A stretch of 64,000 bases of DNA from Mycobacterium senriense (GTDB lineage Bacteria; Actinomycetota; Actinomycetes; Mycobacteriales; Mycobacteriaceae): NCBI RefSeq assembly GCF_019668465.1, contig NZ_AP024828.1, positions 2,790,001 to 2,854,000 of the forward strand. Reading direction: 5' to 3'. Below are positions 1-64,000 of the stretch, piece after piece (position 1 is the first letter of the stretch; every line of letters begins with the position of its first letter). The notes beneath the pieces are model-generated. The model saw only the letters and a list, made by a program, of their open reading frames with translations. It was not told the origin of the DNA and did no database searches. The position numbers and the translations under genes are program-made.

Positions 1-2
1 CC

Positions 3-620
3 GCGGCGCTGGATGGCGGTGCATTCACTGACCAGATCGTGCCGGTCTTCGTCGACGGGGCCGACAACAACGTCTTCACCGCCGACGAAGGCGTGCGGCG
101 CGGCAGCACCGTCGAGAAGCTCGGCACGCTCAAACCGGCCTTCGCCGAAGATGGCGTGATCCATGCGGGCAACTCCTCCCAGATTTCCGACGGCGCCGCG
201 GCACTGCTGGTGACCACCGCCGAGATGGCGGTCGAGCTGGGCCTGACCCCGATCGTGCGGTACCTGGCGGGTGCGGTGACCGGGGCGGACCCGGTGCTGA
301 TGCTCACCGGCCCCATCCCGGCCACCGAGAAGGTGCTGACCAAGGCCGGCGTCGCGTTGTCCGACGTCGGCGTCTTCGAGGTCAACGAGGCCTTCGCGCC
401 GGTGCCGCTGGCGTGGCTGGCGGAGACCGGGGCGGACCCGGCCCGGATGAATCCGCTGGGGGGCGCCATCGCGCTGGGGCATCCGCTTGGCGCATCCGGC
501 GCGGTGCTGATGACACGGATGGCGCATCACATGCGCGACAACGGGATTCGTTACGGCCTGCAGACCATGTGCGAGGGCGGTGGGACCGCCAACGCCACGC
601 TGGTGGAGCTGGTGAGCTGA
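3..620 (+). CDS. Thiolase (acetyl-CoA acetyltransferase family), C-terminal part
   Basis: The reading frame is open from base 3, so the gene begins before the window and only about the last 205 residues are seen. The C-terminal thiolase signatures are present: the NEAFA segment, the G-G-A-I-A-L-G-H-P-L-G-A-S-G loop that carries the catalytic His, and the final C-E-G-G-G-T loop with the second catalytic Cys. Thiolases cleave 3-ketoacyl-CoA with CoA, or condense two acyl-CoAs, in the cytosol. The nucleophilic Cys region lies outside the window, so the subfamily cannot be set. It is the first of several beta-oxidation-type genes in this region. Confidence 0.9.
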   Translation, partial: AALDGGAFTDQIVPVFVDGADNNVFTADEGVRRGSTVEKLGTLKPAFAEDGVIHAGNSSQISDGAAALLVTTAEMAVELGLTPIVRYLAGAVTGADPVLMLTGPIPATEKVLTKAGVALSDVGVFEVNEAFAPVPLAWLAETGADPARMNPLGGAIALGHPLGASGAVLMTRMAHHMRDNGIRYGLQTMCEGGGTANATLVELVS

Positions 621-679
621 CGGCGGCGGCCTGACGCCGCGGGAAAAACCATGCACACGTGACCCTTGTCACAGCGGCC

Positions 680-713
680 AAACTAACCTACTGTGTGTTC
701 ACTAGGTTGGTTT
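680..713. promoter_or_regulatory. Inverted repeat, likely TetR operator
   Basis: Arms AAACTAACCTA (680-690) and TAGGTTGGTTT (703-713) are complementary at 10 of 11 positions, with a 12-bp spacer. It lies 36 bp before the GTG start chosen for the TetR gene at 750, where an autoregulatory operator is expected. The binding protein is inferred. Confidence 0.6.
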
Positions 714-749
714 TCCGACGTCGTTACCACGCGGGTTGAGGGGGTTCTG

Positions 750-1364
750 GTGCCCGTCGCACGGCGATACGACACGCTCCTCGCCAAGGGCGAAGACCGC
801 AAACAGCGGATTCTCGACGTCGCGCAACGCCTGCTCACCCGCAACGGCTGGCGCAGCACGACGCTCGCCCAGATCGCCGGGGAGGCCGGGGTCACTCCCG
901 CGGGGCTGCTGCATCACTTCGAATCGAAGGAGCAGCTGCTGCACGCGGTGCTCGATGCCCGCGACCTCGATGACGACACCCACGCGGACCGGACCGGCGA
1001 CCTGTTCGACCAGATCGCCGCGGTCGCGGACCGTATTCACCGGGCGCCCGAACTGGTGGGCACGTTCACGGTGCTACTGGTCGAGAACATCCTTCCCGAG
1101 GCGCCGCTGCACGACCGGATGCTGTCTCGGTACCGGGCCGCGACCGACATCGTCGCCGATCTCATCCGTCGCGGTCAGGCCGAGGGTCGGTACCGCGACG
1201 ACATGGACCCCGCCGTCAAGGCAGTAGAAATCCTCGCCTTCGTCCACGGAATGGAAACGACATGGTTACTCGATCCTTCGATACCGCTAGCCGACGCGTT
1301 CAAGCAGTACGCCGAGACATTGGCGCGGGATTTCGCGCCCCCGAGGAAGCCCGAGACGGCATGA
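750..1364 (+). CDS. TetR/AcrR family transcriptional regulator
   Basis: A 204-residue protein with an N-terminal helix-turn-helix (about residues 17-55, including T-T-L-A-Q-I-A-G-E-A-G-V-T and the typical H-H-F-E-S-K-E-Q-L segment) and a helical C-terminal ligand domain. The frame is open upstream to a GTG at 693, but that codon lies inside the inverted repeat at 680-713. The GTG at 750, preceded by GAGGGGG, gives a normal TetR N-terminus and was chosen. The stop overlaps the next start by 4 bp, so the two genes are probably co-translated. Ligand and targets are unknown; autorepression through 680-713 is likely. Confidence 0.85.
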   Translation: MPVARRYDTLLAKGEDRKQRILDVAQRLLTRNGWRSTTLAQIAGEAGVTPAGLLHHFESKEQLLHAVLDARDLDDDTHADRTGDLFDQIAAVADRIHRAPELVGTFTVLLVENILPEAPLHDRMLSRYRAATDIVADLIRRGQAEGRYRDDMDPAVKAVEILAFVHGMETTWLLDPSIPLADAFKQYAETLARDFAPPRKPETA

Positions 1365-1867
1365 GGTACCGGCTGGACGTCGTCGCCACCACCGTCCTCG
1401 ACGTGGTGAGATTCGCCGGCGGCTGGATCTTCGACCGCTCGATGGCGGGCTGGGACGTGACCGTGCTGGTCGCCGATCATCCGGACGATCGGCCGCTACA
1501 CATCATCGGCGCCCAGGTGCTCGATCTTGAAGAGGCGCTGGCGTCGGTGCAATCGCGGCCCCGTCCGCAGGCCCTGGCCGCCGCGGCGGACCTGTTCGGC
1601 TGCGACGCGCGGGTGCGCCGGGGTGTGCTGCAGGCCCTCGATCACGGCGTCACCGAGGTCACGTTGTGGGGGGAGAACTGGCCTTCCGAGCTCGACGAGA
1701 GCGTCGGCCTGGTGCAACACGAGCTGAGCATGGCCGCCCAGACGTTCAAGGCCCAGGCGCTGGCGGCCGCGGCCGCACCGCACGCCCCGATCCGTCAGGT
1801 GGAGACCTTCCGCAGCGGGCTGCTGGCGTGGCCCTCGGTCGCCGCCGATCTGGTCCCCTCCCGCTAG
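1361..1867 (+). CDS. Hypothetical protein coupled to TetR gene
   Basis: 168 residues starting at an ATG that overlaps the TetR stop (ATGA), so translation is probably coupled. I do not recognise a family. The protein looks soluble: a hydrophobic start (M-R-Y-R-L-D-V-V-A-T-T-V-L-D-V-V), a central acidic and Ala-rich helical part, no clear signal peptide and no metal motif. The link to the regulator suggests a role in the same response, but no function can be assigned. Confidence 0.7.
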   Translation: MRYRLDVVATTVLDVVRFAGGWIFDRSMAGWDVTVLVADHPDDRPLHIIGAQVLDLEEALASVQSRPRPQALAAAADLFGCDARVRRGVLQALDHGVTEVTLWGENWPSELDESVGLVQHELSMAAQTFKAQALAAAAAPHAPIRQVETFRSGLLAWPSVAADLVPSR

Positions 1868-1967
1868 CCGGCCCGGCCCGGAACCGCGCAGCCACCCGGC
1901 CCGAGCGATGCGCGCGCATTTTGACGCCGGAGCGGGGGTCCCGTCGTTGACGACCACCACGCCGTGT

Positions 1968-1982
1968 GAAAATGTAATACTC
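1968..1982. promoter_or_regulatory. GAGAAT-N3-ATTCTC-type site before P450
   Basis: GAAAAT-GTA-ATACTC matches the window's recurring palindrome at 10 of 12 arm positions. It ends 47 bp before the start of the P450 at 2030. Low AT content elsewhere makes it stand out. Confidence 0.5.
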
Positions 1983-2000
1983 ATCCGCGAGAGGCACGTT

Positions 2001-2013
2001 CTCACTAGCCGAG
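2001..2013 (+). promoter_or_regulatory. 13-bp element shared with the TetR promoter at 45.4 kb
   Basis: CTCACTAGCCGAG here is identical to bases 45376-45388, where it is one of several ACTAG(C/T)CG elements around a perfect palindrome beside the TetR gene at 44720. It lies 16 bp upstream of the P450 start. It may be a second target of that TetR protein. Confidence 0.45.
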
Positions 2014-2029
2014 ATTCAAGGAGCAGGAG

Positions 2030-3301
2030 ATGGCGAGCGAATTCTCCGAGTTGGACTTCTTCCGCGGCAGCGAGCTCATCGAGAACCCGTACCCCTACTA
2101 CGAGGCGCTGCGCGAGCGGTGCCCCGTCACGCGGGAGAGCCATCACGAGGTCACCATGATCACCGGTTGGGAAGAGGCGTGCGCGGTGCTCAACGACGCC
2201 GAGACGTGGTCGTCGTGCATCTCGGTCACCGGCCCCTTCCCGGGTTTCCCGGTGCCTATCGAGGGTGACGACATCACCGAGCTGATCGAGCAACATCGCG
2301 ACGAGCTGCCGTTCAGCGACCAGCTGCCCACGCTCGATCCGCCGACCCATACCAACCACCGCTCCCTCATGATGCGGCTGATCACCCCCAAGCGCCTCAA
2401 GGAGAACGAGGACGCCATGTGGGCGCTCGCCGACCAGGCGCTCGACGACTTTCTCGCGCCCGGACGCGGCGAGTGGATCAAGGGCTTCGCCGGGCCATTC
2501 ACGCTGCTCGTCATCGCCGACCTGCTGGGCGTGCCGATTGAGGACCGCGACAAGTTCGTCAAGGGCATCGCTGAGCACGCCGGTGGCGGCGTCGGCGGCA
2601 CCAAGGGATCCCTGGCTCACAGCCCGCTGGAATTCCTCTACGGGCTGTTTTCCGACTACGTCCGCGACCGCCGCCGAGAACCCCGCGACGACGTCCTGAC
2701 CGGGCTCGCGACCGCGACGTATCCCGACGGCTCGGTTCCCGACGTCGAGGACGTGGCCCGCGTCGCCAGCAATGTCTTCTCCGCGGGCCAGGAGACCACC
2801 GTGCGGCTGCTGGGCGCGTCTTTGCAGACGCTGGGGGAGCGCCCCGACATCCAGGCGCAGTTGCGCAAGGATCGCAGTCTGATCCCGAACTTCATCGAAG
2901 AGTCGCTGCGCCACGAGAGCCCGGTGAAGGGCGACTTCCGGATGAACCGGGTGCCGGTCAATGTCGGCGGCGTCGACCTGCCCGCCGGCACCACGGTGAT
3001 GATCCTGCAGGCCGCCGCCAACCGTGATCCGCGCCGGTTCGAGGACCCAGCCACGTTCGATCCGGCCCGCAAGAACGCCCGCCAACACATCTCGTTCGGG
3101 CGCGGCATCCACAGCTGCCCGGGCGCGCCGCTGGCGCGGGCCGAAACCCGGGTGGCGATCGAGCGGTTGCTCGACCGCACGACCGACATCAGGATCGATG
3201 AAAAGGTTCATGGACCGGCAAATGACCGCCGCTACCAATATGTTCCGACGTACATCCTGCGCGGCCTGACCGAACTGCACCTGGAGTTCACACTGGCATG
3301 A
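2030..3301 (+). CDS. Cytochrome P450
   Basis: 423 residues, normal length for a soluble bacterial P450. It has the I-helix oxygen-activation motif A-G-Q-E-T near residues 252-256, the K-helix E-x-x-R at 291-294, and the heme loop F-G-R-G-I-H-S-C with the thiolate Cys at about 363. Start ATG follows AGGAGCAGGAG. It overlaps the downstream ferredoxin by 4 bp, a natural redox pair. It closely resembles the P450 at 47901 (same R-D-P-R-R-F-E segment and the same Y-I-L-R-G-L C-terminal region), so both probably belong to one family. Substrate unknown; context suggests hydroxylation of a lipid or sterol-like acid. Confidence 0.95.
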   Translation: MASEFSELDFFRGSELIENPYPYYEALRERCPVTRESHHEVTMITGWEEACAVLNDAETWSSCISVTGPFPGFPVPIEGDDITELIEQHRDELPFSDQLPTLDPPTHTNHRSLMMRLITPKRLKENEDAMWALADQALDDFLAPGRGEWIKGFAGPFTLLVIADLLGVPIEDRDKFVKGIAEHAGGGVGGTKGSLAHSPLEFLYGLFSDYVRDRRREPRDDVLTGLATATYPDGSVPDVEDVARVASNVFSAGQETTVRLLGASLQTLGERPDIQAQLRKDRSLIPNFIEESLRHESPVKGDFRMNRVPVNVGGVDLPAGTTVMILQAAANRDPRRFEDPATFDPARKNARQHISFGRGIHSCPGAPLARAETRVAIERLLDRTTDIRIDEKVHGPANDRRYQYVPTYILRGLTELHLEFTLA

Positions 3302-3486
3302 AAGTTTGGGTAGACGACCAGAAGTGTCGCGGTCACGGCATGTGTCTCACGCTGTGTCCCGACGTGTTCAGCCTGACCGACGACGGTTACGCCGAGGCCA
3401 TAGATTCCGACGTTCCAACGGAATTGGCGGCGGCAGCTCAGGAGGCAATCGAATGCTGTCCCGAGCAGGCGATCAGCGAGAAGTAA
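3298..3486 (+). CDS. 3Fe-4S type ferredoxin (His variant)
   Basis: 62 residues. Cluster motif C10-R-G-H13-G-M-C16 with the last ligand in C54-P55, as in mycobacterial P450 ferredoxins whose fourth ligand position is not Cys; here it is His. Its ATG overlaps the P450 stop (ATGA), so it is almost certainly the electron donor to that P450. A CC pair (53-54) precedes the Pro, and an extra Cys-Pro occurs at 20-21. The cluster type is inferred from the missing fourth Cys. Confidence 0.93.
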   Translation: MKVWVDDQKCRGHGMCLTLCPDVFSLTDDGYAEAIDSDVPTELAAAAQEAIECCPEQAISEK

Positions 3487-3516
3487 CCAAATACACCGGC
3501 GAGTAAGGAGATTCGA

Positions 3517-3801
3517 GTGGCAAAAGGCTATGTCATCCTCACCGAGGCGATCAAAGACCCGGAAGGCATGAAGGCATACGCCCAAGCCGCCGGATCGGCG
3601 ATGAGTGGCGCCACCGTACTCGCGGTGGACACCGCACCCAAAGTCGTCGAAGGCGATTGGCACGGCGACCAGACCGTCGTCCTGGAATTCGAGTCGGTGG
3701 ACGCCGCCCGGGCGTGGTACGAGTCCGAGGGCTACCAAAAGGCAGCGAAACTGCGGCAGGCGGCGGCCGACTGCAACGCGGTCATCCTCTCCGGACTCTG
3801 A
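3517..3801 (+). CDS. DUF1330 family protein
   Basis: 94 residues, starting at a GTG preceded by TAAGGAG. The pattern K-G-Y-V-I-L-T-E, then V-L-E-F-E-S-V-D-A-A-R-A-W-Y-E-S-E-G-Y is typical of DUF1330, small dimeric alpha/beta-barrel proteins of unknown biochemical role. It is the third gene after the P450 and ferredoxin, so probably co-transcribed, and may bind or turn over the P450 product. It is cytosolic, with no signal or membrane segment. Confidence 0.88.
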   Translation: MAKGYVILTEAIKDPEGMKAYAQAAGSAMSGATVLAVDTAPKVVEGDWHGDQTVVLEFESVDAARAWYESEGYQKAAKLRQAAADCNAVILSGL

Positions 3802-3804
3802 CCG

Positions 3805-4005
3805 CTACTCTCCGACGATGGAGATCGCCTGCCGGGGGCATTGACGGACGGCCTCGCGCACGTCGGCCTCGTTCTCCGGGGTCACTTCTTCCTGATGGAC
3901 CGTCAGCATGTCGTCGTCGCCGAGTTCGAATATGTCGGGGTTGATGCCCATGCAGACGCCGTTGCTCTCGCAGAGTCCCCAATCGACTTCGATCTTTTTC
4001 GTCAC
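3805..4005 (-). CDS. 3Fe-4S type ferredoxin (Asn variant)
   Basis: 66 residues from a GTG at 4005 preceded by AAGGGGGT; the longer open frame overlaps the P450 and was not used. Cluster motif C12-E-S-N15-G-V-C18 and C56-P, with Asn at the variable position. It starts 11 bp after the P450 stop at 4017, so it is the likely donor for that P450. Its 3' end lies 3 bp from the convergent DUF1330 gene. Confidence 0.92.
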   Translation of the reverse strand: MTKKIEVDWGLCESNGVCMGINPDIFELGDDDMLTVHQEEVTPENEADVREAVRQCPRQAISIVGE

Positions 4006-4016
4006 CGCCAACCCCC

Positions 4017-5222
4017 TTACCGAAGCACCTTGACGGGCACGTTCTTCCAGCCCGCAACGTTCTGCATGTTCACCCGTTTGCACCCCGCCCAGTCCACCTC
4101 GTAGCGCGGCATGAAATCGAGCAGCCGCTCCAGCGCGATCCGGCTTTCCAGGCGGGCCAGTGCGGCGCCGAGGCAGCTGTGGATCCCGTACCCGAGTCCG
4201 AGGTGCTGCGCCTCGGTATGGTCACGCTCGATGTCGAATGTGTCGGCGTCGGTGAACGCCTCCGGGTCGCGGTTCGCCGCGGCGCCGCAGAGGAATACGG
4301 GTTTGCCCGCCGGGATCACGCCACCGCTGACGTGGGCCTCTTTGAGGGTGTAGCGGACGTTGTACTGGACCGGTCCCTCGTAGCGCAGTAGCTCTTCGAC
4401 GGCCCCAGGAATCTTGTCGCGGTCCTCCTGCAGCTTCTGCCACTGGTCGGGGTGGTTGGCGAAGATGACCGCCGCGTTGCCCATCAGCTTGGTGACGGTC
4501 TCGGCGCCCGCGCCGCCCAGAAGGGTTGCGAATCCGCAGATCTCGATGTCGTCGAGCTTGCGCAGCTCGCCATTTTCGCCCGGGATCTCGGCCGCGATCA
4601 GGCGGCTGATCATGTCGTCCTGCGGCTCCTGACGCCGCTCCTGGACCAGGCTGAAGTAGTACATCGCCGTGTCGATGTTGGCCTGCATGCCGGCTTCGCT
4701 GATCTCGATCTGCCCCGGGTCGTGATGCAGACTGGTGTCGATCCAGTGGCGCACCTGCTGGCGGTATTCCTCCGGCACGCCGGCCATCCGGGTGATGACC
4801 TCCACCGGAAAGGGCCCGGAAAAGTCCTGCACGACGTCGAAATTGTCGGAGTCGACGGCGCCGAGGTACTTGTCGATCACCTCGATGATCGTCTCGCGCT
4901 GCGATTGAATGGCCCGCGGAGTGAACGCCTTATTGAGCAGGCTGCGCATGTGGCGGTGCTCCGGCGGGTCCATGAAGATGATCGACTTCTGCTCGGGCGC
5001 GATGCCCCGGCGCACCATCGCCAGGTCGCAGCCGCGCGCCGACGAATACGTCTCGAAGTCCTTGAACGCGGCCGCGACGTCTTCGTGGCGGGTCAGCGCG
5101 TAAAAATCCTCTTTCTCGTCGTAATACAGGGGCGCTTCCTCGCGCATCCGCCGATAGATGTCGAACGGATTGTTGAAGTAGTCCTCGGCGTACGGGTCGA
5201 AGACAACCTTCGGTTTGGTCAC
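4017..5222 (-). CDS. Cytochrome P450 with altered heme-loop Phe
   Basis: 401 residues from a GTG at 5222 that follows GAGGAGG; the frame is open further upstream, but that part has no P450 character. I-helix A-G-A-E-T, K-helix E-E-L-L-R, and heme loop L-G-Y-G-I-H-S-C with Cys near residue 350. The usual Phe seven residues before the Cys is Leu. Such a change can shift heme redox potential but does not rule out activity. It is co-directional with its ferredoxin (11-bp gap) and lies 111 bp downstream of the dehydrogenase operon, so it may have its own promoter. Substrate unknown. Confidence 0.93.
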   Translation of the reverse strand: MTKPKVVFDPYAEDYFNNPFDIYRRMREEAPLYYDEKEDFYALTRHEDVAAAFKDFETYSSARGCDLAMVRRGIAPEQKSIIFMDPPEHRHMRSLLNKAFTPRAIQSQRETIIEVIDKYLGAVDSDNFDVVQDFSGPFPVEVITRMAGVPEEYRQQVRHWIDTSLHHDPGQIEISEAGMQANIDTAMYYFSLVQERRQEPQDDMISRLIAAEIPGENGELRKLDDIEICGFATLLGGAGAETVTKLMGNAAVIFANHPDQWQKLQEDRDKIPGAVEELLRYEGPVQYNVRYTLKEAHVSGGVIPAGKPVFLCGAAANRDPEAFTDADTFDIERDHTEAQHLGLGYGIHSCLGAALARLESRIALERLLDFMPRYEVDWAGCKRVNMQNVAGWKNVPVKVLR

Positions 5223-5333
5223 TGAATCCTCCTCAGCGGCGAGGTCGGGCTGAACCTTTACAGCGGAGCCCCTGACTGTAACGCTAACGGTAATACCTTC
5301 GTGACGAACCGGAAAGACCAAAACGCTGGTATT

Positions 5334-6134
5334 TCAAACCCTCTTCGCGAAGTCGATCTTCTCCATGACGTCATCCAGCGCACCCAGCCCGCCGCCCAGC
5401 TCCGCGGCGATACCGCGGACGACGGCCACATCTTTACCGACGAACTCGCCGGCGACCTCGATGAATGACGCGACGGAACCGCCTGACGCGACGAGGTTCA
5501 GCACGTGGCTGGCCGCGCTGCCGTGCTGCAAGGCGGTCAGCAACGTCGATTCCGGCACGCCAAGCCGCTCTCCCAGTCGAATTGACTCCGCAAGCAGCCC
5601 GATCTGCGCGGCGAACAGCGCATTGTTGACGAGCTTCACCTTCTGGCCGGCACCCGTGGGCCCGACGCGCAGGACGGGATCTGCATAGCAGCCCAGCAAT
5701 GGCCGCACCCGGTCAACCGATTGGTCGGCGCCGCCCACGAACAGCGTGAGCCGGCCGGCCTCGATGTCGTGCGGCCCACCGCTTACCGCGGCGTCAACGA
5801 CGCCAACCGCGGTGGCGCGCTCGGCGATGGCGACCAGGGTGTTCGGATTCGCGGTGGTGTGTACCACCAGTACCGAACCGGCCGGCATGCTCGGCAGCAG
5901 TGCGGTGTCCAGGCAGACATCCCGCAGTTGTTGGTCGGTGAACACGCAGAGCGCCACCACATCGGCGTCCGCACCGGCCTTGGCCGCCTCGTCGACCGCC
6001 CGCGCGCCCAGTTGCTCGAGTTCGCGGCGCTTTTCGACGGTCCGGCCCAGTGCGTGGACGTCGTGACCGGCCGCCACCAGACGGCCCACCATGGGGCGAC
6101 CCATCCGCCCCGCCCCGATGAATCCGACCCTCAC
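5334..6134 (-). CDS. NAD(P)-binding dehydrogenase, 3-hydroxyisobutyrate dehydrogenase family
   Basis: 266 residues. The N-terminal Rossmann motif G-F-I-G-A-G-R-M-G, the substrate loop S-G-G, and the catalytic Lys in G-A-G-Q-K-V-K-L-V-N-N place it in the 6-phosphogluconate/3-hydroxyisobutyrate dehydrogenase superfamily, which oxidises beta-hydroxyacids with NAD(P). Its start overlaps the end of a second family member by 4 bp; it is the last gene of a four-gene operon beginning at 9488. The actual beta-hydroxyacid is unknown. Confidence 0.88.
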   Translation of the reverse strand: MRVGFIGAGRMGRPMVGRLVAAGHDVHALGRTVEKRRELEQLGARAVDEAAKAGADADVVALCVFTDQQLRDVCLDTALLPSMPAGSVLVVHTTANPNTLVAIAERATAVGVVDAAVSGGPHDIEAGRLTLFVGGADQSVDRVRPLLGCYADPVLRVGPTGAGQKVKLVNNALFAAQIGLLAESIRLGERLGVPESTLLTALQHGSAASHVLNLVASGGSVASFIEVAGEFVGKDVAVVRGIAAELGGGLGALDDVMEKIDFAKRV

Positions 6135-6946
6135 CGGGGGCGTTTCATCAGGGCCAGCGCCGCGTCGGCCGCATCGAGCACGGCCCCGCCGTTCGCCCCG
6201 ACCCGGCCGGCGAGGTCGACCACCAGCCGGACATCCTTCTGCAGCAGGCCTCCCGCGACACCGGCCAACCGATCCAGCCCGCCGATACCGCCGAGGGCGT
6301 TGAGCGCGAAGCTGTTTCCACTACTGCGGGAAACCACCTCGGTGAGACGGTCCGGCTCGACGCCCAGCTCCCCGGCGAGTGACAGGGCGGCGGCCGCAGT
6401 GGCCAGGTTGGCGGTGAACAACAGATTGTTCAGCAGCTTCGTGGTTTGTCCGGAACCCAGTTCGCCGAGGTGAACGACCGGATCGGCATAGGTTTCGAAG
6501 ACCGGACGGCAGCGTTCGACGACGTCGGTATCACCGCCGACCATCACCAGTAGCCGGCCCTCGGCCGCCGCGCCTCCGCCTCCGCTCACCGGCGCGTCGA
6601 TGACGGAAACACCCTGCGGGGCGGCCTTGTTCGCAAGCTCGCGGCAGGTGTTCGGGTGCACCGTGCTGTGCACGGCGATGACGCTGCCGGTTTGCATCGT
6701 CGTCAATAATCCGTTTTCGCCGCAGGCGAGTTCGTCGACGTCGGCATCGCCGATCACGCAGAGGCACACCAGATCACTGGCCGCGGCCAGCTCGGCGGGA
6801 GACCCGGCGACTTTCGCCGGGGTGTCGGCGAACGCTTCGAGGGCCTCCGGTCTGCGCGCCCACAGCGTGGTGGGGTATCCGCCCTCGGCGATCCGCCGCG
6901 CCATGGGTCCGCCCTGGCTGCCCAAGCCGATGAATCCGACGCGCAT
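6131..6946 (-). CDS. NAD(P)-binding dehydrogenase, 3-hydroxyisobutyrate dehydrogenase family
   Basis: About 271 residues. Rossmann motif G-F-I-G-L-G-S-Q-G, substrate-binding D-A-P-V-S-G-G-G-G, catalytic Lys in G-S-G-Q-T-T-K-L-L-N-N. Start may be the ATG at 6946 (TGATG overlap with the hydrolase stop) or the GTG at 6949. It overlaps the next gene by 4 bp. Two different members of this family in one operon suggest two beta-hydroxyacid or enantiomer-specific steps, or a heteromeric enzyme; the sequence does not decide. Confidence 0.88.
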   Translation of the reverse strand: MRVGFIGLGSQGGPMARRIAEGGYPTTLWARRPEALEAFADTPAKVAGSPAELAAASDLVCLCVIGDADVDELACGENGLLTTMQTGSVIAVHSTVHPNTCRELANKAAPQGVSVIDAPVSGGGGAAAEGRLLVMVGGDTDVVERCRPVFETYADPVVHLGELGSGQTTKLLNNLLFTANLATAAAALSLAGELGVEPDRLTEVVSRSSGNSFALNALGGIGGLDRLAGVAGGLLQKDVRLVVDLAGRVGANGGAVLDAADAALALMKRPR

Positions 6947-7836
6947 CACCCAGCCTCCAGATCGGATTCGGTGTTCGATGCACGCTCAGTCACGCATTCC
7001 CGGACGAAATCAAGAACTTTCGAGTGGTAGTCCGGGGCGGCGTGGCTGAGGCTGATGTTGTGCGCGGCGCCCGGTTGTCGATGCACGATGAACCGCGGCG
7101 CCCCGGCGAACAGTGCGCCGATCTCGGTCACCGCCGCATCGTCGGTCTGCCAGACCTTTTCGTGCTCGGCGATGCTGAAGTGCACCGGGACGCGCACGGC
7201 GGGCGCCAGCTCCGGAAAGGTCTGTCGCGCCCAGTCCGATACCATCTGGTCCTCGTAAGACGGAGCCGACGGCGAAACCGTGGCTCCGCCGAGGACCTTG
7301 GGCGGGTAGAGTTCCTCTGGGCTCCAGAGCAATTCGCGCATGCCCGACGGGCGGCGTTCGCGGGTAGCCATTTTCAGTATTTCCTTGGCCGCGGGGTGGT
7401 AGTGGCGGCCGGTGCCCGCGAGCTCGATGCCGAGCAGGTCGGCACCCCGGGCGTCGGCGGCCAACCGTATCGTCAGCTCGCAACCGCCCGAATGGCCCCA
7501 CACGAATACGCCTGCGCCACGCGGCCGTTCGCCGAGGATGCGATCGACAGCACCGTAAGCCAGGTTGACGCGCTGCTCACCGGAGACCATCGCTTCGGGA
7601 TAGGGCGCCGAGCTGCCATAGCCGGGCCGATCCAGGGCCACCACGGTGAATCCGGCTGCCGCGCCGGTCCGGGCAAGGGAATACGACGGATGGCCCGGGC
7701 AGTCGAAATACATTGCGGTGGTACCGCCCCCGTGAATCGCCACAATCACGGCCTTGGGGTCTTCGGCTTCGGCGACCAACGCCGACATCGGTACCCCGTC
7801 CACGATCACCAGCCGGGGACGGGGAGCGGAACTCAT
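6946..7836 (-). CDS. Alpha/beta hydrolase
   Basis: 296 residues. Oxyanion H-G-G-G near the N-terminus, nucleophile elbow G-H-S-G-G, and a late H in P-G-A-A-H-N-I. No signal peptide, so cytosolic. It overlaps both neighbours by 1-4 bp inside the operon 9488-5334. It may hydrolyse an ester, thioester or ring-cleavage product of the pathway; substrate cannot be set from sequence. Confidence 0.87.
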   Translation of the reverse strand: MSSAPRPRLVIVDGVPMSALVAEAEDPKAVIVAIHGGGTTAMYFDCPGHPSYSLARTGAAAGFTVVALDRPGYGSSAPYPEAMVSGEQRVNLAYGAVDRILGERPRGAGVFVWGHSGGCELTIRLAADARGADLLGIELAGTGRHYHPAAKEILKMATRERRPSGMRELLWSPEELYPPKVLGGATVSPSAPSYEDQMVSDWARQTFPELAPAVRVPVHFSIAEHEKVWQTDDAAVTEIGALFAGAPRFIVHRQPGAAHNISLSHAAPDYHSKVLDFVRECVTERASNTESDLEAG

Positions 7837-9488
7837 GTGTCGGCCCGCAGCAGGATCACGCCGCTAGGGGTGAGGCCGCCACTACTGACCACACCGACGC
7901 GAGCGTCGGCGACCTGGCGGTCACCGGCCTCGCCGCGAAGCTGGGTGATCGCCTCGTGCAGGAGTCCCATGCCGTGCGTGCGGCCGTGCGAAAGCTGGCC
8001 GCCGTGGGTATTGAGCGGCAACAGGCCGTCGCGCGCAATGTTCTTGCCGCCGTCCAGGAATTCCTTGGCCTCACCGATACCGCAGAAACCCAGCGCCTCG
8101 ATCCAGGACAGGCAGTTGAAGGAAAAGCCGTCGTAGAGCTCGGCGACGTCGACGTCGGCGGGCCGCAGCGAGGTGCGTGTCCACACGTGTGCCGCCTGGC
8201 CCAGTACCTGGGGTTCGTGGGTGAGAGTGCTTTGGTCCCAGTCGAGTCGCTCGACGATCTGCGTACCCACCGCTTCCACCAGCACCGGCGGCTTGGCCAG
8301 GTCGCGGGCGGCGTCGACGGCCGAGACGATGACGGCGATGGCGCCGTCGCACGGCACGTCGCAGTCGTACAGTCCGAACGGTGTGGTGATGGGCCGCGCG
8401 TTGAGGTAGTCGTCCATCGTCATCGGCGTCCGATAGATGGCGGTCGGGTTGAGTTCGGCGTTGGCGCGCTGGTTCAACGCGATCCAGCCCAGCGTTTCCT
8501 TGGTGGTGCCATACCGGTGAAAGTGCCGCTGCGCGTTCATCGCCAACGTGTGTGCCGCCGACGTCGCGCCGAATGGCATCTGCCAGCCCGACATTCGGCC
8601 CATCGACGGGGTGATCTTGCCCTGCTTCATCAGCTCGCCGTTGGTGGCTTCCCACAGCGTGCGGAAGCACAGCACGTGACGCGCCAGCCCGCAGGCGACC
8701 GCGAGCATCGCGGCGATCACCGAGCCACCGGGGCCGAACGTCTCCATCGCGCCGTTGTGCCAAGTCGGCCGGATGCCGAGTGCGCCCTCGAGGGCGGTGG
8801 TGCCGCCCTCCCCGAAGCCGCCGACATTGATCGCGCCGGGGTAGGTGGACAGGCCGTCGATGTCGGCGTAGGTCAGGCCGGCATCGGCGATGGCCGCTTC
8901 GCACGCCTGCACCGTCAGCGCCAGTGGCATCTGCATCAACCGGCGTCCGATCGGCGACGCGCCGATCCCGGTCAGCGCGACCTTGTCCTCGAACTTTTCG
9001 GCGGTCAGCATCGGCCGGACGTGTTCGCCGAACCGTTCCGGCGCGATCTCATCACCCGGTAGGGGACCGGACTGCCCGTCGGCACGCGGCTTGAACAGCG
9101 GAAACCACACATCCTCGACCTGCTCGAAGACGACCTCGACCTGTTCGCCGAGTTCGAGCTGATCGGGTTCGCACTCGACGATGTTGGTGGTCAACCGAAC
9201 CCGCGGGTCCTCGGCGATCGCCACTTGCGCAATTACGTAGGGCGCCGCCAGTCCGGGCAGGCTGAACCGTTCGTTGACGGTGAATCCGGCGAGCGTCGCC
9301 CGGCCCGAAACTGCCCGCACTCCGATGTCGCGGGACCGGCAGTACCGGCAGACCGGCGCGGGTGGATGGATCAGCGATTCACAGGCCCTGCATTCCTGCA
9401 GCCGTAGCTTTCCGTCGGCGCCGGACTTCCAGAAAAACTCGTTCTCCTGCGTGACCTGGGGCAATGGGCGGCCCGGCGCTGCTGACAC
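7833..9488 (-). CDS. Fused DUF35 (zinc ribbon/OB-fold) and thiolase-like aldolase/lipid-transfer protein
   Basis: 551 residues. Residues 1-130 are a DUF35 protein: two Cys pairs (C-R-A-C and C-R-Y-C, the zinc ribbon) followed by an OB-fold. From about 165 onward is a thiolase of the SCP2/Ltp type with E-L-Y-D-G-F-S-F and the loop G-G-Q-L-S-H-G. In mycobacterial steroid side-chain degradation Ltp2 acts as a retro-aldolase in complex with a separate DUF35 partner; here both are one chain. It heads the operon 9488-5334, with the recurring operator 60 bp upstream. Likely role: C-C bond cleavage of a beta-hydroxyacyl-CoA, by analogy. Confidence 0.87.
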   Translation of the reverse strand: MSAAPGRPLPQVTQENEFFWKSGADGKLRLQECRACESLIHPPAPVCRYCRSRDIGVRAVSGRATLAGFTVNERFSLPGLAAPYVIAQVAIAEDPRVRLTTNIVECEPDQLELGEQVEVVFEQVEDVWFPLFKPRADGQSGPLPGDEIAPERFGEHVRPMLTAEKFEDKVALTGIGASPIGRRLMQMPLALTVQACEAAIADAGLTYADIDGLSTYPGAINVGGFGEGGTTALEGALGIRPTWHNGAMETFGPGGSVIAAMLAVACGLARHVLCFRTLWEATNGELMKQGKITPSMGRMSGWQMPFGATSAAHTLAMNAQRHFHRYGTTKETLGWIALNQRANAELNPTAIYRTPMTMDDYLNARPITTPFGLYDCDVPCDGAIAVIVSAVDAARDLAKPPVLVEAVGTQIVERLDWDQSTLTHEPQVLGQAAHVWTRTSLRPADVDVAELYDGFSFNCLSWIEALGFCGIGEAKEFLDGGKNIARDGLLPLNTHGGQLSHGRTHGMGLLHEAITQLRGEAGDRQVADARVGVVSSGGLTPSGVILLRADT

Positions 9489-9547
9489 GTCACCTCCGCG
9501 AGTCGAACGGCCCCGAAAGCAGTTTGGTAGGCCCGTTATACGAATCG

Positions 9548-9562
9548 GAGAATTACGTTATC
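9548..9562. promoter_or_regulatory. GAGAAT-N3-ATTCTC-type site before DUF35-thiolase operon
   Basis: GAGAAT-TAC-GTTATC, 10 of 12 arm positions. It lies 60 bp upstream of the start at 9488 and in no likely coding region. Confidence 0.5.
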
Positions 9563-9637
9563 ACTCCCGAGCAGGGGCGATCTAGACGGCGTAGGCAGTG
9601 CTCGTGATGCATCTCAGGCCAGGAAAAACGCCCGCCG

Positions 9638-9961
9638 TCAGTACGGCACCCAGACGCCGTCGAAATAGGCGCCCCATTGGTGGAAGCCGGCACTCCACAT
9701 CGGGGCGTTCGGTGACCACCACGGCTGAGGCGGTGGCGGCGGTGGCACATCCTGTGCCACGAATGACGGCGCATATGCCGGCGGAGCGGTGTACCACGGC
9801 GGCGGCGCCGGCAGCGGTTTGCATTCAAACGTCGACACATTCCACGACATGTTGGGATCGCACTGCGCCGAGCCGATTGCCGGCGTCGCGATCACCGCGA
9901 CAGTCATCGCCACGAAGGCGACCGCAATGGCGGCGGTCAGACGACCAAAAATCCACCTCAT
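9638..9961 (-). CDS. Small exported Pro-rich protein
   Basis: 107 residues from the ATG at 9961; an ATG 24 bp upstream is also in frame. It has a Sec-type signal peptide (R-W-I-F-G-R-L, a hydrophobic stretch, cleavage near A-I-G-S-A-Q). The mature part has two Cys, long Pro/Ala/Tyr/Trp tracts (P-P-P-P-P-P-Q-P-W-W) and ends G-V-W-V-P-Y. I recognise this only as a common type of small mycobacterial secreted protein with no known function. It is upstream of, and in the same direction as, the operon at 9488, separated by 149 bp. Confidence 0.75.
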   Translation of the reverse strand: MRWIFGRLTAAIAVAFVAMTVAVIATPAIGSAQCDPNMSWNVSTFECKPLPAPPPWYTAPPAYAPSFVAQDVPPPPPPQPWWSPNAPMWSAGFHQWGAYFDGVWVPY

Positions 9962-10146
9962 GGTGGGCCTCCCAGTTGGGGCCATCGCGACCCCGGCTGG
10001 TGTCAGTTTATTCCGCCGTTACCGCCGCGACCAGATGAAACCATTCGGCGCGACACAACACCGGGCTGGGTCGTCGTGGCGTTTCCTGTCGGCGAAGAGT
10101 TATGCTCGCCAGCGCGGTATCAAGTACTTAACACTCGGAGGGCTGG

Positions 10147-11070
10147 TTGCTCGACGCAGAGAAGATCCTGATCACCGGGGCGACGGGCAAGATCGCGTTT
10201 CCGATCGCGCGTGCTCTGGCGGCGGCGGGAAACGAGGTGTGGGGCGCCGCGCGCCTGAAAGATCCGGCCGCCCGGCAAAAACTGGTGGACGCCGGGATCA
10301 GGCCCGTGGCGCTGGATGTCAGTGCCGGCGACTTCTCAGCGCTCCCGGACGATTTCACCTACGTCTTTCATGCGGCCGTAGACCCGGGCACCGAGGACTG
10401 GAGCCGGTGCGTTGAAACGAACGCACAGAACTCGGGCGAATTGCTCCACCACTGCCGCGCCGCAAAGGGTTTCGTCTTCTGCTCCACCGGCTCGATCTAC
10501 GCCTACCAGGGCCGCCGACCGCTGACCGAGGCCGATCCGCCGGGGGCGCCGTTGCGGGCGAACTACAGCTTCTCCAAGGTTGCCGCGGAAGCGGTGTGCA
10601 CCTGGGTCGCCAGGCGCTACCAGGTTCCGCTCACCATCATCCGGATCTGTTCGACGTATGGGCCCCAGGGCGGTGCGCCCGCCGACCGTCTCGATGCGAT
10701 GTTGGCGGGCAAGCCCATTCGGCTGCATCCCGACAAGCCGAACCATTACAACCCCATCTACGAAGACGACTACGTGGAGCTCGGCATCCGCGCGCTGGAA
10801 GTCGCCGCGGTGCCGCCCGTGGTGGTGAACTGGGCGGGCAGCGAGACGGTCAGCGTCGAGGAGTACTGCACCTTCATGGGTGAGCTCGTCGGTGTCGAGC
10901 CGATCTTCGAGTACACGCCCCAGGCGCACACCCCGCTATGGCCGGACGTCACCCGCATGCACGACGTGCTCGGCCGCACCAAGGTGCCCTGGCGCGAGGG
11001 CTTCCGGCGCATGGTCGCGGCCCGCCATCCCGAAATTCCGCTGCCCCAACATGAATCGACGAGACCCTGA
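10147..11070 (+). CDS. NAD-dependent epimerase/dehydratase (extended SDR)
   Basis: 307 residues. N-terminal I-T-G-A-T-G-K-I (a variant of the T-G-x-x-G-x-x-G NAD motif), the S-T-G-S-I-Y segment and the catalytic Y-S-F-S-K (Y-x-x-x-K). The start is a TTG at 10147, preceded by CGGAGG. It heads a run of three plus-strand genes. Extended SDRs act on nucleotide sugars or, in catabolic clusters, on hydroxy-steroid or hydroxyacyl substrates; given the neighbours the latter is more likely. Confidence 0.85.
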   Translation: MLDAEKILITGATGKIAFPIARALAAAGNEVWGAARLKDPAARQKLVDAGIRPVALDVSAGDFSALPDDFTYVFHAAVDPGTEDWSRCVETNAQNSGELLHHCRAAKGFVFCSTGSIYAYQGRRPLTEADPPGAPLRANYSFSKVAAEAVCTWVARRYQVPLTIIRICSTYGPQGGAPADRLDAMLAGKPIRLHPDKPNHYNPIYEDDYVELGIRALEVAAVPPVVVNWAGSETVSVEEYCTFMGELVGVEPIFEYTPQAHTPLWPDVTRMHDVLGRTKVPWREGFRRMVAARHPEIPLPQHESTRP

Positions 11071-11081
11071 GGGCTGACGCT

Positions 11082-11825
11082 ATGCATCTTCCCGGCACGC
11101 CGTCGGACGAGGTCGCCGAGATTCTCGCCACCGGGAGCGGCGAGATCACCACGTTGTTCGTCTCCATGGCGATCCGCCACCCCGACGGGAAGGACGCGGA
11201 GTACCTGCGCTGGCACAGCATGGACCACCGCCCCGAGCAACACCGGCTGGCCGCGGTGCGCGCCTCGTTGCGCCTGGTGTCGACACCGGCCTGCCGTGCC
11301 GCACGCGCGCTCAGCGAGGGGCCCTTGGACGCGGTCGATCACGTGATGACGTACTTCTTCACCGACACGGCCGGACTGCAGGATTTCAATGAGCTGTCAA
11401 CGGCATTGGGCAATGCCGGCCGCAAACTCCCGCTGCTGCCACCGGTCGAGCGCGGCGTTTACGAGGTGCAACGCAAAGCGGCCGCGCCGCGCGTCAGGGT
11501 CGGGTCGGACGTGCTGCCCTGGCTGCCCGTGCGGGGCGCGTTCGTGTTGGTCGAGCGGGGATCGGCGTCGTTGAACCCGCTGGTGGAGGTCGACGGTGTC
11601 GCCGGTGTCTGGTCCGCGTTGTCGCGCCAGGTCGATGCCAGCCTGGCCAGTGCCCGAGCGAACCAGACGATCACCTGCTGCTTCCTCGATGACGATCCCA
11701 TCGCCAGCGCCGAACGGCTGCGCCCGGTGCTTAAGGCCCGCTGGGCCGAGTCGGACATCAAACCTCTTTTCGCCGCGCCATTTTTCGCGGTCGTTCCATA
11801 CGAGTGGGATCGGTATGTGCCATAG
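11082..11825 (+). CDS. Hypothetical protein, possible EthD/dimeric alpha-beta barrel fold
   Basis: 247 residues starting 11 bp after the epimerase. The segment A-E-Y-L-R-W-H-S-M-D-H-R-P-E-Q-H near residues 46-61 resembles the EthD-like W-x-x-x-H-x-P pattern, and the C-terminal half ends with a similar strand-rich unit, so a two-domain dimeric alpha/beta barrel is possible. No signal peptide. Its place between an epimerase and an LLM oxidoreductase suggests a role in the same pathway; function unknown. Confidence 0.72.
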   Translation: MHLPGTPSDEVAEILATGSGEITTLFVSMAIRHPDGKDAEYLRWHSMDHRPEQHRLAAVRASLRLVSTPACRAARALSEGPLDAVDHVMTYFFTDTAGLQDFNELSTALGNAGRKLPLLPPVERGVYEVQRKAAAPRVRVGSDVLPWLPVRGAFVLVERGSASLNPLVEVDGVAGVWSALSRQVDASLASARANQTITCCFLDDDPIASAERLRPVLKARWAESDIKPLFAAPFFAVVPYEWDRYVP

Positions 11826-11837
11826 GGGACGGGTTCC

Positions 11838-12794
11838 GTGCGCATCGGCTTGATGGTTGGCTCCGATAAGGAGCGCTCGCGCGCGGATCGGCTAGCCGGG
11901 CTGATCGACGACGGTGTCGCGGCCGAAGGCGACGGGTTCACATCGTTTTGGATGCCGCAGGTCCCCGGTTACCTCGACGCCATGACCGCCGTGGCTTTAC
12001 TCGGGCAGGCCACCGATCGCATCGAGATCGGAACGGCCGTCGTTCCGATCCAGACTCGCCATCCGATGATCATGGCGCAACAAGCGCTGACCACCCAGGT
12101 GGCATGCGGCGGGCGGTTCACGCTCGGCATCGGGCCCTCGCATCACTGGATTGTCAACTCGCAACTGGGCTTGCCCTACGACCGCCCGGCGCGGTTGATG
12201 GATGACTACCTCGCCGTGCTCCAGGCGTCCTTCGCGGGACCGGGGACTGTCGACGTCGACAACGAAAACTATTGCGTCCATTCGCCGGTCGATGTCACGG
12301 ACGCATTCGAGATGCCGGTACTGTTATCGGCGCTCGGGCCGACAATGCTGCAACTCGCCGGCGGGCGGGCTGGTGGCACCATCCTCTGGATGGCGGACGA
12401 GCGGGCGATCGGAGACCACGTCGTTCCCCGCATCACCGCGGCGGCGAAGCGGGCCGGGCGGGCCGCGCCGCGGATCGTCGCCGGCGTTCCCGTCGCGCTC
12501 TGCTCGGACCGCGAGATCGACGATGCTCGCGCCTACGCCAGCGAGGTGTTGGGGCACGCGGATTTCTCGCCGAACTATGTGCGGCTGCTGCAGCACGGTG
12601 ACGCCGAGGATGTCGGCGACACCATGGCGGCCGGCGACGAGACGGCCGTCCTGGCTCGGCTGCGCCGCTATCGGGACGCGGGTGTCACCGACCTGGCCGT
12701 GCGAATCGTGCCGCTGGGCAAGGACATCAGTGAGCGGACCGACTCGCGACGCCGGACTCAGCAGTTCCTGTCGTCGCTGTGTCCGGCTCTGTGA
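11838..12794 (+). CDS. LLM-class (luciferase-like, F420- or FMN-dependent) oxidoreductase
   Basis: 318 residues from a GTG 12 bp after the previous stop. TIM-barrel luciferase-like features: the start R-I-G-L-M-V-G, T-A-V-V-P-I-Q-T-R-H-P near residue 70, and R-F-T-L-G-I-G-P-S-H near 95. Mycobacterial members mostly use F420, but the cofactor cannot be told from this reading. It is the third gene of the plus-strand unit starting at 10147 and ends head-on against the acyl-CoA dehydrogenase gene with no gap. Confidence 0.88.
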   Translation: MRIGLMVGSDKERSRADRLAGLIDDGVAAEGDGFTSFWMPQVPGYLDAMTAVALLGQATDRIEIGTAVVPIQTRHPMIMAQQALTTQVACGGRFTLGIGPSHHWIVNSQLGLPYDRPARLMDDYLAVLQASFAGPGTVDVDNENYCVHSPVDVTDAFEMPVLLSALGPTMLQLAGGRAGGTILWMADERAIGDHVVPRITAAAKRAGRAAPRIVAGVPVALCSDREIDDARAYASEVLGHADFSPNYVRLLQHGDAEDVGDTMAAGDETAVLARLRRYRDAGVTDLAVRIVPLGKDISERTDSRRRTQQFLSSLCPAL

Positions 12795-12807
12795 TCAGCG
12801 CGCCGGA
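12782..12807. terminator. Possible shared terminator hairpin
   Basis: TCCGGC (12782-12787) pairs with GCCGGA (12802-12807) across a 14-base loop at the junction of two convergent genes. There is no U-tract, as is common in mycobacteria. Weak evidence. Confidence 0.25.
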
Positions 12808-13970
12808 AGTCCAAGCACACGCTGGGCGATGATGTTGCGCTGGATCTCCGACGTGCCGCCCGCGATGGTGCCCGCATAGCTGCTGATGTAGCGCGCGAAC
12901 CAGCTGGCGGTGAAAAGGTCAGGCGCGTAAGGGTTGTACGGGGCGGTCAGCATTCTGTCGGCTAATCCGTCGACCCCGGCCGCGTCCAATGCGTGCCGCA
13001 GCGCGCTCTGCTCGGCCTCGGAACCGAACACCTTCAGCACGGACAACGCGGCCACGTCTACTTCACCGCGGGCCGCTCGGCCCAGCGCGGCGGACCCGAG
13101 CAGTCGTAATGCGTAGTAGTCCATCACGATGGTGCCGTAGTGGTCCGCGTTCACCTCGCCGACCGGCCGGTAGTCCTCGAGGAGTTGCTCGAGCCGGTTC
13201 GCGAAGGCCATCCACATCAGCGTGCGCTCGTGGCCGAGCGAGCCGTTGGCGACCTGCCACCCGCCATTGAGCGGGCCGACCAGGTTATCCGCGGGCACCC
13301 GGACATCGTTGAAGAACACCTCGTTGAAGTCCAGCTCGTCTGAGTCATAGACCGAAGGGAAGGGACGACGCACCACCCCGGGAACGTCGGTCGGGATGAG
13401 AAGTGCGCTGATTCCCTTGTGGCGGGGAGCGTTCGGGTCCGTGCGAACGAAGGTCAGAATGACATCGGCGTCATGGGCGCCGGAGGTCCATACCTTCTGC
13501 CCATTGACCACGAACTCAGCGCCCACCAACTCGGCCTTCGTGCGCAGCCCGGCGAGGTCGGAGCCGGCTCCGGGTTCGCTCATGCCCAGCGAAGCGGTCT
13601 TGTCGGCTCGCAAGATCGGAACGGCCCAACGCCGCTTCTGCTCCTCGGTGCCGAAGGACAACAGCGATGCCGCGATGATGCCGACGCCTTGCGGATTGAA
13701 GCAGTGATAGATCCGGCGCCGTGACAGCTCCTCGCGATGCACGAACTGCTGCAGGATGTTTGCGTTGCGGCCGCCGAATTCCGGTGGGTTGCCCGGCAGT
13801 AGCCACCCGTGGTCGAACTGGAGCCGCTGCCAGCGGCGTGACCATTCGGGCACGTGCGAAGTCGACGAAGGACGCTCCGCGGCTTGAGCCTGCGTCGGCA
13901 GGTGTTCGGTGAGGAAGTCGACGAACTCCGCGCGAAAGGCCTCTACGTCGCTGTCAAAGGTGAGTTGCAT
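12795..13970 (-). CDS. Acyl-CoA dehydrogenase
   Basis: 391 residues. FAD/acyl-CoA binding signatures G-M-S-E-P-G-A-G-S-D-L and V-V-N-G-Q-K-V-W-T-S-G-A, and the C-terminal I-A-G-G-T-S-E-I-Q-R-N-I-I. It dehydrogenates an acyl-CoA to the enoyl-CoA. It is nearly the same protein as the one at 23195 (both begin M-Q-L-T-F-D-S-D-V-E), but it lacks the smaller partner subunit that precedes that paralogue. It is the last gene of an operon with a NuoF-like protein and a ferredoxin, 27 bp after the ferredoxin. Confidence 0.93.
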   Translation of the reverse strand: MQLTFDSDVEAFRAEFVDFLTEHLPTQAQAAERPSSTSHVPEWSRRWQRLQFDHGWLLPGNPPEFGGRNANILQQFVHREELSRRRIYHCFNPQGVGIIAASLLSFGTEEQKRRWAVPILRADKTASLGMSEPGAGSDLAGLRTKAELVGAEFVVNGQKVWTSGAHDADVILTFVRTDPNAPRHKGISALLIPTDVPGVVRRPFPSVYDSDELDFNEVFFNDVRVPADNLVGPLNGGWQVANGSLGHERTLMWMAFANRLEQLLEDYRPVGEVNADHYGTIVMDYYALRLLGSAALGRAARGEVDVAALSVLKVFGSEAEQSALRHALDAAGVDGLADRMLTAPYNPYAPDLFTASWFARYISSYAGTIAGGTSEIQRNIIAQRVLGLPAR

Positions 13971-13997
13971 GGCATCACTTGTCCGGGCGAGGACCGC

Positions 13998-14294
13998 TCA
14001 ACGCGTAAATCCCCACTCTGCCTCGTTCTCTTCGGTTTTGAGGTGCTCGGCCGGATCCTCGGTGTCGGCGAGTGTCGGCTGAGAGGCGCGCGAGGTGCGC
14101 TGACCGATTTCGGTGATGGCGTGCACCGGGCAGTCGAGCAGCGCCCGCATGACCGCGTCGCGATCCCGTTCGGCCACCGTGCCGTCCCCGATGAGGGATG
14201 CGTACCCCCAGTCGTCCAGCGAGAAGTATCCCGGAGCGTGCTTGGCGCAGATGCCGAAGCCGTCGCAAATGGTGCGGTCCAGACGGATTTTCAT
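13998..14294 (-). CDS. 3Fe-4S type ferredoxin (Phe variant) with acidic tail
   Basis: 98 residues from the ATG at 14294, which overlaps the NuoF-like stop (ATGA). Cluster motif C10-D-G-F13-G-I-C16 and C55-P, with Phe at the variable fourth position. Unlike the other small ferredoxins here it has an extra C-terminal tail of about 30 residues rich in Asp/Glu. Coupled translation with the NuoF-like protein suggests that protein reduces it with NADH, and that it then feeds a P450 or takes electrons from the dehydrogenase; direction unproven. Confidence 0.9.
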   Translation of the reverse strand: MKIRLDRTICDGFGICAKHAPGYFSLDDWGYASLIGDGTVAERDRDAVMRALLDCPVHAITEIGQRTSRASQPTLADTEDPAEHLKTEENEAEWGFTR

Positions 14295-15595
14295 GCTTGC
14301 CTCACAGCTTCCGCCTCGTAGGGACGGTCCGCGCGGAACGCGCGGGGCGCGCAGTCCGGACACGTGCCGTCGCGATGCGCACCGACTTCGTCCGGGAACT
14401 GATCGAGCAGGCTGGCGGCAATGTTGGTGGCGGCATCCAGCGTGGCGCACGCGCCGCGTCCACGCAGCAGCACCGACCACCGGCGCAACCGTTCGACATC
14501 CTCTGTGGTCGCGGCGCCGTCGCGCAGCGCCCCGGCGGCCGCGGCCATCGCCGCCGTTCCGTTGAAGCACGATCCGCATTGCCCGGCGTTTTCGCGGTCG
14601 AAGTACGCGAGCACCGATGCCGCCACCGCAACGGGGCAGTCGTCGGTGATGACCGAAATCGCGCCGCAGCCCAAACCGCTGCCGACACGTCGCATCGTCT
14701 CGTGGTCCAGGGTTAGGTCCAGCACCGAGCGGTTGAGCAGACCGGCGAAGTAGCCGCCCATCAACGCACCGCGCACCTGGTCGGCTGAAACACCATGCAA
14801 ACTAAGCAATTCGGTGAACGCCAGGCCGTGGGGGAGTTCGTAGAGCGCCGGCGGCTTACCGGCCCCGGTGATGGTGGCCAGGAAGGTGCCGGGTGACAAC
14901 GCCGTGCCTTGCGACCGGTAATCGGCCGAGCTGTGGCCCTGCAGGTAGGGCAGGTTCGCCAAAGTCTCGACATTGCTCACCAAGGTGGGCCGGTCGTCGA
15001 CTCCCGCTTCGAAGGGCCGCGGCGGTTTGTCTGTCGGCTTGGCCGGGCCGCCATTGATCGCCCGAACCGCGGCGGTTTCCTCGCCGGCGACGTATCCCGG
15101 TTGCACTGTGAACATGTCGATCGTGACACCGAGCGCGTCGGGATCCAGTTCGCCGAGCGCGGATTTGACGCTGTGCGCCGATTCGGGGTCGGACACGTAG
15201 ATGTAGGCGCGGTCGGCGGCGACGATCGTCGCGGCGAGGCGCAGCCCGTCCAGGACCAGGTGAGGACGATTGCGCAGCAGCCAGCGGTCCTTGACCGAAG
15301 CCGGTTCTCCCTCTTCACCATTCGCGATGACGACGGGAACACCTAGCGAGCGGCCATTGTCGCGCACCGTGCGCAGCTTCACCGCGAGGGGAAACGCCGC
15401 ACCGCCGCGCCCGACCAGACCGCTGGCGTCGATTTCGCTCAGGAATTCGTCGGGGTTGGCAAGCGGGCGGTAGCCGCCGAGCTTCCGATAGGTCACCAGA
15501 TCTTCCCGGGCCTGGCCGGTGTGCTCACTCAGCAGCCGCGGCGTGCAACCGGGGAAGGTCGCGGTAGTGATGGTTGTGGACTCGGTGGTGTTCAA
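14291..15595 (-). CDS. NuoF-like NADH-binding flavoprotein with modified Fe-S site
   Basis: 434 residues. The FMN/NADH domain shows G-R-G-G-A-A-F-P (62-69), N-G-E-E-G-E-P and A-G-E-E-T-A, followed by an SLBB-like part and a C-terminal cluster domain. The N3-type site should read C-G-x-C-x-x-C; here it is A337-G-Q-C340-G-S-C343, so the first ligand is Ala. C383 could be the fourth ligand. An extra C-x-x-C lies at 412-415. No other complex I gene is near. It probably acts as a soluble NADH:ferredoxin oxidoreductase for the co-encoded ferredoxin. Only 36 bp separate it from the divergent gene at 15632. Confidence 0.88.
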   Translation of the reverse strand: MNTTESTTITTATFPGCTPRLLSEHTGQAREDLVTYRKLGGYRPLANPDEFLSEIDASGLVGRGGAAFPLAVKLRTVRDNGRSLGVPVVIANGEEGEPASVKDRWLLRNRPHLVLDGLRLAATIVAADRAYIYVSDPESAHSVKSALGELDPDALGVTIDMFTVQPGYVAGEETAAVRAINGGPAKPTDKPPRPFEAGVDDRPTLVSNVETLANLPYLQGHSSADYRSQGTALSPGTFLATITGAGKPPALYELPHGLAFTELLSLHGVSADQVRGALMGGYFAGLLNRSVLDLTLDHETMRRVGSGLGCGAISVITDDCPVAVAASVLAYFDRENAGQCGSCFNGTAAMAAAAGALRDGAATTEDVERLRRWSVLLRGRGACATLDAATNIAASLLDQFPDEVGAHRDGTCPDCAPRAFRADRPYEAEAVRQA

Positions 15596-15631
15596 AGCTG
15601 GCCTGCCATCGTCTTAGTTAGGCTAGCGCAC

Positions 15632-16105
15632 ATGCGGACTGCGGTGGTGCGTGTCAACGTCGACCCGGACAGCGTGCTCACGCCCGCACAACTACGTGAC
15701 GGCATGGCGGCTCTCCTCGAACTGGCGGCCACGGCCGGCGCGGAAGTGGTCGAGAACGACCTCGAGTCCATGCCCGCAAGCCGCCGCGAAGTCGAACTGC
15801 TCATTGCGGCCAAAGACGGCGACATGGCCAAAGAGACGGCGATCGGATTGTGCGCCAGCGCGTTCGGGGGTGCTCCTGTTCCGGGCGTGATCACGTTTGT
15901 CAGCCGGGGCACCGACGACGACGCGCACGGAGTGCTGTCTGCGTTCGGGTTGACCGGTGACATCGAGCGCACGCCCGGCGATGACGGATTCGACATCGTC
16001 CATGTGACGCTGCGGGAGTCCGACCTCGAACGGATTCCGGAAAGCCGGGTACACACGGCGCTGGAGGCGTCGCTCAACTGTGAGGTCCACATTCGCACCG
16101 TGTAG
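15632..16105 (+). CDS. Hypothetical protein divergent from NuoF-like operon
   Basis: 157 residues from the ATG at 15632; the frame is open further upstream but would overlap the start of the divergent NuoF-like gene. Soluble, mixed alpha/beta, with a pseudo-repeat look (T-A-V-V-R-V-N-V-D near the start and E-V-H-I-R-T-V at the end). I do not recognise the family. The shared promoter suggests co-regulation with the NuoF-ferredoxin-acyl-CoA dehydrogenase operon. Confidence 0.7.
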   Translation: MRTAVVRVNVDPDSVLTPAQLRDGMAALLELAATAGAEVVENDLESMPASRREVELLIAAKDGDMAKETAIGLCASAFGGAPVPGVITFVSRGTDDDAHGVLSAFGLTGDIERTPGDDGFDIVHVTLRESDLERIPESRVHTALEASLNCEVHIRTV

Positions 16106-16110
16106 CACCA

Positions 16111-16977
16111 TTACGAGCCCAGGAAGTCAAGGATCGCGGGCGCCGCCTGCACCCAGGTGTCGAACATGTTGAAGTGTTGCACCCGGCCCGCGGCGCGGTC
16201 TTCGGACGCGCGCTCCCAGGCGTCCTCGGGCCAGGGCGGGTCGATGAGCTTTGATCCCTTGATCAGGCAGCTCACCTCCAGCGACGTCCGCTTCGGGTGG
16301 TCCATGTCGTTCTCACCGCCGCGAATGATCAACGTGGGGACCTTGATCCGGTCGAACATCTCGTCCTCGACGCCCGGAATCGTCTGGCCCGGCTTGGAGA
16401 CGAAGGCATTGAGCCAGCGCAGCATCACCTTGAGGAACGCATCCTTATCGAAGTCGAGGAACCGCTGCTTGTTGTTCGGGTTCTCCTCGATGCGCTCGCG
16501 CCATTCGGCCACCTTCACCACGCCGTCCATGCCGGTGCCGCGCACCGCGAGAATGCTGGGAACGATGTAGAAGGAGCCGAGCACGAAGGTGCCGTAGATG
16601 CCGCCGACGATGTTCCACACCACGAGCTTGGTGACCATCTCGGGGTAGAGCATCGTGGTCAGCATGGAATCCCTTGCCCCGCCAGACCCTCCGGCCAGAA
16701 TGCAGCGCTCGAAGCCCAGGCCGGTCACCAGCTTGTGCAGCGTCTCGGCGCGCATGTGTGACTCGCTCTGCCCGTAGAATTGCACATCGGAGGCGCCACA
16801 GTTGGGCCGGTCCCACAGCAGCACCCGGTAGCCACCGTCGGCCAGGGCATCGGCCAGCGGACGCAGGCCGGGGATCTCCTTGCTGAACCGGCCGCCCGGC
16901 GTCAGGGCAATGAGATCGCCAGAGTCACCGAGGATTTCGTAGACGACGTTTCCCCCGTTGATCTCGATAGAAGGCAC
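16111..16977 (-). CDS. Alpha/beta hydrolase (MhpC-like)
   Basis: 288 residues. Typical N-terminal strand pattern, L-T-P-G-G-R-F-S-K-E-I-P-G, then D-R-P-N-C-G-A-S-D and the nucleophile elbow G-G-S-G-G-A near residue 99. D and H of the triad lie in the C-terminal third (R-G-G-E-N-D-M-D-H is a candidate for the acid). It is the last gene of a four-gene operon with a Rieske protein and two amidohydrolases. The set resembles an aromatic or lactone degradation module; the family also includes ring-cleavage hydrolases. Confidence 0.85.
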   Translation of the reverse strand: MPSIEINGGNVVYEILGDSGDLIALTPGGRFSKEIPGLRPLADALADGGYRVLLWDRPNCGASDVQFYGQSESHMRAETLHKLVTGLGFERCILAGGSGGARDSMLTTMLYPEMVTKLVVWNIVGGIYGTFVLGSFYIVPSILAVRGTGMDGVVKVAEWRERIEENPNNKQRFLDFDKDAFLKVMLRWLNAFVSKPGQTIPGVEDEMFDRIKVPTLIIRGGENDMDHPKRTSLEVSCLIKGSKLIDPPWPEDAWERASEDRAAGRVQHFNMFDTWVQAAPAILDFLGS

Positions 16978-16992
16978 CCGATTCTCCTGTAG

Positions 16993-17391
16993 TTAGGCCT
17001 GAACCAAAACGTCATTGCCGACGACGCGCACCGGATAGGTACGGATACTCCATTCGGGCTTGACCGCGGTGGTACCCGTCGCCAGCTCGAAACCCCATTG
17101 GTGCCAAGGACAGTAGATGTATTCCAGGTCGCGCACCATGACGGAGTCACCCGGCGCGGTCTCGTCGACGATCGTGCGTCCCCGGGCTCGTCCCGAACAC
17201 AGCGGCCCGCCTTGGTGCGGGCAGTAGTTCGCGATGGCGTAGAAGGTGCCGTTGACATTGTAGACGCCGACGCCGTGCCGTCCGATCGGTACCAGTTTGT
17301 GTGTGCCCGGCGGGATCTCGTCTACGGTTGCGACTACATGCTCGCGGCCCTGGGCGAGACGTGGCTCGGGCCGCTTGGTTTCCTCCGTCAA
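16993..17391 (-). CDS. Rieske [2Fe-2S] domain protein
   Basis: 132 residues. Ligand pairs C-P-H-Q (near residue 57) and C-P-W-H (near 94) give the C-x-H ... C-x-x-H Rieske site, followed by F-E-L-A-T-G. The protein is only a Rieske domain, so it is a ferredoxin-like carrier rather than a whole dioxygenase; no oxygenase alpha subunit is nearby. The start is a TTG at 17391, 1 bp after the amidohydrolase stop. It may serve an oxygenase encoded elsewhere, or bind one of the enzymes of its operon. Confidence 0.9.
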   Translation of the reverse strand: MTEETKRPEPRLAQGREHVVATVDEIPPGTHKLVPIGRHGVGVYNVNGTFYAIANYCPHQGGPLCSGRARGRTIVDETAPGDSVMVRDLEYIYCPWHQWGFELATGTTAVKPEWSIRTYPVRVVGNDVLVQA

Positions 17392-17392
17392 C

Positions 17393-18538
17393 TCAGAGCA
17401 CCCGGGTCTGACCCTCGAGTACCGGAACGGTCTCGGGCAGGTGATAGGTCGCGATGCCGTTCTTGTACATGACCGCGTCGCGGGCGTGCTTGGGCAGGTG
17501 CTTGACCAACCAGCGCGGGTCGTCGAACGTCCAGTGCGGGTAGTCCGAGGAGAACAGCAGGATCTTCTCGCACTCCATCCATTCCAGCGCGCGGGTCAGT
17601 TCGGTCTTGTCCTCCGGATAGTCCAGCGGCTGGGTGGTGAACTTGATGTGGTCCTTGACGTACTCGCTTGGCTTGCGCTTGATGTCGAGCCACGACTTGC
17701 GTGCGTCGTAGATCGCGTCCATGCGCCACATCAGCGGCAGGATCCAGCTGAATGCGTGCTCGACGAAGACGATCCGCAGCGTCGGGAACCGGTCGAAGAC
17801 ACCGTCGAAGATCAGGCTCATCACCTGGTTGGCCGCCAGCAGGGAGTAGGTCACCATGAAGTCGTGGTTGTAGCTGGGGAACCCGACCGGCGGGATCGGC
17901 AGCTCATCGAACTGGCTGCGTGACAGGTGGCAGCTCACGGTGATGTCGTGCTTGGTGGCGGCCGCCCAGATCGGGTCGTACTTCGGGTGGCCCCAGGACG
18001 GCCGCGGCTCGGCCTTGATCAGAATCTGTGCCATGAAGGGGTGTCCGGCCCAGCGTTCGATCTCGCGCACCGACTCTTCCGACTCCTCGATCGCGATACA
18101 GATCGACCCGCGCCACCGTTCGTGCCAGTTGTTGTGGCTGTCCAGCCAGTGATTGGCCTGCCAGTCGTTCAGCGCGGCCGACATCGCATGCTGTGCTTCG
18201 GGAATGCGTGCCGGGTAGGCCGCGGGTTCCAGGATAGCGATGTCGGAGCCGGCCTCCATGATCAGCTGACGGAACGCCAAATCCGGGTCGCTGCACGGGA
18301 ACTCGCCGTTGGCGGGGAAGGAGTCCACGCGCATGGCGTAGGAGTGTGCGTAGTCCGGGGCGTCGTAGTAGATCTGCTCGCCAACGGAGCGAGTGAGGAA
18401 GTACTTGCTGCGCCACGGCTCGGGGATGTACGGGAGTAGCTCTCCGCGCTTGGGCGCCGGGTGAACATCCGAGTCGACGCAGCGGACGGCTATGCGCTCG
18501 GTAGCGGGAACCCGCTCCTGCGAATGGGTCAACGTCAT
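17393..18538 (-). CDS. Amidohydrolase family 2 protein
   Basis: 381 residues from the ATG at 18538; the longer frame runs into the upstream gene. Metal-site residues of the TIM-barrel amidohydrolase-2 family are visible: D-S-D-V-H near residue 23, a central S-C-H, and S-S-D-Y-P-H-W near 345. The family includes decarboxylases (ACMSD-like) and hydratases of ring-cleavage products. It is a paralogue of the next gene upstream (18568). The normal metal-binding D-x-H is D-V-H here. Confidence 0.87.
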   Translation of the reverse strand: MTLTHSQERVPATERIAVRCVDSDVHPAPKRGELLPYIPEPWRSKYFLTRSVGEQIYYDAPDYAHSYAMRVDSFPANGEFPCSDPDLAFRQLIMEAGSDIAILEPAAYPARIPEAQHAMSAALNDWQANHWLDSHNNWHERWRGSICIAIEESEESVREIERWAGHPFMAQILIKAEPRPSWGHPKYDPIWAAATKHDITVSCHLSRSQFDELPIPPVGFPSYNHDFMVTYSLLAANQVMSLIFDGVFDRFPTLRIVFVEHAFSWILPLMWRMDAIYDARKSWLDIKRKPSEYVKDHIKFTTQPLDYPEDKTELTRALEWMECEKILLFSSDYPHWTFDDPRWLVKHLPKHARDAVMYKNGIATYHLPETVPVLEGQTRVL

Positions 18539-18567
18539 CTGGCTCTCCTCAGTCCGTCGCGATACTT

Positions 18568-19668
18568 CTACTCTGCGCCCACCCCGGCGGGAATGTCTAT
18601 GCCGTAGAGCTGCGCCGCGTTGCGCCAGCACAGCTTCTCGCGCTGCTCGGCGGACAACGCGCTGGGCAACTTCGTGACATCACCGCACTGCCAGTGTGGA
18701 TAGCTCGAGCCGAACATCACCATGTCGTCTTTACCGGTGAAGCCGAACCATTCGCCGGCGAACTCGACGTCGCCGGGCCCGTCGAGACTGCCCTGAACGA
18801 AATACACGTGACCGGGCAGATAGTCGCTGGGAATTCGCGGAGCCCATGGTGTCTGCTCCAGGTGCGGTCGGCCGAAGGTGTCCATCCGCCAGATGAACGG
18901 CGTGATGAAGTCGGCGGCGCCATCGCCCCATACGAACTTGAGGCCGTCGAATCGCTCGAATACTCCCTCGGCGATCATGTTCATCTGGTGATACAGGTAG
19001 TTCAGCGCCATGAAGCTGACGTACTGCTCGTAGGTACGGGTGTTCCCGTTCGGCGTCGGCGGAAACGCGATGCCCGACCCGACTTCGATGTGCGCGGCGA
19101 CGGGAAGCCCGGCGTCGACGGCGGCCTCCCAGATCGGCCAGAACTGCGGTTTTCCGTAGAGATCGCGGGACTGCAGCGGCACGCCGATCTGGACCACCCG
19201 CGGATGCGCGCGCCATCTCTCGATCTCGCGCAGCGCGCCCGGGATGTCGTCGGGGTTGACCCGGATGGTGCCGCGGAACCGCTCGCCGAATTGGCTGGAC
19301 TCCAGCCAATTCGACACCATCATCTCGTTGTGCGCGGCGTGCAGCGCGCTGCCCAGGTGCCGGTCCGGCATGATGCCGCGCGCCATCGGGTGCAGGACCG
19401 CAACATCGACGCCGCGCTTCGAAAAAAGTTCATTGGCAACGAAATCCGGGTCGGAACCGGGGTATTGGCGGTCGGGGCCCTCGGTGTTGGGCGCGTACTC
19501 ACCGCCGGGGGCGCCGTACCAGTCCATCTCGTAATCCGGAAAGCCGCGGCTCTTGAACGGCTCACGCAAAGTCTTTCGCAGCGCTTTGTTGGACGGGAAG
19601 AAGATGTGCACGCTCGCGTCGATCAACGGCGTGCTGGTTCCATCAGCGTGTGTGATCACGAGCGCCAC
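18568..19668 (-). CDS. Amidohydrolase family 2 protein
   Basis: 366 residues, GTG start. D-A-S-V-H-I-F-F-P at the N-terminus, A-A-H-I-E-V near 190, and F-G-S-S-Y-P-H-W near 340 are the barrel metal and active-site segments; the usual late Asp of S-D-Y-P-H is replaced by Ser (S-S-Y-P-H), which may mean altered metal use. First gene of the operon 19668-16111. Its promoter region holds the recurring operator at 19835. Confidence 0.87.
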   Translation of the reverse strand: MALVITHADGTSTPLIDASVHIFFPSNKALRKTLREPFKSRGFPDYEMDWYGAPGGEYAPNTEGPDRQYPGSDPDFVANELFSKRGVDVAVLHPMARGIMPDRHLGSALHAAHNEMMVSNWLESSQFGERFRGTIRVNPDDIPGALREIERWRAHPRVVQIGVPLQSRDLYGKPQFWPIWEAAVDAGLPVAAHIEVGSGIAFPPTPNGNTRTYEQYVSFMALNYLYHQMNMIAEGVFERFDGLKFVWGDGAADFITPFIWRMDTFGRPHLEQTPWAPRIPSDYLPGHVYFVQGSLDGPGDVEFAGEWFGFTGKDDMVMFGSSYPHWQCGDVTKLPSALSAEQREKLCWRNAAQLYGIDIPAGVGAE

Positions 19669-19834
19669 CCTTCGGCTCCGGCGGCCGCGGCCAGCCGTGC
19701 GAGGTCATATGATAGCCAATCTAACATTTTCCTCGGCGGTCCATCAACGGGTTTCCGGTAAGCATTTCGTTTAATCATAATCCCTGGTAGCGGGCATTTT
19801 GCGATCCTATGAGCAAGTCGGGTTCTTCTTTCCG

Positions 19835-19849
19835 GATAATACCATTCTC
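19835..19849. promoter_or_regulatory. GAGAAT-N3-ATTCTC-type site before amidohydrolase operon
   Basis: GATAAT-ACC-ATTCTC, 11 of 12 arm positions. It lies 167 bp upstream of the start at 19668 in a gene-free stretch, between that start and the end of the dehydrogenase gene at 19909. Confidence 0.5.
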
Positions 19850-19908
19850 CAAGCCGCGAAACGATGCGATCCGGGCCGTTCGTCACCGCGACGGCCGGCC
19901 TCCGAGGG

Positions 19909-20805
19909 CTACTCCGAAGACCCGCCCACCGTGACGCCGGCGGCCCGCTCGAACGGTTTGATCACCGTCGTGAAATCGGAGTCGGGCCCTTTTTCGGCGC
20001 GGGCGAGCGCCTCCCACAGCCGGCCGACAGTCTCGGCAACCTCGGCGGGCACACCAAGCGCTCTGGCTTCATCGAGATAAAGGCGCACATCTTTGAGCAT
20101 CAGCCCGGTGGCAAAGCCGTAGTCGAAGGTGCGCGGCAGGATCGCGCGGGGGAACTTGTCGCGGCTCGCGCTCGTCGCACCCGATCCCGCATTCAGCACC
20201 TCGATCATCACGCCGGGATTTAGGCCGGCTTTGACGCCCATCACGACGACTTCCGCGGTCGCGGTCAGCACATTTGCCGCCAAAATGTTGTTCGCCAGCT
20301 TCATCGTCTGCGCCGAGCCGGGCTTGTCGCCGACATACACCGGCCGGCCCAGTGCTTCGAGCGCGGTTCGCACGGCGTCGAATTCGTGGCGCGGGCCGGA
20401 CACCATCAGCGCAAGAGTGCCGTTCTCGGCCCCGCCGAGGCCGCCGCTGACCGGGCTGTCCATCGCCACGATATTGCGCTGGGCCAGCAGGCCGTGGATC
20501 TGCATCGCCATTTGGCTACCGACAGTGGACAAGTCGACGTAGCGCTTCACCCGTGCACCTTCGATTACTCCCGCCGGACCGGTGGCCACCTCGAGTGACG
20601 CGCCCGGTGTGGGCAGGCTGGCCAGCACCGTGTCGGCGCGATCTGCGACCTCTTTGGGCGATGACGCCGAGCGTGCTCCCAGGGCGACGACGCGCTCGAG
20701 GGCCTCGCCGCGCGTGTCGAAGGCGACGACATCATGTTTTTCACCAATGAGGCGACATGCCATGGGAAAGCCCATGTTTCCCAGCCCGATGAACCCGACG
20801 TCCAC
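19909..20805 (-). CDS. NAD(P)-binding dehydrogenase, 3-hydroxyisobutyrate dehydrogenase family
   Basis: 298 residues. Rossmann motif G-F-I-G-L-G-N-M-G, D-S-P-V-S-G-G, catalytic Lys in G-S-A-Q-T-M-K-L-A-N-N. This is the most canonical of the three family members in the window and probably oxidises a beta-hydroxyacid with NAD(P). It lies 8 bp after the CMD-family gene in a two-gene operon. The three copies are clearly diverged from one another, so they are not recent duplicates. Confidence 0.9.
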   Translation of the reverse strand: MDVGFIGLGNMGFPMACRLIGEKHDVVAFDTRGEALERVVALGARSASSPKEVADRADTVLASLPTPGASLEVATGPAGVIEGARVKRYVDLSTVGSQMAMQIHGLLAQRNIVAMDSPVSGGLGGAENGTLALMVSGPRHEFDAVRTALEALGRPVYVGDKPGSAQTMKLANNILAANVLTATAEVVVMGVKAGLNPGVMIEVLNAGSGATSASRDKFPRAILPRTFDYGFATGLMLKDVRLYLDEARALGVPAEVAETVGRLWEALARAEKGPDSDFTTVIKPFERAAGVTVGGSSE

Positions 20806-20813
20806 GCTGCGCC

Positions 20814-21194
20814 CTAGCCCCGGTCCAATTCGGCGAACGCCTCGTTTGCGATGCGAAAGCTGTCGACGGCGGCCGGCACACCGGCGTAGATGGCCACCTG
20901 CAGGAAGACCTCGCGGATTTCCTCACGGGTGACACCGTTGGTCAGCGCCGCCTTGACGTGGGTGCGTAATTCGTTGGGCCGGTTGAGCGCTGAGATCATC
21001 GCCAGGTTGAGCATGCTGCGGGTTTTTCGCGGTAGTTCCTCGCGGCCCCACACGGCGCCCCAGCAGTATTCGGTGACGAGGTCTTGCAGGGGTCCGGTGA
21101 AGTCGTCCGCGTTGGCCAATGCGCGGCTGACGTACTCCTCGCCCAGCACCTCGGAGCGGATTTGCAGCCCCCGCTGGTAGGTTTCGCGATCCAA
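20814..21194 (-). CDS. Carboxymuconolactone decarboxylase family protein
   Basis: 126 residues, the full length of a single CMD domain. It has the PcaC-like pattern: R-G-L-Q-I-R-S-E-V-L-G near the N-terminus, D-L-V-T-E-Y-C-W-G, then L-R-T-H-V-K-A-A-L-T-N-G-V-T-R-E-E-I and Q-V-A-I-Y-A-G-V-P-A-A. It lacks the C-x-x-C-H peroxidase motif of AhpD-like members, so it is of the decarboxylase type. It precedes a dehydrogenase in the same operon. Likely role: a decarboxylation or isomerisation step; substrate unknown. Confidence 0.9.
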   Translation of the reverse strand: MDRETYQRGLQIRSEVLGEEYVSRALANADDFTGPLQDLVTEYCWGAVWGREELPRKTRSMLNLAMISALNRPNELRTHVKAALTNGVTREEIREVFLQVAIYAGVPAAVDSFRIANEAFAELDRG

Positions 21195-21455
21195 TGTTTT
21201 CCCCTTCAGTTCGGGGCAGCGGCCGCGATGTTGTCGTAGGTGCGCGCTGCCGAGGTTCCGATTGCCTGAGCGCAGTCTTGCATCATCGCCGCTCCGCGGC
21301 GTCTACAGTCGAGTTTCAGATGGGTCTGCCCGCTTGTGTCATCGTTCCGTCGGCGAGAATGCTGAAATGTAGCCGACGCCCAATCACCCTGCAGAGCTTG
21401 GGAATACGAGCTCACGGCGCGGGCCGGCGGCACCCCTAGACGTTGAGGAGAAGCA

Positions 21456-22127
21456 GTGAGCGGAGCGAGCGCGGACATCTGGGAAGTGATGTCGACGGCC
21501 CGAACGATCCGGCGCTTTACCGACGAACCGGTGGACGATGCAACTCTGGCGCGCTGCCTCGAGGCGGCCAGGTGGGCCCCCTCGGGTGCGAACGCGCAGG
21601 GCTGGCGTTTCGTGGTGTTGCGCTCGCCTGAGCAGCGGGCCGTGGTGGCCAAGGCCGCGGCCCACGCGCTGGAAGTGATCGAGCCGGTCTACGGCATGAG
21701 CCGGCCTGCCGTCGACGACACCAGCCGCCGCGCCCGTACCTACCGTGCGACGTATGAATTGCACGACCGGGCCGGTGAATTCACCTCGGTGCTGTTCGCC
21801 CAGGCGCACTACCCGACCGCGTCGGAGCTCCTGCTGGGCGGCTCGATCTTTCCCGCAATGCAGAACTTCCTGCTGGCGGCGCGCGCCCAGGGACTCGGCG
21901 CCTGTCTGACCAGCTGGGCCTCGTATGGCGGTGAACAGCTGCTGAGGGAAGCCGTCGGCATACCGGAGGGCTGGATGGTCGCGGGCCACATCGTGGTCGG
22001 GTGGCCGAAGGGCAATCACGGGCCGCTGCGCCGTCGCCCGCTTGCCGAGTTCGTGAACCTCGACCGTTGGGACAACGCCGCCGATGGCCTCGTCGAGGGT
22101 GCGCTCGGCGGGGATGGCCCGCATTGA
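21456..22127 (+). CDS. Nitroreductase family protein
   Basis: 223 residues from a GTG preceded by GAGGAGAAG. FMN-binding pattern R-T-I-R-R-F-T-D-E-P and A-A-R-W-A-P-S-G-A-N-A-Q near the N-terminus, and G-L-G-A-C-L-T-S-W near 150. Family members reduce nitro groups, quinones or enoates with NAD(P)H. The 261 bp before it, shared with the divergent CMD operon, hold only a single GAGAAT half-site (21354). The acyl-CoA dehydrogenase pair follows in the same direction after an operator, so it is probably a separate unit. Confidence 0.9.
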   Translation: MSGASADIWEVMSTARTIRRFTDEPVDDATLARCLEAARWAPSGANAQGWRFVVLRSPEQRAVVAKAAAHALEVIEPVYGMSRPAVDDTSRRARTYRATYELHDRAGEFTSVLFAQAHYPTASELLLGGSIFPAMQNFLLAARAQGLGACLTSWASYGGEQLLREAVGIPEGWMVAGHIVVGWPKGNHGPLRRRPLAEFVNLDRWDNAADGLVEGALGGDGPH

Positions 22128-22167
22128 TAACCCGTGCCCGGAATCCGAGATTACTACTTCCGCAACC

Positions 22168-22182
22168 GAGAATGTTATTCTC
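22168..22182. promoter_or_regulatory. Perfect GAGAAT-N3-ATTCTC operator
   Basis: GAGAAT-GTT-ATTCTC, both arms perfect. It ends 30 bp before the start of the acyl-CoA dehydrogenase gene at 22213, the place expected for a repressor site over the promoter. Confidence 0.65.
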
Positions 22183-22212
22183 GCCTGACAGTCACGACGA
22201 GAGGCGGCGCGG

Positions 22213-23211
22213 ATGCTGTTGGAGTTCGATGCTGATCAGCGACTGTGGCAGGACACCGTGCGCGACGCCGTCGCGAAGCAGTGCCCGCCGTCGCTGGTGC
22301 GCAGCGTGGCCGAAGGGGGCGTCGACCCGAGCCCGCTGTGGAAATCGTATGTAGACCAGGGCTGGACCGAGCTCAGCGATGCGGACAGCGCCGTCGAGCT
22401 GGCCATCGTGCTCGAGGAGCTCGGCCGCGCCACCGACCCCACCCCGTTCCTGGCGACGATGAGCCAGTTCGCCCCGCTGGCCGGCGACCGGTTCGACCCG
22501 CACCAATCGGGCACCGCGGTCTACGGCGGGATCGCGGCGCACCGCGACGCCGAGGGTTGGGTGCTGGACGGCACGGCCCGCCATGTGCTCGACGGCGATC
22601 GCGCGGATCGGCTGGCCGTGGTGACCGATGCGGGCGTGTTCCTCGTCGAGTCCAGTCAGGTGTCGGCCCGGCGCGCGGCGGTGTTCGACCCGGTGCTGCA
22701 CGTCGCCGACCTGTCGTTCGCGGACGTTCGGGTACCCGACAGCGAGCGGCTTACGGTCAACGCCGAGCGCGCCCATCATTCCGCGCTGACCGGCATGGCC
22801 ATCACGATGGTCGGCGCCTGCCAACGCATCCTCGACCTGGTGCTCGAGCACGTCAAAAGCCGTCAGCAATTCGGCGTCGCGATCGGTTCCTTCCAGGCCG
22901 TCCAGCACAAGGCCGCCGACATGCACGTCGCGGTGGAACGAGCCCGCGCCCTTGCATACTTCGCCGCGCTGACGATCGCGGCCGACGATCCCCGCCGCCG
23001 GCTGGCCGCCGCGATGGCCAAGGCATCGGCAGGGGAATGCCAGTCGCTGGTATTCCGGCACGGCCTACAGCTGCATGGCGCAATGGGATTCACGTGGGAG
23101 AATGACCTGCAGTTCGCGCTGAAACGAGCAAAAGCGGGTGAGCTGATACTCGGCGGCGCGGCGGAGCACCGGGCGCGGATCGCGGAGGAATACCGTGCAG
23201 CTGACTTTTGA
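22213..23211 (+). CDS. Acyl-CoA dehydrogenase, short subunit
   Basis: 332 residues. It keeps the FAD-contact segment R-Q-Q-F-G-V-A-I-G-S-F-Q-A-V-Q-H and the late L-H-G-A-M-G-F-T-W-E, but the middle domain is short and lacks the usual S-E-P-x-x-G-S-D motif. It overlaps the next gene by 17 bp. This is the layout of the alpha2beta2 acyl-CoA dehydrogenases of mycobacterial steroid side-chain degradation, where neither subunit works alone. The start ATG follows GAGG. Confidence 0.92.
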   Translation: MLLEFDADQRLWQDTVRDAVAKQCPPSLVRSVAEGGVDPSPLWKSYVDQGWTELSDADSAVELAIVLEELGRATDPTPFLATMSQFAPLAGDRFDPHQSGTAVYGGIAAHRDAEGWVLDGTARHVLDGDRADRLAVVTDAGVFLVESSQVSARRAAVFDPVLHVADLSFADVRVPDSERLTVNAERAHHSALTGMAITMVGACQRILDLVLEHVKSRQQFGVAIGSFQAVQHKAADMHVAVERARALAYFAALTIAADDPRRRLAAAMAKASAGECQSLVFRHGLQLHGAMGFTWENDLQFALKRAKAGELILGGAAEHRARIAEEYRAADF

Positions 23212-24370
23212 TTCCGACGTCGAGGAGTTCCGTGCCGAGTTCTCGGCGTTCCTCGACGAAAACTTGCCCCCCGCAAGCGGAACGCTCGAGCGGCCCCGGT
23301 CGGTCTCGCACATGCCGCAGTGGGCGCGCGACTGGCAGCGGTTGTTGTTCGACAACGGCTGGCTACTACCCAGCCAGCCACCGGAATTCGGGGGCCGCAA
23401 CGCGACGGTCATTCAGCAGTTCGTCTACCTCGAGGAACTCAGCCGCCGCCGGATTTACCACAGCTTCAACCCGCAGGGCGTGAACATCGTTGGGGCGTCG
23501 CTGTTGTCGTTCGGCAGCGACGAACAGAAGCGGCGCTGGGCGGTGCCGATCCTGCGGGCGGAGATCACCGCGTCACTCGGGATGAGCGAACCCAGCGCGG
23601 GCTCGGATCTGGCGTCGCTGCGGACCCGTGCGGTGCGCGACGGCGATCACTTCGTCGTCAACGGCCAGAAGGTGTGGACCTCGGGTGCCCACGACGCCGA
23701 CGTCTTGTTGACGTTCGTCCGTACCAATCCAGATGCGCCGAAGCACAAGGGAATCAGCGCGCTCATCATCCCCACCGATACCCCGGGTCTGGTGCGCCGG
23801 CCGTTCCCGTCGATCTGCGGTGTCGACGATCTGGATTTCAACGAGGTCTTCTTCACCGACGTGCGGGTGCCGGCCGAGAACCTGGTCGGCGAGCTCGACC
23901 AGGGTTGGCGGGTGGCCAACGGATCGCTGGGGCATGAACGCACCATGATGTGGCTGGGTTTCGCCGATCGCCTCGAGAACATGATCGACGACTTCCATCC
24001 CAGCACCGAGGTCGAGCGAGACCAATACGCGAGCACGATCATGGACAAGCAGGCGCTGCGCCTGCTGGGTTCGGCGGCCCTGGCCCGCGCCGCGCGCGGC
24101 GAGGATGACGTGGCCGCGATCTCGGTGCTCAAGCTGCTCGGCTCCGAAGCGGAGTTGCGTGGCATGGAACTGGCCTTGACGTCCGCGGGATCCGAGGGGC
24201 TCGTGCACCCCGGGCTCACGGGGCCGTATGCGCACATGAACCTCGACCACTACTTCGCCAGCTGGTTCGAGCGTTACGCCCGCAGCTTCTCGGGGACCAT
24301 CGCCGGCGGTACCTCCGAGATCCAGCGCAACATCATCGCCCAGCGGGTGCTCGGCCTGCCGCGCGGCTAG
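23195..24370 (+). CDS. Acyl-CoA dehydrogenase, long subunit
   Basis: 391 residues from a GTG inside the end of the preceding gene. G-M-S-E-P-S-A-G-S-D-L and V-V-N-G-Q-K-V-W-T-S-G-A in the middle domain, and I-A-G-G-T-S-E-I-Q-R-N-I-I-A-Q-R-V-L-G-L-P at the end. The Glu of the usual Y-E-G-T motif is absent (F-S-G-T), so the catalytic base must be elsewhere or on the partner chain. It is a close paralogue of the gene at 12795. With 22213 it likely makes one enzyme for a bulky acyl-CoA. Confidence 0.93.
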   Translation: MQLTFDSDVEEFRAEFSAFLDENLPPASGTLERPRSVSHMPQWARDWQRLLFDNGWLLPSQPPEFGGRNATVIQQFVYLEELSRRRIYHSFNPQGVNIVGASLLSFGSDEQKRRWAVPILRAEITASLGMSEPSAGSDLASLRTRAVRDGDHFVVNGQKVWTSGAHDADVLLTFVRTNPDAPKHKGISALIIPTDTPGLVRRPFPSICGVDDLDFNEVFFTDVRVPAENLVGELDQGWRVANGSLGHERTMMWLGFADRLENMIDDFHPSTEVERDQYASTIMDKQALRLLGSAALARAARGEDDVAAISVLKLLGSEAELRGMELALTSAGSEGLVHPGLTGPYAHMNLDHYFASWFERYARSFSGTIAGGTSEIQRNIIAQRVLGLPRG

Positions 24371-24388
24371 CGCGGTCACAGCGCTAGC
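24366..24388. terminator. Hairpin between convergent genes
   Basis: GCTAGCGC (24366-24373) and GCGCTAGC (24381-24388) are a perfect 8-bp stem with a 7-base loop, covering the 3' ends of both convergent genes. Likely a two-way terminator, without a U-tract. Confidence 0.55.
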
Positions 24389-25770
24389 TGACAGACATTG
24401 CCGGCCAACGGCATCCGGGCCACGCCCGGAGTGCCCAGCTGGCCTGCCAGCCACGGCAATGCCGTGGCAAACACCGTGCCGGCAGTCGGCCAGTCGTGCT
24501 TCCCGGGCTGGGCGACCACCGCGCAGTCGATGGCGTTCACCCGGCCGAGCTGGCACAGGGAAGCGGCGGCCGCAGCCTGATTACCAGGGTCAGAGGCAGC
24601 ATTTCGGCTTGCGACAGACAGCGCGGCGTTATCGACAATCGTGACATTGCGATGCGGCGTCGGCGAACCACCAGAGGTGATCGCGAACCAACCGGATACG
24701 CCGGTGTAGCGGCCGTGGCGGTTGATCACCGTAGTCGGATCGAATCTCGCCCACGCGTCGGCGTCGCCGTCGAAAAGGTTGGCGATGGTTTGTGCCTTGG
24801 TTCCGGTGTTGGGGGTCAGGTCGCCCTCGATGTCGACGAACGAGCTGAACATGTCGGGGTGCATGACGGTGAGATCCACTGCGGTCGTCCCGCCCATCGA
24901 CCAGCCGACGACGCCCCAGTGGGACGGGTCCGGGCTGACCCCGAAGTTCGAGACCATATAGGGCACAACGTCTTTCGTCAGATGGTCGGCCGCGTTGCCG
25001 CGGGTTCCGTTGACGCCTTCGGTGTCATTGTCGAACGCCCCGGTCGGGTCCACGAAAACCAGCACCGGTGCATTGCCGCCGTGCGCCGCCGCAAAGGCGT
25101 CGGCAGTCTGTACGGCGTTGCCGGCGCGCACCCAGTCGGCGGGCGTGTTGACCATGCCACCGATCATCATCACCGTCGGCAGCTGCGGCGGCGGGGAACT
25201 CGCAAACCACGCCGGCGGCAGGTAGACGATTTCCTCGCGGTGCTTGAAATGCGACGCGTCGTCGGGAGTCTGCACCGATACCAGGCTGCCGTTCGCGGGC
25301 TTGGTTCCCTTCGCCGCCAACGCAATCACGGCGGCCTTGTCGGTCTGGTTCGGCAGCCGAGCGGAGGTGATCTGCTCCCACGCGCCCTGCACGGTCTGGA
25401 AATAGCCGACCCATTGGTTGAGCACGAGCAGCGAGCAGAGCAGGCACAGCGGCACCGCCACGATCGACAGTGCACGCCGCCACCACCCCGCACCGCGCCA
25501 ACCCAGGATCAGCACCGCCGTGGCCATGCCGACCAGCGCGATCCACACGTACAGCGCGTCCGGTGCCGACTTGCTGGCGCCGTCGGCGATGCAGGAATGC
25601 GCCCCGATGGCCGTCATGACTCCGGCGACGGCGGCGGCCGGCAGCCACAGCAGGCGCCAGCGACGCGACCGCCACCCGGCAGCGAGCCCCAGCATGATCG
25701 GCGTGACGATCTGGGCCGTGATCGGCACCCAACCGTGGATCAAAGATATGTGGTTGCCCAGAAGCGACAT
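24376..25770 (-). CDS. Membrane-anchored esterase, alpha/beta hydrolase (esterase D/mycolyltransferase-like)
   Basis: 464 residues. The first 125 or so hold about four membrane helices, then a C-terminal hydrolase domain (about 170-464) with the nucleophile elbow G-W-S-M-G-G and a late His in G-K-H-D-W-P. The fold is that of esterase D/antigen 85-like proteins, on the outer face of the membrane. Actinobacteria have several such four-TM esterases; substrates are mostly unknown. It follows the Mce-associated genes in the same direction after 242 bp and could release a lipid for uptake, but that is a guess. Confidence 0.85.
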   Translation of the reverse strand: MSLLGNHISLIHGWVPITAQIVTPIMLGLAAGWRSRRWRLLWLPAAAVAGVMTAIGAHSCIADGASKSAPDALYVWIALVGMATAVLILGWRGAGWWRRALSIVAVPLCLLCSLLVLNQWVGYFQTVQGAWEQITSARLPNQTDKAAVIALAAKGTKPANGSLVSVQTPDDASHFKHREEIVYLPPAWFASSPPPQLPTVMMIGGMVNTPADWVRAGNAVQTADAFAAAHGGNAPVLVFVDPTGAFDNDTEGVNGTRGNAADHLTKDVVPYMVSNFGVSPDPSHWGVVGWSMGGTTAVDLTVMHPDMFSSFVDIEGDLTPNTGTKAQTIANLFDGDADAWARFDPTTVINRHGRYTGVSGWFAITSGGSPTPHRNVTIVDNAALSVASRNAASDPGNQAAAAASLCQLGRVNAIDCAVVAQPGKHDWPTAGTVFATALPWLAGQLGTPGVARMPLAGNVCQLAL

Positions 25771-25890
25771 GGCGATTCCTCCTCTCAGCTGCCAGCGATC
25801 CAGCTGCGTGAGAAAAGGATCGAATGCCGACCTAGGCGAATTCTTGATGAATCCTTGGGCGCGCTCGCGGTGGCCTTCGGAGGGCCACGG

Positions 25891-25993
25891 CGTCGCGTGT
25901 GAATCTACGGCCTCGAGCGTGACGCCACGGCGGGTGCCGTCGGCGTGTCGTCGCCCTCAGCTCACAATCAAAGCCGTGGGTTCACACTCGACG
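25891..25993. repeat. Three copies of a 21-bp intergenic element
   Basis: Copies at 25891-25911 and 25911-25931 stand head to tail; a third at 25973-25993 is inverted. The first and third match at 18 of 21 positions once one is reversed (core G-TGTGAA then ACGGC), so they can form a long-range stem. It lies in the gap between the esterase and a Mce-associated gene and encodes nothing I can see. Confidence 0.6.
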
Positions 25994-26012
25994 GTCGGAT
26001 GGCTGAAACTGC

Positions 26013-26585
26013 CTAGACAGGATCGAATTTGGTGATCAGCCAGGCGCCGTTGACCCGGGTCAGGCTCACCAGCACACTGCTGGAGGCCATCGAGGGGTCG
26101 GGGTTGTCCTTGCTCGTGGTGCTCTGGTCGACCAGCACCAGCACGACGGCCGAATTCGGATGCAGCTCCTGGACCGCGGCTCCCAACACCCGAGCGTTGG
26201 TTTTCAGTGCCTTCTGCTTGGCCGCCGGGGCCACGATCTGTTCGGTGAACTGGTTGTAGTAGGACAAGAAGTCCCCGGACAGGTGGGTCTTGGCGGCGGC
26301 GAAGTCTTTGTCGAGCGAGTCGGGCGAGTAGGACAGCAACGCGACCGTCCCGTCCGACGCCGCATTGGCGACCGCGCTCGCGACGCCGGCGTCGGTCTGT
26401 TTATCGGGCCGGTACTGCTTGAAGTACAGCCACGTCGCCGCGCCACCGGAAAGCAGCAGCAGCACAATCAGAATCACGGGAACGACTTTCACCCTGCGCC
26501 GCCTGGCGGGCTCGCTACCTTCAACGCGTTCGGTTTGTGTGGAAGAGTCGTCGACCGCGTCGATGCCGGGATTGTCCTCGCTCAT
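26013..26585 (-). CDS. Mce-associated membrane protein, short type
   Basis: 190 residues: a charged cytoplasmic N-terminus, one membrane helix (about 33-54), and an extracytoplasmic domain with [11 protein letters not shown] and the final W-L-I-T-K-F-D-P. Such proteins (Mam/Mas) go with Mce complexes and are thought to stabilise them in the envelope. It overlaps the next gene upstream by 4 bp (ATGA). It is clearly paralogous to the protein at 42688 on the other side of the mce operon. Confidence 0.88.
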
Positions 26586-27478
26586 GGAATGAACTCCACG
26601 TTGGACATCTTGTATTGCCCACCATCATCTTTGACGGTCACCTTGAGCCGCCAGTTGCGTGGTTCGTCTTTGGCGCCGGCGGCGTTGGTGATGTGCGATG
26701 TCGCCGCGACGAGAACCAACGCGTAATCCCCGTTGATGGATTGCACGGCCGCCGCATTCACGGTTCCCTGGGTAACCACTTTGGACTGCTCGACGACGGT
26801 CGTGAAATCTTTTGCACGCGCCTGGAAGTCGTCCCGGAACTGGCCGGTCGAGCTGTCGATCACCCGCTGGACGTCCTCCTTGGCCTTATTGAAGTCCATG
26901 GAGATCATGTTGACGACACCCTGTCTGGCTCCCGCAATGAAGTTCGCGGCGCGCTGGTTGCGCTCGACGGTTTCGTGACGCTGCCACATCATGTATCCGC
27001 TGGCCGCGACGAAGGCACAGATGAGGACGATGACGGCCGCTTTCCATGCCACCGACCACGAGGGCAGCCGCATGCGGCGCCGAGGGCGGGTTGGCTCATC
27101 TTCCGCTTCTGCCTCTTCGGCGGTTTCGTCGGAGCCTTCTTCGGCCTGTGTCTCGTCGTCAGCGGTTGCCTCGGCGGTGTCGCTGACGTCGTCTGTGTCG
27201 TCGTCAGTCTCCGACTCGGCGGTGTCGGTTCCATCGTCGTCGGCGACCGGCACCTCTTCGGCGGTCTCGCGCTTGGTTTCGGCCTCTGCCTCTGCCTCTG
27301 CCTCTGCCTCAGCCTGGGCCAGCGCTTCACGCCGGAGGCGGGCCGCGCGAGCGCGGGCGCGCGCCGCGGCGGCCAGCGCTTCGGCCTCGGCGGCCTCGGC
27401 CTCGGCTTCCTCGAGCAATGCCCTCGCCTCGGCTTTCGAGGTGGCCGAATCTTGCGGCGGTTCCTTGGCCTCAGCCAT
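26582..27478 (-). CDS. Mce-associated membrane protein with long acidic coiled-coil head
   Basis: 298 residues. Residues 1-140 are a cytoplasmic region with an Ala/Glu/Arg-rich heptad stretch (likely coiled coil) and then a very acidic Asp/Glu/Thr part; one membrane helix at about 145-165; then an extracytoplasmic domain ending M-S-N-V-E-F-I-P. Partner of the short Mce-associated protein downstream. The low-complexity head is repetitive (GCCTCTGCCTCTGCCTCTGC-like on the plus strand) and could vary in length between strains. Paralogue of 43326. Confidence 0.87.
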
Positions 27479-27510
27479 CGTGCTTACTGACTCCTGTACG
27501 TCTCACGCGG

Positions 27511-27960
27511 CTAGAATCGCATGAGCGAGAACGGCCAACTGTTGCTGCCCCCGGGTCCCCCACCGCAGCCGGTGTCGAACGTCGAGTCGACCTGACCGGC
27601 CAGCGTCACCGCATCCCACGAGTAAACGTCATGGGAGGGAAAGAACTGGACCACGCAGCGCACACCGAAGGGATCATCAACGGCCAAGGTGTAGCGGCCG
27701 TTGGATAGATGTGCGTCTGCCCGCCAGGGCGCCGCTTGCCCGTTGGGCTGCGGAGTTGCGTACACGCTCAAGCATCCCGGCGCTTGCGGGGTGCACGGGT
27801 TAATCGACCAAATCCAGCTGTGGCCGGGATCCCGGTTCGTGTCCACCCGGTAGTTGGCATACGGCATGTTCCCGTCCGCGTGGGCGCTCGGCGTGACAGT
27901 CAGCGCGGCCGTGGCAAGCGCTAGGCTCGCTGCGAAAGTCTTCACCCGACCGTCTCCCAT
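27511..27960 (-). CDS. Exported Cys-containing protein
   Basis: 149 residues with a Sec signal peptide (cleavage near S-A-H-A-D). A GTG at 27945, with GGGAG upstream, is an equally good start and gives a tidier signal. The mature part has five Cys, including P-C-T-P-Q-A-P-G-C, and S-W-I-W-S-I-N-P. It looks like the family of small mycobacterial secreted proteins of unknown function; the protein at 42035 beside the other Mce-associated pair has a similar Trp/Cys layout (T-W-T-I-S-S-T-C). It precedes the Mce-associated pair in the same direction by 32 bp. Confidence 0.77.
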   Translation of the reverse strand: MGDGRVKTFAASLALATAALTVTPSAHADGNMPYANYRVDTNRDPGHSWIWSINPCTPQAPGCLSVYATPQPNGQAAPWRADAHLSNGRYTLAVDDPFGVRCVVQFFPSHDVYSWDAVTLAGQVDSTFDTGCGGGPGGSNSWPFSLMRF

Positions 27961-28032
27961 CTGCCTACGCGTTGCCTCAAATATAGGACGCGGTCACGCT
28001 GAACAGGTCTACTCGCAAAAATCATGCGCGGC

Positions 28033-29397
28033 TCAGTCGATAACGGCGGCTTCCTTGCGTTCGGTGATCGGCCTGGCGAGTTCTTGCTCATCGCAGATGC
28101 GTTGTAGCTTCTCCAGCGTCTCGTCCAGACCCGCCCCGGCCTTGCGGCCCGGCGTGAAGGTGGCCGGCAGCTTTCGCATGCCCTGGATGACACCGATGGT
28201 CTCGTAGTGGACGGTGCCCTCCGGGTCGCACTGATAGTCGGGCATGCGGTCCAGTACCGCGGTGAGCATGGATTTGAACACGGTGCGTGCCACGTTCGAG
28301 CCGATGCACCGGTGAACACCCAGCCCGAAGCTGAAGTGCCGGTTGCCCTTACGGTCGAGGATGATCTGGTCCGGGTCGTGGAACACCGAGGGGTCGCGGT
28401 TGGCCATCGCCCACGAAATCCACAGCCGCTCACCCTCTTTGAACTGGGTGCCGTCGAGCTCGGTGTCGTCGGAGAAGGTCCTGCCATCCCCGGGCGCCGG
28501 GGTGAAATAGCGCAGGAACTCCTCGGTCGCGGGGTCGAGCAGGGTCTTGCGCTCGTCGCTGAGCAACTGTCGTTGCTCCGGGTGCTCCGAAAGCCATTCC
28601 AGCGAGTGGGCGGTCAGGGCTGTCGTGGTGTCGAAGCCGCCGCCGATGACCAGGCCCAGGTTCCCGAGAATTTCGAGCTCCGGGGCGGGTTCGCCGTCGA
28701 TGCGCATCTCGAGTAGGCCGTTGACGATTCCGGGTCGCGGGTTTTCGCGGATCTCGATCATGCTGTTGACCATGTCGAGCCCCATCTCGCGGTGCATCGC
28801 GGTAACCCGCTCGATGTCGGGGGAGTGCTCGGGCGTGTACACAGCGGCGTGTACCGGTTCGCTGTACATGTTCCACTTCTTCAGGGGGATGCCCAGCATT
28901 GCCAGCGTGAAGACGGCAGGCACGATGTTGGCCAGGTCATCGACGAAGTCGATGTGCCCGCTCTCGATCTTCTCGTCCAGGCAGGCGCGCGTCACGTCGT
29001 CGATGAACGGTTCCCAGCGCTTGATCGCCGCCGGCGACAGATACGGGTTGAGCACGGTTCGGTAGATGCGGTGCTCGGGGTCGTCCATCTCCAGGATCCC
29101 GCCGCGCACGGCGCTGACGCGCCTGGCCGTGGGGATCGAAATGCCTTTGTAGCCACGACGTTCGCCGCGGATGTCGTGATCGTTGGAGACGACAGGACAG
29201 CGGGCCAGCTCGAAGACCTCGTGGCTGCCGGCCGCAACCCAATGCCCGCCATAGGTTTCCGTCCAGGCCATGGGGCACTTGGCGTGCATCTCTTCGGTGA
29301 TCGCCTTGAATTTCGACCGGTACTCGGAGGAATGCCGGTCGAAGTGGTACCGGTTCTTTTTGCGGTCGCTGTCATTGACGACGTCGTCGACACTCAA
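28033..29397 (-). CDS. Cytochrome P450
   Basis: 454 residues. I-helix G-G-F-D-T-T, K-helix E-E-F-L-R, heme loop F-G-L-G-V-H-R-C with Cys near residue 364. The roughly 30-residue tail after the last strand (T-L-E-K-L-Q-R-I-C) is helical and longer than in the other P450s here. It is third in an SDR-ferredoxin-P450 operon; the ferredoxin ends 48 bp upstream and is the likely donor. It is not closely alike to the other three P450s, so it probably has a different substrate or step. Confidence 0.95.
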   Translation of the reverse strand: MSVDDVVNDSDRKKNRYHFDRHSSEYRSKFKAITEEMHAKCPMAWTETYGGHWVAAGSHEVFELARCPVVSNDHDIRGERRGYKGISIPTARRVSAVRGGILEMDDPEHRIYRTVLNPYLSPAAIKRWEPFIDDVTRACLDEKIESGHIDFVDDLANIVPAVFTLAMLGIPLKKWNMYSEPVHAAVYTPEHSPDIERVTAMHREMGLDMVNSMIEIRENPRPGIVNGLLEMRIDGEPAPELEILGNLGLVIGGGFDTTTALTAHSLEWLSEHPEQRQLLSDERKTLLDPATEEFLRYFTPAPGDGRTFSDDTELDGTQFKEGERLWISWAMANRDPSVFHDPDQIILDRKGNRHFSFGLGVHRCIGSNVARTVFKSMLTAVLDRMPDYQCDPEGTVHYETIGVIQGMRKLPATFTPGRKAGAGLDETLEKLQRICDEQELARPITERKEAAVID

Positions 29398-29445
29398 CGC
29401 TCTAGTCTCCCTACGTGTTTCGCTGGCTAAGGACCCGGTGCCGGC

Positions 29446-29646
29446 TCAGGCGTCGTCGGTGATCATGATGGCCTGCTCGGGGCAGGACTGCGCGGCTTCG
29501 CGCACCTGGTCCTCGCGATCGGCGGGCACCACCTCGTCGATCGCCGACGAACTGCCGTCGATGTCGCTGAGCTGGAACGATTCCGGAGCGATCATCGCGC
29601 ACAGGGTGTGGCCCTGGCACCGTTCTGAATCCACCCAGACCTTCAC
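29446..29646 (-). CDS. 3Fe-4S type ferredoxin (His variant)
   Basis: 66 residues, ATG start. C10-Q-G-H13-T-L-C16 and C55-P, again with His at the fourth ligand position, as in the ferredoxin at 3298. Lies between an SDR and a P450 in one operon and most likely reduces that P450. No dedicated ferredoxin reductase is encoded beside it. Confidence 0.93.
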   Translation of the reverse strand: MKVWVDSERCQGHTLCAMIAPESFQLSDIDGSSSAIDEVVPADREDQVREAAQSCPEQAIMITDDA

Positions 29647-29698
29647 GGGCTTTCTCCTCTCACACTGGTTGCCGGGTATCGCGGACGAATCGCCACGC

Positions 29699-30400
29699 TC
29701 AGGTGTTTCGACCGCCGTTGACGCCCAAGATCTGACCGGTGATGTAGCCGGCTTCCTCGGACACCAGAAATGCGCATGCCGCCGCGATGTCCTCGGGGGT
29801 GCCCATCCGCCGCACCGGGGTCCGCGCGATGGTCTCGTCGATGTCGCCGAGGAAGCCGTTCTTCTCGGCCGCGCGCAGCATCGGTGTGTCGATGAAGCCC
29901 GGCGGCACCGCGTTGACCGTGATGCCCTTGGGCCCGTACTCGAGTGCGAGCGACTTGGTCAGGCCGTTGACCGCCGACTTGGCCGCCACGTAGTGGCTCA
30001 TGTAGGGCGCGCCGGAATGCGTGCTCGACGACGAGATGTTGACGATGCGTCCCCACCCCGCCTCGACCATGTCCGGCAGCACCGCCTGGACGGTATGGAA
30101 GACGCCGTTGAGGTTGACGTCGATCACCCGTTGCCAGTCCTCGAAGGTGATGTTGTTGAACTTCTTGAACCCGTCGAGGCCGGCGGCGTTGACCAGAACC
30201 GTCACCGGTCCGAGCTGGGCGCGGATGGCCGACAGCGCCGCATCCACCTGCGACCTGTCGGTGACGTCGGCGGTGAAAGCGAAGTCGGCTTCGGACGGAC
30301 GCAGGTCGATAGAGGCGACGTTCAAGCCGTCGGCACGCAGGCGTTGCGCGACGGCGAGACCGATGCCGGACCCGGCACCGGTGACTACCGCGGTCTTCAT
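29699..30400 (-). CDS. Short-chain dehydrogenase/reductase
   Basis: 233 residues. T-G-A-G-S-G-I-G cofactor motif at 8-15, D in S-I-D-L-R (suggesting NAD rather than NADP), catalytic S-S-S-S and Y-x-x-x-K (Y-V-A-A-K). ATG start at 30400. It heads the operon with ferredoxin and P450, so a plausible sequence is hydroxylation followed by oxidation of the new alcohol. The operator at 30461 lies 60 bp before its start. Confidence 0.92.
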   Translation of the reverse strand: MKTAVVTGAGSGIGLAVAQRLRADGLNVASIDLRPSEADFAFTADVTDRSQVDAALSAIRAQLGPVTVLVNAAGLDGFKKFNNITFEDWQRVIDVNLNGVFHTVQAVLPDMVEAGWGRIVNISSSSTHSGAPYMSHYVAAKSAVNGLTKSLALEYGPKGITVNAVPPGFIDTPMLRAAEKNGFLGDIDETIARTPVRRMGTPEDIAAACAFLVSEEAGYITGQILGVNGGRNT

Positions 30401-30460
30401 GTCGAGGCCTCTACTCCGAAGGGGGCCATTTCAGTCACAAAGAATCTCCCTTACAATTAT

Positions 30461-30475
30461 GAGAACCTTACTCTC
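30461..30475. promoter_or_regulatory. GAGAAT-N3-ATTCTC-type site before SDR operon
   Basis: GAGAAC-CTT-ACTCTC, 10 of 12 arm positions, with the two mismatches at mirror positions, so the site remains a near-palindrome. 60 bp upstream of the SDR start. Confidence 0.5.
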
Positions 30476-30637
30476 CACGCGGATCGGCATGCAACACGCG
30501 CCCAACACCGCGCCCAGCCTGCATGGAGAGGCCCAGGCCGACAGCGTACGGCCATTTGCGGCCCTGGTCAGCACCTCGATCCGGTTCCTGAGACTTTCTT
30601 GAATTATCGAAACTCGAATGTAAGATTCGCCGGGGAA

Positions 30638-30652
30638 GAGAATGAAATTATC
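30638..30652. promoter_or_regulatory. GAGAAT-N3-ATTCTC-type site before CoA-transferase
   Basis: GAGAAT-GAA-ATTATC, 11 of 12 arm positions, 88 bp upstream of the CoA-transferase start at 30741. Confidence 0.55.
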
Positions 30653-30740
30653 GTGATCGCCACCACATTAGGGGGTACAGAATGCCTGCCCAGGACACGG
30701 CAGAGCCCGCCCCAGCCGCCTCAGCGAAAGGAGCCGGCGC

Positions 30741-31946
30741 ATGAGGCCGCTCGAAGGCATCCGCGTGCTCGAGGTCGCCATGTACGGGTTCGTCCCGTCG
30801 GCGGGTGCCGTGCTCGCCGAATGGGGCGCCGACGTGGTCAAGGTCGAGCACGCGGTGACCGGTGATCCCCAGCGCGGGCTGCGGCAGACCGGGATGCTGC
30901 GGGTTGAAGGCGATCCCAACCCCAACATCGAGCACGCCAACCGCGGCAAGCGCAGCATCGGGCTGGACATGTCGGTGCCCGAGGGCAAGGAAGTGCTCTA
31001 CGAGCTGGCCCGTCGCGCCGACGTCTTCCTGACCAGTTTCCTGCCCGACCACCGCAAGAAGTTCGGCATCGACGTGGACGACATCCGGGCGATCAACCCC
31101 AGGATCGTGTACGCGCGCGGCAGCGCTCTGGGCCCGCGCGGCGAGGAGTCGACCAAGGGTGGCTACGACATGACCGCGTTCTGGTGCCGCGCCGGAACCG
31201 CCGCCACCATCACCCCCGCCGGCATGCCGGGCATGATCGCGCCACCCGGACCGGCGTACGGCGACACCATCTCAGGTACCAACCTCGCCGGTGGCATCGC
31301 GGCGGCGCTGCTCAAGCGCGAGCGCACCGGCGAACCGTCCGTCGTCGATGTGTCGCTGCTGGGCAGCGGACTGTGGTCGCTCGGCCATACCGTTGCGCTG
31401 ACAAAGCATCTGAACCAGCGAATGGAATCGCCCCCGCCCGGCGTGCACGGCGCTCCCAATAACCCCTTGGTGGGGCTGTACACGACGTCCGACGGCCGCT
31501 ACATATCGTTCGTGATGATGCAGCCCACCAAGTTCTGGGCCGACGTGTGTCGCCATGTCGACCTGCCGGAGCTGGCCGATGACCCGCGCTTCGACACGGT
31601 GGAGAACATCGCCGCCAACACGGCCGACGCCGTGGAGCTGCTGACCAAGGCCATCGCCACCCGCACGCTGGCCGAGTGGAGCGAGCGCTTCGCCACGCTT
31701 TCCGGCCCGTGGGCACCCGTGCAGGACACCCTGCAGGCGGCCGACGACGCGCAGATCCGCTCCAACGAGTACATGGTCAAGGCGGGCGGACTCGAGCTGG
31801 TGGCCAACCCGGTACAGTTCGACGTCGCAGCGCCTCAGACCGGCCCGGCCCCCGGATTCGCAGAACAGACCGACGAGATCCTGATGGAGCTCGGCCTCGA
31901 CTGGGACCGCATCATCGAACTCAAGACGGCCGGTGCCGTCACTTGA
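30741..31946 (+). CDS. Class III CoA-transferase (CaiB/BaiF family)
   Basis: 401 residues, ATG preceded by AAAGGAG. N-terminal G-I-R-V-L-E-V-A and A-D-V-V-K-V-E-H, A-N-R-G-K-R-S-I, and the likely catalytic Asp in V-V-D-V-S-L-L. Family III enzymes move CoA from one acyl-CoA to a free acid, so it may activate the pathway substrate without ATP. It lies upstream of the mce operon in the same direction but is separated by 394 bp with a possible terminator. Confidence 0.9.
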   Translation: MRPLEGIRVLEVAMYGFVPSAGAVLAEWGADVVKVEHAVTGDPQRGLRQTGMLRVEGDPNPNIEHANRGKRSIGLDMSVPEGKEVLYELARRADVFLTSFLPDHRKKFGIDVDDIRAINPRIVYARGSALGPRGEESTKGGYDMTAFWCRAGTAATITPAGMPGMIAPPGPAYGDTISGTNLAGGIAAALLKRERTGEPSVVDVSLLGSGLWSLGHTVALTKHLNQRMESPPPGVHGAPNNPLVGLYTTSDGRYISFVMMQPTKFWADVCRHVDLPELADDPRFDTVENIAANTADAVELLTKAIATRTLAEWSERFATLSGPWAPVQDTLQAADDAQIRSNEYMVKAGGLELVANPVQFDVAAPQTGPAPGFAEQTDEILMELGLDWDRIIELKTAGAVT

Positions 31947-32340
31947 GTACCACTGGGACTGGAGCTAGCAGTGACAGGCTTGATCCGACCGTCGCTTGTG
32001 CTGGGACGCAGTTGCCTTGCGTCCTCGCACCCGCCGCGAGACGCGCGATAACGGTTATGCATTTTTCGCTCCGCCTGGACTCGGCATGAGTCATAATCGC
32101 CGGACGCTTCAAGACGTGGAGCCCCTCGTTTTGAGGCGCCATTTAACGCGACGGAACGGAGGTCTGTGGTGAGCGGACTCGCAGCTGTCGCATCGCGGGC
32201 GGACGCCGGAACACGGCTGCCCGCTGAGCATTTCGCCCTCGTCAGCGCGCCTTTACAGCTGTCAATAGTGCTGAATGTACCGCACTCGTTGCGCCACAAC
32301 AAGACTGTCGGTCTCGTAGCTTGGGAAGGGGCTGCCGCCG
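31947..32340. other. Leader region of the yrbE-mce operon
   Basis: 394 bp without a firmly supported gene. It contains a hairpin at 32004-32024, an 11-bp palindrome ATAACGGTTAT (32048-32058), a 9-bp palindrome ATGAGTCAT (32086-32094), and a small frame with a good Shine-Dalgarno sequence (32166-32351). No copy of the GAGAAT-N3-ATTCTC motif is visible, so the importer may be controlled by a different protein from the catabolic operons. Confidence 0.5.
32004..32024 (+). terminator. Hairpin after CoA-transferase gene
   Basis: GGACGCA and TGCGTCC form a perfect 7-bp stem with a 7-base loop, 57 bp after the stop at 31946. No U-tract. Could end the CoA-transferase transcript. Confidence 0.4.
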
Positions 32341-32351
32341 ATGGCAAATAA
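32166..32351 (+). CDS. Possible small ORF before yrbEA
   Basis: 61 codons beginning with GTG (32166 or 32169) after ACGGAGG, and ending in a stop that overlaps the yrbEA start by 11 bp. The overlap and the Shine-Dalgarno sequence suggest a translated leader that couples to yrbEA. The peptide has no motif or membrane segment that I recognise, and it may be only an untranslated leader. Low confidence. Confidence 0.3.
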   Translation: MVSGLAAVASRADAGTRLPAEHFALVSAPLQLSIVLNVPHSLRHNKTVGLVAWEGAAADGK

Positions 32352-33159
32352 GGGAGCTGACCACTGGTCGACGGGATTGCCCGCACTCAGGCTCAAGTTC
32401 GATTTCTCGGGACCGATGCAAGCCGTCGGAGCCTTGTTCGCGATGTCGGCCGATGCGGTCAGGTTCGTGTTTCGCAGGCCGTTCCAGTGGCGGGAGTTCT
32501 TGGAGCAGTCCTGGTTTGTCGCGCGGGTATCGCTGGCTCCGACCCTGTTGGTGGCGATCCCGTTTACCGTCCTGGTCAGCTTCACGCTCAACATCCTGCT
32601 GCGTGAACTGGGCGCGGCGGATCTATCCGGTGCGGGTGCCGCGTTCGGTGCGGTAACCCAGCTCGGACCGCTGGTCACGGTGTTGATCGTCGCGGGCGCG
32701 GGGGCCACGGCCATGTGCGCCGACCTGGGGTCGCGAACGATCCGCGAAGAGATCGACGCGATGGAGGTGCTGGGCATCAACCCGATTCAGCGGCTGGTCA
32801 CACCACGCATGCTGGCCTCCGGATTGGTCGCCTTTCTGCTCAACAGCCTCGTTGTCATCATCGGCGTCCTTGGCGGCTACGTCTTTTCGGTGTTCGTCCA
32901 AGACGTCAACCCCGGCGCGTTCGCCGCGGGCATCACCTTGCTCACCGGCGTGCCCGAGGTCGTCATTTCCTGCGTCAAGGCAGCCCTGTTCGGCCTCATC
33001 GCCGGCTTGGTCGCCTGCTATCGGGGGCTGTCGATCACCGGCGGTGGCGCCAAGGCCGTCGGCAACGCGGTAAATGAAACCGTGGTCTATGCGTTCATGT
33101 CCCTGTTCGTCGTCAACGTGGTCGTCACCGCGATCGGCATCAAGATGACGGCGAAGTAG
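32341..33159 (+). CDS. yrbEA: YrbE-type permease A of Mce transporter
   Basis: 272 residues with about five to six membrane helices. E-E-I-D-A-M-E-V-L-G-I-N-P marks the cytoplasmic coupling helix of MlaE/YrbE permeases. With YrbEB it forms the inner-membrane channel on which the Mce ring sits and which an MceG-type ATPase drives; no ATPase gene is in the window. The start ATG at 32341 gives a normal N-terminus. The next gene begins 7 bp after its stop. Confidence 0.95.
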   Translation: MANKGADHWSTGLPALRLKFDFSGPMQAVGALFAMSADAVRFVFRRPFQWREFLEQSWFVARVSLAPTLLVAIPFTVLVSFTLNILLRELGAADLSGAGAAFGAVTQLGPLVTVLIVAGAGATAMCADLGSRTIREEIDAMEVLGINPIQRLVTPRMLASGLVAFLLNSLVVIIGVLGGYVFSVFVQDVNPGAFAAGITLLTGVPEVVISCVKAALFGLIAGLVACYRGLSITGGGAKAVGNAVNETVVYAFMSLFVVNVVVTAIGIKMTAK

Positions 33160-33166
33160 GGCAACA

Positions 33167-34012
33167 GTGGCGCTGAGGGCTGCATATCCGCGATTAACCC
33201 GCCAACTCGAGAGGCCGGTCGCCGTGATGGGGCGGATCGGCGACCAAACCCTGTTCTACGGTAAAGCGCTCGCCGGGGTGCCTTTTGCGGCCACCCATTA
33301 CACGCGCGAGGTCGTTCGATTGATCGCCGAGATCAGCATGGGCGCGGGCACTTTGGCGATGATCGGCGGAACCGTTGTGATCGTCGGCTTCCTGACGCTG
33401 GCGGCCGGCGGCACGCTGGCTATTCAGGGTTACACCTCACTGGGCAACATCGGCATCGAGGCGCTGACGGGCTTTCTGTCCGCGTTCATCAACGTGCGTA
33501 TCGCGGCACCGGTGGTGGCCGGGATCGGTCTGGCGGCCACCTTCGGCGCCGGGGTGACCGCTCAGCTGGGTGCCATGCGGATCAACGAAGAAGTCGATGC
33601 GTTGGAGAGCATGGCCATTCGGCCGGTTGCCTATCTGGTGAGCACCAGGATTCTGGCGGGAATGATGGCCATCACCCCGCTGTACAGCATCGCCGTCATC
33701 CTGTCTTTCGTGGCGAGTCAGTTCACTACTACATTCCTGCTCGGACAGTCGCAGGGTTTGTACCAGCACTACTTCAACACGTTCCTGAACCCGATCGACT
33801 TGTTGTGGTCCTTCCTGCAGGCCATCCTGATGGCCCTCACCATCCTGCTGATCCACACCTACTACGGCTATTTCGCGTCGGGGGGGCCGGCCGGTGTCGG
33901 CAATGCCACCGGCAACGCGGTGCGCACCTCGCTCATCGTCGTGGTGTCGGTGACGCTGTTGGTCTCGCTGTCTATTTACGGTACGAACGGCAACTTCAAC
34001 CTGTCCGGTTAG
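33167..34012 (+). CDS. yrbEB: YrbE-type permease B of Mce transporter
   Basis: 281 residues from a GTG. I-N-E-E-V-D-A-L-E-S-M-A-I-R-P is the coupling helix, and the C-terminal segment G-P-A-G-V-G-N-A-T-G-N-A-V-R-T is typical of YrbEB. Partner of YrbEA in the membrane. It lies 19 bp before mceA, whose Shine-Dalgarno is GAGGAGG. Confidence 0.95.
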   Translation: MALRAAYPRLTRQLERPVAVMGRIGDQTLFYGKALAGVPFAATHYTREVVRLIAEISMGAGTLAMIGGTVVIVGFLTLAAGGTLAIQGYTSLGNIGIEALTGFLSAFINVRIAAPVVAGIGLAATFGAGVTAQLGAMRINEEVDALESMAIRPVAYLVSTRILAGMMAITPLYSIAVILSFVASQFTTTFLLGQSQGLYQHYFNTFLNPIDLLWSFLQAILMALTILLIHTYYGYFASGGPAGVGNATGNAVRTSLIVVVSVTLLVSLSIYGTNGNFNLSG

Positions 34013-34031
34013 CAGAGGAGGTGAAACAGCA

Positions 34032-35294
34032 ATGACGCAGAACGTTCCAGCGGGTCGCGGCGCGGTCGCCGGCCGACCGGCGCGCAGCGGCCATGCGCGG
34101 CGGCCGGCCGAACGGAATTACCTGCCGCCGCTGCTCGGACTGGCCACCGTCCTCATCATCGCTCTGATCTTCGCCGTGGCGGTGGGTCTGTTTCAGGGCT
34201 CCTTTACCGAAACCGTGCCGGTGACGGTGATCTCGCAACGAGCCGGCTTGGTCATGAACCCCGACGCCAAGGTCAAGATGCGCGGCGTGCAGGTGGGCAA
34301 GGTCGCCTCGATCCAATCGCTGCCCAACGGCGAGGCGGCCATTCACTTGGCGATGGACCCATCGCAGTTGCACTTCATCCCCGGCAACGTGCTCGTCAAT
34401 ATCGCGTCATCGACGGTCTTCGGCGCCAAGTCCGTCGAGCTGGTGCCACCCGACCAGCCCTCGTCCCAACGGCTACACAGCGGCCAGACGCTGCAGGGCC
34501 AGCACGTCATGGTCGAAATCAACACGGTCTTCCAGCAATTGGTGTCGGTGCTGAGCCACATCGACCCGCCGAAGCTCAACGAGTCGCTGGGTGCGCTGGC
34601 ACAGGCGTTCAGCGGGCGGGGCCCACAGCTTGGCCAGTCGCTGAGCGACCTGGATTCGTTTCTGGCCAGGCTGGAGCCGAGCCTTCCCGCATTCCGGCAT
34701 GACCTCGCGGTCTTGCCGGCGGTGTCCAACGCCTATGCCGACGCGGCTCCGGACCTGATCAAGACCGCGGCCAACGCGACTCGGATCAGCAAGACGCTTG
34801 TCGATGAGCAGCACAACCTGGATGCGTTGCTGATCAGCGCGATCGGCTTGGCCGACATCGGCAACGAGGTCTTGTCGACGAACCGCCAACCGTTGACGAA
34901 TGTGTTGCATCTGCTGGTGCCGACCACCGATCTGACCAACGAGTACGGCCCGGCCCTCACCTGCGCTTTCGGCGGGCTCGTACAGATGTCGCACGGGGCG
35001 CCGTTGTCGGAACCGAGCATCAACATCTCGGCAAGCCTCACATGGGGTGCCGAACGCTACCGGTATCCGACGAACCTGCCCAAGGTCGCGGCGACGGGCG
35101 GTCCCCAGTGCGTGGGTCTGCCGCATCTGCCGTTCAACACGTCTCCGCCGCAGCTGATTACCGATACCGGCGCGAACCCCGTGGTATACGGGAATCCACA
35201 GCTGTTGATCAACTCCGACCTCCTCAAGCAGCTGTTGTACGGGCCCATCGTCGGCCCGCCACGCAACTCCGCTCAGATCGGAGAGCCCGGATGA
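34032..35294 (+). CDS. mceA: Mce protein A
   Basis: 420 residues: a basic cytoplasmic start, one membrane helix (about 32-58), the MCE/MlaD domain (R-A-G-L-V-M-N-P-D-A-K-V-K-M-R-G-V-Q-V-G-K), then a long helical part with repeated L-x-x-L patterns. Six Mce proteins together form the periplasmic lipid-carrying tube. Ends in an ATGA overlap with mceB. Confidence 0.95.
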   Translation: MTQNVPAGRGAVAGRPARSGHARRPAERNYLPPLLGLATVLIIALIFAVAVGLFQGSFTETVPVTVISQRAGLVMNPDAKVKMRGVQVGKVASIQSLPNGEAAIHLAMDPSQLHFIPGNVLVNIASSTVFGAKSVELVPPDQPSSQRLHSGQTLQGQHVMVEINTVFQQLVSVLSHIDPPKLNESLGALAQAFSGRGPQLGQSLSDLDSFLARLEPSLPAFRHDLAVLPAVSNAYADAAPDLIKTAANATRISKTLVDEQHNLDALLISAIGLADIGNEVLSTNRQPLTNVLHLLVPTTDLTNEYGPALTCAFGGLVQMSHGAPLSEPSINISASLTWGAERYRYPTNLPKVAATGGPQCVGLPHLPFNTSPPQLITDTGANPVVYGNPQLLINSDLLKQLLYGPIVGPPRNSAQIGEPG

Positions 35295-36313
35295 GAACGC
35301 GCGCAACGCTGATCAAGTTCGGCATCTTCGCGGTTGTAATGGCGACGCTTACCGCATTCCTGTTCTTCATATTCGGCCAGTACCGGACGGGTGCGACGAC
35401 CGAGTATTCGGCGGTGTTCACCGACGTGTCACGTCTCAAGCCGGGCCAGTCGGTGCGGGTCGCCGGCATCCGGGTTGGCACGGTCAACAGTGTTTCGCTG
35501 CAGCCGGACAAGAAGGTTGTGGTGAAGTTCGACGCCGACCGCAACGTCGTCCTCACCGAGGGCAGTAGGGCGGCGGTCCGCTACCTTAACCTGGTCGGCG
35601 ATCGCTACCTCGAACTCGTTGACGGTCCGGGCTCGCCCAAGCGGCTGCCGACCGGCGGTCAGATTCCGGTCAGCCGCACCGCGCCGGCGCTTGACCTCGA
35701 TCTGCTGCTCGGTGGACTCAAACCTGTTACCCAGGGCCTGAATGCGCGCGACGTCAACGCCCTGACGTCGGGTTTGTTGCAGGTCTTCCAGGGCCAGGGC
35801 GGGACGCTCGAGTCGCTGTTCGCCAAGACGACGTCGTTTTCAAATGCATTGGCCGACAACGATCAAACCGTGCAGCAGCTGATCGACAACCTCAACATCG
35901 TGATCGGCACGGTTGGCAAGGACGGTAAACAGTTCTCCGGCGCGATCGATCGCCTCGAGCAGCTTGTCAGCGGCCTGTCGGGTGACCGCGACACCATCGG
36001 CTCCGCCATTGACGCCCTGGACAAGGGAACCGCCTCGCTCGCGGATCTGCTGGCCGAGGCCCGCCCGCCGCTGTCGGGCACCATAGCTCAGTTGAATCGG
36101 CTGGCGCCGATCCTCGATAACGATAGGGACCGCCTCGACGGCGCCCTCCAAAAGGCACCGCAGAACTATCGCAAGCTGGTCCGGCTCGGCGTGAACGGCG
36201 CCACCATCCCGTACTACCTCTGCCAGTTCGGGATCCGCGGCACGGACCTTTCGGGTAAGACCGTGCGCGCCAATATCTATAGGTCAGATGCGGGAAGGTG
36301 CACGGAACCCTGA
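35291..36313 (+). CDS. mceB: Mce protein B
   Basis: 340 residues from the ATG at 35291 overlapping the mceA stop; the frame is open further upstream inside mceA but that part is out of family. Membrane helix at about 8-27, MCE domain with V-A-G-I-R-V-G-T-V, and a helical C-terminal region ending in a two-Cys segment (Y-L-C-Q-F-G ... R-C-T-E-P). Second subunit of the transporter ring. Confidence 0.95.
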   Translation: MRTRATLIKFGIFAVVMATLTAFLFFIFGQYRTGATTEYSAVFTDVSRLKPGQSVRVAGIRVGTVNSVSLQPDKKVVVKFDADRNVVLTEGSRAAVRYLNLVGDRYLELVDGPGSPKRLPTGGQIPVSRTAPALDLDLLLGGLKPVTQGLNARDVNALTSGLLQVFQGQGGTLESLFAKTTSFSNALADNDQTVQQLIDNLNIVIGTVGKDGKQFSGAIDRLEQLVSGLSGDRDTIGSAIDALDKGTASLADLLAEARPPLSGTIAQLNRLAPILDNDRDRLDGALQKAPQNYRKLVRLGVNGATIPYYLCQFGIRGTDLSGKTVRANIYRSDAGRCTEP

Positions 36314-37431
36314 TGCTCAAGTATCGCGGAGCTCAGCTCGTCAAGCCCGGACTCATCGGCGTCGTTCTGGCGGTGATGGTCATCCTGGTCGGCCTGTCGC
36401 CCGACCGATTCATTCAATGGGCGACGATGGTCCGCTACCAGGCGCTGTTCACCGAAGCCGGCGGCCTTGCGACGGGCAACCCCGTGGTTGTGTCGGGCAT
36501 GAAGGTCGGCAACGTGTCGGATGTGAAGCTGCGCCACGGCGATGCGCTGGTGACGTTCGCGATGAAGGGCAACATCCTGCTCGGCTCGGAGACTTCCGCG
36601 CACATCCGCACCGGCACGCTGCTGGGCGAGCGGATGCTGACGGTGGAGTCCGCGGGCAGCGGCACGATGCATCCGATGACCCTGATCCCCATCTCGCGCA
36701 CGTCTTCTCCGTATTCACTGACCGAAGCGGTCAGCGACCTGACGTCGGACACGGCCGGCACCAACACCACGGCGCTGAATCAGTCGTTGGACACGCTGGC
36801 GGCGACGCTCGACCAGATCGCACCCCAAATGGGGCCGGCCTTCGACGCGCTCACCCGCCTATCGCGAACCCTCAACAGCCGTAACAAGAACCTCGGCGAG
36901 TTGTTCAAGAGTGCCGGCGATGTCACCGGCATACTTTCCGAACGCAGCATGCAGGTCAACAAGCTCATCCTCAACTCCGATTCTCTGCTCCAAGTGCTGG
37001 TCGCCCGCCGGCAAGAGATCGTGGATCTGCTGGCCAACACCTCGGTGGTGGCCAAGCAGCTGACGGGCTTGGTGCATGACAACGAAAGCGCGCTGGCACC
37101 GACGCTGGAGCGGCTGAACAGGGTCCTCGCGGTCTTGGAGAAGAACCGTGACAACATCGGCAAAGCACTGCCGGGTCTCGCCAAATTCGCGATCACTACC
37201 GGTGAGGCCATCTCGGGTATGTACGCATACCAGGCGTTCGCCCCGAACTTCCTTGTCCCGCAACTCTTCCAGGAGTTGGTCGACTACCTCTGGGGATTCC
37301 GCACCTTCGATACTTCCAAGGGTCCCGGCTTCCCGTCGCCGATACCTCGGGCGCTGACGCCTTGGCCGTACAACTCCATTCCACAATGCCCTGGCTGCAC
37401 GTTGGGCGGACGGATCGGAGGATCGCAATGA
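36313..37431 (+). CDS. mceC: Mce protein C
   Basis: 372 residues. I chose the ATG at 36313, which overlaps the mceB stop (TGATG) and has GGGAAGG at a good distance; a GTG at 36298 is also in frame but sits right on that Shine-Dalgarno. Membrane helix near the N-terminus, MCE domain with V-V-S-G-M-K-V-G-N-V, helical C-terminal part. Its Cys pair C-P-G-C lies near the end. ATGA overlap with mceD. Confidence 0.93.
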   Translation: MLKYRGAQLVKPGLIGVVLAVMVILVGLSPDRFIQWATMVRYQALFTEAGGLATGNPVVVSGMKVGNVSDVKLRHGDALVTFAMKGNILLGSETSAHIRTGTLLGERMLTVESAGSGTMHPMTLIPISRTSSPYSLTEAVSDLTSDTAGTNTTALNQSLDTLAATLDQIAPQMGPAFDALTRLSRTLNSRNKNLGELFKSAGDVTGILSERSMQVNKLILNSDSLLQVLVARRQEIVDLLANTSVVAKQLTGLVHDNESALAPTLERLNRVLAVLEKNRDNIGKALPGLAKFAITTGEAISGMYAYQAFAPNFLVPQLFQELVDYLWGFRTFDTSKGPGFPSPIPRALTPWPYNSIPQCPGCTLGGRIGGSQ

Positions 37432-38846
37432 TCTCCCGGATTCCGCGCAAGCGGCTGACCGTCGTGACAGCGGTCGTCTTGGTCGGGCTGATCGTTGCCG
37501 GCGCCGCCATGGTCGTCCGTAACACGTTCTTCGGCCCACGGACGATCACCGCCTACTTCACCACCGCCACCGCGATTTATCCCCATGACGAGGTACGGGT
37601 CTCGGGTGTCAAGGTCGGCAACATCAAATCCATTCAGCCGCAGGGCACCCAGGCCAAGATGGTCCTCAAGGTCGACCATGGGGTGCCCATTCCGGCGGAC
37701 GCGAAGGCGGTTATCGTCGCCCCGAATCTGGTGGCTTCCCGCTACGTCCAACTCACACCGGCCTATCGCGACAGTGGGCCGGTTATGCGCGACGGGGCGG
37801 TCATTCCGGTTGAGCGCACCGCGGTGCCGGTCGAGTGGGACGAGGTCAAAACCCAGTTGATGCGGCTGGCAACGGATTTGGGACCCAAGAGTGGGGTATC
37901 GGGCACATCGGTGGGCCGGTTTATCGACAGCGCCGCCAACGCCCTAGACGGCAACGGCGACAAGCTGCGGCAAACACTGGGTCAATTGTCCGGGGTGGGC
38001 CGGATTCTCGCCAACGGCAGCGGCAACATTGTCGACATCATCAAAAACCTGCAGACCTTCGTCGGCGCGCTGCGCGACAGCAACGTGCAGATCGAACAGT
38101 TCAACGGTCGCCTGGCCACGCTCACCAGCGTGGTCAACGACAGCAAATCCGACCTGGACGCGGCCCTGACCGATCTGTCGACGGCGGTCGGCGAGGTGCG
38201 GCGATTCATTGCCGAGACCCGCAACCAGACCAGCGAACAGATCGCCCGGCTGGCAGATGTCACGCAGAATCTGGTCGATCACCACATGGCCCTGGAAAAC
38301 ATTCTGCATACAGCGCCGAACGCGTACGCCAACTTCTTCAACGACTACAACGCCGACACCGGAACCATCGTGGGAGGATTCGGGCTCATGAACATGGCGA
38401 ATCCCACGTGGGGCGGTCAGGTTCTGCTATCCACTCCGGGCTGCACGCAAATCGGCGCCATCGAGAACATCACCGCGGTCGAATCGGGCAAGCTGTGCTC
38501 CCTGTTCCTCGGCCCCGGATTGCGGCAGACCAGCTGGAACAACTCGCCGATTCCCCTCAACCCGTTCATATCCAAGTCGGTAGACCCGGGCAGGGTTCTT
38601 TACACCGAGCCGCGCCTGGCGCCCGGCGGCGAGGGCCCGAAACCCGCACCACCCGAGATCCCGCCCGCGGTGTCCGCCTACACCGGCCTGCCGGGTGATC
38701 CGGTGGGACCGCCGGGGGCTGTGCCGCCGGAGCGGATACCGGGCGCGGCGATGCCGCTGCCGCCACCAGCGTCGACACCGATGCCACCACCACCGGCGCC
38801 GACCGTGTCGGGCATGCTGCTGCCAGACGAAGGGCCACAACAATGA
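37428..38846 (+). CDS. mceD: Mce protein D
   Basis: 472 residues from the ATG at 37428. One N-terminal membrane helix, MCE domain with V-R-V-S-G-V-K-V-G-N-I, helical middle with Gln/Asn/Asp-rich heptads, and a Pro-rich tail from about residue 400 (P-L-P-P-P-A-S-T-P-M-P-P-P), common in Mce D-F proteins. ATGA overlap with mceE. Confidence 0.94.
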   Translation: MISRIPRKRLTVVTAVVLVGLIVAGAAMVVRNTFFGPRTITAYFTTATAIYPHDEVRVSGVKVGNIKSIQPQGTQAKMVLKVDHGVPIPADAKAVIVAPNLVASRYVQLTPAYRDSGPVMRDGAVIPVERTAVPVEWDEVKTQLMRLATDLGPKSGVSGTSVGRFIDSAANALDGNGDKLRQTLGQLSGVGRILANGSGNIVDIIKNLQTFVGALRDSNVQIEQFNGRLATLTSVVNDSKSDLDAALTDLSTAVGEVRRFIAETRNQTSEQIARLADVTQNLVDHHMALENILHTAPNAYANFFNDYNADTGTIVGGFGLMNMANPTWGGQVLLSTPGCTQIGAIENITAVESGKLCSLFLGPGLRQTSWNNSPIPLNPFISKSVDPGRVLYTEPRLAPGGEGPKPAPPEIPPAVSAYTGLPGDPVGPPGAVPPERIPGAAMPLPPPASTPMPPPPAPTVSGMLLPDEGPQQ

Positions 38847-40192
38847 TCGCCCGGGTGATCGTTCGGCGGGTGTTCACCGTCGGCTGTTGCGTGGTGTTGA
38901 CCACGACGGGATGCGCATTCCACGGCCTGAATTCACTACCCCTGCCCGGTGCGGTCGGGCGCGGGCCGGGGGCCAACATCTACCACGTCGAGCTCCCGAA
39001 TGTCGGCACGATGGAGTCGAATTCGCCGGTGATGGTCGACGACGTCGTGGTCGGCAGTGTGGGTGCGATGCGGGTGCAGGGTTGGCACGCCGACGTCGAG
39101 ATCTCGGTCAAGCGCGATGTGGTGGTCCCGGCCAACGTGGTAGCCACCGTCGGTCAGACCAGCCTGCTGGGCTCGATGCATGTGGAGCTCAATACGCCGC
39201 CGGGCCAGCAGGGAAGCGGACGGCTGCAGCCGGGCGCCACCATCCCGCTGAGCCGGTCATCGGCTTACCCGTCGACGGAGCAGACGCTGTCGTCGTTGGG
39301 CGCGGTCGTCAACGGCGGTGGACTGGGACAGATCGGGGAGGTCATCCACAATTTCTCGGCCGCCCTGTCCGGGCACGAGGGCGCGGTGCGTGATCTGATC
39401 ACCCGCTTGGACACGTTCGTGGGGACACTGGACGACCAGCGGGACGACATCGTCGCCTCCATCCAGGCGCTGAATCGCCTGTCGGCCACCTTCGCCGACC
39501 AACGCGACGTAATTACCCAGGCGCTGAACAAGATTCCGCCCGCGCTCGAGGTGTTGATCAAGGAGCGGCCGCGTCTGACGGCCGCCCTGGATCACCTTCG
39601 GGTGTTCAGCAACACCGCCACCCGGCTGGTCAACGACACCCAGGCCGACCTGGTCACGAACCTCAAGAACTTGGAGCCGACCATCAAAGCGCTCGCCGAT
39701 GTCGGACCGGAGTTCGGCGCGGCCATCTCGGCAGCGTTTGTGTTCCCGTTCACCCAGAACTTCGTCGACCGGGCGGTCCGAGGCGACTTCTTCAACCTGC
39801 ATTTCGATTTCGACATAACGATTCCGCGGCTGAAGAAGGGCTTGTTCTTAGGAACCCACTGGGGGCAGCTGGATATGCCCGTACCACCGGTGCCCGGCGA
39901 CCCGTATCGGATGAATTACACACTGGATCCGCTGCATAACCCGTTGAGGCCACCGTGGGTCGATCCCAACGCGTTGCCGCTGCCCCCACCACCGCCGGGT
40001 GCGGTGCCGGGACCTTCATCGGCTTACGGCCCGTTGCCCGGGCCTCCGCCGAGCGCGGCCCCGCTGCCCGGCCCTCCGCCGAACGCGGCACCGTTGCCCG
40101 GGCCCCCGCCTGGTGCCGCGCCGGTGCCTGACGCGGGTCTTGGTCAAACGCCGGCGCCCGCAGAAGCGCCTGGAACGGGAGCCGGTGGATAA
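38843..40192 (+). CDS. mceE: Mce protein E, lipoprotein (LprK-like)
   Basis: 449 residues. The signal peptide ends in a lipobox-like L-T-T-T-G-C24, so the mature protein should be lipid-anchored; this is the hallmark of MceE in the operon. MCE domain with V-V-V-G-S-V-G-A-M, helical middle, and a Pro/Gly/Ala tail with repeats of the L-P-G-P-P-P type. The next gene starts directly after the stop. Confidence 0.94.
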   Translation: MIARVIVRRVFTVGCCVVLTTTGCAFHGLNSLPLPGAVGRGPGANIYHVELPNVGTMESNSPVMVDDVVVGSVGAMRVQGWHADVEISVKRDVVVPANVVATVGQTSLLGSMHVELNTPPGQQGSGRLQPGATIPLSRSSAYPSTEQTLSSLGAVVNGGGLGQIGEVIHNFSAALSGHEGAVRDLITRLDTFVGTLDDQRDDIVASIQALNRLSATFADQRDVITQALNKIPPALEVLIKERPRLTAALDHLRVFSNTATRLVNDTQADLVTNLKNLEPTIKALADVGPEFGAAISAAFVFPFTQNFVDRAVRGDFFNLHFDFDITIPRLKKGLFLGTHWGQLDMPVPPVPGDPYRMNYTLDPLHNPLRPPWVDPNALPLPPPPPGAVPGPSSAYGPLPGPPPSAAPLPGPPPNAAPLPGPPPGAAPVPDAGLGQTPAPAEAPGTGAGG

Positions 40193-41965
40193 ATGCTGAC
40201 GCGCTTCGTTCGTATCCAGCTGGCGATCTTCACGATCGCCGGAACCATTGGCATCATCGCGATGGTCCTGTTCTACATCCAAGCCCCGACGCTGCTGGGC
40301 ATCGGCCGGATGACGGTGACACTGGAGCTGCCGGCCACCGGCGGCCTGTATCGGTTTTCCAACGTGACCTATCGCGGGGTTCAGCTCGGCAAGGTCACGT
40401 CGGTGGGTTTGACGCCGACCGGCGCGAAAGCGACGCTGTCGCTTAGCACTTCACCCAGGGTCCCCGCGGACCTGAAAGCCGAGGTGCTCAGTGTCTCAGC
40501 AGTGGGTGAACAGTACGTCGACCTGCGGCCCAAAACCAATTCGCCGCCCTACCTGCACGACGGCTCGGTTATCACCATGCGCGACACGACAATTCCGCAG
40601 CCGGTCGGTCCAATGCTCGAGCAGGTCAATGCCTTGGTTCAGAGCATCCCGAAGACCAAGCTCGGCCAATTGCTCGACGAGTCCTTCCAGGGCTTCAACG
40701 GTTCCGGTTACGACCTGGGGTCACTGATCGATTCCTCGAAGACGCTGTCCCACGACGCCAACGGCGTCGTCGATCGCACCAAAGCCCTCACCGAAGACAC
40801 CGGGCCGCTGCTGGACACCCAGGCGCGCACCACCGATTCGATCAGAACATGGGCGCGCAGCTTCGCCGGCATCTCGGACACGTTGGTGAACAACGATTCC
40901 CACTTCCGCACCATCCTGGAGAAAGGTCCTGACACCGCGAACGAAGCATCCCGGCTTCTGGAACAAATCAAACCGACGCTGCCGGTGTTGCTTGCCAACC
41001 TGACCACAATCGGGCAGATCGGCGTCACCTACCATCCCTCGATCGAGCAGCTGCTGGTGTTGCTGCCGTCGGGGGTTGCTATCGAGCAGGCCGCTGCGGG
41101 TGAAAACCATCCCGACGGCAGGGCTTACGGCGACTTCGCAGCCACGGTCGACGATCCGCCTATTTGCACGGTCGGCTTCATGCCACCCAACACGTGGCGA
41201 TCCCCCGACGACCTCACCGACATCGACACACCGGACGGGTTGTATTGCAAACTCCCGCAGGATTCACCGATCGGGGTGCGCGGTGCCCGCAACTATCCCT
41301 GCATGGGGCACCCTGGTAAGCGCGCGCCGACCGTCGAAATCTGCAACAGCGACAAGCCATACATGCCGCTGGCGATGCGCCAGCACACCCTCGGTCCCTA
41401 TCCGCTGGACCCGAACCTGCTAGCCCAGGGTGTCCCGCCCGATGACCGGATCACCACCAATGACAGGATCTTCGGCCCGGTCGAGGGAACGCCGCTGCCG
41501 CCGGGGGCGGTGCCGCGCGGCACACCGGCGGGGCCTCGGGGAGAAAGTCCACCACCGGGCACGGTGGGCGCCGCAGCTCCGCCGTTGCCGTCGTCGGGCC
41601 CGTCGCTACCCATGTCGAGAATGTCGGCGGACCTGCCGCCCATCGCGCCACTCGACGTCCCTGCGGCGGGGGAACTTCCGCCGCCGCCCGCCGCGCCACC
41701 AGCACTGCCTCTAGCCTCGCTCGTTCCTCCCGAGCCGGCACCGGCGGCCGACCCTGCACCGGCCGACGCGGCCGGCGGCGGAGGCCCCCAGGCCGCGCCA
41801 AGCTCGTTCGGAGCGAACGCATCTAAGCCCGCGCCCTCCGTCGTAGTCGCAAAGTACGATCCGCGCACCGGTCGTTATGTCGGTCCGGACGGGAAGTTGT
41901 ATCAGCAGTCGGATCTCGTTGCTCCGAAAGCACCCAGGACGTGGAAGGACATGCTGCCCACCTGA
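40193..41965 (+). CDS. mceF: Mce protein F
   Basis: 590 residues, longer than most MceF because of a long Pro/Ala/Gly linker before the C-terminus. N-terminal helix (about 7-29), MCE domain with Y-R-G-V-Q-L-G-K-V, helical core, and the conserved C-terminal block Y-D-P-R-T-G-R-Y-V-G-P-D-G with T-W-K-D-M-L. Last gene of the operon; the ATG is directly after the mceE stop. Confidence 0.95.
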   Translation: MLTRFVRIQLAIFTIAGTIGIIAMVLFYIQAPTLLGIGRMTVTLELPATGGLYRFSNVTYRGVQLGKVTSVGLTPTGAKATLSLSTSPRVPADLKAEVLSVSAVGEQYVDLRPKTNSPPYLHDGSVITMRDTTIPQPVGPMLEQVNALVQSIPKTKLGQLLDESFQGFNGSGYDLGSLIDSSKTLSHDANGVVDRTKALTEDTGPLLDTQARTTDSIRTWARSFAGISDTLVNNDSHFRTILEKGPDTANEASRLLEQIKPTLPVLLANLTTIGQIGVTYHPSIEQLLVLLPSGVAIEQAAAGENHPDGRAYGDFAATVDDPPICTVGFMPPNTWRSPDDLTDIDTPDGLYCKLPQDSPIGVRGARNYPCMGHPGKRAPTVEICNSDKPYMPLAMRQHTLGPYPLDPNLLAQGVPPDDRITTNDRIFGPVEGTPLPPGAVPRGTPAGPRGESPPPGTVGAAAPPLPSSGPSLPMSRMSADLPPIAPLDVPAAGELPPPPAAPPALPLASLVPPEPAPAADPAPADAAGGGGPQAAPSSFGANASKPAPSVVVAKYDPRTGRYVGPDGKLYQQSDLVAPKAPRTWKDMLPT

Positions 41966-41984
41966 AGTCGCCCTGAGATGATGC

Positions 41985-42001
41985 GGACCGCGAAGCGGCC
42001 C
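41985..42001. terminator. Possible terminator after mceF
   Basis: GGACCGC-GAA-GCGGCCC, six of seven paired with one A/C mismatch, in the 69-bp gap between mceF and a convergent gene. Weak, no U-tract. Confidence 0.3.
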
Positions 42002-42034
42002 GAGGGGCGGGGCAATGCAGCTACGACCGCCCGG

Positions 42035-42556
42035 TCAGGACAGCTGGTCCAGGCGCAACGGCATCGTGATATCAAGCCAATTGTTTTGCCCGCAGGCACC
42101 GCTCGGGCCCACTGTCTTGTCCTTGCCCGACAGGACTCGCGACCCGATTTGGAATCCACCATTGTCGTTCACCGGGTAGAAAAAGAAGCTCTGTGTCCCG
42201 GGGAACGCGGTACCGTCCTCGCACCGCTCCCAGTTCGGCACTTCGCGTCTCACCTTCCACATCTCCCCATCCTTCATATACAGGGCAGCGGTCCATCCCT
42301 GGTCACTCGTCACCGTGCCATGGCAGTCCAAGGTCGTGTCGCACGTCGAACTGATGGTCCACGTTTGGTATACCGTTGGTTCGCCGAAGTACTGATCATT
42401 TCTCTGGGCCCAATCGCCAATGGACGTGGCGCGGAAAGTCCCGTTGAGGGCCACGTCTTCCTTGGTTATCGCCTGAGCCGTGGGTGCAGTGCTCAAACCG
42501 CCGAATGCGGTGGCAACCAATAGCGTTGCGGTGGTGAGTGTTTTGACTGAACGCAT
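42035..42556 (-). CDS. Exported Cys-containing protein
   Basis: 173 residues with a Sec signal peptide (cleavage near A-Q-A-I). Four Cys after the signal, T-W-T-I-S-S-T-C and D-C-H-G, and a region of Trp and aromatic residues. Found in many mycobacteria beside Mce-associated or secreted-protein genes; no known function. Its 3' end faces mceF, and it shares its direction with the Mce-associated pair at 42688-44183, about 130 bp downstream of it. Confidence 0.78.
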   Translation of the reverse strand: MRSVKTLTTATLLVATAFGGLSTAPTAQAITKEDVALNGTFRATSIGDWAQRNDQYFGEPTVYQTWTISSTCDTTLDCHGTVTSDQGWTAALYMKDGEMWKVRREVPNWERCEDGTAFPGTQSFFFYPVNDNGGFQIGSRVLSGKDKTVGPSGACGQNNWLDITMPLRLDQLS

Positions 42557-42687
42557 CAGGTGCTCCTCGAAGCGTGTAATCCGAGAGTGCCTGTGGCACC
42601 TTTTCGCCGTCGGTTGCGGCGTTCTCGAACGATGACGTTACACCGCTCCGGGTCGCCAGGTAACGGTTGGGACAAGATCTGCCGCGC

Positions 42688-43329
42688 TCATCCGGACGGG
42701 TCGAATTTCGCGATCAGCCAGGAACCGTTGACTTTTGTCAGCGTGACCAGGACGCTGCTCTGCGTGTTCTCGGGATCCTTTTTTTGCGCGCTTTTCGTGG
42801 TCTGGTCGACGAAAACCAGCACGACGGCCGAATCGGAGTGCAATTCCGAGACTGCGGCCCGAATCACCTTGGCGGTCGCTGTCAATTGTCCCTTCTGTGC
42901 CACCGGCGCAACGACCTCGTCACTGAATTTGCTGTAATAGGCCAGAAAGTCGCCGGTGAGATGTGATTTCGCGTTGTCGAAATCGCGGTTCAAATGGTCG
43001 TAGGAATACGACAACGCCGCCACGGCTCCATCTGATGCGGCCTGGATTGCCCGGCGCGCCGCCGCGTCACCGACCTGCTGATCCGGCCGGTACAGGATGA
43101 AGTACACGCCGGCAGCGACTCCCACGGCGGCAATAACCAACATCGTCGCGATGATCGAACGCCACCTTGCCCAATACCGGACCGCCCGGCGGCGAATAGC
43201 CGCCTGCCCGCGCAAACGTGCCGTTCCCTCGGTAGCGGGTGGCGTCCCGTCCTCGTCGGCGGGTGAAGTTTGGACGCCGTCACTCGCCTTTTCGGTGCCG
43301 TCCAGCGACGAGCCATGTTCGACAGTCAT
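42688..43329 (-). CDS. Mce-associated membrane protein, short type
   Basis: 213 residues with the same layout as the protein at 26013: charged N-terminus, one membrane helix (about 60-82), extracytoplasmic domain with S-Y-S-Y-D-H-L-N-R-D-F and final W-L-I-A-K-F-D-P. Overlaps its upstream partner by 4 bp. Close paralogue of 26013. Confidence 0.88.
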   Translation of the reverse strand: MTVEHGSSLDGTEKASDGVQTSPADEDGTPPATEGTARLRGQAAIRRRAVRYWARWRSIIATMLVIAAVGVAAGVYFILYRPDQQVGDAAARRAIQAASDGAVAALSYSYDHLNRDFDNAKSHLTGDFLAYYSKFSDEVVAPVAQKGQLTATAKVIRAAVSELHSDSAVVLVFVDQTTKSAQKKDPENTQSSVLVTLTKVNGSWLIAKFDPSG

Positions 43330-44183
43330 CGCAGGAAATCAACTTTCGACATCTTGAGCCGGACACCGTCGCGGTTCATATTGACGCTCAGCCGAAACAA
43401 GGCCGGTGGCGGCTTGGCGTTATCCGGCCCAATGGGATCGGTTTTCGCCACCACAAGCACGACTCCCGAATTGTCGCTCAACGACTCGACGGCGACGGCT
43501 TCGATGGTGACCTTGGTGCCGACCTTGGTCTCCTCGGCCTTCTTGACCATCAGGGTCGACAGCACAGATAGCTGGTCCTTCTGGTCGCCCGTGGAGGCAT
43601 CGATCGTGCGCTGGACGTCCTCCCTGGCATGATCGGGGTCAATCGACATGAAAGCCGTAATCCCTTGCCGGGCGGCGGCACTGAACTCCGCGGCGAGTTG
43701 GCGATTGTGCACCGCGATGTGGTGCTGCCACACCATGTAACCGGTGGCTCCGAGGGAAGCCGAGAACAGCACGATGCCGACGCCAACAGCTGTTGCCTTC
43801 CGCCCCAGGCGCCGGAGCCACCGTGGTCGCACGAGACGCCGCAGCAATCGGCGTCGTGCCCAGGTTGATTTGTCCTGCTGGTCGACATCCTGGGAAGCGT
43901 CCCCGGTTTCGGCGGCCATCCGCAGTTTTGAGAGGCGTGCCCGGGCCGCCTCGGCGCGCGCGTCAGCCTTGGCCACTTCGTCGTCTGCGTCCACTTCCGG
44001 GACGGGCGCGTCCGCTTCCGAGTCGACCCCGGAGCGCGACTGCAACTCGTCGGGGTCGGACACTTCCGCCGGGCCATCACTATGGTCGGCGTCAGGTCCC
44101 TTCGGATCATGCACGGAGAAGCAGCTTATCACTCCGACCTGGGCCCCACACCGTCCTCGGGCGGCCGCCCTAGCGCCTCTCAC
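43326..44183 (-). CDS. Mce-associated membrane protein, long type
   Basis: Up to 285 residues; the start is uncertain because the first GTG (44183) and a second (44132) both lack a spaced Shine-Dalgarno. Acidic N-terminus, one short heptad-like stretch (R-A-E-A-A-R-A-R-L), a membrane helix near residues 142-163, and an extracytoplasmic domain ending M-S-K-V-D-F-L-R. Paralogue of 26582, with shared G-Y-M-(M/V)-W-Q and A-R-Q-G and a shared E-D-V-Q-R core. Confidence 0.85.
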   Translation of the reverse strand: MRGARAAARGRCGAQVGVISCFSVHDPKGPDADHSDGPAEVSDPDELQSRSGVDSEADAPVPEVDADDEVAKADARAEAARARLSKLRMAAETGDASQDVDQQDKSTWARRRLLRRLVRPRWLRRLGRKATAVGVGIVLFSASLGATGYMVWQHHIAVHNRQLAAEFSAAARQGITAFMSIDPDHAREDVQRTIDASTGDQKDQLSVLSTLMVKKAEETKVGTKVTIEAVAVESLSDNSGVVLVVAKTDPIGPDNAKPPPALFRLSVNMNRDGVRLKMSKVDFLR

Positions 44184-44279
44184 ATGCGGAAATGCTCACT
44201 CGCTAGCGGCCGGGGATGGTGGGGTTCGCGGTGGCTCGGCGCCGATCGCGATGTGATTCAGACGATCCTCTCCAACCAG

Positions 44280-44294
44280 GAGAATTTTCTTTTC
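44280..44294. promoter_or_regulatory. Weak GAGAAT-N3-ATTCTC-like site
   Basis: GAGAAT-TTT-CTTTTC, 10 of 12 arm positions, 20 bp before the start chosen for the exported protein at 44315. The mismatches are on one side only, so it may be chance. Confidence 0.25.
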
Positions 44295-44314
44295 AGGTGT
44301 GGCAAAGTAATCGG

Positions 44315-44716
44315 GTGCGATCAATCGTGGCTCTGGTTGCCGCGTTGCTCGGCGCCGGAGTGGTGGCGGCGCCGCAAGCCTCGGCTGGGCCGAGCGTCTG
44401 CGACTACCCCGCCTGCACCCCGGGCATCATGCCCCATCAGGTTCTCGGTGCGCCGTGTGACAACACCACCTACTACGCCTTCGGTGTAGCCGACGGATAC
44501 GTTTCCTTCGCCTCGGAGCCCGGACGCCTGATGTTCTGCGGCTCGCCGAGGCGATACCAGCCGCGATGGTTCCGCTCACCGCCGATGGCGGGGGTCAAGG
44601 AAGAAAATGCCGACTGCCAGAACTATCTGAACTACGTCGCGCAGGCACCTGACGGTCTGTTCCTCATCTGTATTGCTCACGACGGCATATCGAGCTGGGT
44701 CCGCGCCGACACTTAG
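44315..44716 (+). CDS. Small exported protein
   Basis: 133 residues from the GTG at 44315; the open frame begins at 44216 but the signal peptide starts here (V-R-S-I-V-A-L-V-A-A-L-L-G-A-G-V-V, cleavage near Q-A-S-A). A GTG at 44297 is an alternative. The mature part begins G-P-S-V-C-D-Y-P-A-C and has six Cys, likely disulphide-bonded. Function unknown. It is divergent from the Mce-associated pair and ends 3 bp before a convergent TetR gene. Confidence 0.72.
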   Translation: MRSIVALVAALLGAGVVAAPQASAGPSVCDYPACTPGIMPHQVLGAPCDNTTYYAFGVADGYVSFASEPGRLMFCGSPRRYQPRWFRSPPMAGVKEENADCQNYLNYVAQAPDGLFLICIAHDGISSWVRADT

Positions 44717-44719
44717 CAG

Positions 44720-45322
44720 TCACTCGGGCGTTTGCCGAGGAAGGCCCAGCAGGCGTCGGCTCAAATCGGTAACCCGATCGAGCAGTGTGTCGTCGTCGAT
44801 ATCGGCCACCAGTGGATGCATGACCGCGGTGCTCAGCGCGCCGGAAAACATGGCGGCCTCGATCCGCCCGTCCAGTCCCGCATCGCTCAACAGCACTCGG
44901 TACAGACGGTCCATGAATAGTTGAAACGGCTTGTGTTCGGCCAGCAATCGGACGACGACCGGATCGAATTGCAGCGTGCGGACCAACCGGCGATCGCGAA
45001 CGGCCATCTCGACCACACGCACCAATAGGGCGTCGCGCGCTTGCGGGCCGTCGTCGCAGGCTTCGGCCTCCTCGAGAGCCGGCTCGAGCCGGCCCAGTTC
45101 ACGCTCGGTCACGGCGATGACGATCTGCTCTTTGGTCCGGAATTGGTGATAGACAGCGGCTTTCGTGATCCCGACGGCGTCGGCGATCATCTGCAGCGAC
45201 GTACCGCTGACACCGTGTGTGGCGATCAGATCGAGCGCGGCATCGAGTACCCGCGTTCGGGCCGGGCTGTGCGCGATGAGCCAGAACTGCTCACCGCTGA
45301 CCGGCTGGCGTGCTGCTTCCAC
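44720..45322 (-). CDS. TetR/AcrR family transcriptional regulator
   Basis: 200 residues, with the helix-turn-helix in about residues 18-62 (T-S-L-Q-M-I-A-D-A-V-G-I-T-K-A-A-V-Y-H-Q-F) and a helical ligand domain. The ATG at 45322 faces the divergent membrane gene operon. The 99-bp gap between them holds the perfect palindrome at 45355-45370 and related half-sites, so it very probably represses both directions. Confidence 0.92.
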   Translation of the reverse strand: MEAARQPVSGEQFWLIAHSPARTRVLDAALDLIATHGVSGTSLQMIADAVGITKAAVYHQFRTKEQIVIAVTERELGRLEPALEEAEACDDGPQARDALLVRVVEMAVRDRRLVRTLQFDPVVVRLLAEHKPFQLFMDRLYRVLLSDAGLDGRIEAAMFSGALSTAVMHPLVADIDDDTLLDRVTDLSRRLLGLPRQTPE

Positions 45323-45330
45323 GCACCGAG

Positions 45331-45388
45331 ACTAGTCGACGCTATTGACCGTGACTAGCCGATCGGCTAGCTTCGCTCACTAGCCGAG
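45331..45388. promoter_or_regulatory. TetR operator cluster
   Basis: A perfect 16-bp palindrome CTAGCCGATCGGCTAG at 45355-45370 is flanked by ACTAGTCG (45331-45338) and ACTAGCCG (45379-45386), about 23-25 bp apart. It lies between the divergent TetR gene and the membrane gene operon. The part CTCACTAGCCGAG (45376-45388) recurs exactly before the P450 at 2030. Confidence 0.7.
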
Positions 45389-45421
45389 TTTCGGGTGATT
45401 CCGTGTGGGGAAGGAGTGCCG

Positions 45422-46207
45422 ATGTCCGACGTGGGCGGGAACGACGCAGGCGGTGGCCAATCTGTGCGGATCGCGTCGCGGCGGACCGATGGTGAGCTGA
45501 TCCTGCTGTGGACGCTGCCGGCGGCGCTGATCCTGTGGATCGCCGCGTTCTTCCTGTTCCCGGGTTTCAACCCGCCGATGTCACCCACCATGTCGGCCGA
45601 GCAGGTGGCCGCGTTCTACCGCGATCCGGCGCATATTCCTCAGATCCGTTCCAGCATGATCCTCTTCAACTGGTTCGGTGTGTGTCTGGTGCCGATCCTG
45701 GCCCTGATCGTGCTGCAGATCCGCCGCATGGCGCATCGGACGCCGATCTTCTCCTACGCCATGCTCGGCTGTGCGGCCGGTGGTCCGACGCTGTTTCTCA
45801 TCGCCGATGTCTGCTGGCTGCTGGCAGCCTTTCGGCCGGAGCGCAGCCCTGAGCTGACGCAGCTGCTCAACGATCTCGGCTGGATCACCTTCACCATCCT
45901 GGTCCCGTTCTTCATCGGGCAGTGCGTAATCTTGTCCCTGGCAATCTTTTTCGATGATCCGTCCCACCCGGTGTTCAACCGTTGGGTGGCCTACTTCAAT
46001 CTCGTCGTGGGGGCTGCGCTGGTGCCGGCATCATTCGTCGGCGTCTCGTTGACCGGTCCGCTGGCCTGGGACGGCTTGCTGTCGTTCTGGGTGAAGAATA
46101 TTGCCATTGCCATCTGGATCGTCGTGATGGGCCTTGTCTTGGGCCAAGCCCTTTATCGCGAACGTGCCGAGAACCGCGGACGCCCAGACGGATTGGTCAC
46201 CGCATGA
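45422..46207 (+). CDS. Multi-spanning membrane protein of unknown function
   Basis: 261 residues, about six membrane helices. ATG at 45422 with GGGGAAGGAG upstream; a further ATG upstream is ignored. Contains F-N-P-P-M-S-P-T-M-S-A-E-Q-V-A-A-F-Y early, and late P-L-A-W-D-G-L-L-S-F-W. I know the pattern only as an actinobacterial family of unknown function. Overlaps the next gene by 4 bp. Neighbours (oxidase subunit III/IV-like) suggest a role in a respiratory or heme-linked membrane complex. Confidence 0.75.
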   Translation: MSDVGGNDAGGGQSVRIASRRTDGELILLWTLPAALILWIAAFFLFPGFNPPMSPTMSAEQVAAFYRDPAHIPQIRSSMILFNWFGVCLVPILALIVLQIRRMAHRTPIFSYAMLGCAAGGPTLFLIADVCWLLAAFRPERSPELTQLLNDLGWITFTILVPFFIGQCVILSLAIFFDDPSHPVFNRWVAYFNLVVGAALVPASFVGVSLTGPLAWDGLLSFWVKNIAIAIWIVVMGLVLGQALYRERAENRGRPDGLVTA

Positions 46208-47019
46208 GCGCGGTGATAACCCCGCCGACGTCCCCGGCAACCCCGCCCGCGGGCCCACTGCATCAGCGAATCGGCTGGCACCTGCGGCGCGACCCCAAGC
46301 GAGAGCTGTGGCTGGCGTGGGGGATCCTGATGGTGTTCTACGGCCTGTTCTTCCCGATGTTCTTCATCGTGGCCCAAGTCCAGCCGCCGCCGGAGCCCAC
46401 CTGGGACCTCGCAACGCAGGTCCACTGGTTCGCCGAACGTCGCCTCGGCATACCCGTCGGCTTCGGCGTCATCTTCGCCATCAGCGGCATGATCGCGGTC
46501 AACAATGCCCTCATCGCATATTCCATGCGGCGCATGTCGGTCAGCCGCGCGTTCGCGTACTCGTACCTGCTCATCTACTCGCTCAGCGCGGTTCCCGGCA
46601 TGCTGCTGCTCAACATCGCGCTGATCGTCGGCACGCTGCGACCTGACCGCGACCCCCGGGTGATCGGCTGGCTGTATGACTTCGCCTTCTTGTCTTTTGA
46701 CGGAACCATGGGGGTTTTCCTGATCGGCTCGCTGATCTGGATGCTGGCGATCCTGCTCGACCGAAACCGGGTATTCCCCAAGTGGTTCGGCTATCTCAAC
46801 CTGTGCAACGCGCTGACCGAGGTTGTCGTGGCGCCCTGCTGGATGTTCCGGCGTGGCGTGTTCGCGTGGGATGGCGAGATCGCTTGGTGGCTGGACATGG
46901 TCGTATTCGGCATCTACCAAGTCACGTTCATCGTCATGCTGTTTCAGATGATCCGCCGCGAAGATTTCGGGACCGGGGAGCTGCCGGACCTGCCGCGGCA
47001 AAAGGCGGTTGCGCCGTGA
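46204..47019 (+). CDS. Multi-spanning membrane protein, paralogue of the preceding gene
   Basis: 271 residues, about six to seven membrane helices. ATG at 46204 overlaps the previous stop. Both proteins share a long loop followed by G-W-(x)n-F and end with R-G-V-F-A-W-D-G-E-I-A-W-W here against G-P-L-A-W-D-G-L-L-S-F-W there, and both carry P-(K/N)-W-F/V-G/A-Y-x-N-L. So they are probably old duplicates that may form a heteromer. Function unknown. Overlaps the next gene (GTGA). Confidence 0.73.
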   Translation: MSAVITPPTSPATPPAGPLHQRIGWHLRRDPKRELWLAWGILMVFYGLFFPMFFIVAQVQPPPEPTWDLATQVHWFAERRLGIPVGFGVIFAISGMIAVNNALIAYSMRRMSVSRAFAYSYLLIYSLSAVPGMLLLNIALIVGTLRPDRDPRVIGWLYDFAFLSFDGTMGVFLIGSLIWMLAILLDRNRVFPKWFGYLNLCNALTEVVVAPCWMFRRGVFAWDGEIAWWLDMVVFGIYQVTFIVMLFQMIRREDFGTGELPDLPRQKAVAP

Positions 47020-47594
47020 CCGACCTGGCCGACAAGCGCGAACGCGTCAGGTCCGTGCCAGGTCAGCCCGACATGTGGGCCTTCGTCCTGTTCGAGACAC
47101 TGGTATTCACAGGCTATTTCGGCTTCTACCTGTTCTCACGGGGCCGCAATCCCGAGCTTTTCCTTCAGTCGCAGGCTCACCTCGACCTGCGCGTCGGTGT
47201 CTTCAACACCTTGGTTCTGCTACTCAGTTCATGGTCGGTGGCCCGGTGTGTTCAGTCGGCCCGCGCCGGCGCCTATGGGGCGGGTCTCAGGGATGTCTGC
47301 ATCACGGCAGCATTGGCCGTGGTGTTCTTGTCTTTCAAGGTGTTTGAGTGGGCCAGGTTGGTTCAGGCCGGAAACGGCATAGAGCGCAACGACTTCTTCA
47401 TGTTCTATTTCTTCCTCACCGGGATCCACTTCGTCCACCTGCTGATCGGCTTTGTCGTCCTCGGCGTCATCGTCTACCAACTCCGAAGTCCGGCGCGGCG
47501 CTCCCAGGAAATCATCGAAACCGGCGCAACCTATTGGCACACCGTCGATTTCCTATGGGTGCTGATCTTTGCGCTGCTCTACGTGGTGAGGTGA
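47016..47594 (+). CDS. Cytochrome c oxidase subunit III-like protein (NorE type)
   Basis: 192 residues from a GTG overlapping the previous stop. Five membrane helices; late Y-W-H-T-V-D-F-L-W and earlier F-F-L-T-G-I-H-F-V-H are typical of subunit III. NorE proteins of this size go with nitric oxide reductases or quinol oxidases. No catalytic subunit I or II is encoded here. The next gene again overlaps by 4 bp. Confidence 0.85.
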   Translation: MTDLADKRERVRSVPGQPDMWAFVLFETLVFTGYFGFYLFSRGRNPELFLQSQAHLDLRVGVFNTLVLLLSSWSVARCVQSARAGAYGAGLRDVCITAALAVVFLSFKVFEWARLVQAGNGIERNDFFMFYFFLTGIHFVHLLIGFVVLGVIVYQLRSPARRSQEIIETGATYWHTVDFLWVLIFALLYVVR

Positions 47595-47881
47595 TCGAAA
47601 TCAGATTCAACAAGAGACTGCTGTTGGTCTGGACGATCTTGGCCACGCTGACGCTGGCTTATCTATGGATAGACCGCACCGTCGACGGGGCGCTGAAATC
47701 CAGCGCTTTGGTCACGTCGAGCGTCATCGTCATCGCACTGGTGAAGGTGCGCATCATCTTTCGCGAGTTCATGGAGGTGCGAGACGCCCCGGTCCTGCTG
47801 TGCCGACTCACCGACGCGTGGGTGATCCTGATCGCCGTCGTCTTGCTCGGCTGTTACTTCGTCGGCCTGCAGGTCCGGTAG
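47591..47881 (+). CDS. Cytochrome c oxidase subunit IV-like protein (NorF type)
   Basis: 96 residues from the GTG at 47591 that overlaps the previous stop. Three membrane helices (about 9-27, 38-55, 74-93), with V-K-V-R-I-I-F-R-E-F-M-E-V-R-D-A-P between the second and third, as in prokaryotic subunit IV/NorF proteins. Its pairing with NorE-like 47016 is the usual norEF arrangement. Its role in the absence of subunit I is unclear. Confidence 0.8.
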   Translation: MIEIRFNKRLLLVWTILATLTLAYLWIDRTVDGALKSSALVTSSVIVIALVKVRIIFREFMEVRDAPVLLCRLTDAWVILIAVVLLGCYFVGLQVR

Positions 47882-47920
47882 CGCCCGCGAGCGAAAAGCC
47901 CTACGCCACCGGCGCTACCG
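47876..47920. terminator. Inverted repeat at convergent 3' ends
   Basis: CGGTAGCGCC (47876-47885) and GGCGCTACCG (47911-47920) are perfectly complementary, with a 25-base loop spanning both genes' ends. The loop is long for a terminator, so confidence is moderate. Confidence 0.4.
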
Positions 47921-49196
47921 CGTCCGCGGTGGTGAAACTCAGGTGCAGTTCGCTCAGGCCGCGCAGGATGTACGTCGGCTCGTAGGTGTAGCGGCGCTCG
48001 GCGGCCGGCCCGTGACGGGCTTCGTTGATCTCGATGTGCGGCATCCGGTCCAGGATCCGCTCGATCGAGACACGGCCCTCGACGCGGGCGAGCGGGCCGC
48101 CGGGGCAGGAGTGCACACCACGGGCGAAAGCCATGTGTTCGCGGACGTTCTTGCGGCGCAGGTCGAACTCGTGCGGGTTCTCGAACCGGCGCGGGTCGCG
48201 GTTGGCCGCGCCCGGCAGGATCATCACCACGGTGCCGGCGGGGATGTCCACCCCGCCGATGGTGGTCGCCTTGCGGGCCAGCCGGGAGTCGCTCTTGACG
48301 GGGCTGTCCATCCGCAGCGATTCCTCGATGAACCCCGGGATCAGGCTGCGGTCCTCACGCAACTGCTGCTGGATGTCGGGCCGGTCACCGATTACCTGCA
48401 GCGCGGCGCTGAGCAGCTTCGCCGTGGTCTCCTGTCCCGCGGCGAAAAGGAACGTCGCCGACCGGACGACCTCGATCACCGGAGGCGTCGAGCCGTCCGG
48501 GTACTTCGCTTCCGCCAGGAACGTCAGCACGTCGCCGCGCGGTTCGCGCCGCCGATCCTCGATGTAGTTACAGAACTTGTCGTCGAGCCACTCGAGCGGA
48601 TTGATGCCCACCGACTCGTGGTCCAGGGCACCCACCCGCGTCTCGGGGCGGTCGGCCCCCAAGACCTTGCGAAACTCCTTGTGGTCCTCCAACGGCACGC
48701 CGAGCAGGTCGGCGATCACCAAGGTGGCGAAGGGCTTTGAGTATTCGGCGATGAACTCGCACTCACCGGTGCCGAGGAACTCGTCGAGCTGACGATCGGC
48801 CAGGCGCCACATGAACTCTTCGTTCTGCTTGAGCCGGCTCGGGGTGAGCAGCTTGGCGAGCACCGATCGTGCCTTGGTGTGTTCCGGCGGGTCCATGGTG
48901 ACCATGTGCTCGTTCATCGGGAAGGAGCTGCGGTGCTGGTCGATCTGCGGGGTGATGTCATCGCCTTCGGGCGTGAAGGGAAGCGGCGGGAACGGACCGC
49001 CGAGCGCGACGATGTTGGAGAACGTCTCCGGGTCCTTGTAGATCTCGCAGGCTTCGTCGTAACCGGTGACCGCGACGACGCCGTAGTGCGGCAGGCGCAG
49101 CACCGGGTTCTGGCTGCGCAGGTAGTCGAAGTACGGGTGCGGATCTGGGACCAGTGACGGATCGGTGAAGAAGTCGATCGAGTCGAAGGTGCTCAT
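47901..49196 (-). CDS. Cytochrome P450
   Basis: 431 residues. I-helix A-G-Q-E-T-T, K-helix E-E-S-L-R, heme loop F-A-R-G-V-H-S-C with Cys near residue 364. It is closely related to the P450 at 2030 (both have L-V-I-A-D-L-L-G-V-P and A-A-N-R-D-P-R-R-F-E), but has no ferredoxin gene beside it. It must take electrons from a ferredoxin encoded elsewhere, such as that at 3298. It ends at the oxidase-like operon and is divergent from the TetR at 49389. Confidence 0.95.
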   Translation of the reverse strand: MSTFDSIDFFTDPSLVPDPHPYFDYLRSQNPVLRLPHYGVVAVTGYDEACEIYKDPETFSNIVALGGPFPPLPFTPEGDDITPQIDQHRSSFPMNEHMVTMDPPEHTKARSVLAKLLTPSRLKQNEEFMWRLADRQLDEFLGTGECEFIAEYSKPFATLVIADLLGVPLEDHKEFRKVLGADRPETRVGALDHESVGINPLEWLDDKFCNYIEDRRREPRGDVLTFLAEAKYPDGSTPPVIEVVRSATFLFAAGQETTAKLLSAALQVIGDRPDIQQQLREDRSLIPGFIEESLRMDSPVKSDSRLARKATTIGGVDIPAGTVVMILPGAANRDPRRFENPHEFDLRRKNVREHMAFARGVHSCPGGPLARVEGRVSIERILDRMPHIEINEARHGPAAERRYTYEPTYILRGLSELHLSFTTADAVAPVA

Positions 49197-49278
49197 CGGA
49201 TTGCGTCTCCCTGGGCTGGGTTACCGGTGGTATTCGGCGGCACGTCGCTACCGCCGCCCGATTTCGAGATCGAAACTT

Positions 49279-49296
49279 GCTGAGCACCTGCTTAGC
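49279..49296. promoter_or_regulatory. Inverted repeat between P450 and TetR
   Basis: GCTGAGC-ACCT-GCTTAGC, six of seven arm positions complementary. It lies in the 192-bp gap between the divergent P450 (49196) and TetR (49389) starts and may be that TetR's operator. Confidence 0.4.
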
Positions 49297-49388
49297 ATGG
49301 CGGTAATGTCAGGGTCAAGGTCGCAACGCCGCGCCACGATACGATCCGTGTGGTCGGCACGGGATGGCACACAGTACGGAGCAGGGAC

Positions 49389-50108
49389 ATGACATCGGCC
49401 CGCAGAATCGGGGCGCCGGACGCGAAAAACCGTGTCTTGTTGCTCGACGCGGCCGAGCGGCTGATGCTCGAAGAGGGCTATGCCGCCGTCACGTCGCGGC
49501 GCCTGGCGAACAAGGCAGGGCTGAAGCCGCAGCTGGTTCACTACTACTTCCGCACCATGGAGGAGCTGTTCCTCGAGGTTTTCCGCCGCCGCGGTGAAGA
49601 AGCGCTCGAGGTGCACGCGCAGCTGATGAAGTCGCCGCAGCCGCTGTGGGCGCTGTGGCGGTTCGGCACCGATCCCGCATTCACGCGCATTTCCATGGAA
49701 TTCATGGCGCTGGCCAATCACCGCAAGGAGATGCGGGCCGAAATCGCTTATTACGCCGAGCGTTTCCGCGAAGCGGAACGCCAAGCGGTGGCGACGGCGC
49801 TGGAGCGCTACGGCTCCAGAATTCAAGACGAGGGCCAGGACATCGACATTCCTCCGGTGGTGTGGACCGTGCTGATGAGCAGCCTGTCGCGCTTTCTGGT
49901 GCTCGAGCGGGCGATCGGTATGTCCGCCGGCCATGCCGAGACGGTGGAGTTGGTCGAGAACTACTTGCGCCGCCTGGAAGGCGAACCGCAGCCGATCGAG
50001 GGTGTACCGGAGACCTGGCTGGTTCACCAGTTCCGCAGCGAGCAGAGCACGCCTTTGGGGCCGTCCTTGGATACGACCACGGCGCCGTCCACCGCCAGAT
50101 CACAATGA
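49389..50108 (+). CDS. TetR/AcrR family transcriptional regulator
   Basis: 239 residues from the ATG at 49389 after GGAGCAGGGA. HTH at about residues 28-50 (V-T-S-R-R-L-A-N-K-A-G-L-K-P-Q-L-V-H-Y-Y-F-R). Long acidic C-terminal part. Divergent from P450 47901, with the inverted repeat at 49279 between them. Its 3' end overlaps the convergent MmpS-like gene by 85 bp, an unusually long antisense overlap. Confidence 0.9.
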   Translation: MTSARRIGAPDAKNRVLLLDAAERLMLEEGYAAVTSRRLANKAGLKPQLVHYYFRTMEELFLEVFRRRGEEALEVHAQLMKSPQPLWALWRFGTDPAFTRISMEFMALANHRKEMRAEIAYYAERFREAERQAVATALERYGSRIQDEGQDIDIPPVVWTVLMSSLSRFLVLERAIGMSAGHAETVELVENYLRRLEGEPQPIEGVPETWLVHQFRSEQSTPLGPSLDTTTAPSTARSQ

Positions 50109-50461
50109 AGTCCCGGCGTGCCGGGCTCCGTGCCCGTGCTCGCCACGACCATCGCGTAAACGTCGGGATTCGACATGTCCAGATCGAAGCCCCACGGCTT
50201 GCCCGGGGCCAGGTCGACGTCGACGTGTGGGGTGAACGAGTAGGGGTTGTGGCTGTAGTCGGAAAATTTGTCCGGCTGATGGTCCAGGTAATAGATGCTG
50301 GTATAAATCGGATTCTGCGTGCTGACGGTGTATCTGACGTGATGCATGACCGGGTTATCGGCATGCGCCCGTCCGGTTCCCACCAGCAGACCCGCTGCTG
50401 CCAATAGAGAAGCCAACGACACGATGGAGCCGACGCCCATCACTGTCTTCATCGTGGTCAT
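50024..50461 (-). CDS. Exported MmpS-like protein
   Basis: 145 residues from the ATG at 50461 (GGAGGAG upstream). Signal peptide/anchor M-G-V-G-S-I-V-S-L-A-S-L-L, cleavage near R-A-H-A-D. The mature domain resembles MmpS C-terminal domains: V-R-Y-T-V-S-T, I-Y-Y-L-D, A-P-G-K-P-W, L-H-C-D-L-A-V-D-G and C-S-L-R-N-W. No MmpL is near. The start overlaps the enoyl-CoA hydratase stop (ATGA), so the two are co-translated; an export or sensing role for the pathway is possible. Confidence 0.75.
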   Translation of the reverse strand: MTTMKTVMGVGSIVSLASLLAAAGLLVGTGRAHADNPVMHHVRYTVSTQNPIYTSIYYLDHQPDKFSDYSHNPYSFTPHVDVDLAPGKPWGFDLDMSNPDVYAMVVASTGTEPGTPGLHCDLAVDGAVVVSKDGPKGVLCSLRNW

Positions 50462-51213
50462 GACGCTCCTCCGGATGCCGGGCGCGGCTTGGCGTTGCGG
50501 TTCATCACCCGTTCTGCGGCCTGCCAGTGCGGGTCGGCAACCCATAGCCGTGCGAAGGATGCTATCGCCTCCTCAGCAGAAACTCCGCGGATTACCCGCT
50601 TTATCTCGGTCGCCGGCCTGCGTGCCAGCGAGCGGGCGACCGCTCGCCACCCATGATCGGGTGAGTCGAACACGCCGCGGGGTATGACCTGATCCACCAA
50701 GCCGATGCGTTCGGCATCGGCCGCGGTGAGGGCGGTTCCCGAGCCGGCCAACAGCAGCGCCCTGCTCGTGCCGACCAGCGCGGCCAGCCGCTCGGCTCCG
50801 CCCCAGGCCGGCATGATTTCGAGCTGCACCTGGTTGAAGGCGATCTTGATGTCGTCGGCCGCAACCCGGATGTCGGCGGCGACGGCGACTTCGGCCCCGC
50901 CGCCGAACGCGTGGCCGTTGAGCGCGGCGATGACGGGAGCGGGGAAATCCGCCAGCTGATCACAGATGGACCGCATCCGCCGGGCCATGGCCGCGGCGTC
51001 CTCCTCGGTCCGCAGTGCGCTCAATTCCTTGAGGTCGCCGCCGGAGACGAACGCTTTGTCCCCGGCACCCTTGATCACCAGCGCCTGCGCGCCGGCCGCC
51101 GCATCGAGCGCCTTCTCCAGCTGGTCCATGGTGTCCAGGCCGATGGCGTTGCGCGCCTGCGGGCGATCGATGGTGACCACCGCCAGCCCGTCGTCGATCT
51201 CCAGGTCCACCAT
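50458..51213 (-). CDS. Enoyl-CoA hydratase/isomerase (crotonase family)
   Basis: 251 residues from the ATG at 51213; a longer frame upstream has no family character. Crotonase signatures: T-I-D-R-P-Q-A-R-N-A-I-G, F-V-S-G-G-D-L-K-E-L, and N-G-H-A-F-G-G-G-A-E-V-A-V-A-A-D. Oxyanion-hole glycines are present; the second catalytic Glu region reads E-I-M-P-A-W-G-G. Hydrates an enoyl-CoA in beta-oxidation. Two operator copies lie 28-64 bp upstream. Confidence 0.92.
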   Translation of the reverse strand: MVDLEIDDGLAVVTIDRPQARNAIGLDTMDQLEKALDAAAGAQALVIKGAGDKAFVSGGDLKELSALRTEEDAAAMARRMRSICDQLADFPAPVIAALNGHAFGGGAEVAVAADIRVAADDIKIAFNQVQLEIMPAWGGAERLAALVGTSRALLLAGSGTALTAADAERIGLVDQVIPRGVFDSPDHGWRAVARSLARRPATEIKRVIRGVSAEEAIASFARLWVADPHWQAAERVMNRNAKPRPASGGAS

Positions 51214-51240
51214 GTGTGTATCGCTCCTCGACAAAAAGCC

Positions 51241-51255
51241 GATATTGGCATTCTC
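51241..51255. promoter_or_regulatory. GAGAAT-N3-ATTCTC-type site before enoyl-CoA hydratase (1)
   Basis: GATATT-GGC-ATTCTC, 10 of 12 arm positions with the right arm perfect. 28 bp upstream of the start at 51213. Confidence 0.5.
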
Positions 51256-51262
51256 TTTTCGC

Positions 51263-51277
51263 GAGAATAACATCATC
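51263..51277. promoter_or_regulatory. GAGAAT-N3-ATTCTC-type site before enoyl-CoA hydratase (2)
   Basis: GAGAAT-AAC-ATCATC, 10 of 12 arm positions with the left arm perfect. Its centre is 22 bp from the first site, two helical turns, so two dimers could bind side by side. Confidence 0.5.
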
Positions 51278-51321
51278 GCTGCAGGCCAAAGAATGTCGTC
51301 AGCCAGGATGAAGGTGACTCG

Positions 51322-51741
51322 ATGCGGAACCGAATCGTGGCCGCCGCTGCGGTCCTTACCGTTGCGTTGGCTGGCGGGTGCACGTCGAAGCCAACAACCC
51401 AACTCGCCAGCACGGCGTCCGTCACCGTGAACGGTAACGACCGAAACTTCCACATCGTGAAGTGCAGCCAGCGGGAGTGGAGCCGGACGATCGAAATCGG
51501 CGGCAATTTTGCCGGCGCCAAACTCGTCATCGACGAGGGCGCGCAACCGGCGACGGTCGAGTCGGTACACATCCAAAACCTGGGTGGCTTCAGCGGCATG
51601 TACTCGCGGGGCGACGGCGGCAGCGCGGACATGAGCATGACGGGCGACAAATTCACCGTGTCAGGCACCGCCAACGGTTACAGAACCGACAAACCCGGTG
51701 AACCGGCCGACGCCACCTACAAGATCTTCGTGTCGTGCTGA
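51322..51741 (+). CDS. LpqH-like (19 kDa antigen family) lipoprotein
   Basis: 139 residues. Signal peptide with lipobox L-A-G-G-C at residue 20, then the LpqH pattern: V-T-V-N-G-N-D and a final set of strands ending K-I-F-V-S-C; Cys in V-K-C-S-Q near 48 probably pairs with the last Cys. Mycobacterial surface lipoprotein, mostly beta structure, function unclear. It is divergent from the enoyl-CoA hydratase and stands alone. Confidence 0.9.
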   Translation: MRNRIVAAAAVLTVALAGGCTSKPTTQLASTASVTVNGNDRNFHIVKCSQREWSRTIEIGGNFAGAKLVIDEGAQPATVESVHIQNLGGFSGMYSRGDGGSADMSMTGDKFTVSGTANGYRTDKPGEPADATYKIFVSC

Positions 51742-51791
51742 GCACGTCGAACCGGGATTCGGCGGGACCGCGTTGCGATTAGCCGCCTGTA

Positions 51792-51806
51792 GAGAATAGT
51801 ATTCTC
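51792..51806. promoter_or_regulatory. Perfect GAGAAT-N3-ATTCTC operator
   Basis: GAGAAT-AGT-ATTCTC with both arms perfect; the wider sequence AGAATAGTATTCT is a near-complete palindrome. Ends 22 bp before the amidohydrolase start. Confidence 0.65.
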
Positions 51807-51828
51807 ACAAATCAAGAAGGAGGATTTC

Positions 51829-53019
51829 ATGGGCCAGTTGTCGCACAAGGTGGACGTCCCGTTCCCGATCTTCGACGCGGACAACCATCTCTACGAGCCG
51901 CCGGAGGCGCTGACCAAGTTCCTGCCCAAGGAGTACAAGGACTTCGTCCAGTACGTGCAGATCAACGGGCGCACCAAGATCGCGATCCGCGGCCAGATCA
52001 GCAACTACATCCCGAACCCGACGTTCGAGGTCGTCGCCCGGCCGGGTGCTTGGGAGGAGTACTTCAAGTACGGAAACCCGGACGGCAAGAGCAAGCGCGA
52101 GCTGTTCGGTGAGCCGATGCGCGCGATCCCGGCGTTCTTCGAGCCCGGCCCGCGCCTGGAGAAGATGAACGAGCTGGGCCTGGACCGCACCCTGATGTTC
52201 CCGACGCTGGCCAGCCTCCTCGAGGAGCGGCTGTCGGACGACCCCGTTGCGATCCACGTCCTGGTCCACGCGCTGAACGAGTGGCTCGACGAGGTGTGGG
52301 GCTTCAACTACCAGAACCGCATCTTCACCACCCCGGTCATCACCCTGCCGATCGTCGAGAAGGCGATCGAGGAGCTGGAGTGGGCGGTCAAGCGCGGCGC
52401 CCGTGCCATCCTGATTCGTCCGGCTCCGGTCCCCGGCTTCCGCGGTCCCCGGTCGTTTGCGCTGCCCGAGTTCGACCCGTTCTGGGAGCGGGTCGTCGAG
52501 CACGACGTGCTGGTCGGCATGCACTCCAGCGACAGTGGCTACTCCCGGTACACCTCCGAATGGGACGGTGCCAACGCAGAGATGCTGCCCTTCCAAACCA
52601 ATGCGATGGGCATCCTCAACGAGTGGCGGCCGATCCAGGACTCCGTGGGGTCGTGGGTGATCCACGGCGCGCTCTACCGCCACCCCAAGCTGAAGGTCGC
52701 GATCGTCGAGGCCGGTTCGAAGTGGATGACCCCGCTGCTGGACGGCCTGGCCGAGGTCTTCCGCAAGGCCCCGGAGGCGTTCCCGAGCGATCCCGTCGAG
52801 ATGGTCAAGAGCCGGATCCACGTCAGCCCGTTCTTCGAGGACGGCATCGACGATCTGGTCAACCTCGTCGGGGTGGATCAGGTGCTGTACGGCTCGGATT
52901 GGCCGCATCCCGAGGGGCTGGCGGAGCCGACCTATTACATCGAGGCGCTGTCGCACCTGTCCGCCGACGACCAGGCAAAGATCATGGGCGGCAACCTCGG
53001 TCGGCTCGTCACGGTTTAG
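51829..53019 (+). CDS. Amidohydrolase family 2 protein
   Basis: 396 residues, ATG after GAAGGAGG. D-A-D-N-H near residue 16, a central M-H-S-S-D-S, and G-S-D-W-P-H near 350 are the expected metal and catalytic segments. This is the most canonical of the three amidohydrolases in the window. It is followed by a FadD-like ligase in the same direction, so likely first gene of the operon 51829-55282. A long open frame on the other strand is only a GC-rich shadow. Confidence 0.9.
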   Translation: MGQLSHKVDVPFPIFDADNHLYEPPEALTKFLPKEYKDFVQYVQINGRTKIAIRGQISNYIPNPTFEVVARPGAWEEYFKYGNPDGKSKRELFGEPMRAIPAFFEPGPRLEKMNELGLDRTLMFPTLASLLEERLSDDPVAIHVLVHALNEWLDEVWGFNYQNRIFTTPVITLPIVEKAIEELEWAVKRGARAILIRPAPVPGFRGPRSFALPEFDPFWERVVEHDVLVGMHSSDSGYSRYTSEWDGANAEMLPFQTNAMGILNEWRPIQDSVGSWVIHGALYRHPKLKVAIVEAGSKWMTPLLDGLAEVFRKAPEAFPSDPVEMVKSRIHVSPFFEDGIDDLVNLVGVDQVLYGSDWPHPEGLAEPTYYIEALSHLSADDQAKIMGGNLGRLVTV

Positions 53020-53059
53020 TAGCGCGCTGAACACACAACCGTGGCAGACCATCCCCGAG

Positions 53060-54463
53060 ATGGTCCTGAGCGCGGCGGACCGTTTCGGCGACGCGGAAGC
53101 AGTCGTCGACGGTCCGCTGCGCTTGACTTTCAGGCAGGTAGTCGAGCGGATCCGTTGCGCCGCAGGCGCATTCGCTGACCTCGGCGTCGACAAGGGTGAC
53201 CGGGTCGCGATCTGGGCGCCCAATTCGGCCGAGTGGATCATCGCGGCATTCGGGTTGCTCACCGCGGGCGGCGTGCTCGTCCCGGTCAACGCCCGGTTCA
53301 AGACCGAAGAAGCCGGCGACATCATCGTCCGCAGCAAGGTGAAGGCCGTCCTGGTCCAGAAGGGCTTCCTGGACCAGGATTACGCCGCGCCCGCCGGCGT
53401 GCCGGTGATCGACCTGAAGTCCGACTTCCTGTCCAGCGGTTCACCATTCGAGCGACCGGTGAGCGGCACCGATACCTCGGACATCATCTTCACGTCGGGC
53501 ACGACCGGGCGCCCCAAGGGGGCGATGCTTTGTCACGGTCAAACACTGCGCATGTATGAGGAGTGGGCGACCCTTGCGGACCTGCGCGAGGGTGACCGCT
53601 ACTTGCAGATCAACCCGTACTTCCACACCTTCGGGCTGAAGGCGGGTCTCGTCACGTCTTTCCTGCGCGGTGCCACGATGCTGCCCGTCGCGGTGTTCGA
53701 CATTGACACGGTCGTGGATCTCATTGAACGCGAACGCATCACGATGCTCCCCGGACCGCCGACGCTGTATCACTCGTTGCTGACGGTGCGGGACAAGTCC
53801 GGGCTGTCGTCGTTGCGGGCGGGGGTGACCGGCGCCGCCGACATCCCCGTCGAGCTGGTCCGTCGCATCCACGACGAGCTGCCGTTCCAGACGCTGATGA
53901 CGGGTTACGGGCTCACCGAGGCCGGCAACGTCACCCTCTCGCTGCCCGGTGACTCCTTCGAGGATGTCGCCACCACAGCGGGCGTGCCCTGCGACGGGGT
54001 CGAGGTGCGCATTGCCGACGACGGCGAGGTGCTGGTCCGCGGCTACGGGGTCATGAAGGGCTACCTCGACGAACCCGAGGCCACCGCCCAGGCGATCGAC
54101 GACGATGGCTGGCTGCACACCGGAGATCTAGGCGACTTCACCGAGGCCGGGCGGCTGCGCATCGTCGGCCGGAAAAAGGACATGTTCATCGTCGGTGGCT
54201 TCAACGCCTACCCGGCCGAGATCGAGGGCTTCCTGCTCAACCACCCTGCCGTCGCGCAGGCGGCCGTCATCGGCGTCCCCGATGAACGGATGGGCCAGGT
54301 CGGAAAAGCGTTCGTGGTCCGCAAAGGCGACGTCAGCGCCGACGAATTGATCGCCTGGTGTCGCGCCCGGATGGCCGGATTCAAGGTGCCGCGCACGGTA
54401 GAGTTCCTCAATTCACTCCCACTCAACGCGACGGGGAAAGTGATGAAGGACCAACTCCGATGA
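53060..54463 (+). CDS. Acyl-CoA synthetase (FadD family, FadD3-like)
   Basis: 467 residues from the first ATG. AMP-binding P-loop F-T-S-G-T-T-G-R-P-K-G, T-G-Y-G-L-T-E, D-G-W-L-H-T-G-D, and the C-terminal K in P-L-N-A-T-G-K. The family's usual N-terminal T-I-P-(x)n-A-A-D-R-F lies partly upstream: in frame before the ATG are T-I-P-E, but no ATG/GTG/TTG precedes them; the first candidate is a CTG at 53027. So the true start may be a rare CTG. It activates an acid to its CoA ester. Confidence 0.88.
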   Translation: MVLSAADRFGDAEAVVDGPLRLTFRQVVERIRCAAGAFADLGVDKGDRVAIWAPNSAEWIIAAFGLLTAGGVLVPVNARFKTEEAGDIIVRSKVKAVLVQKGFLDQDYAAPAGVPVIDLKSDFLSSGSPFERPVSGTDTSDIIFTSGTTGRPKGAMLCHGQTLRMYEEWATLADLREGDRYLQINPYFHTFGLKAGLVTSFLRGATMLPVAVFDIDTVVDLIERERITMLPGPPTLYHSLLTVRDKSGLSSLRAGVTGAADIPVELVRRIHDELPFQTLMTGYGLTEAGNVTLSLPGDSFEDVATTAGVPCDGVEVRIADDGEVLVRGYGVMKGYLDEPEATAQAIDDDGWLHTGDLGDFTEAGRLRIVGRKKDMFIVGGFNAYPAEIEGFLLNHPAVAQAAVIGVPDERMGQVGKAFVVRKGDVSADELIAWCRARMAGFKVPRTVEFLNSLPLNATGKVMKDQLR

Positions 54464-55086
54464 ACAACGGCGATATTCACTCGATGGTGATCGCGTCGGA
54501 CTACCGCGTCCCCGATCCCACCCGGGTATGGCCGCTGCTGCAACGCAACAAGGCCGCCCTGGCCGATATCGGCGCGCACCACGTGCTGGTCTACACCTCG
54601 ACCCACGACCACGGTCGGGTACTGGTGATGATCGGCGTCCACAGCCGTGAGCCGATCGTGGAGCTGCTGCGCTCCCGCGTCTTCTTCGACTGGTTCGACG
54701 AGGCCGGCGTCGAAGACATCCCCGCCGTGTTCGCCGGCGAGATCGTCGACAGGTTCATCGCGCAGCCACCGAATACCCCGGCGGCACCGGGCGTCGTCGT
54801 GGCCGCCATCGCGTCCGTCAACGACGTATCCCTGCTGACCTCCGAAGTCAGCACGGCGATCGACCGATTCACCACGGCCGGCATCCGAAAGACGTGGGTA
54901 TTCCAAGCTTTCGACGACGACCACGAAGTGCTGATCTTGCAGGAGTTCCCCGACGAAGAAAGCGCCCGGGACTGGATCGACCACCCCGATGCCGCGGCGC
55001 AGTGGATGTCCGGGGCCGGCATCGGTGCCTACCCGCCGCTGTTCGTCGGCCGATTCTTCGACATGATGCGCATCGAGGCGGACTGA
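54460..55086 (+). CDS. Two-repeat protein of unknown function
   Basis: 208 residues starting at an ATGA overlap with the ligase. Two similar halves (about 8-95 and 108-205), each with a hydrophobic first strand, an R/D-rich helix, then a strand-turn-strand ending with V-F-F-D-W-F or P-L-F-V-G-R-F-F. This suggests a tandem dimeric alpha/beta-barrel (ferredoxin-like) fold. No catalytic motif. Coupled to the FadD-like gene, so it may bind its acyl product. Confidence 0.7.
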   Translation: MNNGDIHSMVIASDYRVPDPTRVWPLLQRNKAALADIGAHHVLVYTSTHDHGRVLVMIGVHSREPIVELLRSRVFFDWFDEAGVEDIPAVFAGEIVDRFIAQPPNTPAAPGVVVAAIASVNDVSLLTSEVSTAIDRFTTAGIRKTWVFQAFDDDHEVLILQEFPDEESARDWIDHPDAAAQWMSGAGIGAYPPLFVGRFFDMMRIEAD

Positions 55087-55096
55087 GGATTCTCCG

Positions 55097-55282
55097 TTGT
55101 TCGTGTGCCTGTGCAATGGAGTCACCAGTCAAACCGTGAATGAAGCCGTGTCGTGCGGGGCGTCGACCACGAAGGAAGTCGCCCAGGCGTGCGGTGCGGG
55201 CGCTGACTGCGGTCGCTGCCGGCGGACGGTGCAGGCCATCCTGCGGTCTTCCAGTGCGGATCGGACGCCGGACTCGCGCTAG
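55097..55282 (+). CDS. Bacterioferritin-associated ferredoxin-like [2Fe-2S] protein
   Basis: 61 residues from a TTG at 55097. C-L-C near the N-terminus (residues 4 and 6) and C-G-A-G-A-D-C-G-R-C later give the Bfd Cys layout (C-x-C ... C-x-x-C). Bfd proteins reduce bacterioferritin to release iron, but no bacterioferritin is near; here it is the last gene after the ligase operon and may serve another partner. It ends 4 bp before the convergent kdc. Confidence 0.82.
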   Translation: MFVCLCNGVTSQTVNEAVSCGASTTKEVAQACGAGADCGRCRRTVQAILRSSSADRTPDSR

Positions 55283-55286
55283 TGCG

Positions 55287-56978
55287 TCACCGTCGCGGAC
55301 TGCCGTCCGGTGACGTGGGCTGGACGAGTTCGACTAGCAGGTTGGGGATTTCGAGCCGCGGCAACACCACCTCGACGAACACCATGCGGTCCTGGTGGTC
55401 CGCGGCGGCGGTCAAAGCGTCGTCGAGTTCGCCGTAGGTCTGGACCCGGAACGCCAGATGGTCGGTGACGCCCAGCGCGCGGGGCACGTCCGTCCACTTC
55501 CAACTGACGATGTCGTTGTACGGCGCGGTCTCGCCGTGGATCGCCCGTTCGACGGTGTAGCCGTCGTTGTTGACCACCACGATGACGGGGGACAGGCCCT
55601 CGCGCGAAAAGGTGCCGAGCTCTTGGACGGTCAGCTGCGCGGCGCCGTCCCCGATGAGCAGCACCGTCCTGCGGTCCGGATGCGCCACCGCCGCCCCCAG
55701 CGCGGCGGGCAACGTGTAACCGATTGAGCCCCAGAGTGGTTGGCCGATGAAGGTCACGCCCTGAGGCAGCCGGTGGTCGGCCATGCCGTAGAACGAGGTG
55801 CCCTGGTCCGCAAGCACCACGTTGCCCGGTGTGAGGGCCCCACACAGGCGGTTCCACAACATCTTCTGGGTGAGCGGTTGGTCGCGCGGCGGGGGCGGCG
55901 GCAGCGGCTCGGCCGGCGGCGATACCACCGGTGGCGACGAGATCCCGCGGCGGACCAGGATGGTTGCCAGTGCCTCGAGCGCGGCACCCATCTCCAACGG
56001 CGCGAAGACTTCTCCGGCCACACTGCTCTGATACTGGCCGACATCGATCGTCCGGGCCGGGTCGATGCGCTGGCTGAAGAAGCCGCTGACCATGTCGGTG
56101 AACACCACGCCGGCGGTGACCAACACGGGCGCCCCTTCGATCGCGGTGCGCACCACCGGCGCGCTCGCGGACCCGGCGTAGATGCCCAGGAAGTTGGGCG
56201 AGCTTTCGTCGAGCAGACTCTTTCCCCACATCAACGTGGCGTGCGGCACCACGTCGGCGGCCAGCAGCGCCTCGAGTTCTTTGATCGCCTGCAGCCGGTG
56301 CACCAGCAGGTCGGCGAGCACGGTGATCCGGTGGTCGCCGATGAGTTCGGTCGCGGCCTCGACGAACATCGCCAGGGCGCGGGGGCTGGTGCCGCCGGTG
56401 TAGCGGGGCAGCGGCGCCTCGGGCGGCTCGGTGGGGAAGCGGGCCACGTCGGTGGACAGCAGGATGTAGCCGGGGCGCTTCTGCTCGCGCACCTCGGACA
56501 GCACCCGGTCGATCTCACGGCGGGCCGTGGCGGGCATGAGATTGGCCTGGGCACAGGTGATTTCGCGGCTGACCCGGAAGAAGTGCTCGAAGTCCCCGTC
56601 GCCGAGCGAGTGGTGCAGCGCCCGCCGGGTGCCCTGGGCATCCTTGGACGGGCCGCCGACGATGTGCACGACGGGAACCTGCTCGGCGTAGCTGCCCGCG
56701 ACCGCGTTGGCCGCGGAGAGCTCGCCTACGCCGAAAGTCGTTACCAATGCCGACATTCCGCGCAGCCGCCCATACCCGTCGGCGGCGTAGCCGGCGTTCA
56801 GCTCGTTGGCGTTGCCGACCCAGCGAATGCTGCGGTGGGCGATGATGTGGTCGAGGAATTCCAGGTTGTAATCGCCGGGAACGCCGAAGATCTCCGAGAC
56901 GCCGAGCTCGGCGAGACGGTCCAACAGGTAGTCACCGACGGTGTATGCGGGATCGGTCGCGGCATCAGTCACAGCCAC
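55287..56978 (-). CDS. kdc: Thiamine diphosphate-dependent alpha-keto acid decarboxylase
   Basis: 563 residues from the GTG at 56978 (another GTG at 56972 is close; the track frame further upstream is not family). [14 protein letters not shown] carries the catalytic Glu, and G-D-G-A-A-Q-(x)n-N-N-D-G-Y is the ThDP/Mg site. Near-identical in pattern to M. tuberculosis Kdc (Rv0853c), which decarboxylates branched-chain and aromatic alpha-keto acids. It opens the conserved right-hand block. Confidence 0.95.
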
Positions 56979-57037
56979 GACGGTACGCCCGGTCCAATCC
57001 GTTCCGGGTGAGACGCCGGGCCAGTATCGTGCGGGCC

Positions 57038-57481
57038 ATGGCACTCAAAGAATCCCGCGACATCGTCATCGAAGCCAGTCCGGAGGAGATTCTGGACGTC
57101 ATCGCCGACTTCGACGCGATGCCCGAATGGTCGGAGCCGCACCAGAGCGCGGAGATCCTCGACACCGGCGACGACGGTAGGCCCCGCCAAGTGAAGATGA
57201 AGGTCAAGGTCGCCGGGATCACCGACGAACAGGTGATCGCCTACACGTGGGGCGACAACGTCGTGAGCTGGAAGCTGGTCAGCTCCTCGCAGCAGAAGGC
57301 GCAGGACGGGAAGTACACGCTGGTGCCGCAAGGCAACGGAACCCTGGTCAAGTTCGAGCTTCTCGCCGACCCGAACGTGCCGCTGCCCGGCTTCGTGCTC
57401 AAGCGTGCCGTGAAGGGAACGATCGATTCGGCGACCAAGGCGCTGCGCGAGCGGGTGCTCCAGGTCAAGAAGGGTAAGTAG
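57038..57481 (+). CDS. SRPBCC (START/polyketide cyclase-like) protein, Rv0854 type
   Basis: 147 residues from the ATG at 57038. Helix-grip fold pattern: [20 protein letters not shown] at the start and a C-terminal long helix (A-L-R-E-R-V-L). Such proteins bind a hydrophobic ligand in a cavity. Similar in place and pattern to Rv0854. It is divergent from kdc and precedes the CoA-transferase gene by 5 bp. Confidence 0.87.
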
Positions 57482-57486
57482 CCGCC

Positions 57487-58566
57487 GTGAGCGGTGGCGG
57501 GCCGCTGGCGGGGGTGCGAGTCGTCGAACTCGGCGGCATCGGACCGGGGCCGCACGCGGGAATGCTGCTCGCCGATCTGGGTGCCGACGTGGTTCGGGTG
57601 CGCCGCCCGGGCGGCTTGGCCATGCCGGCCGAAGACCGCGACCTGCTGCACCGCGGCAAGCGAATCGTCGACCTCGACGTCAAGACGCAGCCGCAGACGC
57701 TCTTGGAACTGGCCGGCAAGGCCGACGTGCTGCTGGACTGCTTCCGGCCCGGCACCTGCGAGCGACTCGGCATCGGGCCGGACGACTGCGCGGCGGTCAA
57801 CCCGCGGCTGATCTACGCGCGAATGACCGGCTGGGGACAGGACGGGCCCTTGGCGCCGACCGCCGGTCACGACATCAACTACCTGTCCCAGACCGGTGCG
57901 CTGTCGGCGCTGGGCTACGCAGACCGGCCACCGATGCCGCCGCTGAACCTGGTCGCGGACTTCGGCGGTGGTTCGATGCTGGTGGTGATCGGCATCGCGG
58001 CCGCTCTGTACGAACGGGAACGTTCGGGCATGGGGCAGGTGATCGACGCGGCGATGGTCGACGGAGTCAGCCTGCTGGCCCAGATGATGTGGACCATGAA
58101 GTCCACTGGCGCACTGCGGGACCGGCGCGAATCGTTTCTGCTCGACGGCGCCGCCCCGTTCTACGGCTGCTACGAGACCGCCGACGGACAATACGTCGCC
58201 GTCGGCGCCATCGAGCCACAGTTCTTCGCGGCGTTGCTCGCGGGGCTTGGCCTGTCACCCGACGACGTGCCCGCCCAACACGACAGAGCCTCCTACCCGC
58301 GGATCCGCGAGATCTTCACCCAACGATTCGCCAGCCGGACCCGCGACGAATGGACACAGACCTTCGCCGGCACCGACGCGTGCGTCACCGGAGTGCTGAC
58401 GTGGAGCGAAGCCGCCGCCGATGAACACCTCCGGGCGCGGTCCACGGTGATCACCGCCCACGGCGCCGACCAGGCCGCGCCCGCCCCACGGTTTTCGCGG
58501 ACCCCGGCCGGACCGGTCGGACCGCCCCCGGCGGCGACCACGCCGCTCAGCGAAATCAACTGGTAG
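57487..58566 (+). CDS. far: CoA-transferase III family protein, fatty acid-CoA racemase-like
   Basis: 359 residues, GTG start 5 bp after the SRPBCC gene. G-V-R-V-V-E-L-G-G-I-G-P-G-P-H and A-D-V-V-R-V-R-R at the N-terminus, and the catalytic Asp in V-I-D-A-A-M-V-D-G near residue 187. This is the Amacr/Far type, which epimerises alpha-methylacyl-CoA as well as CoA-transferase-like members. Position matches far (Rv0855). Confidence 0.9.
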   Translation: MSGGGPLAGVRVVELGGIGPGPHAGMLLADLGADVVRVRRPGGLAMPAEDRDLLHRGKRIVDLDVKTQPQTLLELAGKADVLLDCFRPGTCERLGIGPDDCAAVNPRLIYARMTGWGQDGPLAPTAGHDINYLSQTGALSALGYADRPPMPPLNLVADFGGGSMLVVIGIAAALYERERSGMGQVIDAAMVDGVSLLAQMMWTMKSTGALRDRRESFLLDGAAPFYGCYETADGQYVAVGAIEPQFFAALLAGLGLSPDDVPAQHDRASYPRIREIFTQRFASRTRDEWTQTFAGTDACVTGVLTWSEAAADEHLRARSTVITAHGADQAAPAPRFSRTPAGPVGPPPAATTPLSEINW

Positions 58567-58624
58567 GAAACTGTTTACGGCGAATCGGTCCGCATCGGGG
58601 CCGACGTTGCTAAGTTGATCTCCA

Positions 58625-59080
58625 GTGGCCGTAAAAGCATCACGGGAATTTGTCGTCAACGCGCCGCCAGAAGTGGTCATGGAAGCGCTGACAGATGTCG
58701 GTGTCCTGGCATCGTGGTCGCCGCTGCACAAACACATCGAAGTGATCGACCGGTATCCCGACGGCCGGCCGCACCACGTCAAAACCACCATCAAGATTCT
58801 CGGGCTGGTCGACAAAGAGGTCCTGGAATACCACTGGGGCCCGGATTGGGTTGTCTACGACGCCACGGGAACTTCCCAGCAGCATGGGCAGCACGTCGAG
58901 TACACCCTCAAACCCGAAGGGGTCGACCAGACCCGGGTGCGCTTCGACGTCACCGTCGAGCCCGGCCGGCCCATGCCCGCGTTCATCGTGCGGCGGGCGG
59001 CCGAGAGTGTCCTCGACTCGTCGATGAAGGGGCTGTGCGCCATGATCCAATCCGGTGGCGGTTCGGACAAGGCAACGTAA
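58625..59080 (+). CDS. SRPBCC protein, Rv0856 type
   Basis: 151 residues from a GTG. S-R-E-F-V-V-N-A-P-P-E-V-V-M-E-A-L start and W-S-P-L-H-K-H, the same fold as 57038 and 59132; this and the next protein are close paralogues (both carry S-W-S-P-L-H-K and Y-H-W-G-P-D-W). Located 58 bp after the racemase. Ligand unknown. Confidence 0.87.
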   Translation: MAVKASREFVVNAPPEVVMEALTDVGVLASWSPLHKHIEVIDRYPDGRPHHVKTTIKILGLVDKEVLEYHWGPDWVVYDATGTSQQHGQHVEYTLKPEGVDQTRVRFDVTVEPGRPMPAFIVRRAAESVLDSSMKGLCAMIQSGGGSDKAT

Positions 59081-59131
59081 TTCGGGTTTTTCGGGTCGCC
59101 GAGGCGGCACGATTGCTAAATTTGGTAGCCG

Positions 59132-59572
59132 GTGGCCATACAAGCATCGTCTGAGATTGTCATTGAGGCGCCCCCGAGAGTGATCATGGAGGCGCTGGCC
59201 GACATGGACGCCGTCCCCTCGTGGTCACCGTTGCACAAGCGGGTCGAAGTCGTCGACAGGTATCCCGACGGCCTGCCACACCACGTCAAGATGACGATCA
59301 GGGTGAGCGGCATCGCGGATACCGAAATGGTCGAATACCACTGGGGCCCCGACTGGATGGTCTGGGACGCGCAGAAGACCGCGCAGCAGCACGCTCAGCA
59401 CGGCGAATACAACCTGGAGCGTGAGGGCGACGACAAGACCCGGGTGCGATTCAGCCTCACAATCGAGCTCAGGGTGCCGCTGCCCGGGTTCTGGGTCCGC
59501 TCGGCCGGCAACAAAATCCTCTACGCCGCGCTGGAGGGCCTGCGCAAGCGCGTGATGGGTGCCGTGGGTTAG
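59132..59572 (+). CDS. SRPBCC protein, Rv0857 type
   Basis: 146 residues from a GTG. Paralogue of the preceding gene, with the shared W-S-P-L-H-K, Y-P-D-G and Y-H-W-G-P-D-W-M segments. The stop overlaps that of the convergent aminotransferase gene by 4 bp. Ligand unknown. Confidence 0.87.
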   Translation: MAIQASSEIVIEAPPRVIMEALADMDAVPSWSPLHKRVEVVDRYPDGLPHHVKMTIRVSGIADTEMVEYHWGPDWMVWDAQKTAQQHAQHGEYNLEREGDDKTRVRFSLTIELRVPLPGFWVRSAGNKILYAALEGLRKRVMGAVG

Positions 59573-60756
59573 CCCACTGAACCGGTTTTCAGCGCGGCCA
59601 GTCGCTTGATCGCCTCGTCGAGCGTGTCGTCACGCTTGCAGAAGGTGAAGCGCACCAAGTGATTCCACACGTCGGCCGGGCCGTTCGTGGTGGCCGGGTC
59701 GCAGAAGGCAGACATCGGGATCGCGGCCACCCCAACCTTTTCCGGCAGCGCCGCGCAGAACGCACTGCTGTCGTCGTAGCCCAGCGGACGCGGATCGGCG
59801 CACACGAAGTACGTGCCGGCGCTGTCGTGCACCTCGAACCCGACGTCGATCAGCCCGGCGGCCAGTCGATCGCGTCTGGCCTGCAAAGTGGCGCGCAGAC
59901 CGGCCACCCACGCATCCTCGGTCTCCAGCGCCAGGGCCACCGCCGGCTGGAACGGCGCCCCGCCGACATAGCTCAGATACTGTTTGGCCGCGCGCATCCC
60001 GGCAATGAGATGTGCTGGGCCGCAAGCCCATCCGATTTTCCACCCGGTGCAGTTGAACATCTTGGCCGCGCTGGAGATGGTGATTGTCCGCTCGGCCATG
60101 CCGTCGAAGCCGGCCAGCGGCACATGCTGCCGTCCGTCGAACACCAGGTGCTCGTAGACCTCATCGGTGATCACCAGCAGATCGGCCGCGATCGCGACCT
60201 CGGCGATGGCCGCCAACTCCTCGGCGCTCAGCACCGAGCCGGTCGGGTTGTGTGGGGAGTTGACGATCAGCGCGCGGGTCCGTGGCGTCACCGCCCGGCG
60301 CAGGGCGTCGGCGTCCAGGGTGAAGCCGCGGCCATGGGGGACCAGCGGCACGGTCACCCGTTGCGCGGAGGCCATCGCCACCACCGGCGAGTAGGAGTCG
60401 TAGAACGGCTCGATGAGCAGGACCTCGGAGCCGGGTTCGACCAGGCCGATCACCGCGGACGCGATGGCCTCGGTCGCCCCGACCGTCACCAGCACCTCGG
60501 TGTCGGGGTCGTATTCGATGCCGTAGCGACGCTGCCGCTGGGCGGCGATGGCGTGGCGCAGCGGTGCGATGCCGATGCCCGGCGGGTATTGGTTGACGCC
60601 GTCGGCGATGGCCTCCTGGGCGGCCTTCAGCATGGCCGGGGGCCCGTCCTCGTCGGGGAACCCCTGGCCGAGGTTCACCGCTCCGATCCGCGCGGCCAGC
60701 GCCGACATCTCGGCGAACACCGTCGTCGCATAGGGGCGCAGTCGCGACACCGTCAT
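59569..60756 (-). CDS. dapC: PLP-dependent aminotransferase, DapC-like
   Basis: 395 residues from the ATG at 60756; the longer frame includes repeat DNA upstream. N-S-P-H-N-P-T-G and the PLP Lys in S-A-A-K-M-F-N-C-T-G-W-K-I-G. Fold type I aminotransferase. Position and length match Rv0858c, called DapC (N-succinyldiaminopimelate aminotransferase), although members of this group also act on other amino acids. Single gene with its own promoter, next to the inverted repeat at 60784. Confidence 0.9.
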   Translation of the reverse strand: MTVSRLRPYATTVFAEMSALAARIGAVNLGQGFPDEDGPPAMLKAAQEAIADGVNQYPPGIGIAPLRHAIAAQRQRRYGIEYDPDTEVLVTVGATEAIASAVIGLVEPGSEVLLIEPFYDSYSPVVAMASAQRVTVPLVPHGRGFTLDADALRRAVTPRTRALIVNSPHNPTGSVLSAEELAAIAEVAIAADLLVITDEVYEHLVFDGRQHVPLAGFDGMAERTITISSAAKMFNCTGWKIGWACGPAHLIAGMRAAKQYLSYVGGAPFQPAVALALETEDAWVAGLRATLQARRDRLAAGLIDVGFEVHDSAGTYFVCADPRPLGYDDSSAFCAALPEKVGVAAIPMSAFCDPATTNGPADVWNHLVRFTFCKRDDTLDEAIKRLAALKTGSVG

Positions 60757-60783
60757 GGTGGTCGAGCTTAGGATGCGCTGCGG

Positions 60784-60839
60784 CGAGTGTGCGGCCAGCC
60801 GCACGTTCGATGACGAGTATGCGGCTGGACGCACACTCG
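60784..60839. repeat. 20-bp inverted repeat, intergenic
   Basis: Bases 60784-60803 and 60820-60839 are complementary at 19 of 20 positions with a 16-base spacer. The left arm itself contains the smaller palindrome GTGCGGCCAGCCGCAC. It lies between the divergent starts of dapC and fadA. Similar GTGTG-rich elements also occur at 25891. Confidence 0.65.
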
Positions 60840-60973
60840 GGCGCTACCCGGCGGGGTGTCGCTGAGCTGCGCGGTCTTGCCCAACCAACAGGTTGGCCGG
60901 GGCCCCTGTTAGGCTGGCGCGGGACCTCGTCTTGAAGACGGATTCGAACCCAATTCGGAGAACAGGAAGTCGT

Positions 60974-62185
<1,212 letters not shown>

Positions 62186-62189
62186 GACC

Positions 62190-64000
62190 ATGGCAGAGAA
62201 CACCATTCAGTGGGATAAGGACGCCGACGGCATCGTCACGCTGACCCTGGACGACCCCACCGGGTCAGCCAACGTGATGAACGAGCACTACAGCGAGTCG
62301 ATGCGCAACGCTGTGGAACGCCTTGCCGCCGAGAAGGATTCGATCACCGGTGTGGTCATCACCAGCGCGAAGAAGACCTTCTTCGCCGGCGGTGACCTGA
62401 AGGGGATGATCAACCTCGGCCCGGAGAACGCCGGCGAGGCGTTCGACACCGTCGAGTCGGTCAAGCGTGACCTGCGCGCGCTGGAGACCCTCGGCAAGCC
62501 GGTGGTCGCGGCCATCAACGGCGCGGCGCTGGGCGGTGGCCTGGAGATCGCGCTCGCGTGTCACCACCGCATCGCCGCGGACGTCAAGGGCCTGGTCGTC
62601 GGCCTGCCCGAGGTCACGCTGGGGCTGCTGCCCGGCGGTGGCGGCGTGACCCGCACCGTGCGGATGTTCGGCATCCAGAACGCCTTCATGAACATCCTGT
62701 CGCAGGGCACCCGCTTCAAGGCGGACAAGGCCAAGGAGATCGGGCTGGTCGACGAGCTGGTCAGTTCGGTCGAGGAACTGGTGCCCGCCGCCAAGGCGTG
62801 GATCAAGGCCAACCCCGACTCGCACGAACAGCTTTGGGACAAAAAGGGTTACAAGATGCCCGGCGGCACCCCGTCCAGCCCCGCGCTGGCCGGCATCCTG
62901 CCGTCGTTCCCGGCGCTGCTCAAGAAGCAGCTCAAGGGCGCGCCGATGCCGGCGCCGCGGGCCATCCTGGACGCGGCCGTGGAGGGCGCGCAAGTCGACT
63001 TCGACACCGCCAGCCGCATCGAGAGCCGCTACTTCACCCAGCTGGTCACCGGCCAGGTCGCCAAGAACATGATCCAGGCGTTCTTCTTCGACCTGCAGCA
63101 CATCAACGGCGGTGGTTCCCGTCCGGACGGCATCGAGCCGGTCAAGATCAACAAGATCGGGGTGCTGGGCGCGGGCATGATGGGCGCCGGTATCGCCTAC
63201 GTCTCGGCCAAGGCCGGCTACGAGGTGGTGCTCAAGGACGTCAGCCTCGAGGCCGCCCAGAAGGGCAAGGGCTACTCGGAAAAGCTTGAGGCCAAAGCAC
63301 TTCAGCGTGGCAAGACCACTGAGGAGAAGAGCAAGGCGCTGCTGGACCGGATCACGCCGGCCGCCGACCCGGCCGACCTCAAGGGCGTCGACTTCGTGAT
63401 CGAGGCCGTGTTCGAGAACCAGGAACTCAAGCACAAGGTGTTCCAGGAGATCGAGGACATCGTCGAGCCGAACGCGCTGCTGGGGTCCAACACCTCGACG
63501 CTGCCGATCACCGGTCTGGCGACCGGCGTGAAGCGCCAAGAGGACTTCATCGGGATCCACTTCTTCTCGCCGGTCGACAAGATGCCGCTGGTGGAAATCA
63601 TCAAGGGCGAGAAGACCTCTGACGAGGCGCTGGCCCGCGTGTTCGACTACACGCTGGCCATCGGCAAGACCCCGATCGTGGTCAACGACAGCCGCGGCTT
63701 CTTCACCAGCCGCGTCATCGGCACGTTCGTCAACGAGGCGCTGGCGATGCTGGGCGAGGGCGTGGAGCCGGCGAGCGTCGAGCACGCCGGGTCGCAGGCC
63801 GGCTACCCGGCCCCGCCGCTGCAGCTGTCCGACGAGCTCAACCTGGAGCTGATGCACAAGATCGCGACGGCCACCCGCCAGGGTGTCGAGGAGGCGGGCG
63901 GCAGCTACGAGCCGCACCCTGCCGAGGCCGTCGTCGAGAAGATGATCGAGCTCGGCCGGCCCAGCCGCTTGAAGGGCGCCGGCTTCTACGAGTACGCCGA
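62190..64000 (+). CDS. fadB: Fatty oxidation protein FadB, N-terminal part (runs off window)
   Basis: The frame is open from the ATG at 62190 to the window end, about 603 residues. Enoyl-CoA hydratase domain (1 to about 190, F-F-A-G-G-D-L-K and L-G-G-G-L-E-I-A-L-A-C), linker, then the NAD domain of 3-hydroxyacyl-CoA dehydrogenase (G-A-G-M-M-G-A-G-I-A near residue 330) and the catalytic G-I-H-F-F-S-P. Bifunctional hydratase/dehydrogenase of beta-oxidation, partner of FadA. The C-terminus is missing from the window. Confidence 0.95.
   Translation, partial: MAENTIQWDKDADGIVTLTLDDPTGSANVMNEHYSESMRNAVERLAAEKDSITGVVITSAKKTFFAGGDLKGMINLGPENAGEAFDTVESVKRDLRALETLGKPVVAAINGAALGGGLEIALACHHRIAADVKGLVVGLPEVTLGLLPGGGGVTRTVRMFGIQNAFMNILSQGTRFKADKAKEIGLVDELVSSVEELVPAAKAWIKANPDSHEQLWDKKGYKMPGGTPSSPALAGILPSFPALLKKQLKGAPMPAPRAILDAAVEGAQVDFDTASRIESRYFTQLVTGQVAKNMIQAFFFDLQHINGGGSRPDGIEPVKINKIGVLGAGMMGAGIAYVSAKAGYEVVLKDVSLEAAQKGKGYSEKLEAKALQRGKTTEEKSKALLDRITPAADPADLKGVDFVIEAVFENQELKHKVFQEIEDIVEPNALLGSNTSTLPITGLATGVKRQEDFIGIHFFSPVDKMPLVEIIKGEKTSDEALARVFDYTLAIGKTPIVVNDSRGFFTSRVIGTFVNEALAMLGEGVEPASVEHAGSQAGYPAPPLQLSDELNLELMHKIATATRQGVEEAGGSYEPHPAEAVVEKMIELGRPSRLKGAGFYEYA

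Follow-up and report, generated by a model that had tools for sequence, protein, structure and literature searches.

A conserved palindrome as the probable operator of a TetR-family regulator of scattered catabolic genes in Mycobacterium senriense

The window analyzed here, a stretch of 64,000 nucleotides from Mycobacterium senriense (contig NZ_AP024828.1, positions 2,790,001 to 2,854,000), contains catabolic transcription units preceded by copies of a 15-bp palindrome, GAGAAT-N3-ATTCTC. All the copies listed by an earlier, sequence-only reading of this DNA are present, namely perfect ones starting at 22168 and 51792, copies with one mismatch at 19835 and 30638, and copies with two mismatches at 1968, 9548, 30461, 51241, 51263 and 44280. 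The sites and the genes behind them, in window coordinates, are as follows.

1968..1982, plus strand: predicted operator, two mismatches, before a CYP150A6-like P450 gene; at most two mismatches in five of six relatives, perfect in G022
2030..3301, plus strand: cytochrome P450; closest solved relative CYP150A6 (6dcd, 508 bits)
7833..9488, minus strand: OB_ChsH2_C and thiolase fusion protein (PF12172, PF01796, PF22691)
9548..9562, minus strand: doubtful operator, two mismatches, before the ChsH2-like/thiolase fusion gene
17393..18538, minus strand: PF04909 protein, candidate catalytic oxygenase subunit with all six AibH2-type dinuclear ligands
18568..19668, minus strand: PF04909 protein, possible partner subunit, three of six dinuclear ligands changed
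19835..19849, minus strand: predicted operator, one mismatch, before the amidohydrolase-fold gene pair; kept in six of six relatives
22168..22182, plus strand: predicted operator, perfect, before an acyl-CoA dehydrogenase pair; kept in six of six relatives
22213..24370, plus strand: two acyl-CoA dehydrogenase genes (PF00441; PF00441, PF02770, PF02771)
28033..30400, minus strand: SDR (29699-30400), 66-aa ferredoxin (29446-29646) and P450 (28033-29397)
30461..30475, minus strand: predicted operator, two mismatches, before the SDR-ferredoxin-P450 operon; a site precedes the SDR in five of five relatives with the gene
30638..30652, plus strand: predicted operator, one mismatch, before an aldehyde dehydrogenase remnant and a CoA-transferase
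30741..31946, plus strand: class III CoA-transferase (PF02515)
44280..44294, no strand assigned: weak motif match, two mismatches
50458..51213, minus strand: enoyl-CoA hydratase (PF00378)
51241..51277, minus strand: two weak predicted operators ahead of the enoyl-CoA hydratase gene, at 51241 and 51263 (22 bp apart), each with two mismatches
51792..51806, plus strand: predicted operator, perfect, before an amidohydrolase-fold/FadD3-family pair; kept in three of three relatives where the gene was found
51829..53019, plus strand: PF04909 protein with all six dinuclear ligands (279.3 bits to 4dzi, 76.7 to PtmU3)
53060..54463, plus strand: FadD3-family acyl-CoA ligase (PRK07656, 733.9 bits, cut-off 657)

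The mce operon, the P450 genes 4017-5222 and 47901-49196 and the NuoF-like unit had been described as lacking the motif, and no site with up to two mismatches lies near any of them in this genome. Homologues of P450 47901-49196 in G082 and G022 (54 and 52% identical) do have a nearby site. Three TetR genes had also been counted in the window; a Pfam scan of five window genes considered as possible regulators assigned TetR_N to two, 750-1364 and 49389-50108, and Nitroreductase to 21456-22127, and yielded no match for 26013-26585 or 54460-55086.

The 5.83-Mb genome contains eight perfect copies of the motif and three sites with one mismatch, and seven of the eight perfect copies fall inside 110 kb around the window. 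The reversed pattern, a biased control since it contains TAA, has no perfect copy, and reaches 10 sites genome-wide at up to two mismatches against 73 for the motif. Within the window, 21 matches with up to three mismatches compare with 11.9 expected (sd 3.4), a count that none of 100 shuffles attained; with such an expectation, most three-mismatch matches must be background. In 360 kb around the window, 7, 9 and 16 sites were observed at up to zero, one and two mismatches, respectively, against means of 0, 0.3 and 4.65 in 20 first-order Markov simulations. Intergenic DNA accounts for 14% of this region according to a simple in-house gene caller, and it holds seven of seven perfect, two of two one-mismatch, six of seven two-mismatch and 19 of 56 three-mismatch sites, so that the motif is far from equally dense in coding regions. 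When spacers of 0-10 were allowed, the spacer was exactly 3 in 235 of 235 GAGAAT...ATTCTC pairs in a 2.66-Mb pool of loci fetched around the system, which is not a random sample.

In six relatives, 62 of 81 gene-genome pairs have a site when the gene has one here, compared with 18 of 370 when it does not; these pairs are not statistically independent, and a site can be common to two divergent genes. In named loci of relatives the half-sites are kept while the spacer varies. Most of the nine sites originally proposed are conserved; a weak one is 9548, retained in one of the six relatives (G046, the closest) and doubtful as an operator. The paired sites at 51241 and 51263 are both present, with the 22-bp spacing retained, in G046 and G006, and absent from G034. 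The site assigned to the CoA-transferase is real, but its direct adjacency to that gene is peculiar to this genome: five of the six relatives have an aldehyde dehydrogenase gene between the two. The match at 44280, once counted as an eighth, weaker site, is conserved in place only in G046 (231:2), a 41%-identical homologue in G034 having one at another distance (91:1), and probably lies outside the regulon.

The regulator had been expected to be encoded elsewhere than in the window, and a TetR-family gene of 216 aa, bracketed by two perfect sites, indeed lies 11.2 kb to the left (G000:C1:2778113-2778763). Its product has an N-terminal PF00440 helix-turn-helix (residues 34-79; 31.5 bits, cut-off 24), and its AlphaFold2 model consists of ten helices (mean pLDDT 84.7) with TetR proteins as the top structural matches. 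The gene has as neighbours an SDR gene and one resembling acyl-CoA dehydrogenases (2779006, read from its sequence). Among 80 named loci a site precedes the TetR gene in 79 and follows it on the 3' side in 72; G290 and G378 have their closest perfect site immediately 3' of the gene, and G371 has none adjacent. Across 148 genomes of the genus, perfect sites occur in 120 of 122 TetR-positive genomes (mean 6.5) versus two of 26 TetR-negative ones (mean 0.08). Across 251 genomes of the family, the candidate is present in 54 of 54 genomes with at least two sites, and 16 of 187 genomes without it have one site each; TetR-positive genomes without a perfect site are G056 and G089 in the genus and G241, G344 and G351 in the family. 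Upstream of three targets (2779006, 2733386 and window gene 51829) a TTG-type hexamer was found by eye 16-18 bp before a TAnnnT element that falls inside the operator, as would be expected for repression, the direction of control that we assume by analogy with the TetR family. The candidate's paralogues in the same genome, 1668875 and 3513932 (34 and 35% identical), have only weak motif matches nearby (at best two mismatches at 1667849 and three at 3514560), and a different perfect repeat (GTGGTAAC/GTTACCAC) adjoins the second, 3513932. The genome scan, conservation in relatives and co-occurrence agree with the early proposal of scattered operons under one repressor, and we consider it likely, with a probability of roughly 85%, that GAGAAT-N3-ATTCTC is the operator of this conserved TetR-family protein. 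No paper describing the protein was found among the titles and abstract starts of the literature matches listed. A literature text search likewise gave no match to the literal motif, a search that motifs drawn as logos escape (those of PMC4482099, in the part available, are images).

Three other explanations compete with the candidate TetR as reader of the motif. That the palindrome is a chance or structural feature without a regulatory role might be argued from the two-mismatch sites, which are scattered across the whole genome, and from the poor conservation of 44280 and 9548. This reading is hardly credible, being already contradicted by the conservation data: the half-sites persist despite varying spacers, and the sites co-occur with one regulator. 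Moreover, the simulations produced no perfect site against seven observed, the nine strong sites are all intergenic, and the spacer is always 3. It is also improbable, if less drastically so, that the sites are read by a different regulator controlling these same genes. Three were checked for co-occurrence, TetR 750-1364, TetR 2765240 and IclR 2747492; the latter two were set aside, as they occur in 30 and 24 of the 54 multi-site genomes, respectively, an orthologue being absent from the other 24 and 30. TetR 750-1364, which may travel with the module, is the most plausible of them: it is missing from only three of the 54, thereby almost matching the candidate, and the candidate occurs in every one of the 54 family genomes (of 251) that encode it. 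Against it, candidate-positive genomes without TetR 750-1364 retain perfect sites (six in G177, four in G262, two in G226), no site with up to two mismatches directly precedes its gene, which follows same-strand genes (2786735-2790620), and it is the candidate whose own promoter so consistently has a site.

The third possibility, that the palindrome corresponds to motif X of the literature, which has been attributed to G155_05115, the orthologue of the M. tuberculosis TetR protein Rv0767c, we regard as very improbable. In the available part of PMC6593523, motif X lies before phytosterol-induced operons of Mycobacterium sp. VKM Ac-1817D, and its regulon likewise comprises P450s, SDRs, aldehyde dehydrogenases and its own TetR gene; the G155_05115 regulon resembles this one in its TetR-controlled P450/SDR/dehydrogenase operons and in a site near the regulator's own start codon. 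However, Rv0767c-bound sites, as described in the part of PMC10312376 available, are enriched in GAC/GTC and depleted in TAA/TTA, a poor fit to GAGAAT/ATTCTC. The gene neighbourhood differs as well, neighbouring locus numbers placing P450 genes beside G155_05115 rather than the SDR and acyl-CoA dehydrogenase-like genes of the candidate, and the word "amidohydrolase" is absent from the main text of PMC6593523 as available. Motif X was published as a logo image, and it is by such descriptions, not by protein sequence, that the candidate and Rv0767c are set apart.

The regulon of the candidate TetR would include five PF04909 proteins as well as a P450, a Rieske oxygenase and acyl-CoA enzymes. Those PF04909 proteins that lie in the window had been labelled amidohydrolases, a label that probably does not suit most of the five. 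The AibH2 ligand set (D25, H27, H211, E265, D337 and H340; D-x-H, H, E, D-x-x-H) is kept in four of the five, 2731288, 2786735, 2807393 (window 17393) and 2841829 (window 51829), and not in 2808568 (window 18568), where two ligands are changed to Ser and one from Glu to Asp. Judging by these residues, most of the five would probably act as oxygenases rather than hydrolases. Protein 17393..18538 scores 178.9 bits to AibH2 (6m1w_B) and 198.8 to 8sm7, and 2786735 scores 371.6 bits to DitZ (structure 8uyr), its own structure model being too poor for use (pLDDT 45). A Fer2 ferredoxin gene belongs to the transcription unit of 2731288; directly beside 2841829, next to the FadD3-family ligase gene, no redox partner gene was seen.

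This enzyme set suggests a regulon for the breakdown of ring-bearing acids. In the proposed model, a dimer of the candidate TetR would occupy the palindrome at or near its own promoter and roughly a dozen catabolic transcription units inside a 110-kb region, together with a few further sites elsewhere in the genome. A pathway intermediate, most likely an acyl-CoA ester by analogy with KstR2, which answers to HIP-CoA according to the part of PMC6593523 available, would free the repressor and induce the set, whose enzymes together might form one CoA-dependent pathway. We advance only tentatively, at somewhat under even odds, the broader proposal of an undescribed master repressor and operator, shared by many Mycobacterium species and at least eight further genera in their family, controlling a single CoA-dependent pathway for terpenoid-like or multi-ring acids in which several amidohydrolase-fold dinuclear oxygenases act beside P450 and a Rieske oxygenase. 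If true, the regulon would serve as a ready guide to a missing pathway, common in the sampled mycobacteria, and to new oxygenases. P450, FadD/FadE and "amidohydrolase" genes that now have only vague annotations would form a single testable unit, with a named candidate regulator and an operator usable to trace the remainder of the pathway through further genomes of this family. Four candidate members would join the young PtmU3/AibH2/SfbO oxygenase class, otherwise annotated as hydrolases, and the inducer would disclose the natural substrate.

In their ligand set, the four PF04909 proteins resemble the amidohydrolase-related dinuclear oxygenases AibH1H2, PtmU3, SfbO and DitZ, although the aib genes are under a LysR regulator (PMC7782822). 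Another mce/TetR gene set is found in the MmGI-1 island, going by its description in the available part of PMC4263727. Rv0078, EthR2 and Bacillus halodurans FadR have TetR folds, and the candidate is only 17-19% identical to them; the common fold tells nothing about operator or ligand. The candidate is not an orthologue of KstR or KstR2, which it matches at phmmer E-values of only 0.0012-0.0026, below several other TetR proteins. Nor is its operator of their type: the KstR and KstR2 operators (TnnAACnnGTTnnA; AnCAAGnnCTTGnT) have half-sites other than GAGAAT/ATTCTC, with its constant spacer of 3. Unlike the KstR/KstR2 systems, this one leaves the mce operon of the window without a site. What it shares with those regulators of cholesterol catabolism in mycobacteria and rhodococci is the overall design, in which a TetR-family regulator and palindromic operators govern scattered catabolic operons.

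The 15-bp palindrome GAGAAT-N3-ATTCTC was found at every position that the sequence-only reading had named, and the regulator, which that reading expected outside the window, has a candidate in a TetR gene 11.2 kb to the window's left, with the following layout (genome coordinates):

2778113-2778763, minus strand: candidate TetR, 216 aa, PF00440
2778032 and 2778886: perfect sites on either side of this gene
2786358: third site, with the Rieske oxygenase unit on one side and 2786735, which is DitZ-like, on the other

Counting strong sites (at most one mismatch), 79 of 80 named loci have a site before the gene and 72 of 80 have one behind it. The third site, 7-9 kb upstream of the gene, recurs in 71 of the 74 loci of sufficient length. 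The sole exception at the promoter, Mycobacterium tilburgii (L134), keeps the TetR gene and has no strong site in the 14 kb examined. Across the named loci, the half-sites at the TetR locus are kept and the three spacer bases variable. Among 17 aligned orthologues, which share 78-97% identity with the first of them, the helix-turn-helix region is nearly invariant. Judged by its regulator gene, Mycobacterium colombiense NS-7390 is the closest named relative, at 99% identity, in a search that possibly left out the source genome's own records. Some genomes carry two TetR copies; in G022 these lie at G022:C1:838834 and 4174181 and match the query at 81% and 78% identity.

The window spans G000:C1:2790001-2854000 of the 5.83-Mb M. 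senriense genome, which contains eight perfect sites, seven of them within 2733300-2841806, and three with one mismatch. Perfect matches to a reversed control pattern are absent from it and number one across 148 genomes of the genus (one strand counted). Within 360 kb around the window there are 7, 9 and 16 sites with at most zero, one and two mismatches, against 0, 0.3 and 4.65 expected from 20 Markov simulations. By our own gene calls, all nine strong sites and six of seven two-mismatch sites lie between genes, as do 19 of 56 three-mismatch sites, which are mostly background. When spacers of 0 to 10 were scanned in 2.66 Mb of fetched DNA, a pool selected around this system, the spacer was three in all 235 exact half-site pairs. 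Strong sites remote from the cluster, at G000:C1:2248075 and 99895 (fetched loci L001 and L009), were seen by eye to precede a phosphotransferase-like gene and an SDR-like start about 60 bp downstream.

A close orthologue of the candidate TetR is encoded in 122 of the 148 genus genomes (G009 and G098, whose only matches have E about 1e-27 and 1e-24, were scored as lacking it). At least one perfect site occurs in 120 of these 122 (mean 6.5) and in two of the 26 TetR-negative genomes, one site each. In the family, the gene is present in 64 of 251 genomes and nine of 31 genera; perfect sites accompany it in 61 of the 64, 16 of 187 TetR-negative genomes have exactly one, and all 54 genomes with at least two sites encode the candidate. 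The TetR is present without any perfect site in G056, G089, G241, G344 and G351, which counts against its reading as the repressor. Among regulators encoded nearby, a TetR at window 750-1364 co-occurs with the sites almost as widely (51 of the 54 multi-site genomes), but up to six sites remain in genomes that have the candidate and lack this second TetR; the TetR at 2765240 and the IclR at 2747492 cover 30 and 24 of the 54. The divergent IclR/hydrolase promoter (G000:C1:2747492-2748296) has no motif in M. senriense, a perfect one in G082, and one with two mismatches in G006, G034 and G022. In locus L201, a TetR paralogue adjoins another protein that starts like the window-51829 amidohydrolase-fold protein (L201:8185-9390) and a different perfect repeat, GTGGTAAC/GTTACCAC (L201:9428-9445), which suggests a sister system.

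On the reading that the 216-aa TetR is the repressor, its dimer would occupy the palindrome and block the promoters; in three targets, by eye, the operator contains a TAnnnT element, and a TTG hexamer precedes this element by 16-18 bp. By analogy with KstR2, an acyl-CoA intermediate would most likely free the protein from DNA.

The conservation survey drew on 60-120 kb of DNA per region from six relatives.

Window sites, the genes they precede and their conservation in relatives (window coordinates; genes with seven digits, genome coordinates)
1968: CYP150A6-like P450; 5/6
9548: ChsH2-like/thiolase fusion; 1/6
19835: 2808568; 6/6
22168: 2812213 (acyl-CoA dehydrogenase pair); 6/6
30461/30638: SDR; 5/5
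44280: only in G046; a distant homologue in G034 has a differently placed match
51241/51263: enoyl-CoA hydratase; 2/3, 22-bp spacing unchanged
51792: amidohydrolase-FadD3 pair; 3/3 with the gene found

Most of the sites in the sequence-only reading are thus conserved, the exceptions being 9548 and 44280. For genes with a site here, the relative also has one in 62 of 81 gene-genome pairs, and for genes without, in 18 of 370, counts in which shared divergent sites enter twice and the relatives are not independent. Two rearrangements support the view that the operators behave as units. In G034, G082, G022 and G117, the amidohydrolase and acyl-CoA dehydrogenase pairs adjoin each other and diverge from a common intergenic region that contains both sites; in M. 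senriense, G046 and G006 they are split by three genes (here 19909-22127: 3-hydroxyisobutyrate dehydrogenase-like, CMD family and nitroreductase), with a site retained on each side. Site 30638 is separated from the CoA-transferase in five of the six relatives by a gene for an aldehyde dehydrogenase, assigned to PF00171 in G046; in M. senriense this gene is cut to a short remnant starting at 30682 (window 30638-30745), so that the CoA-transferase comes directly under this operator.

The targets include the CYP150A6-like P450, the SDR-ferredoxin-P450 and Rieske oxygenase units, acyl-CoA dehydrogenases, the enoyl-CoA hydratase, acyl-CoA ligases with a FadD3-family member among them, the CoA-transferase and five PF04909 proteins. 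Among the last, 2786735 scores 371.6 bits against DitZ and 108.5 against PtmU3, and 2807393 scores 178.9 bits against AibH2. The six dinuclear ligands that passages of PMC7782822 give for AibH2 are retained in four of the five; in 2808568, two are replaced by Ser and a Glu by Asp, and because of these replacements this protein may serve as a partner subunit, in the way that AibH1 accompanies AibH2. We can only infer that the four are candidate oxygenases, since PF04909, in the sections of PMC10811679 that define this dinuclear oxygenase class, also includes carboxylases, hydratases and hydrolases. The similarities to DitZ, PtmU3, FadD3 and ChsH2 suggest that the pathway substrate is probably a ring-bearing acid, with steroids, diterpenoids and other terpenoids all candidates.

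Compared with known systems, KstR and KstR2 have only marginal sequence similarity to the candidate TetR. Motif X, which PMC6593523 assigns to the Rv0767c orthologue and shows as an image, is the closest parallel in the literature; the preference of Rv0767c sites for GAC and GTC, reported in PMC10312376, makes its identity with our operator less likely. The literal motif string was absent from the papers searched. On these grounds, the candidate TetR and its palindrome would be the apparently undescribed regulator and operator of a TetR-controlled catabolic regulon.
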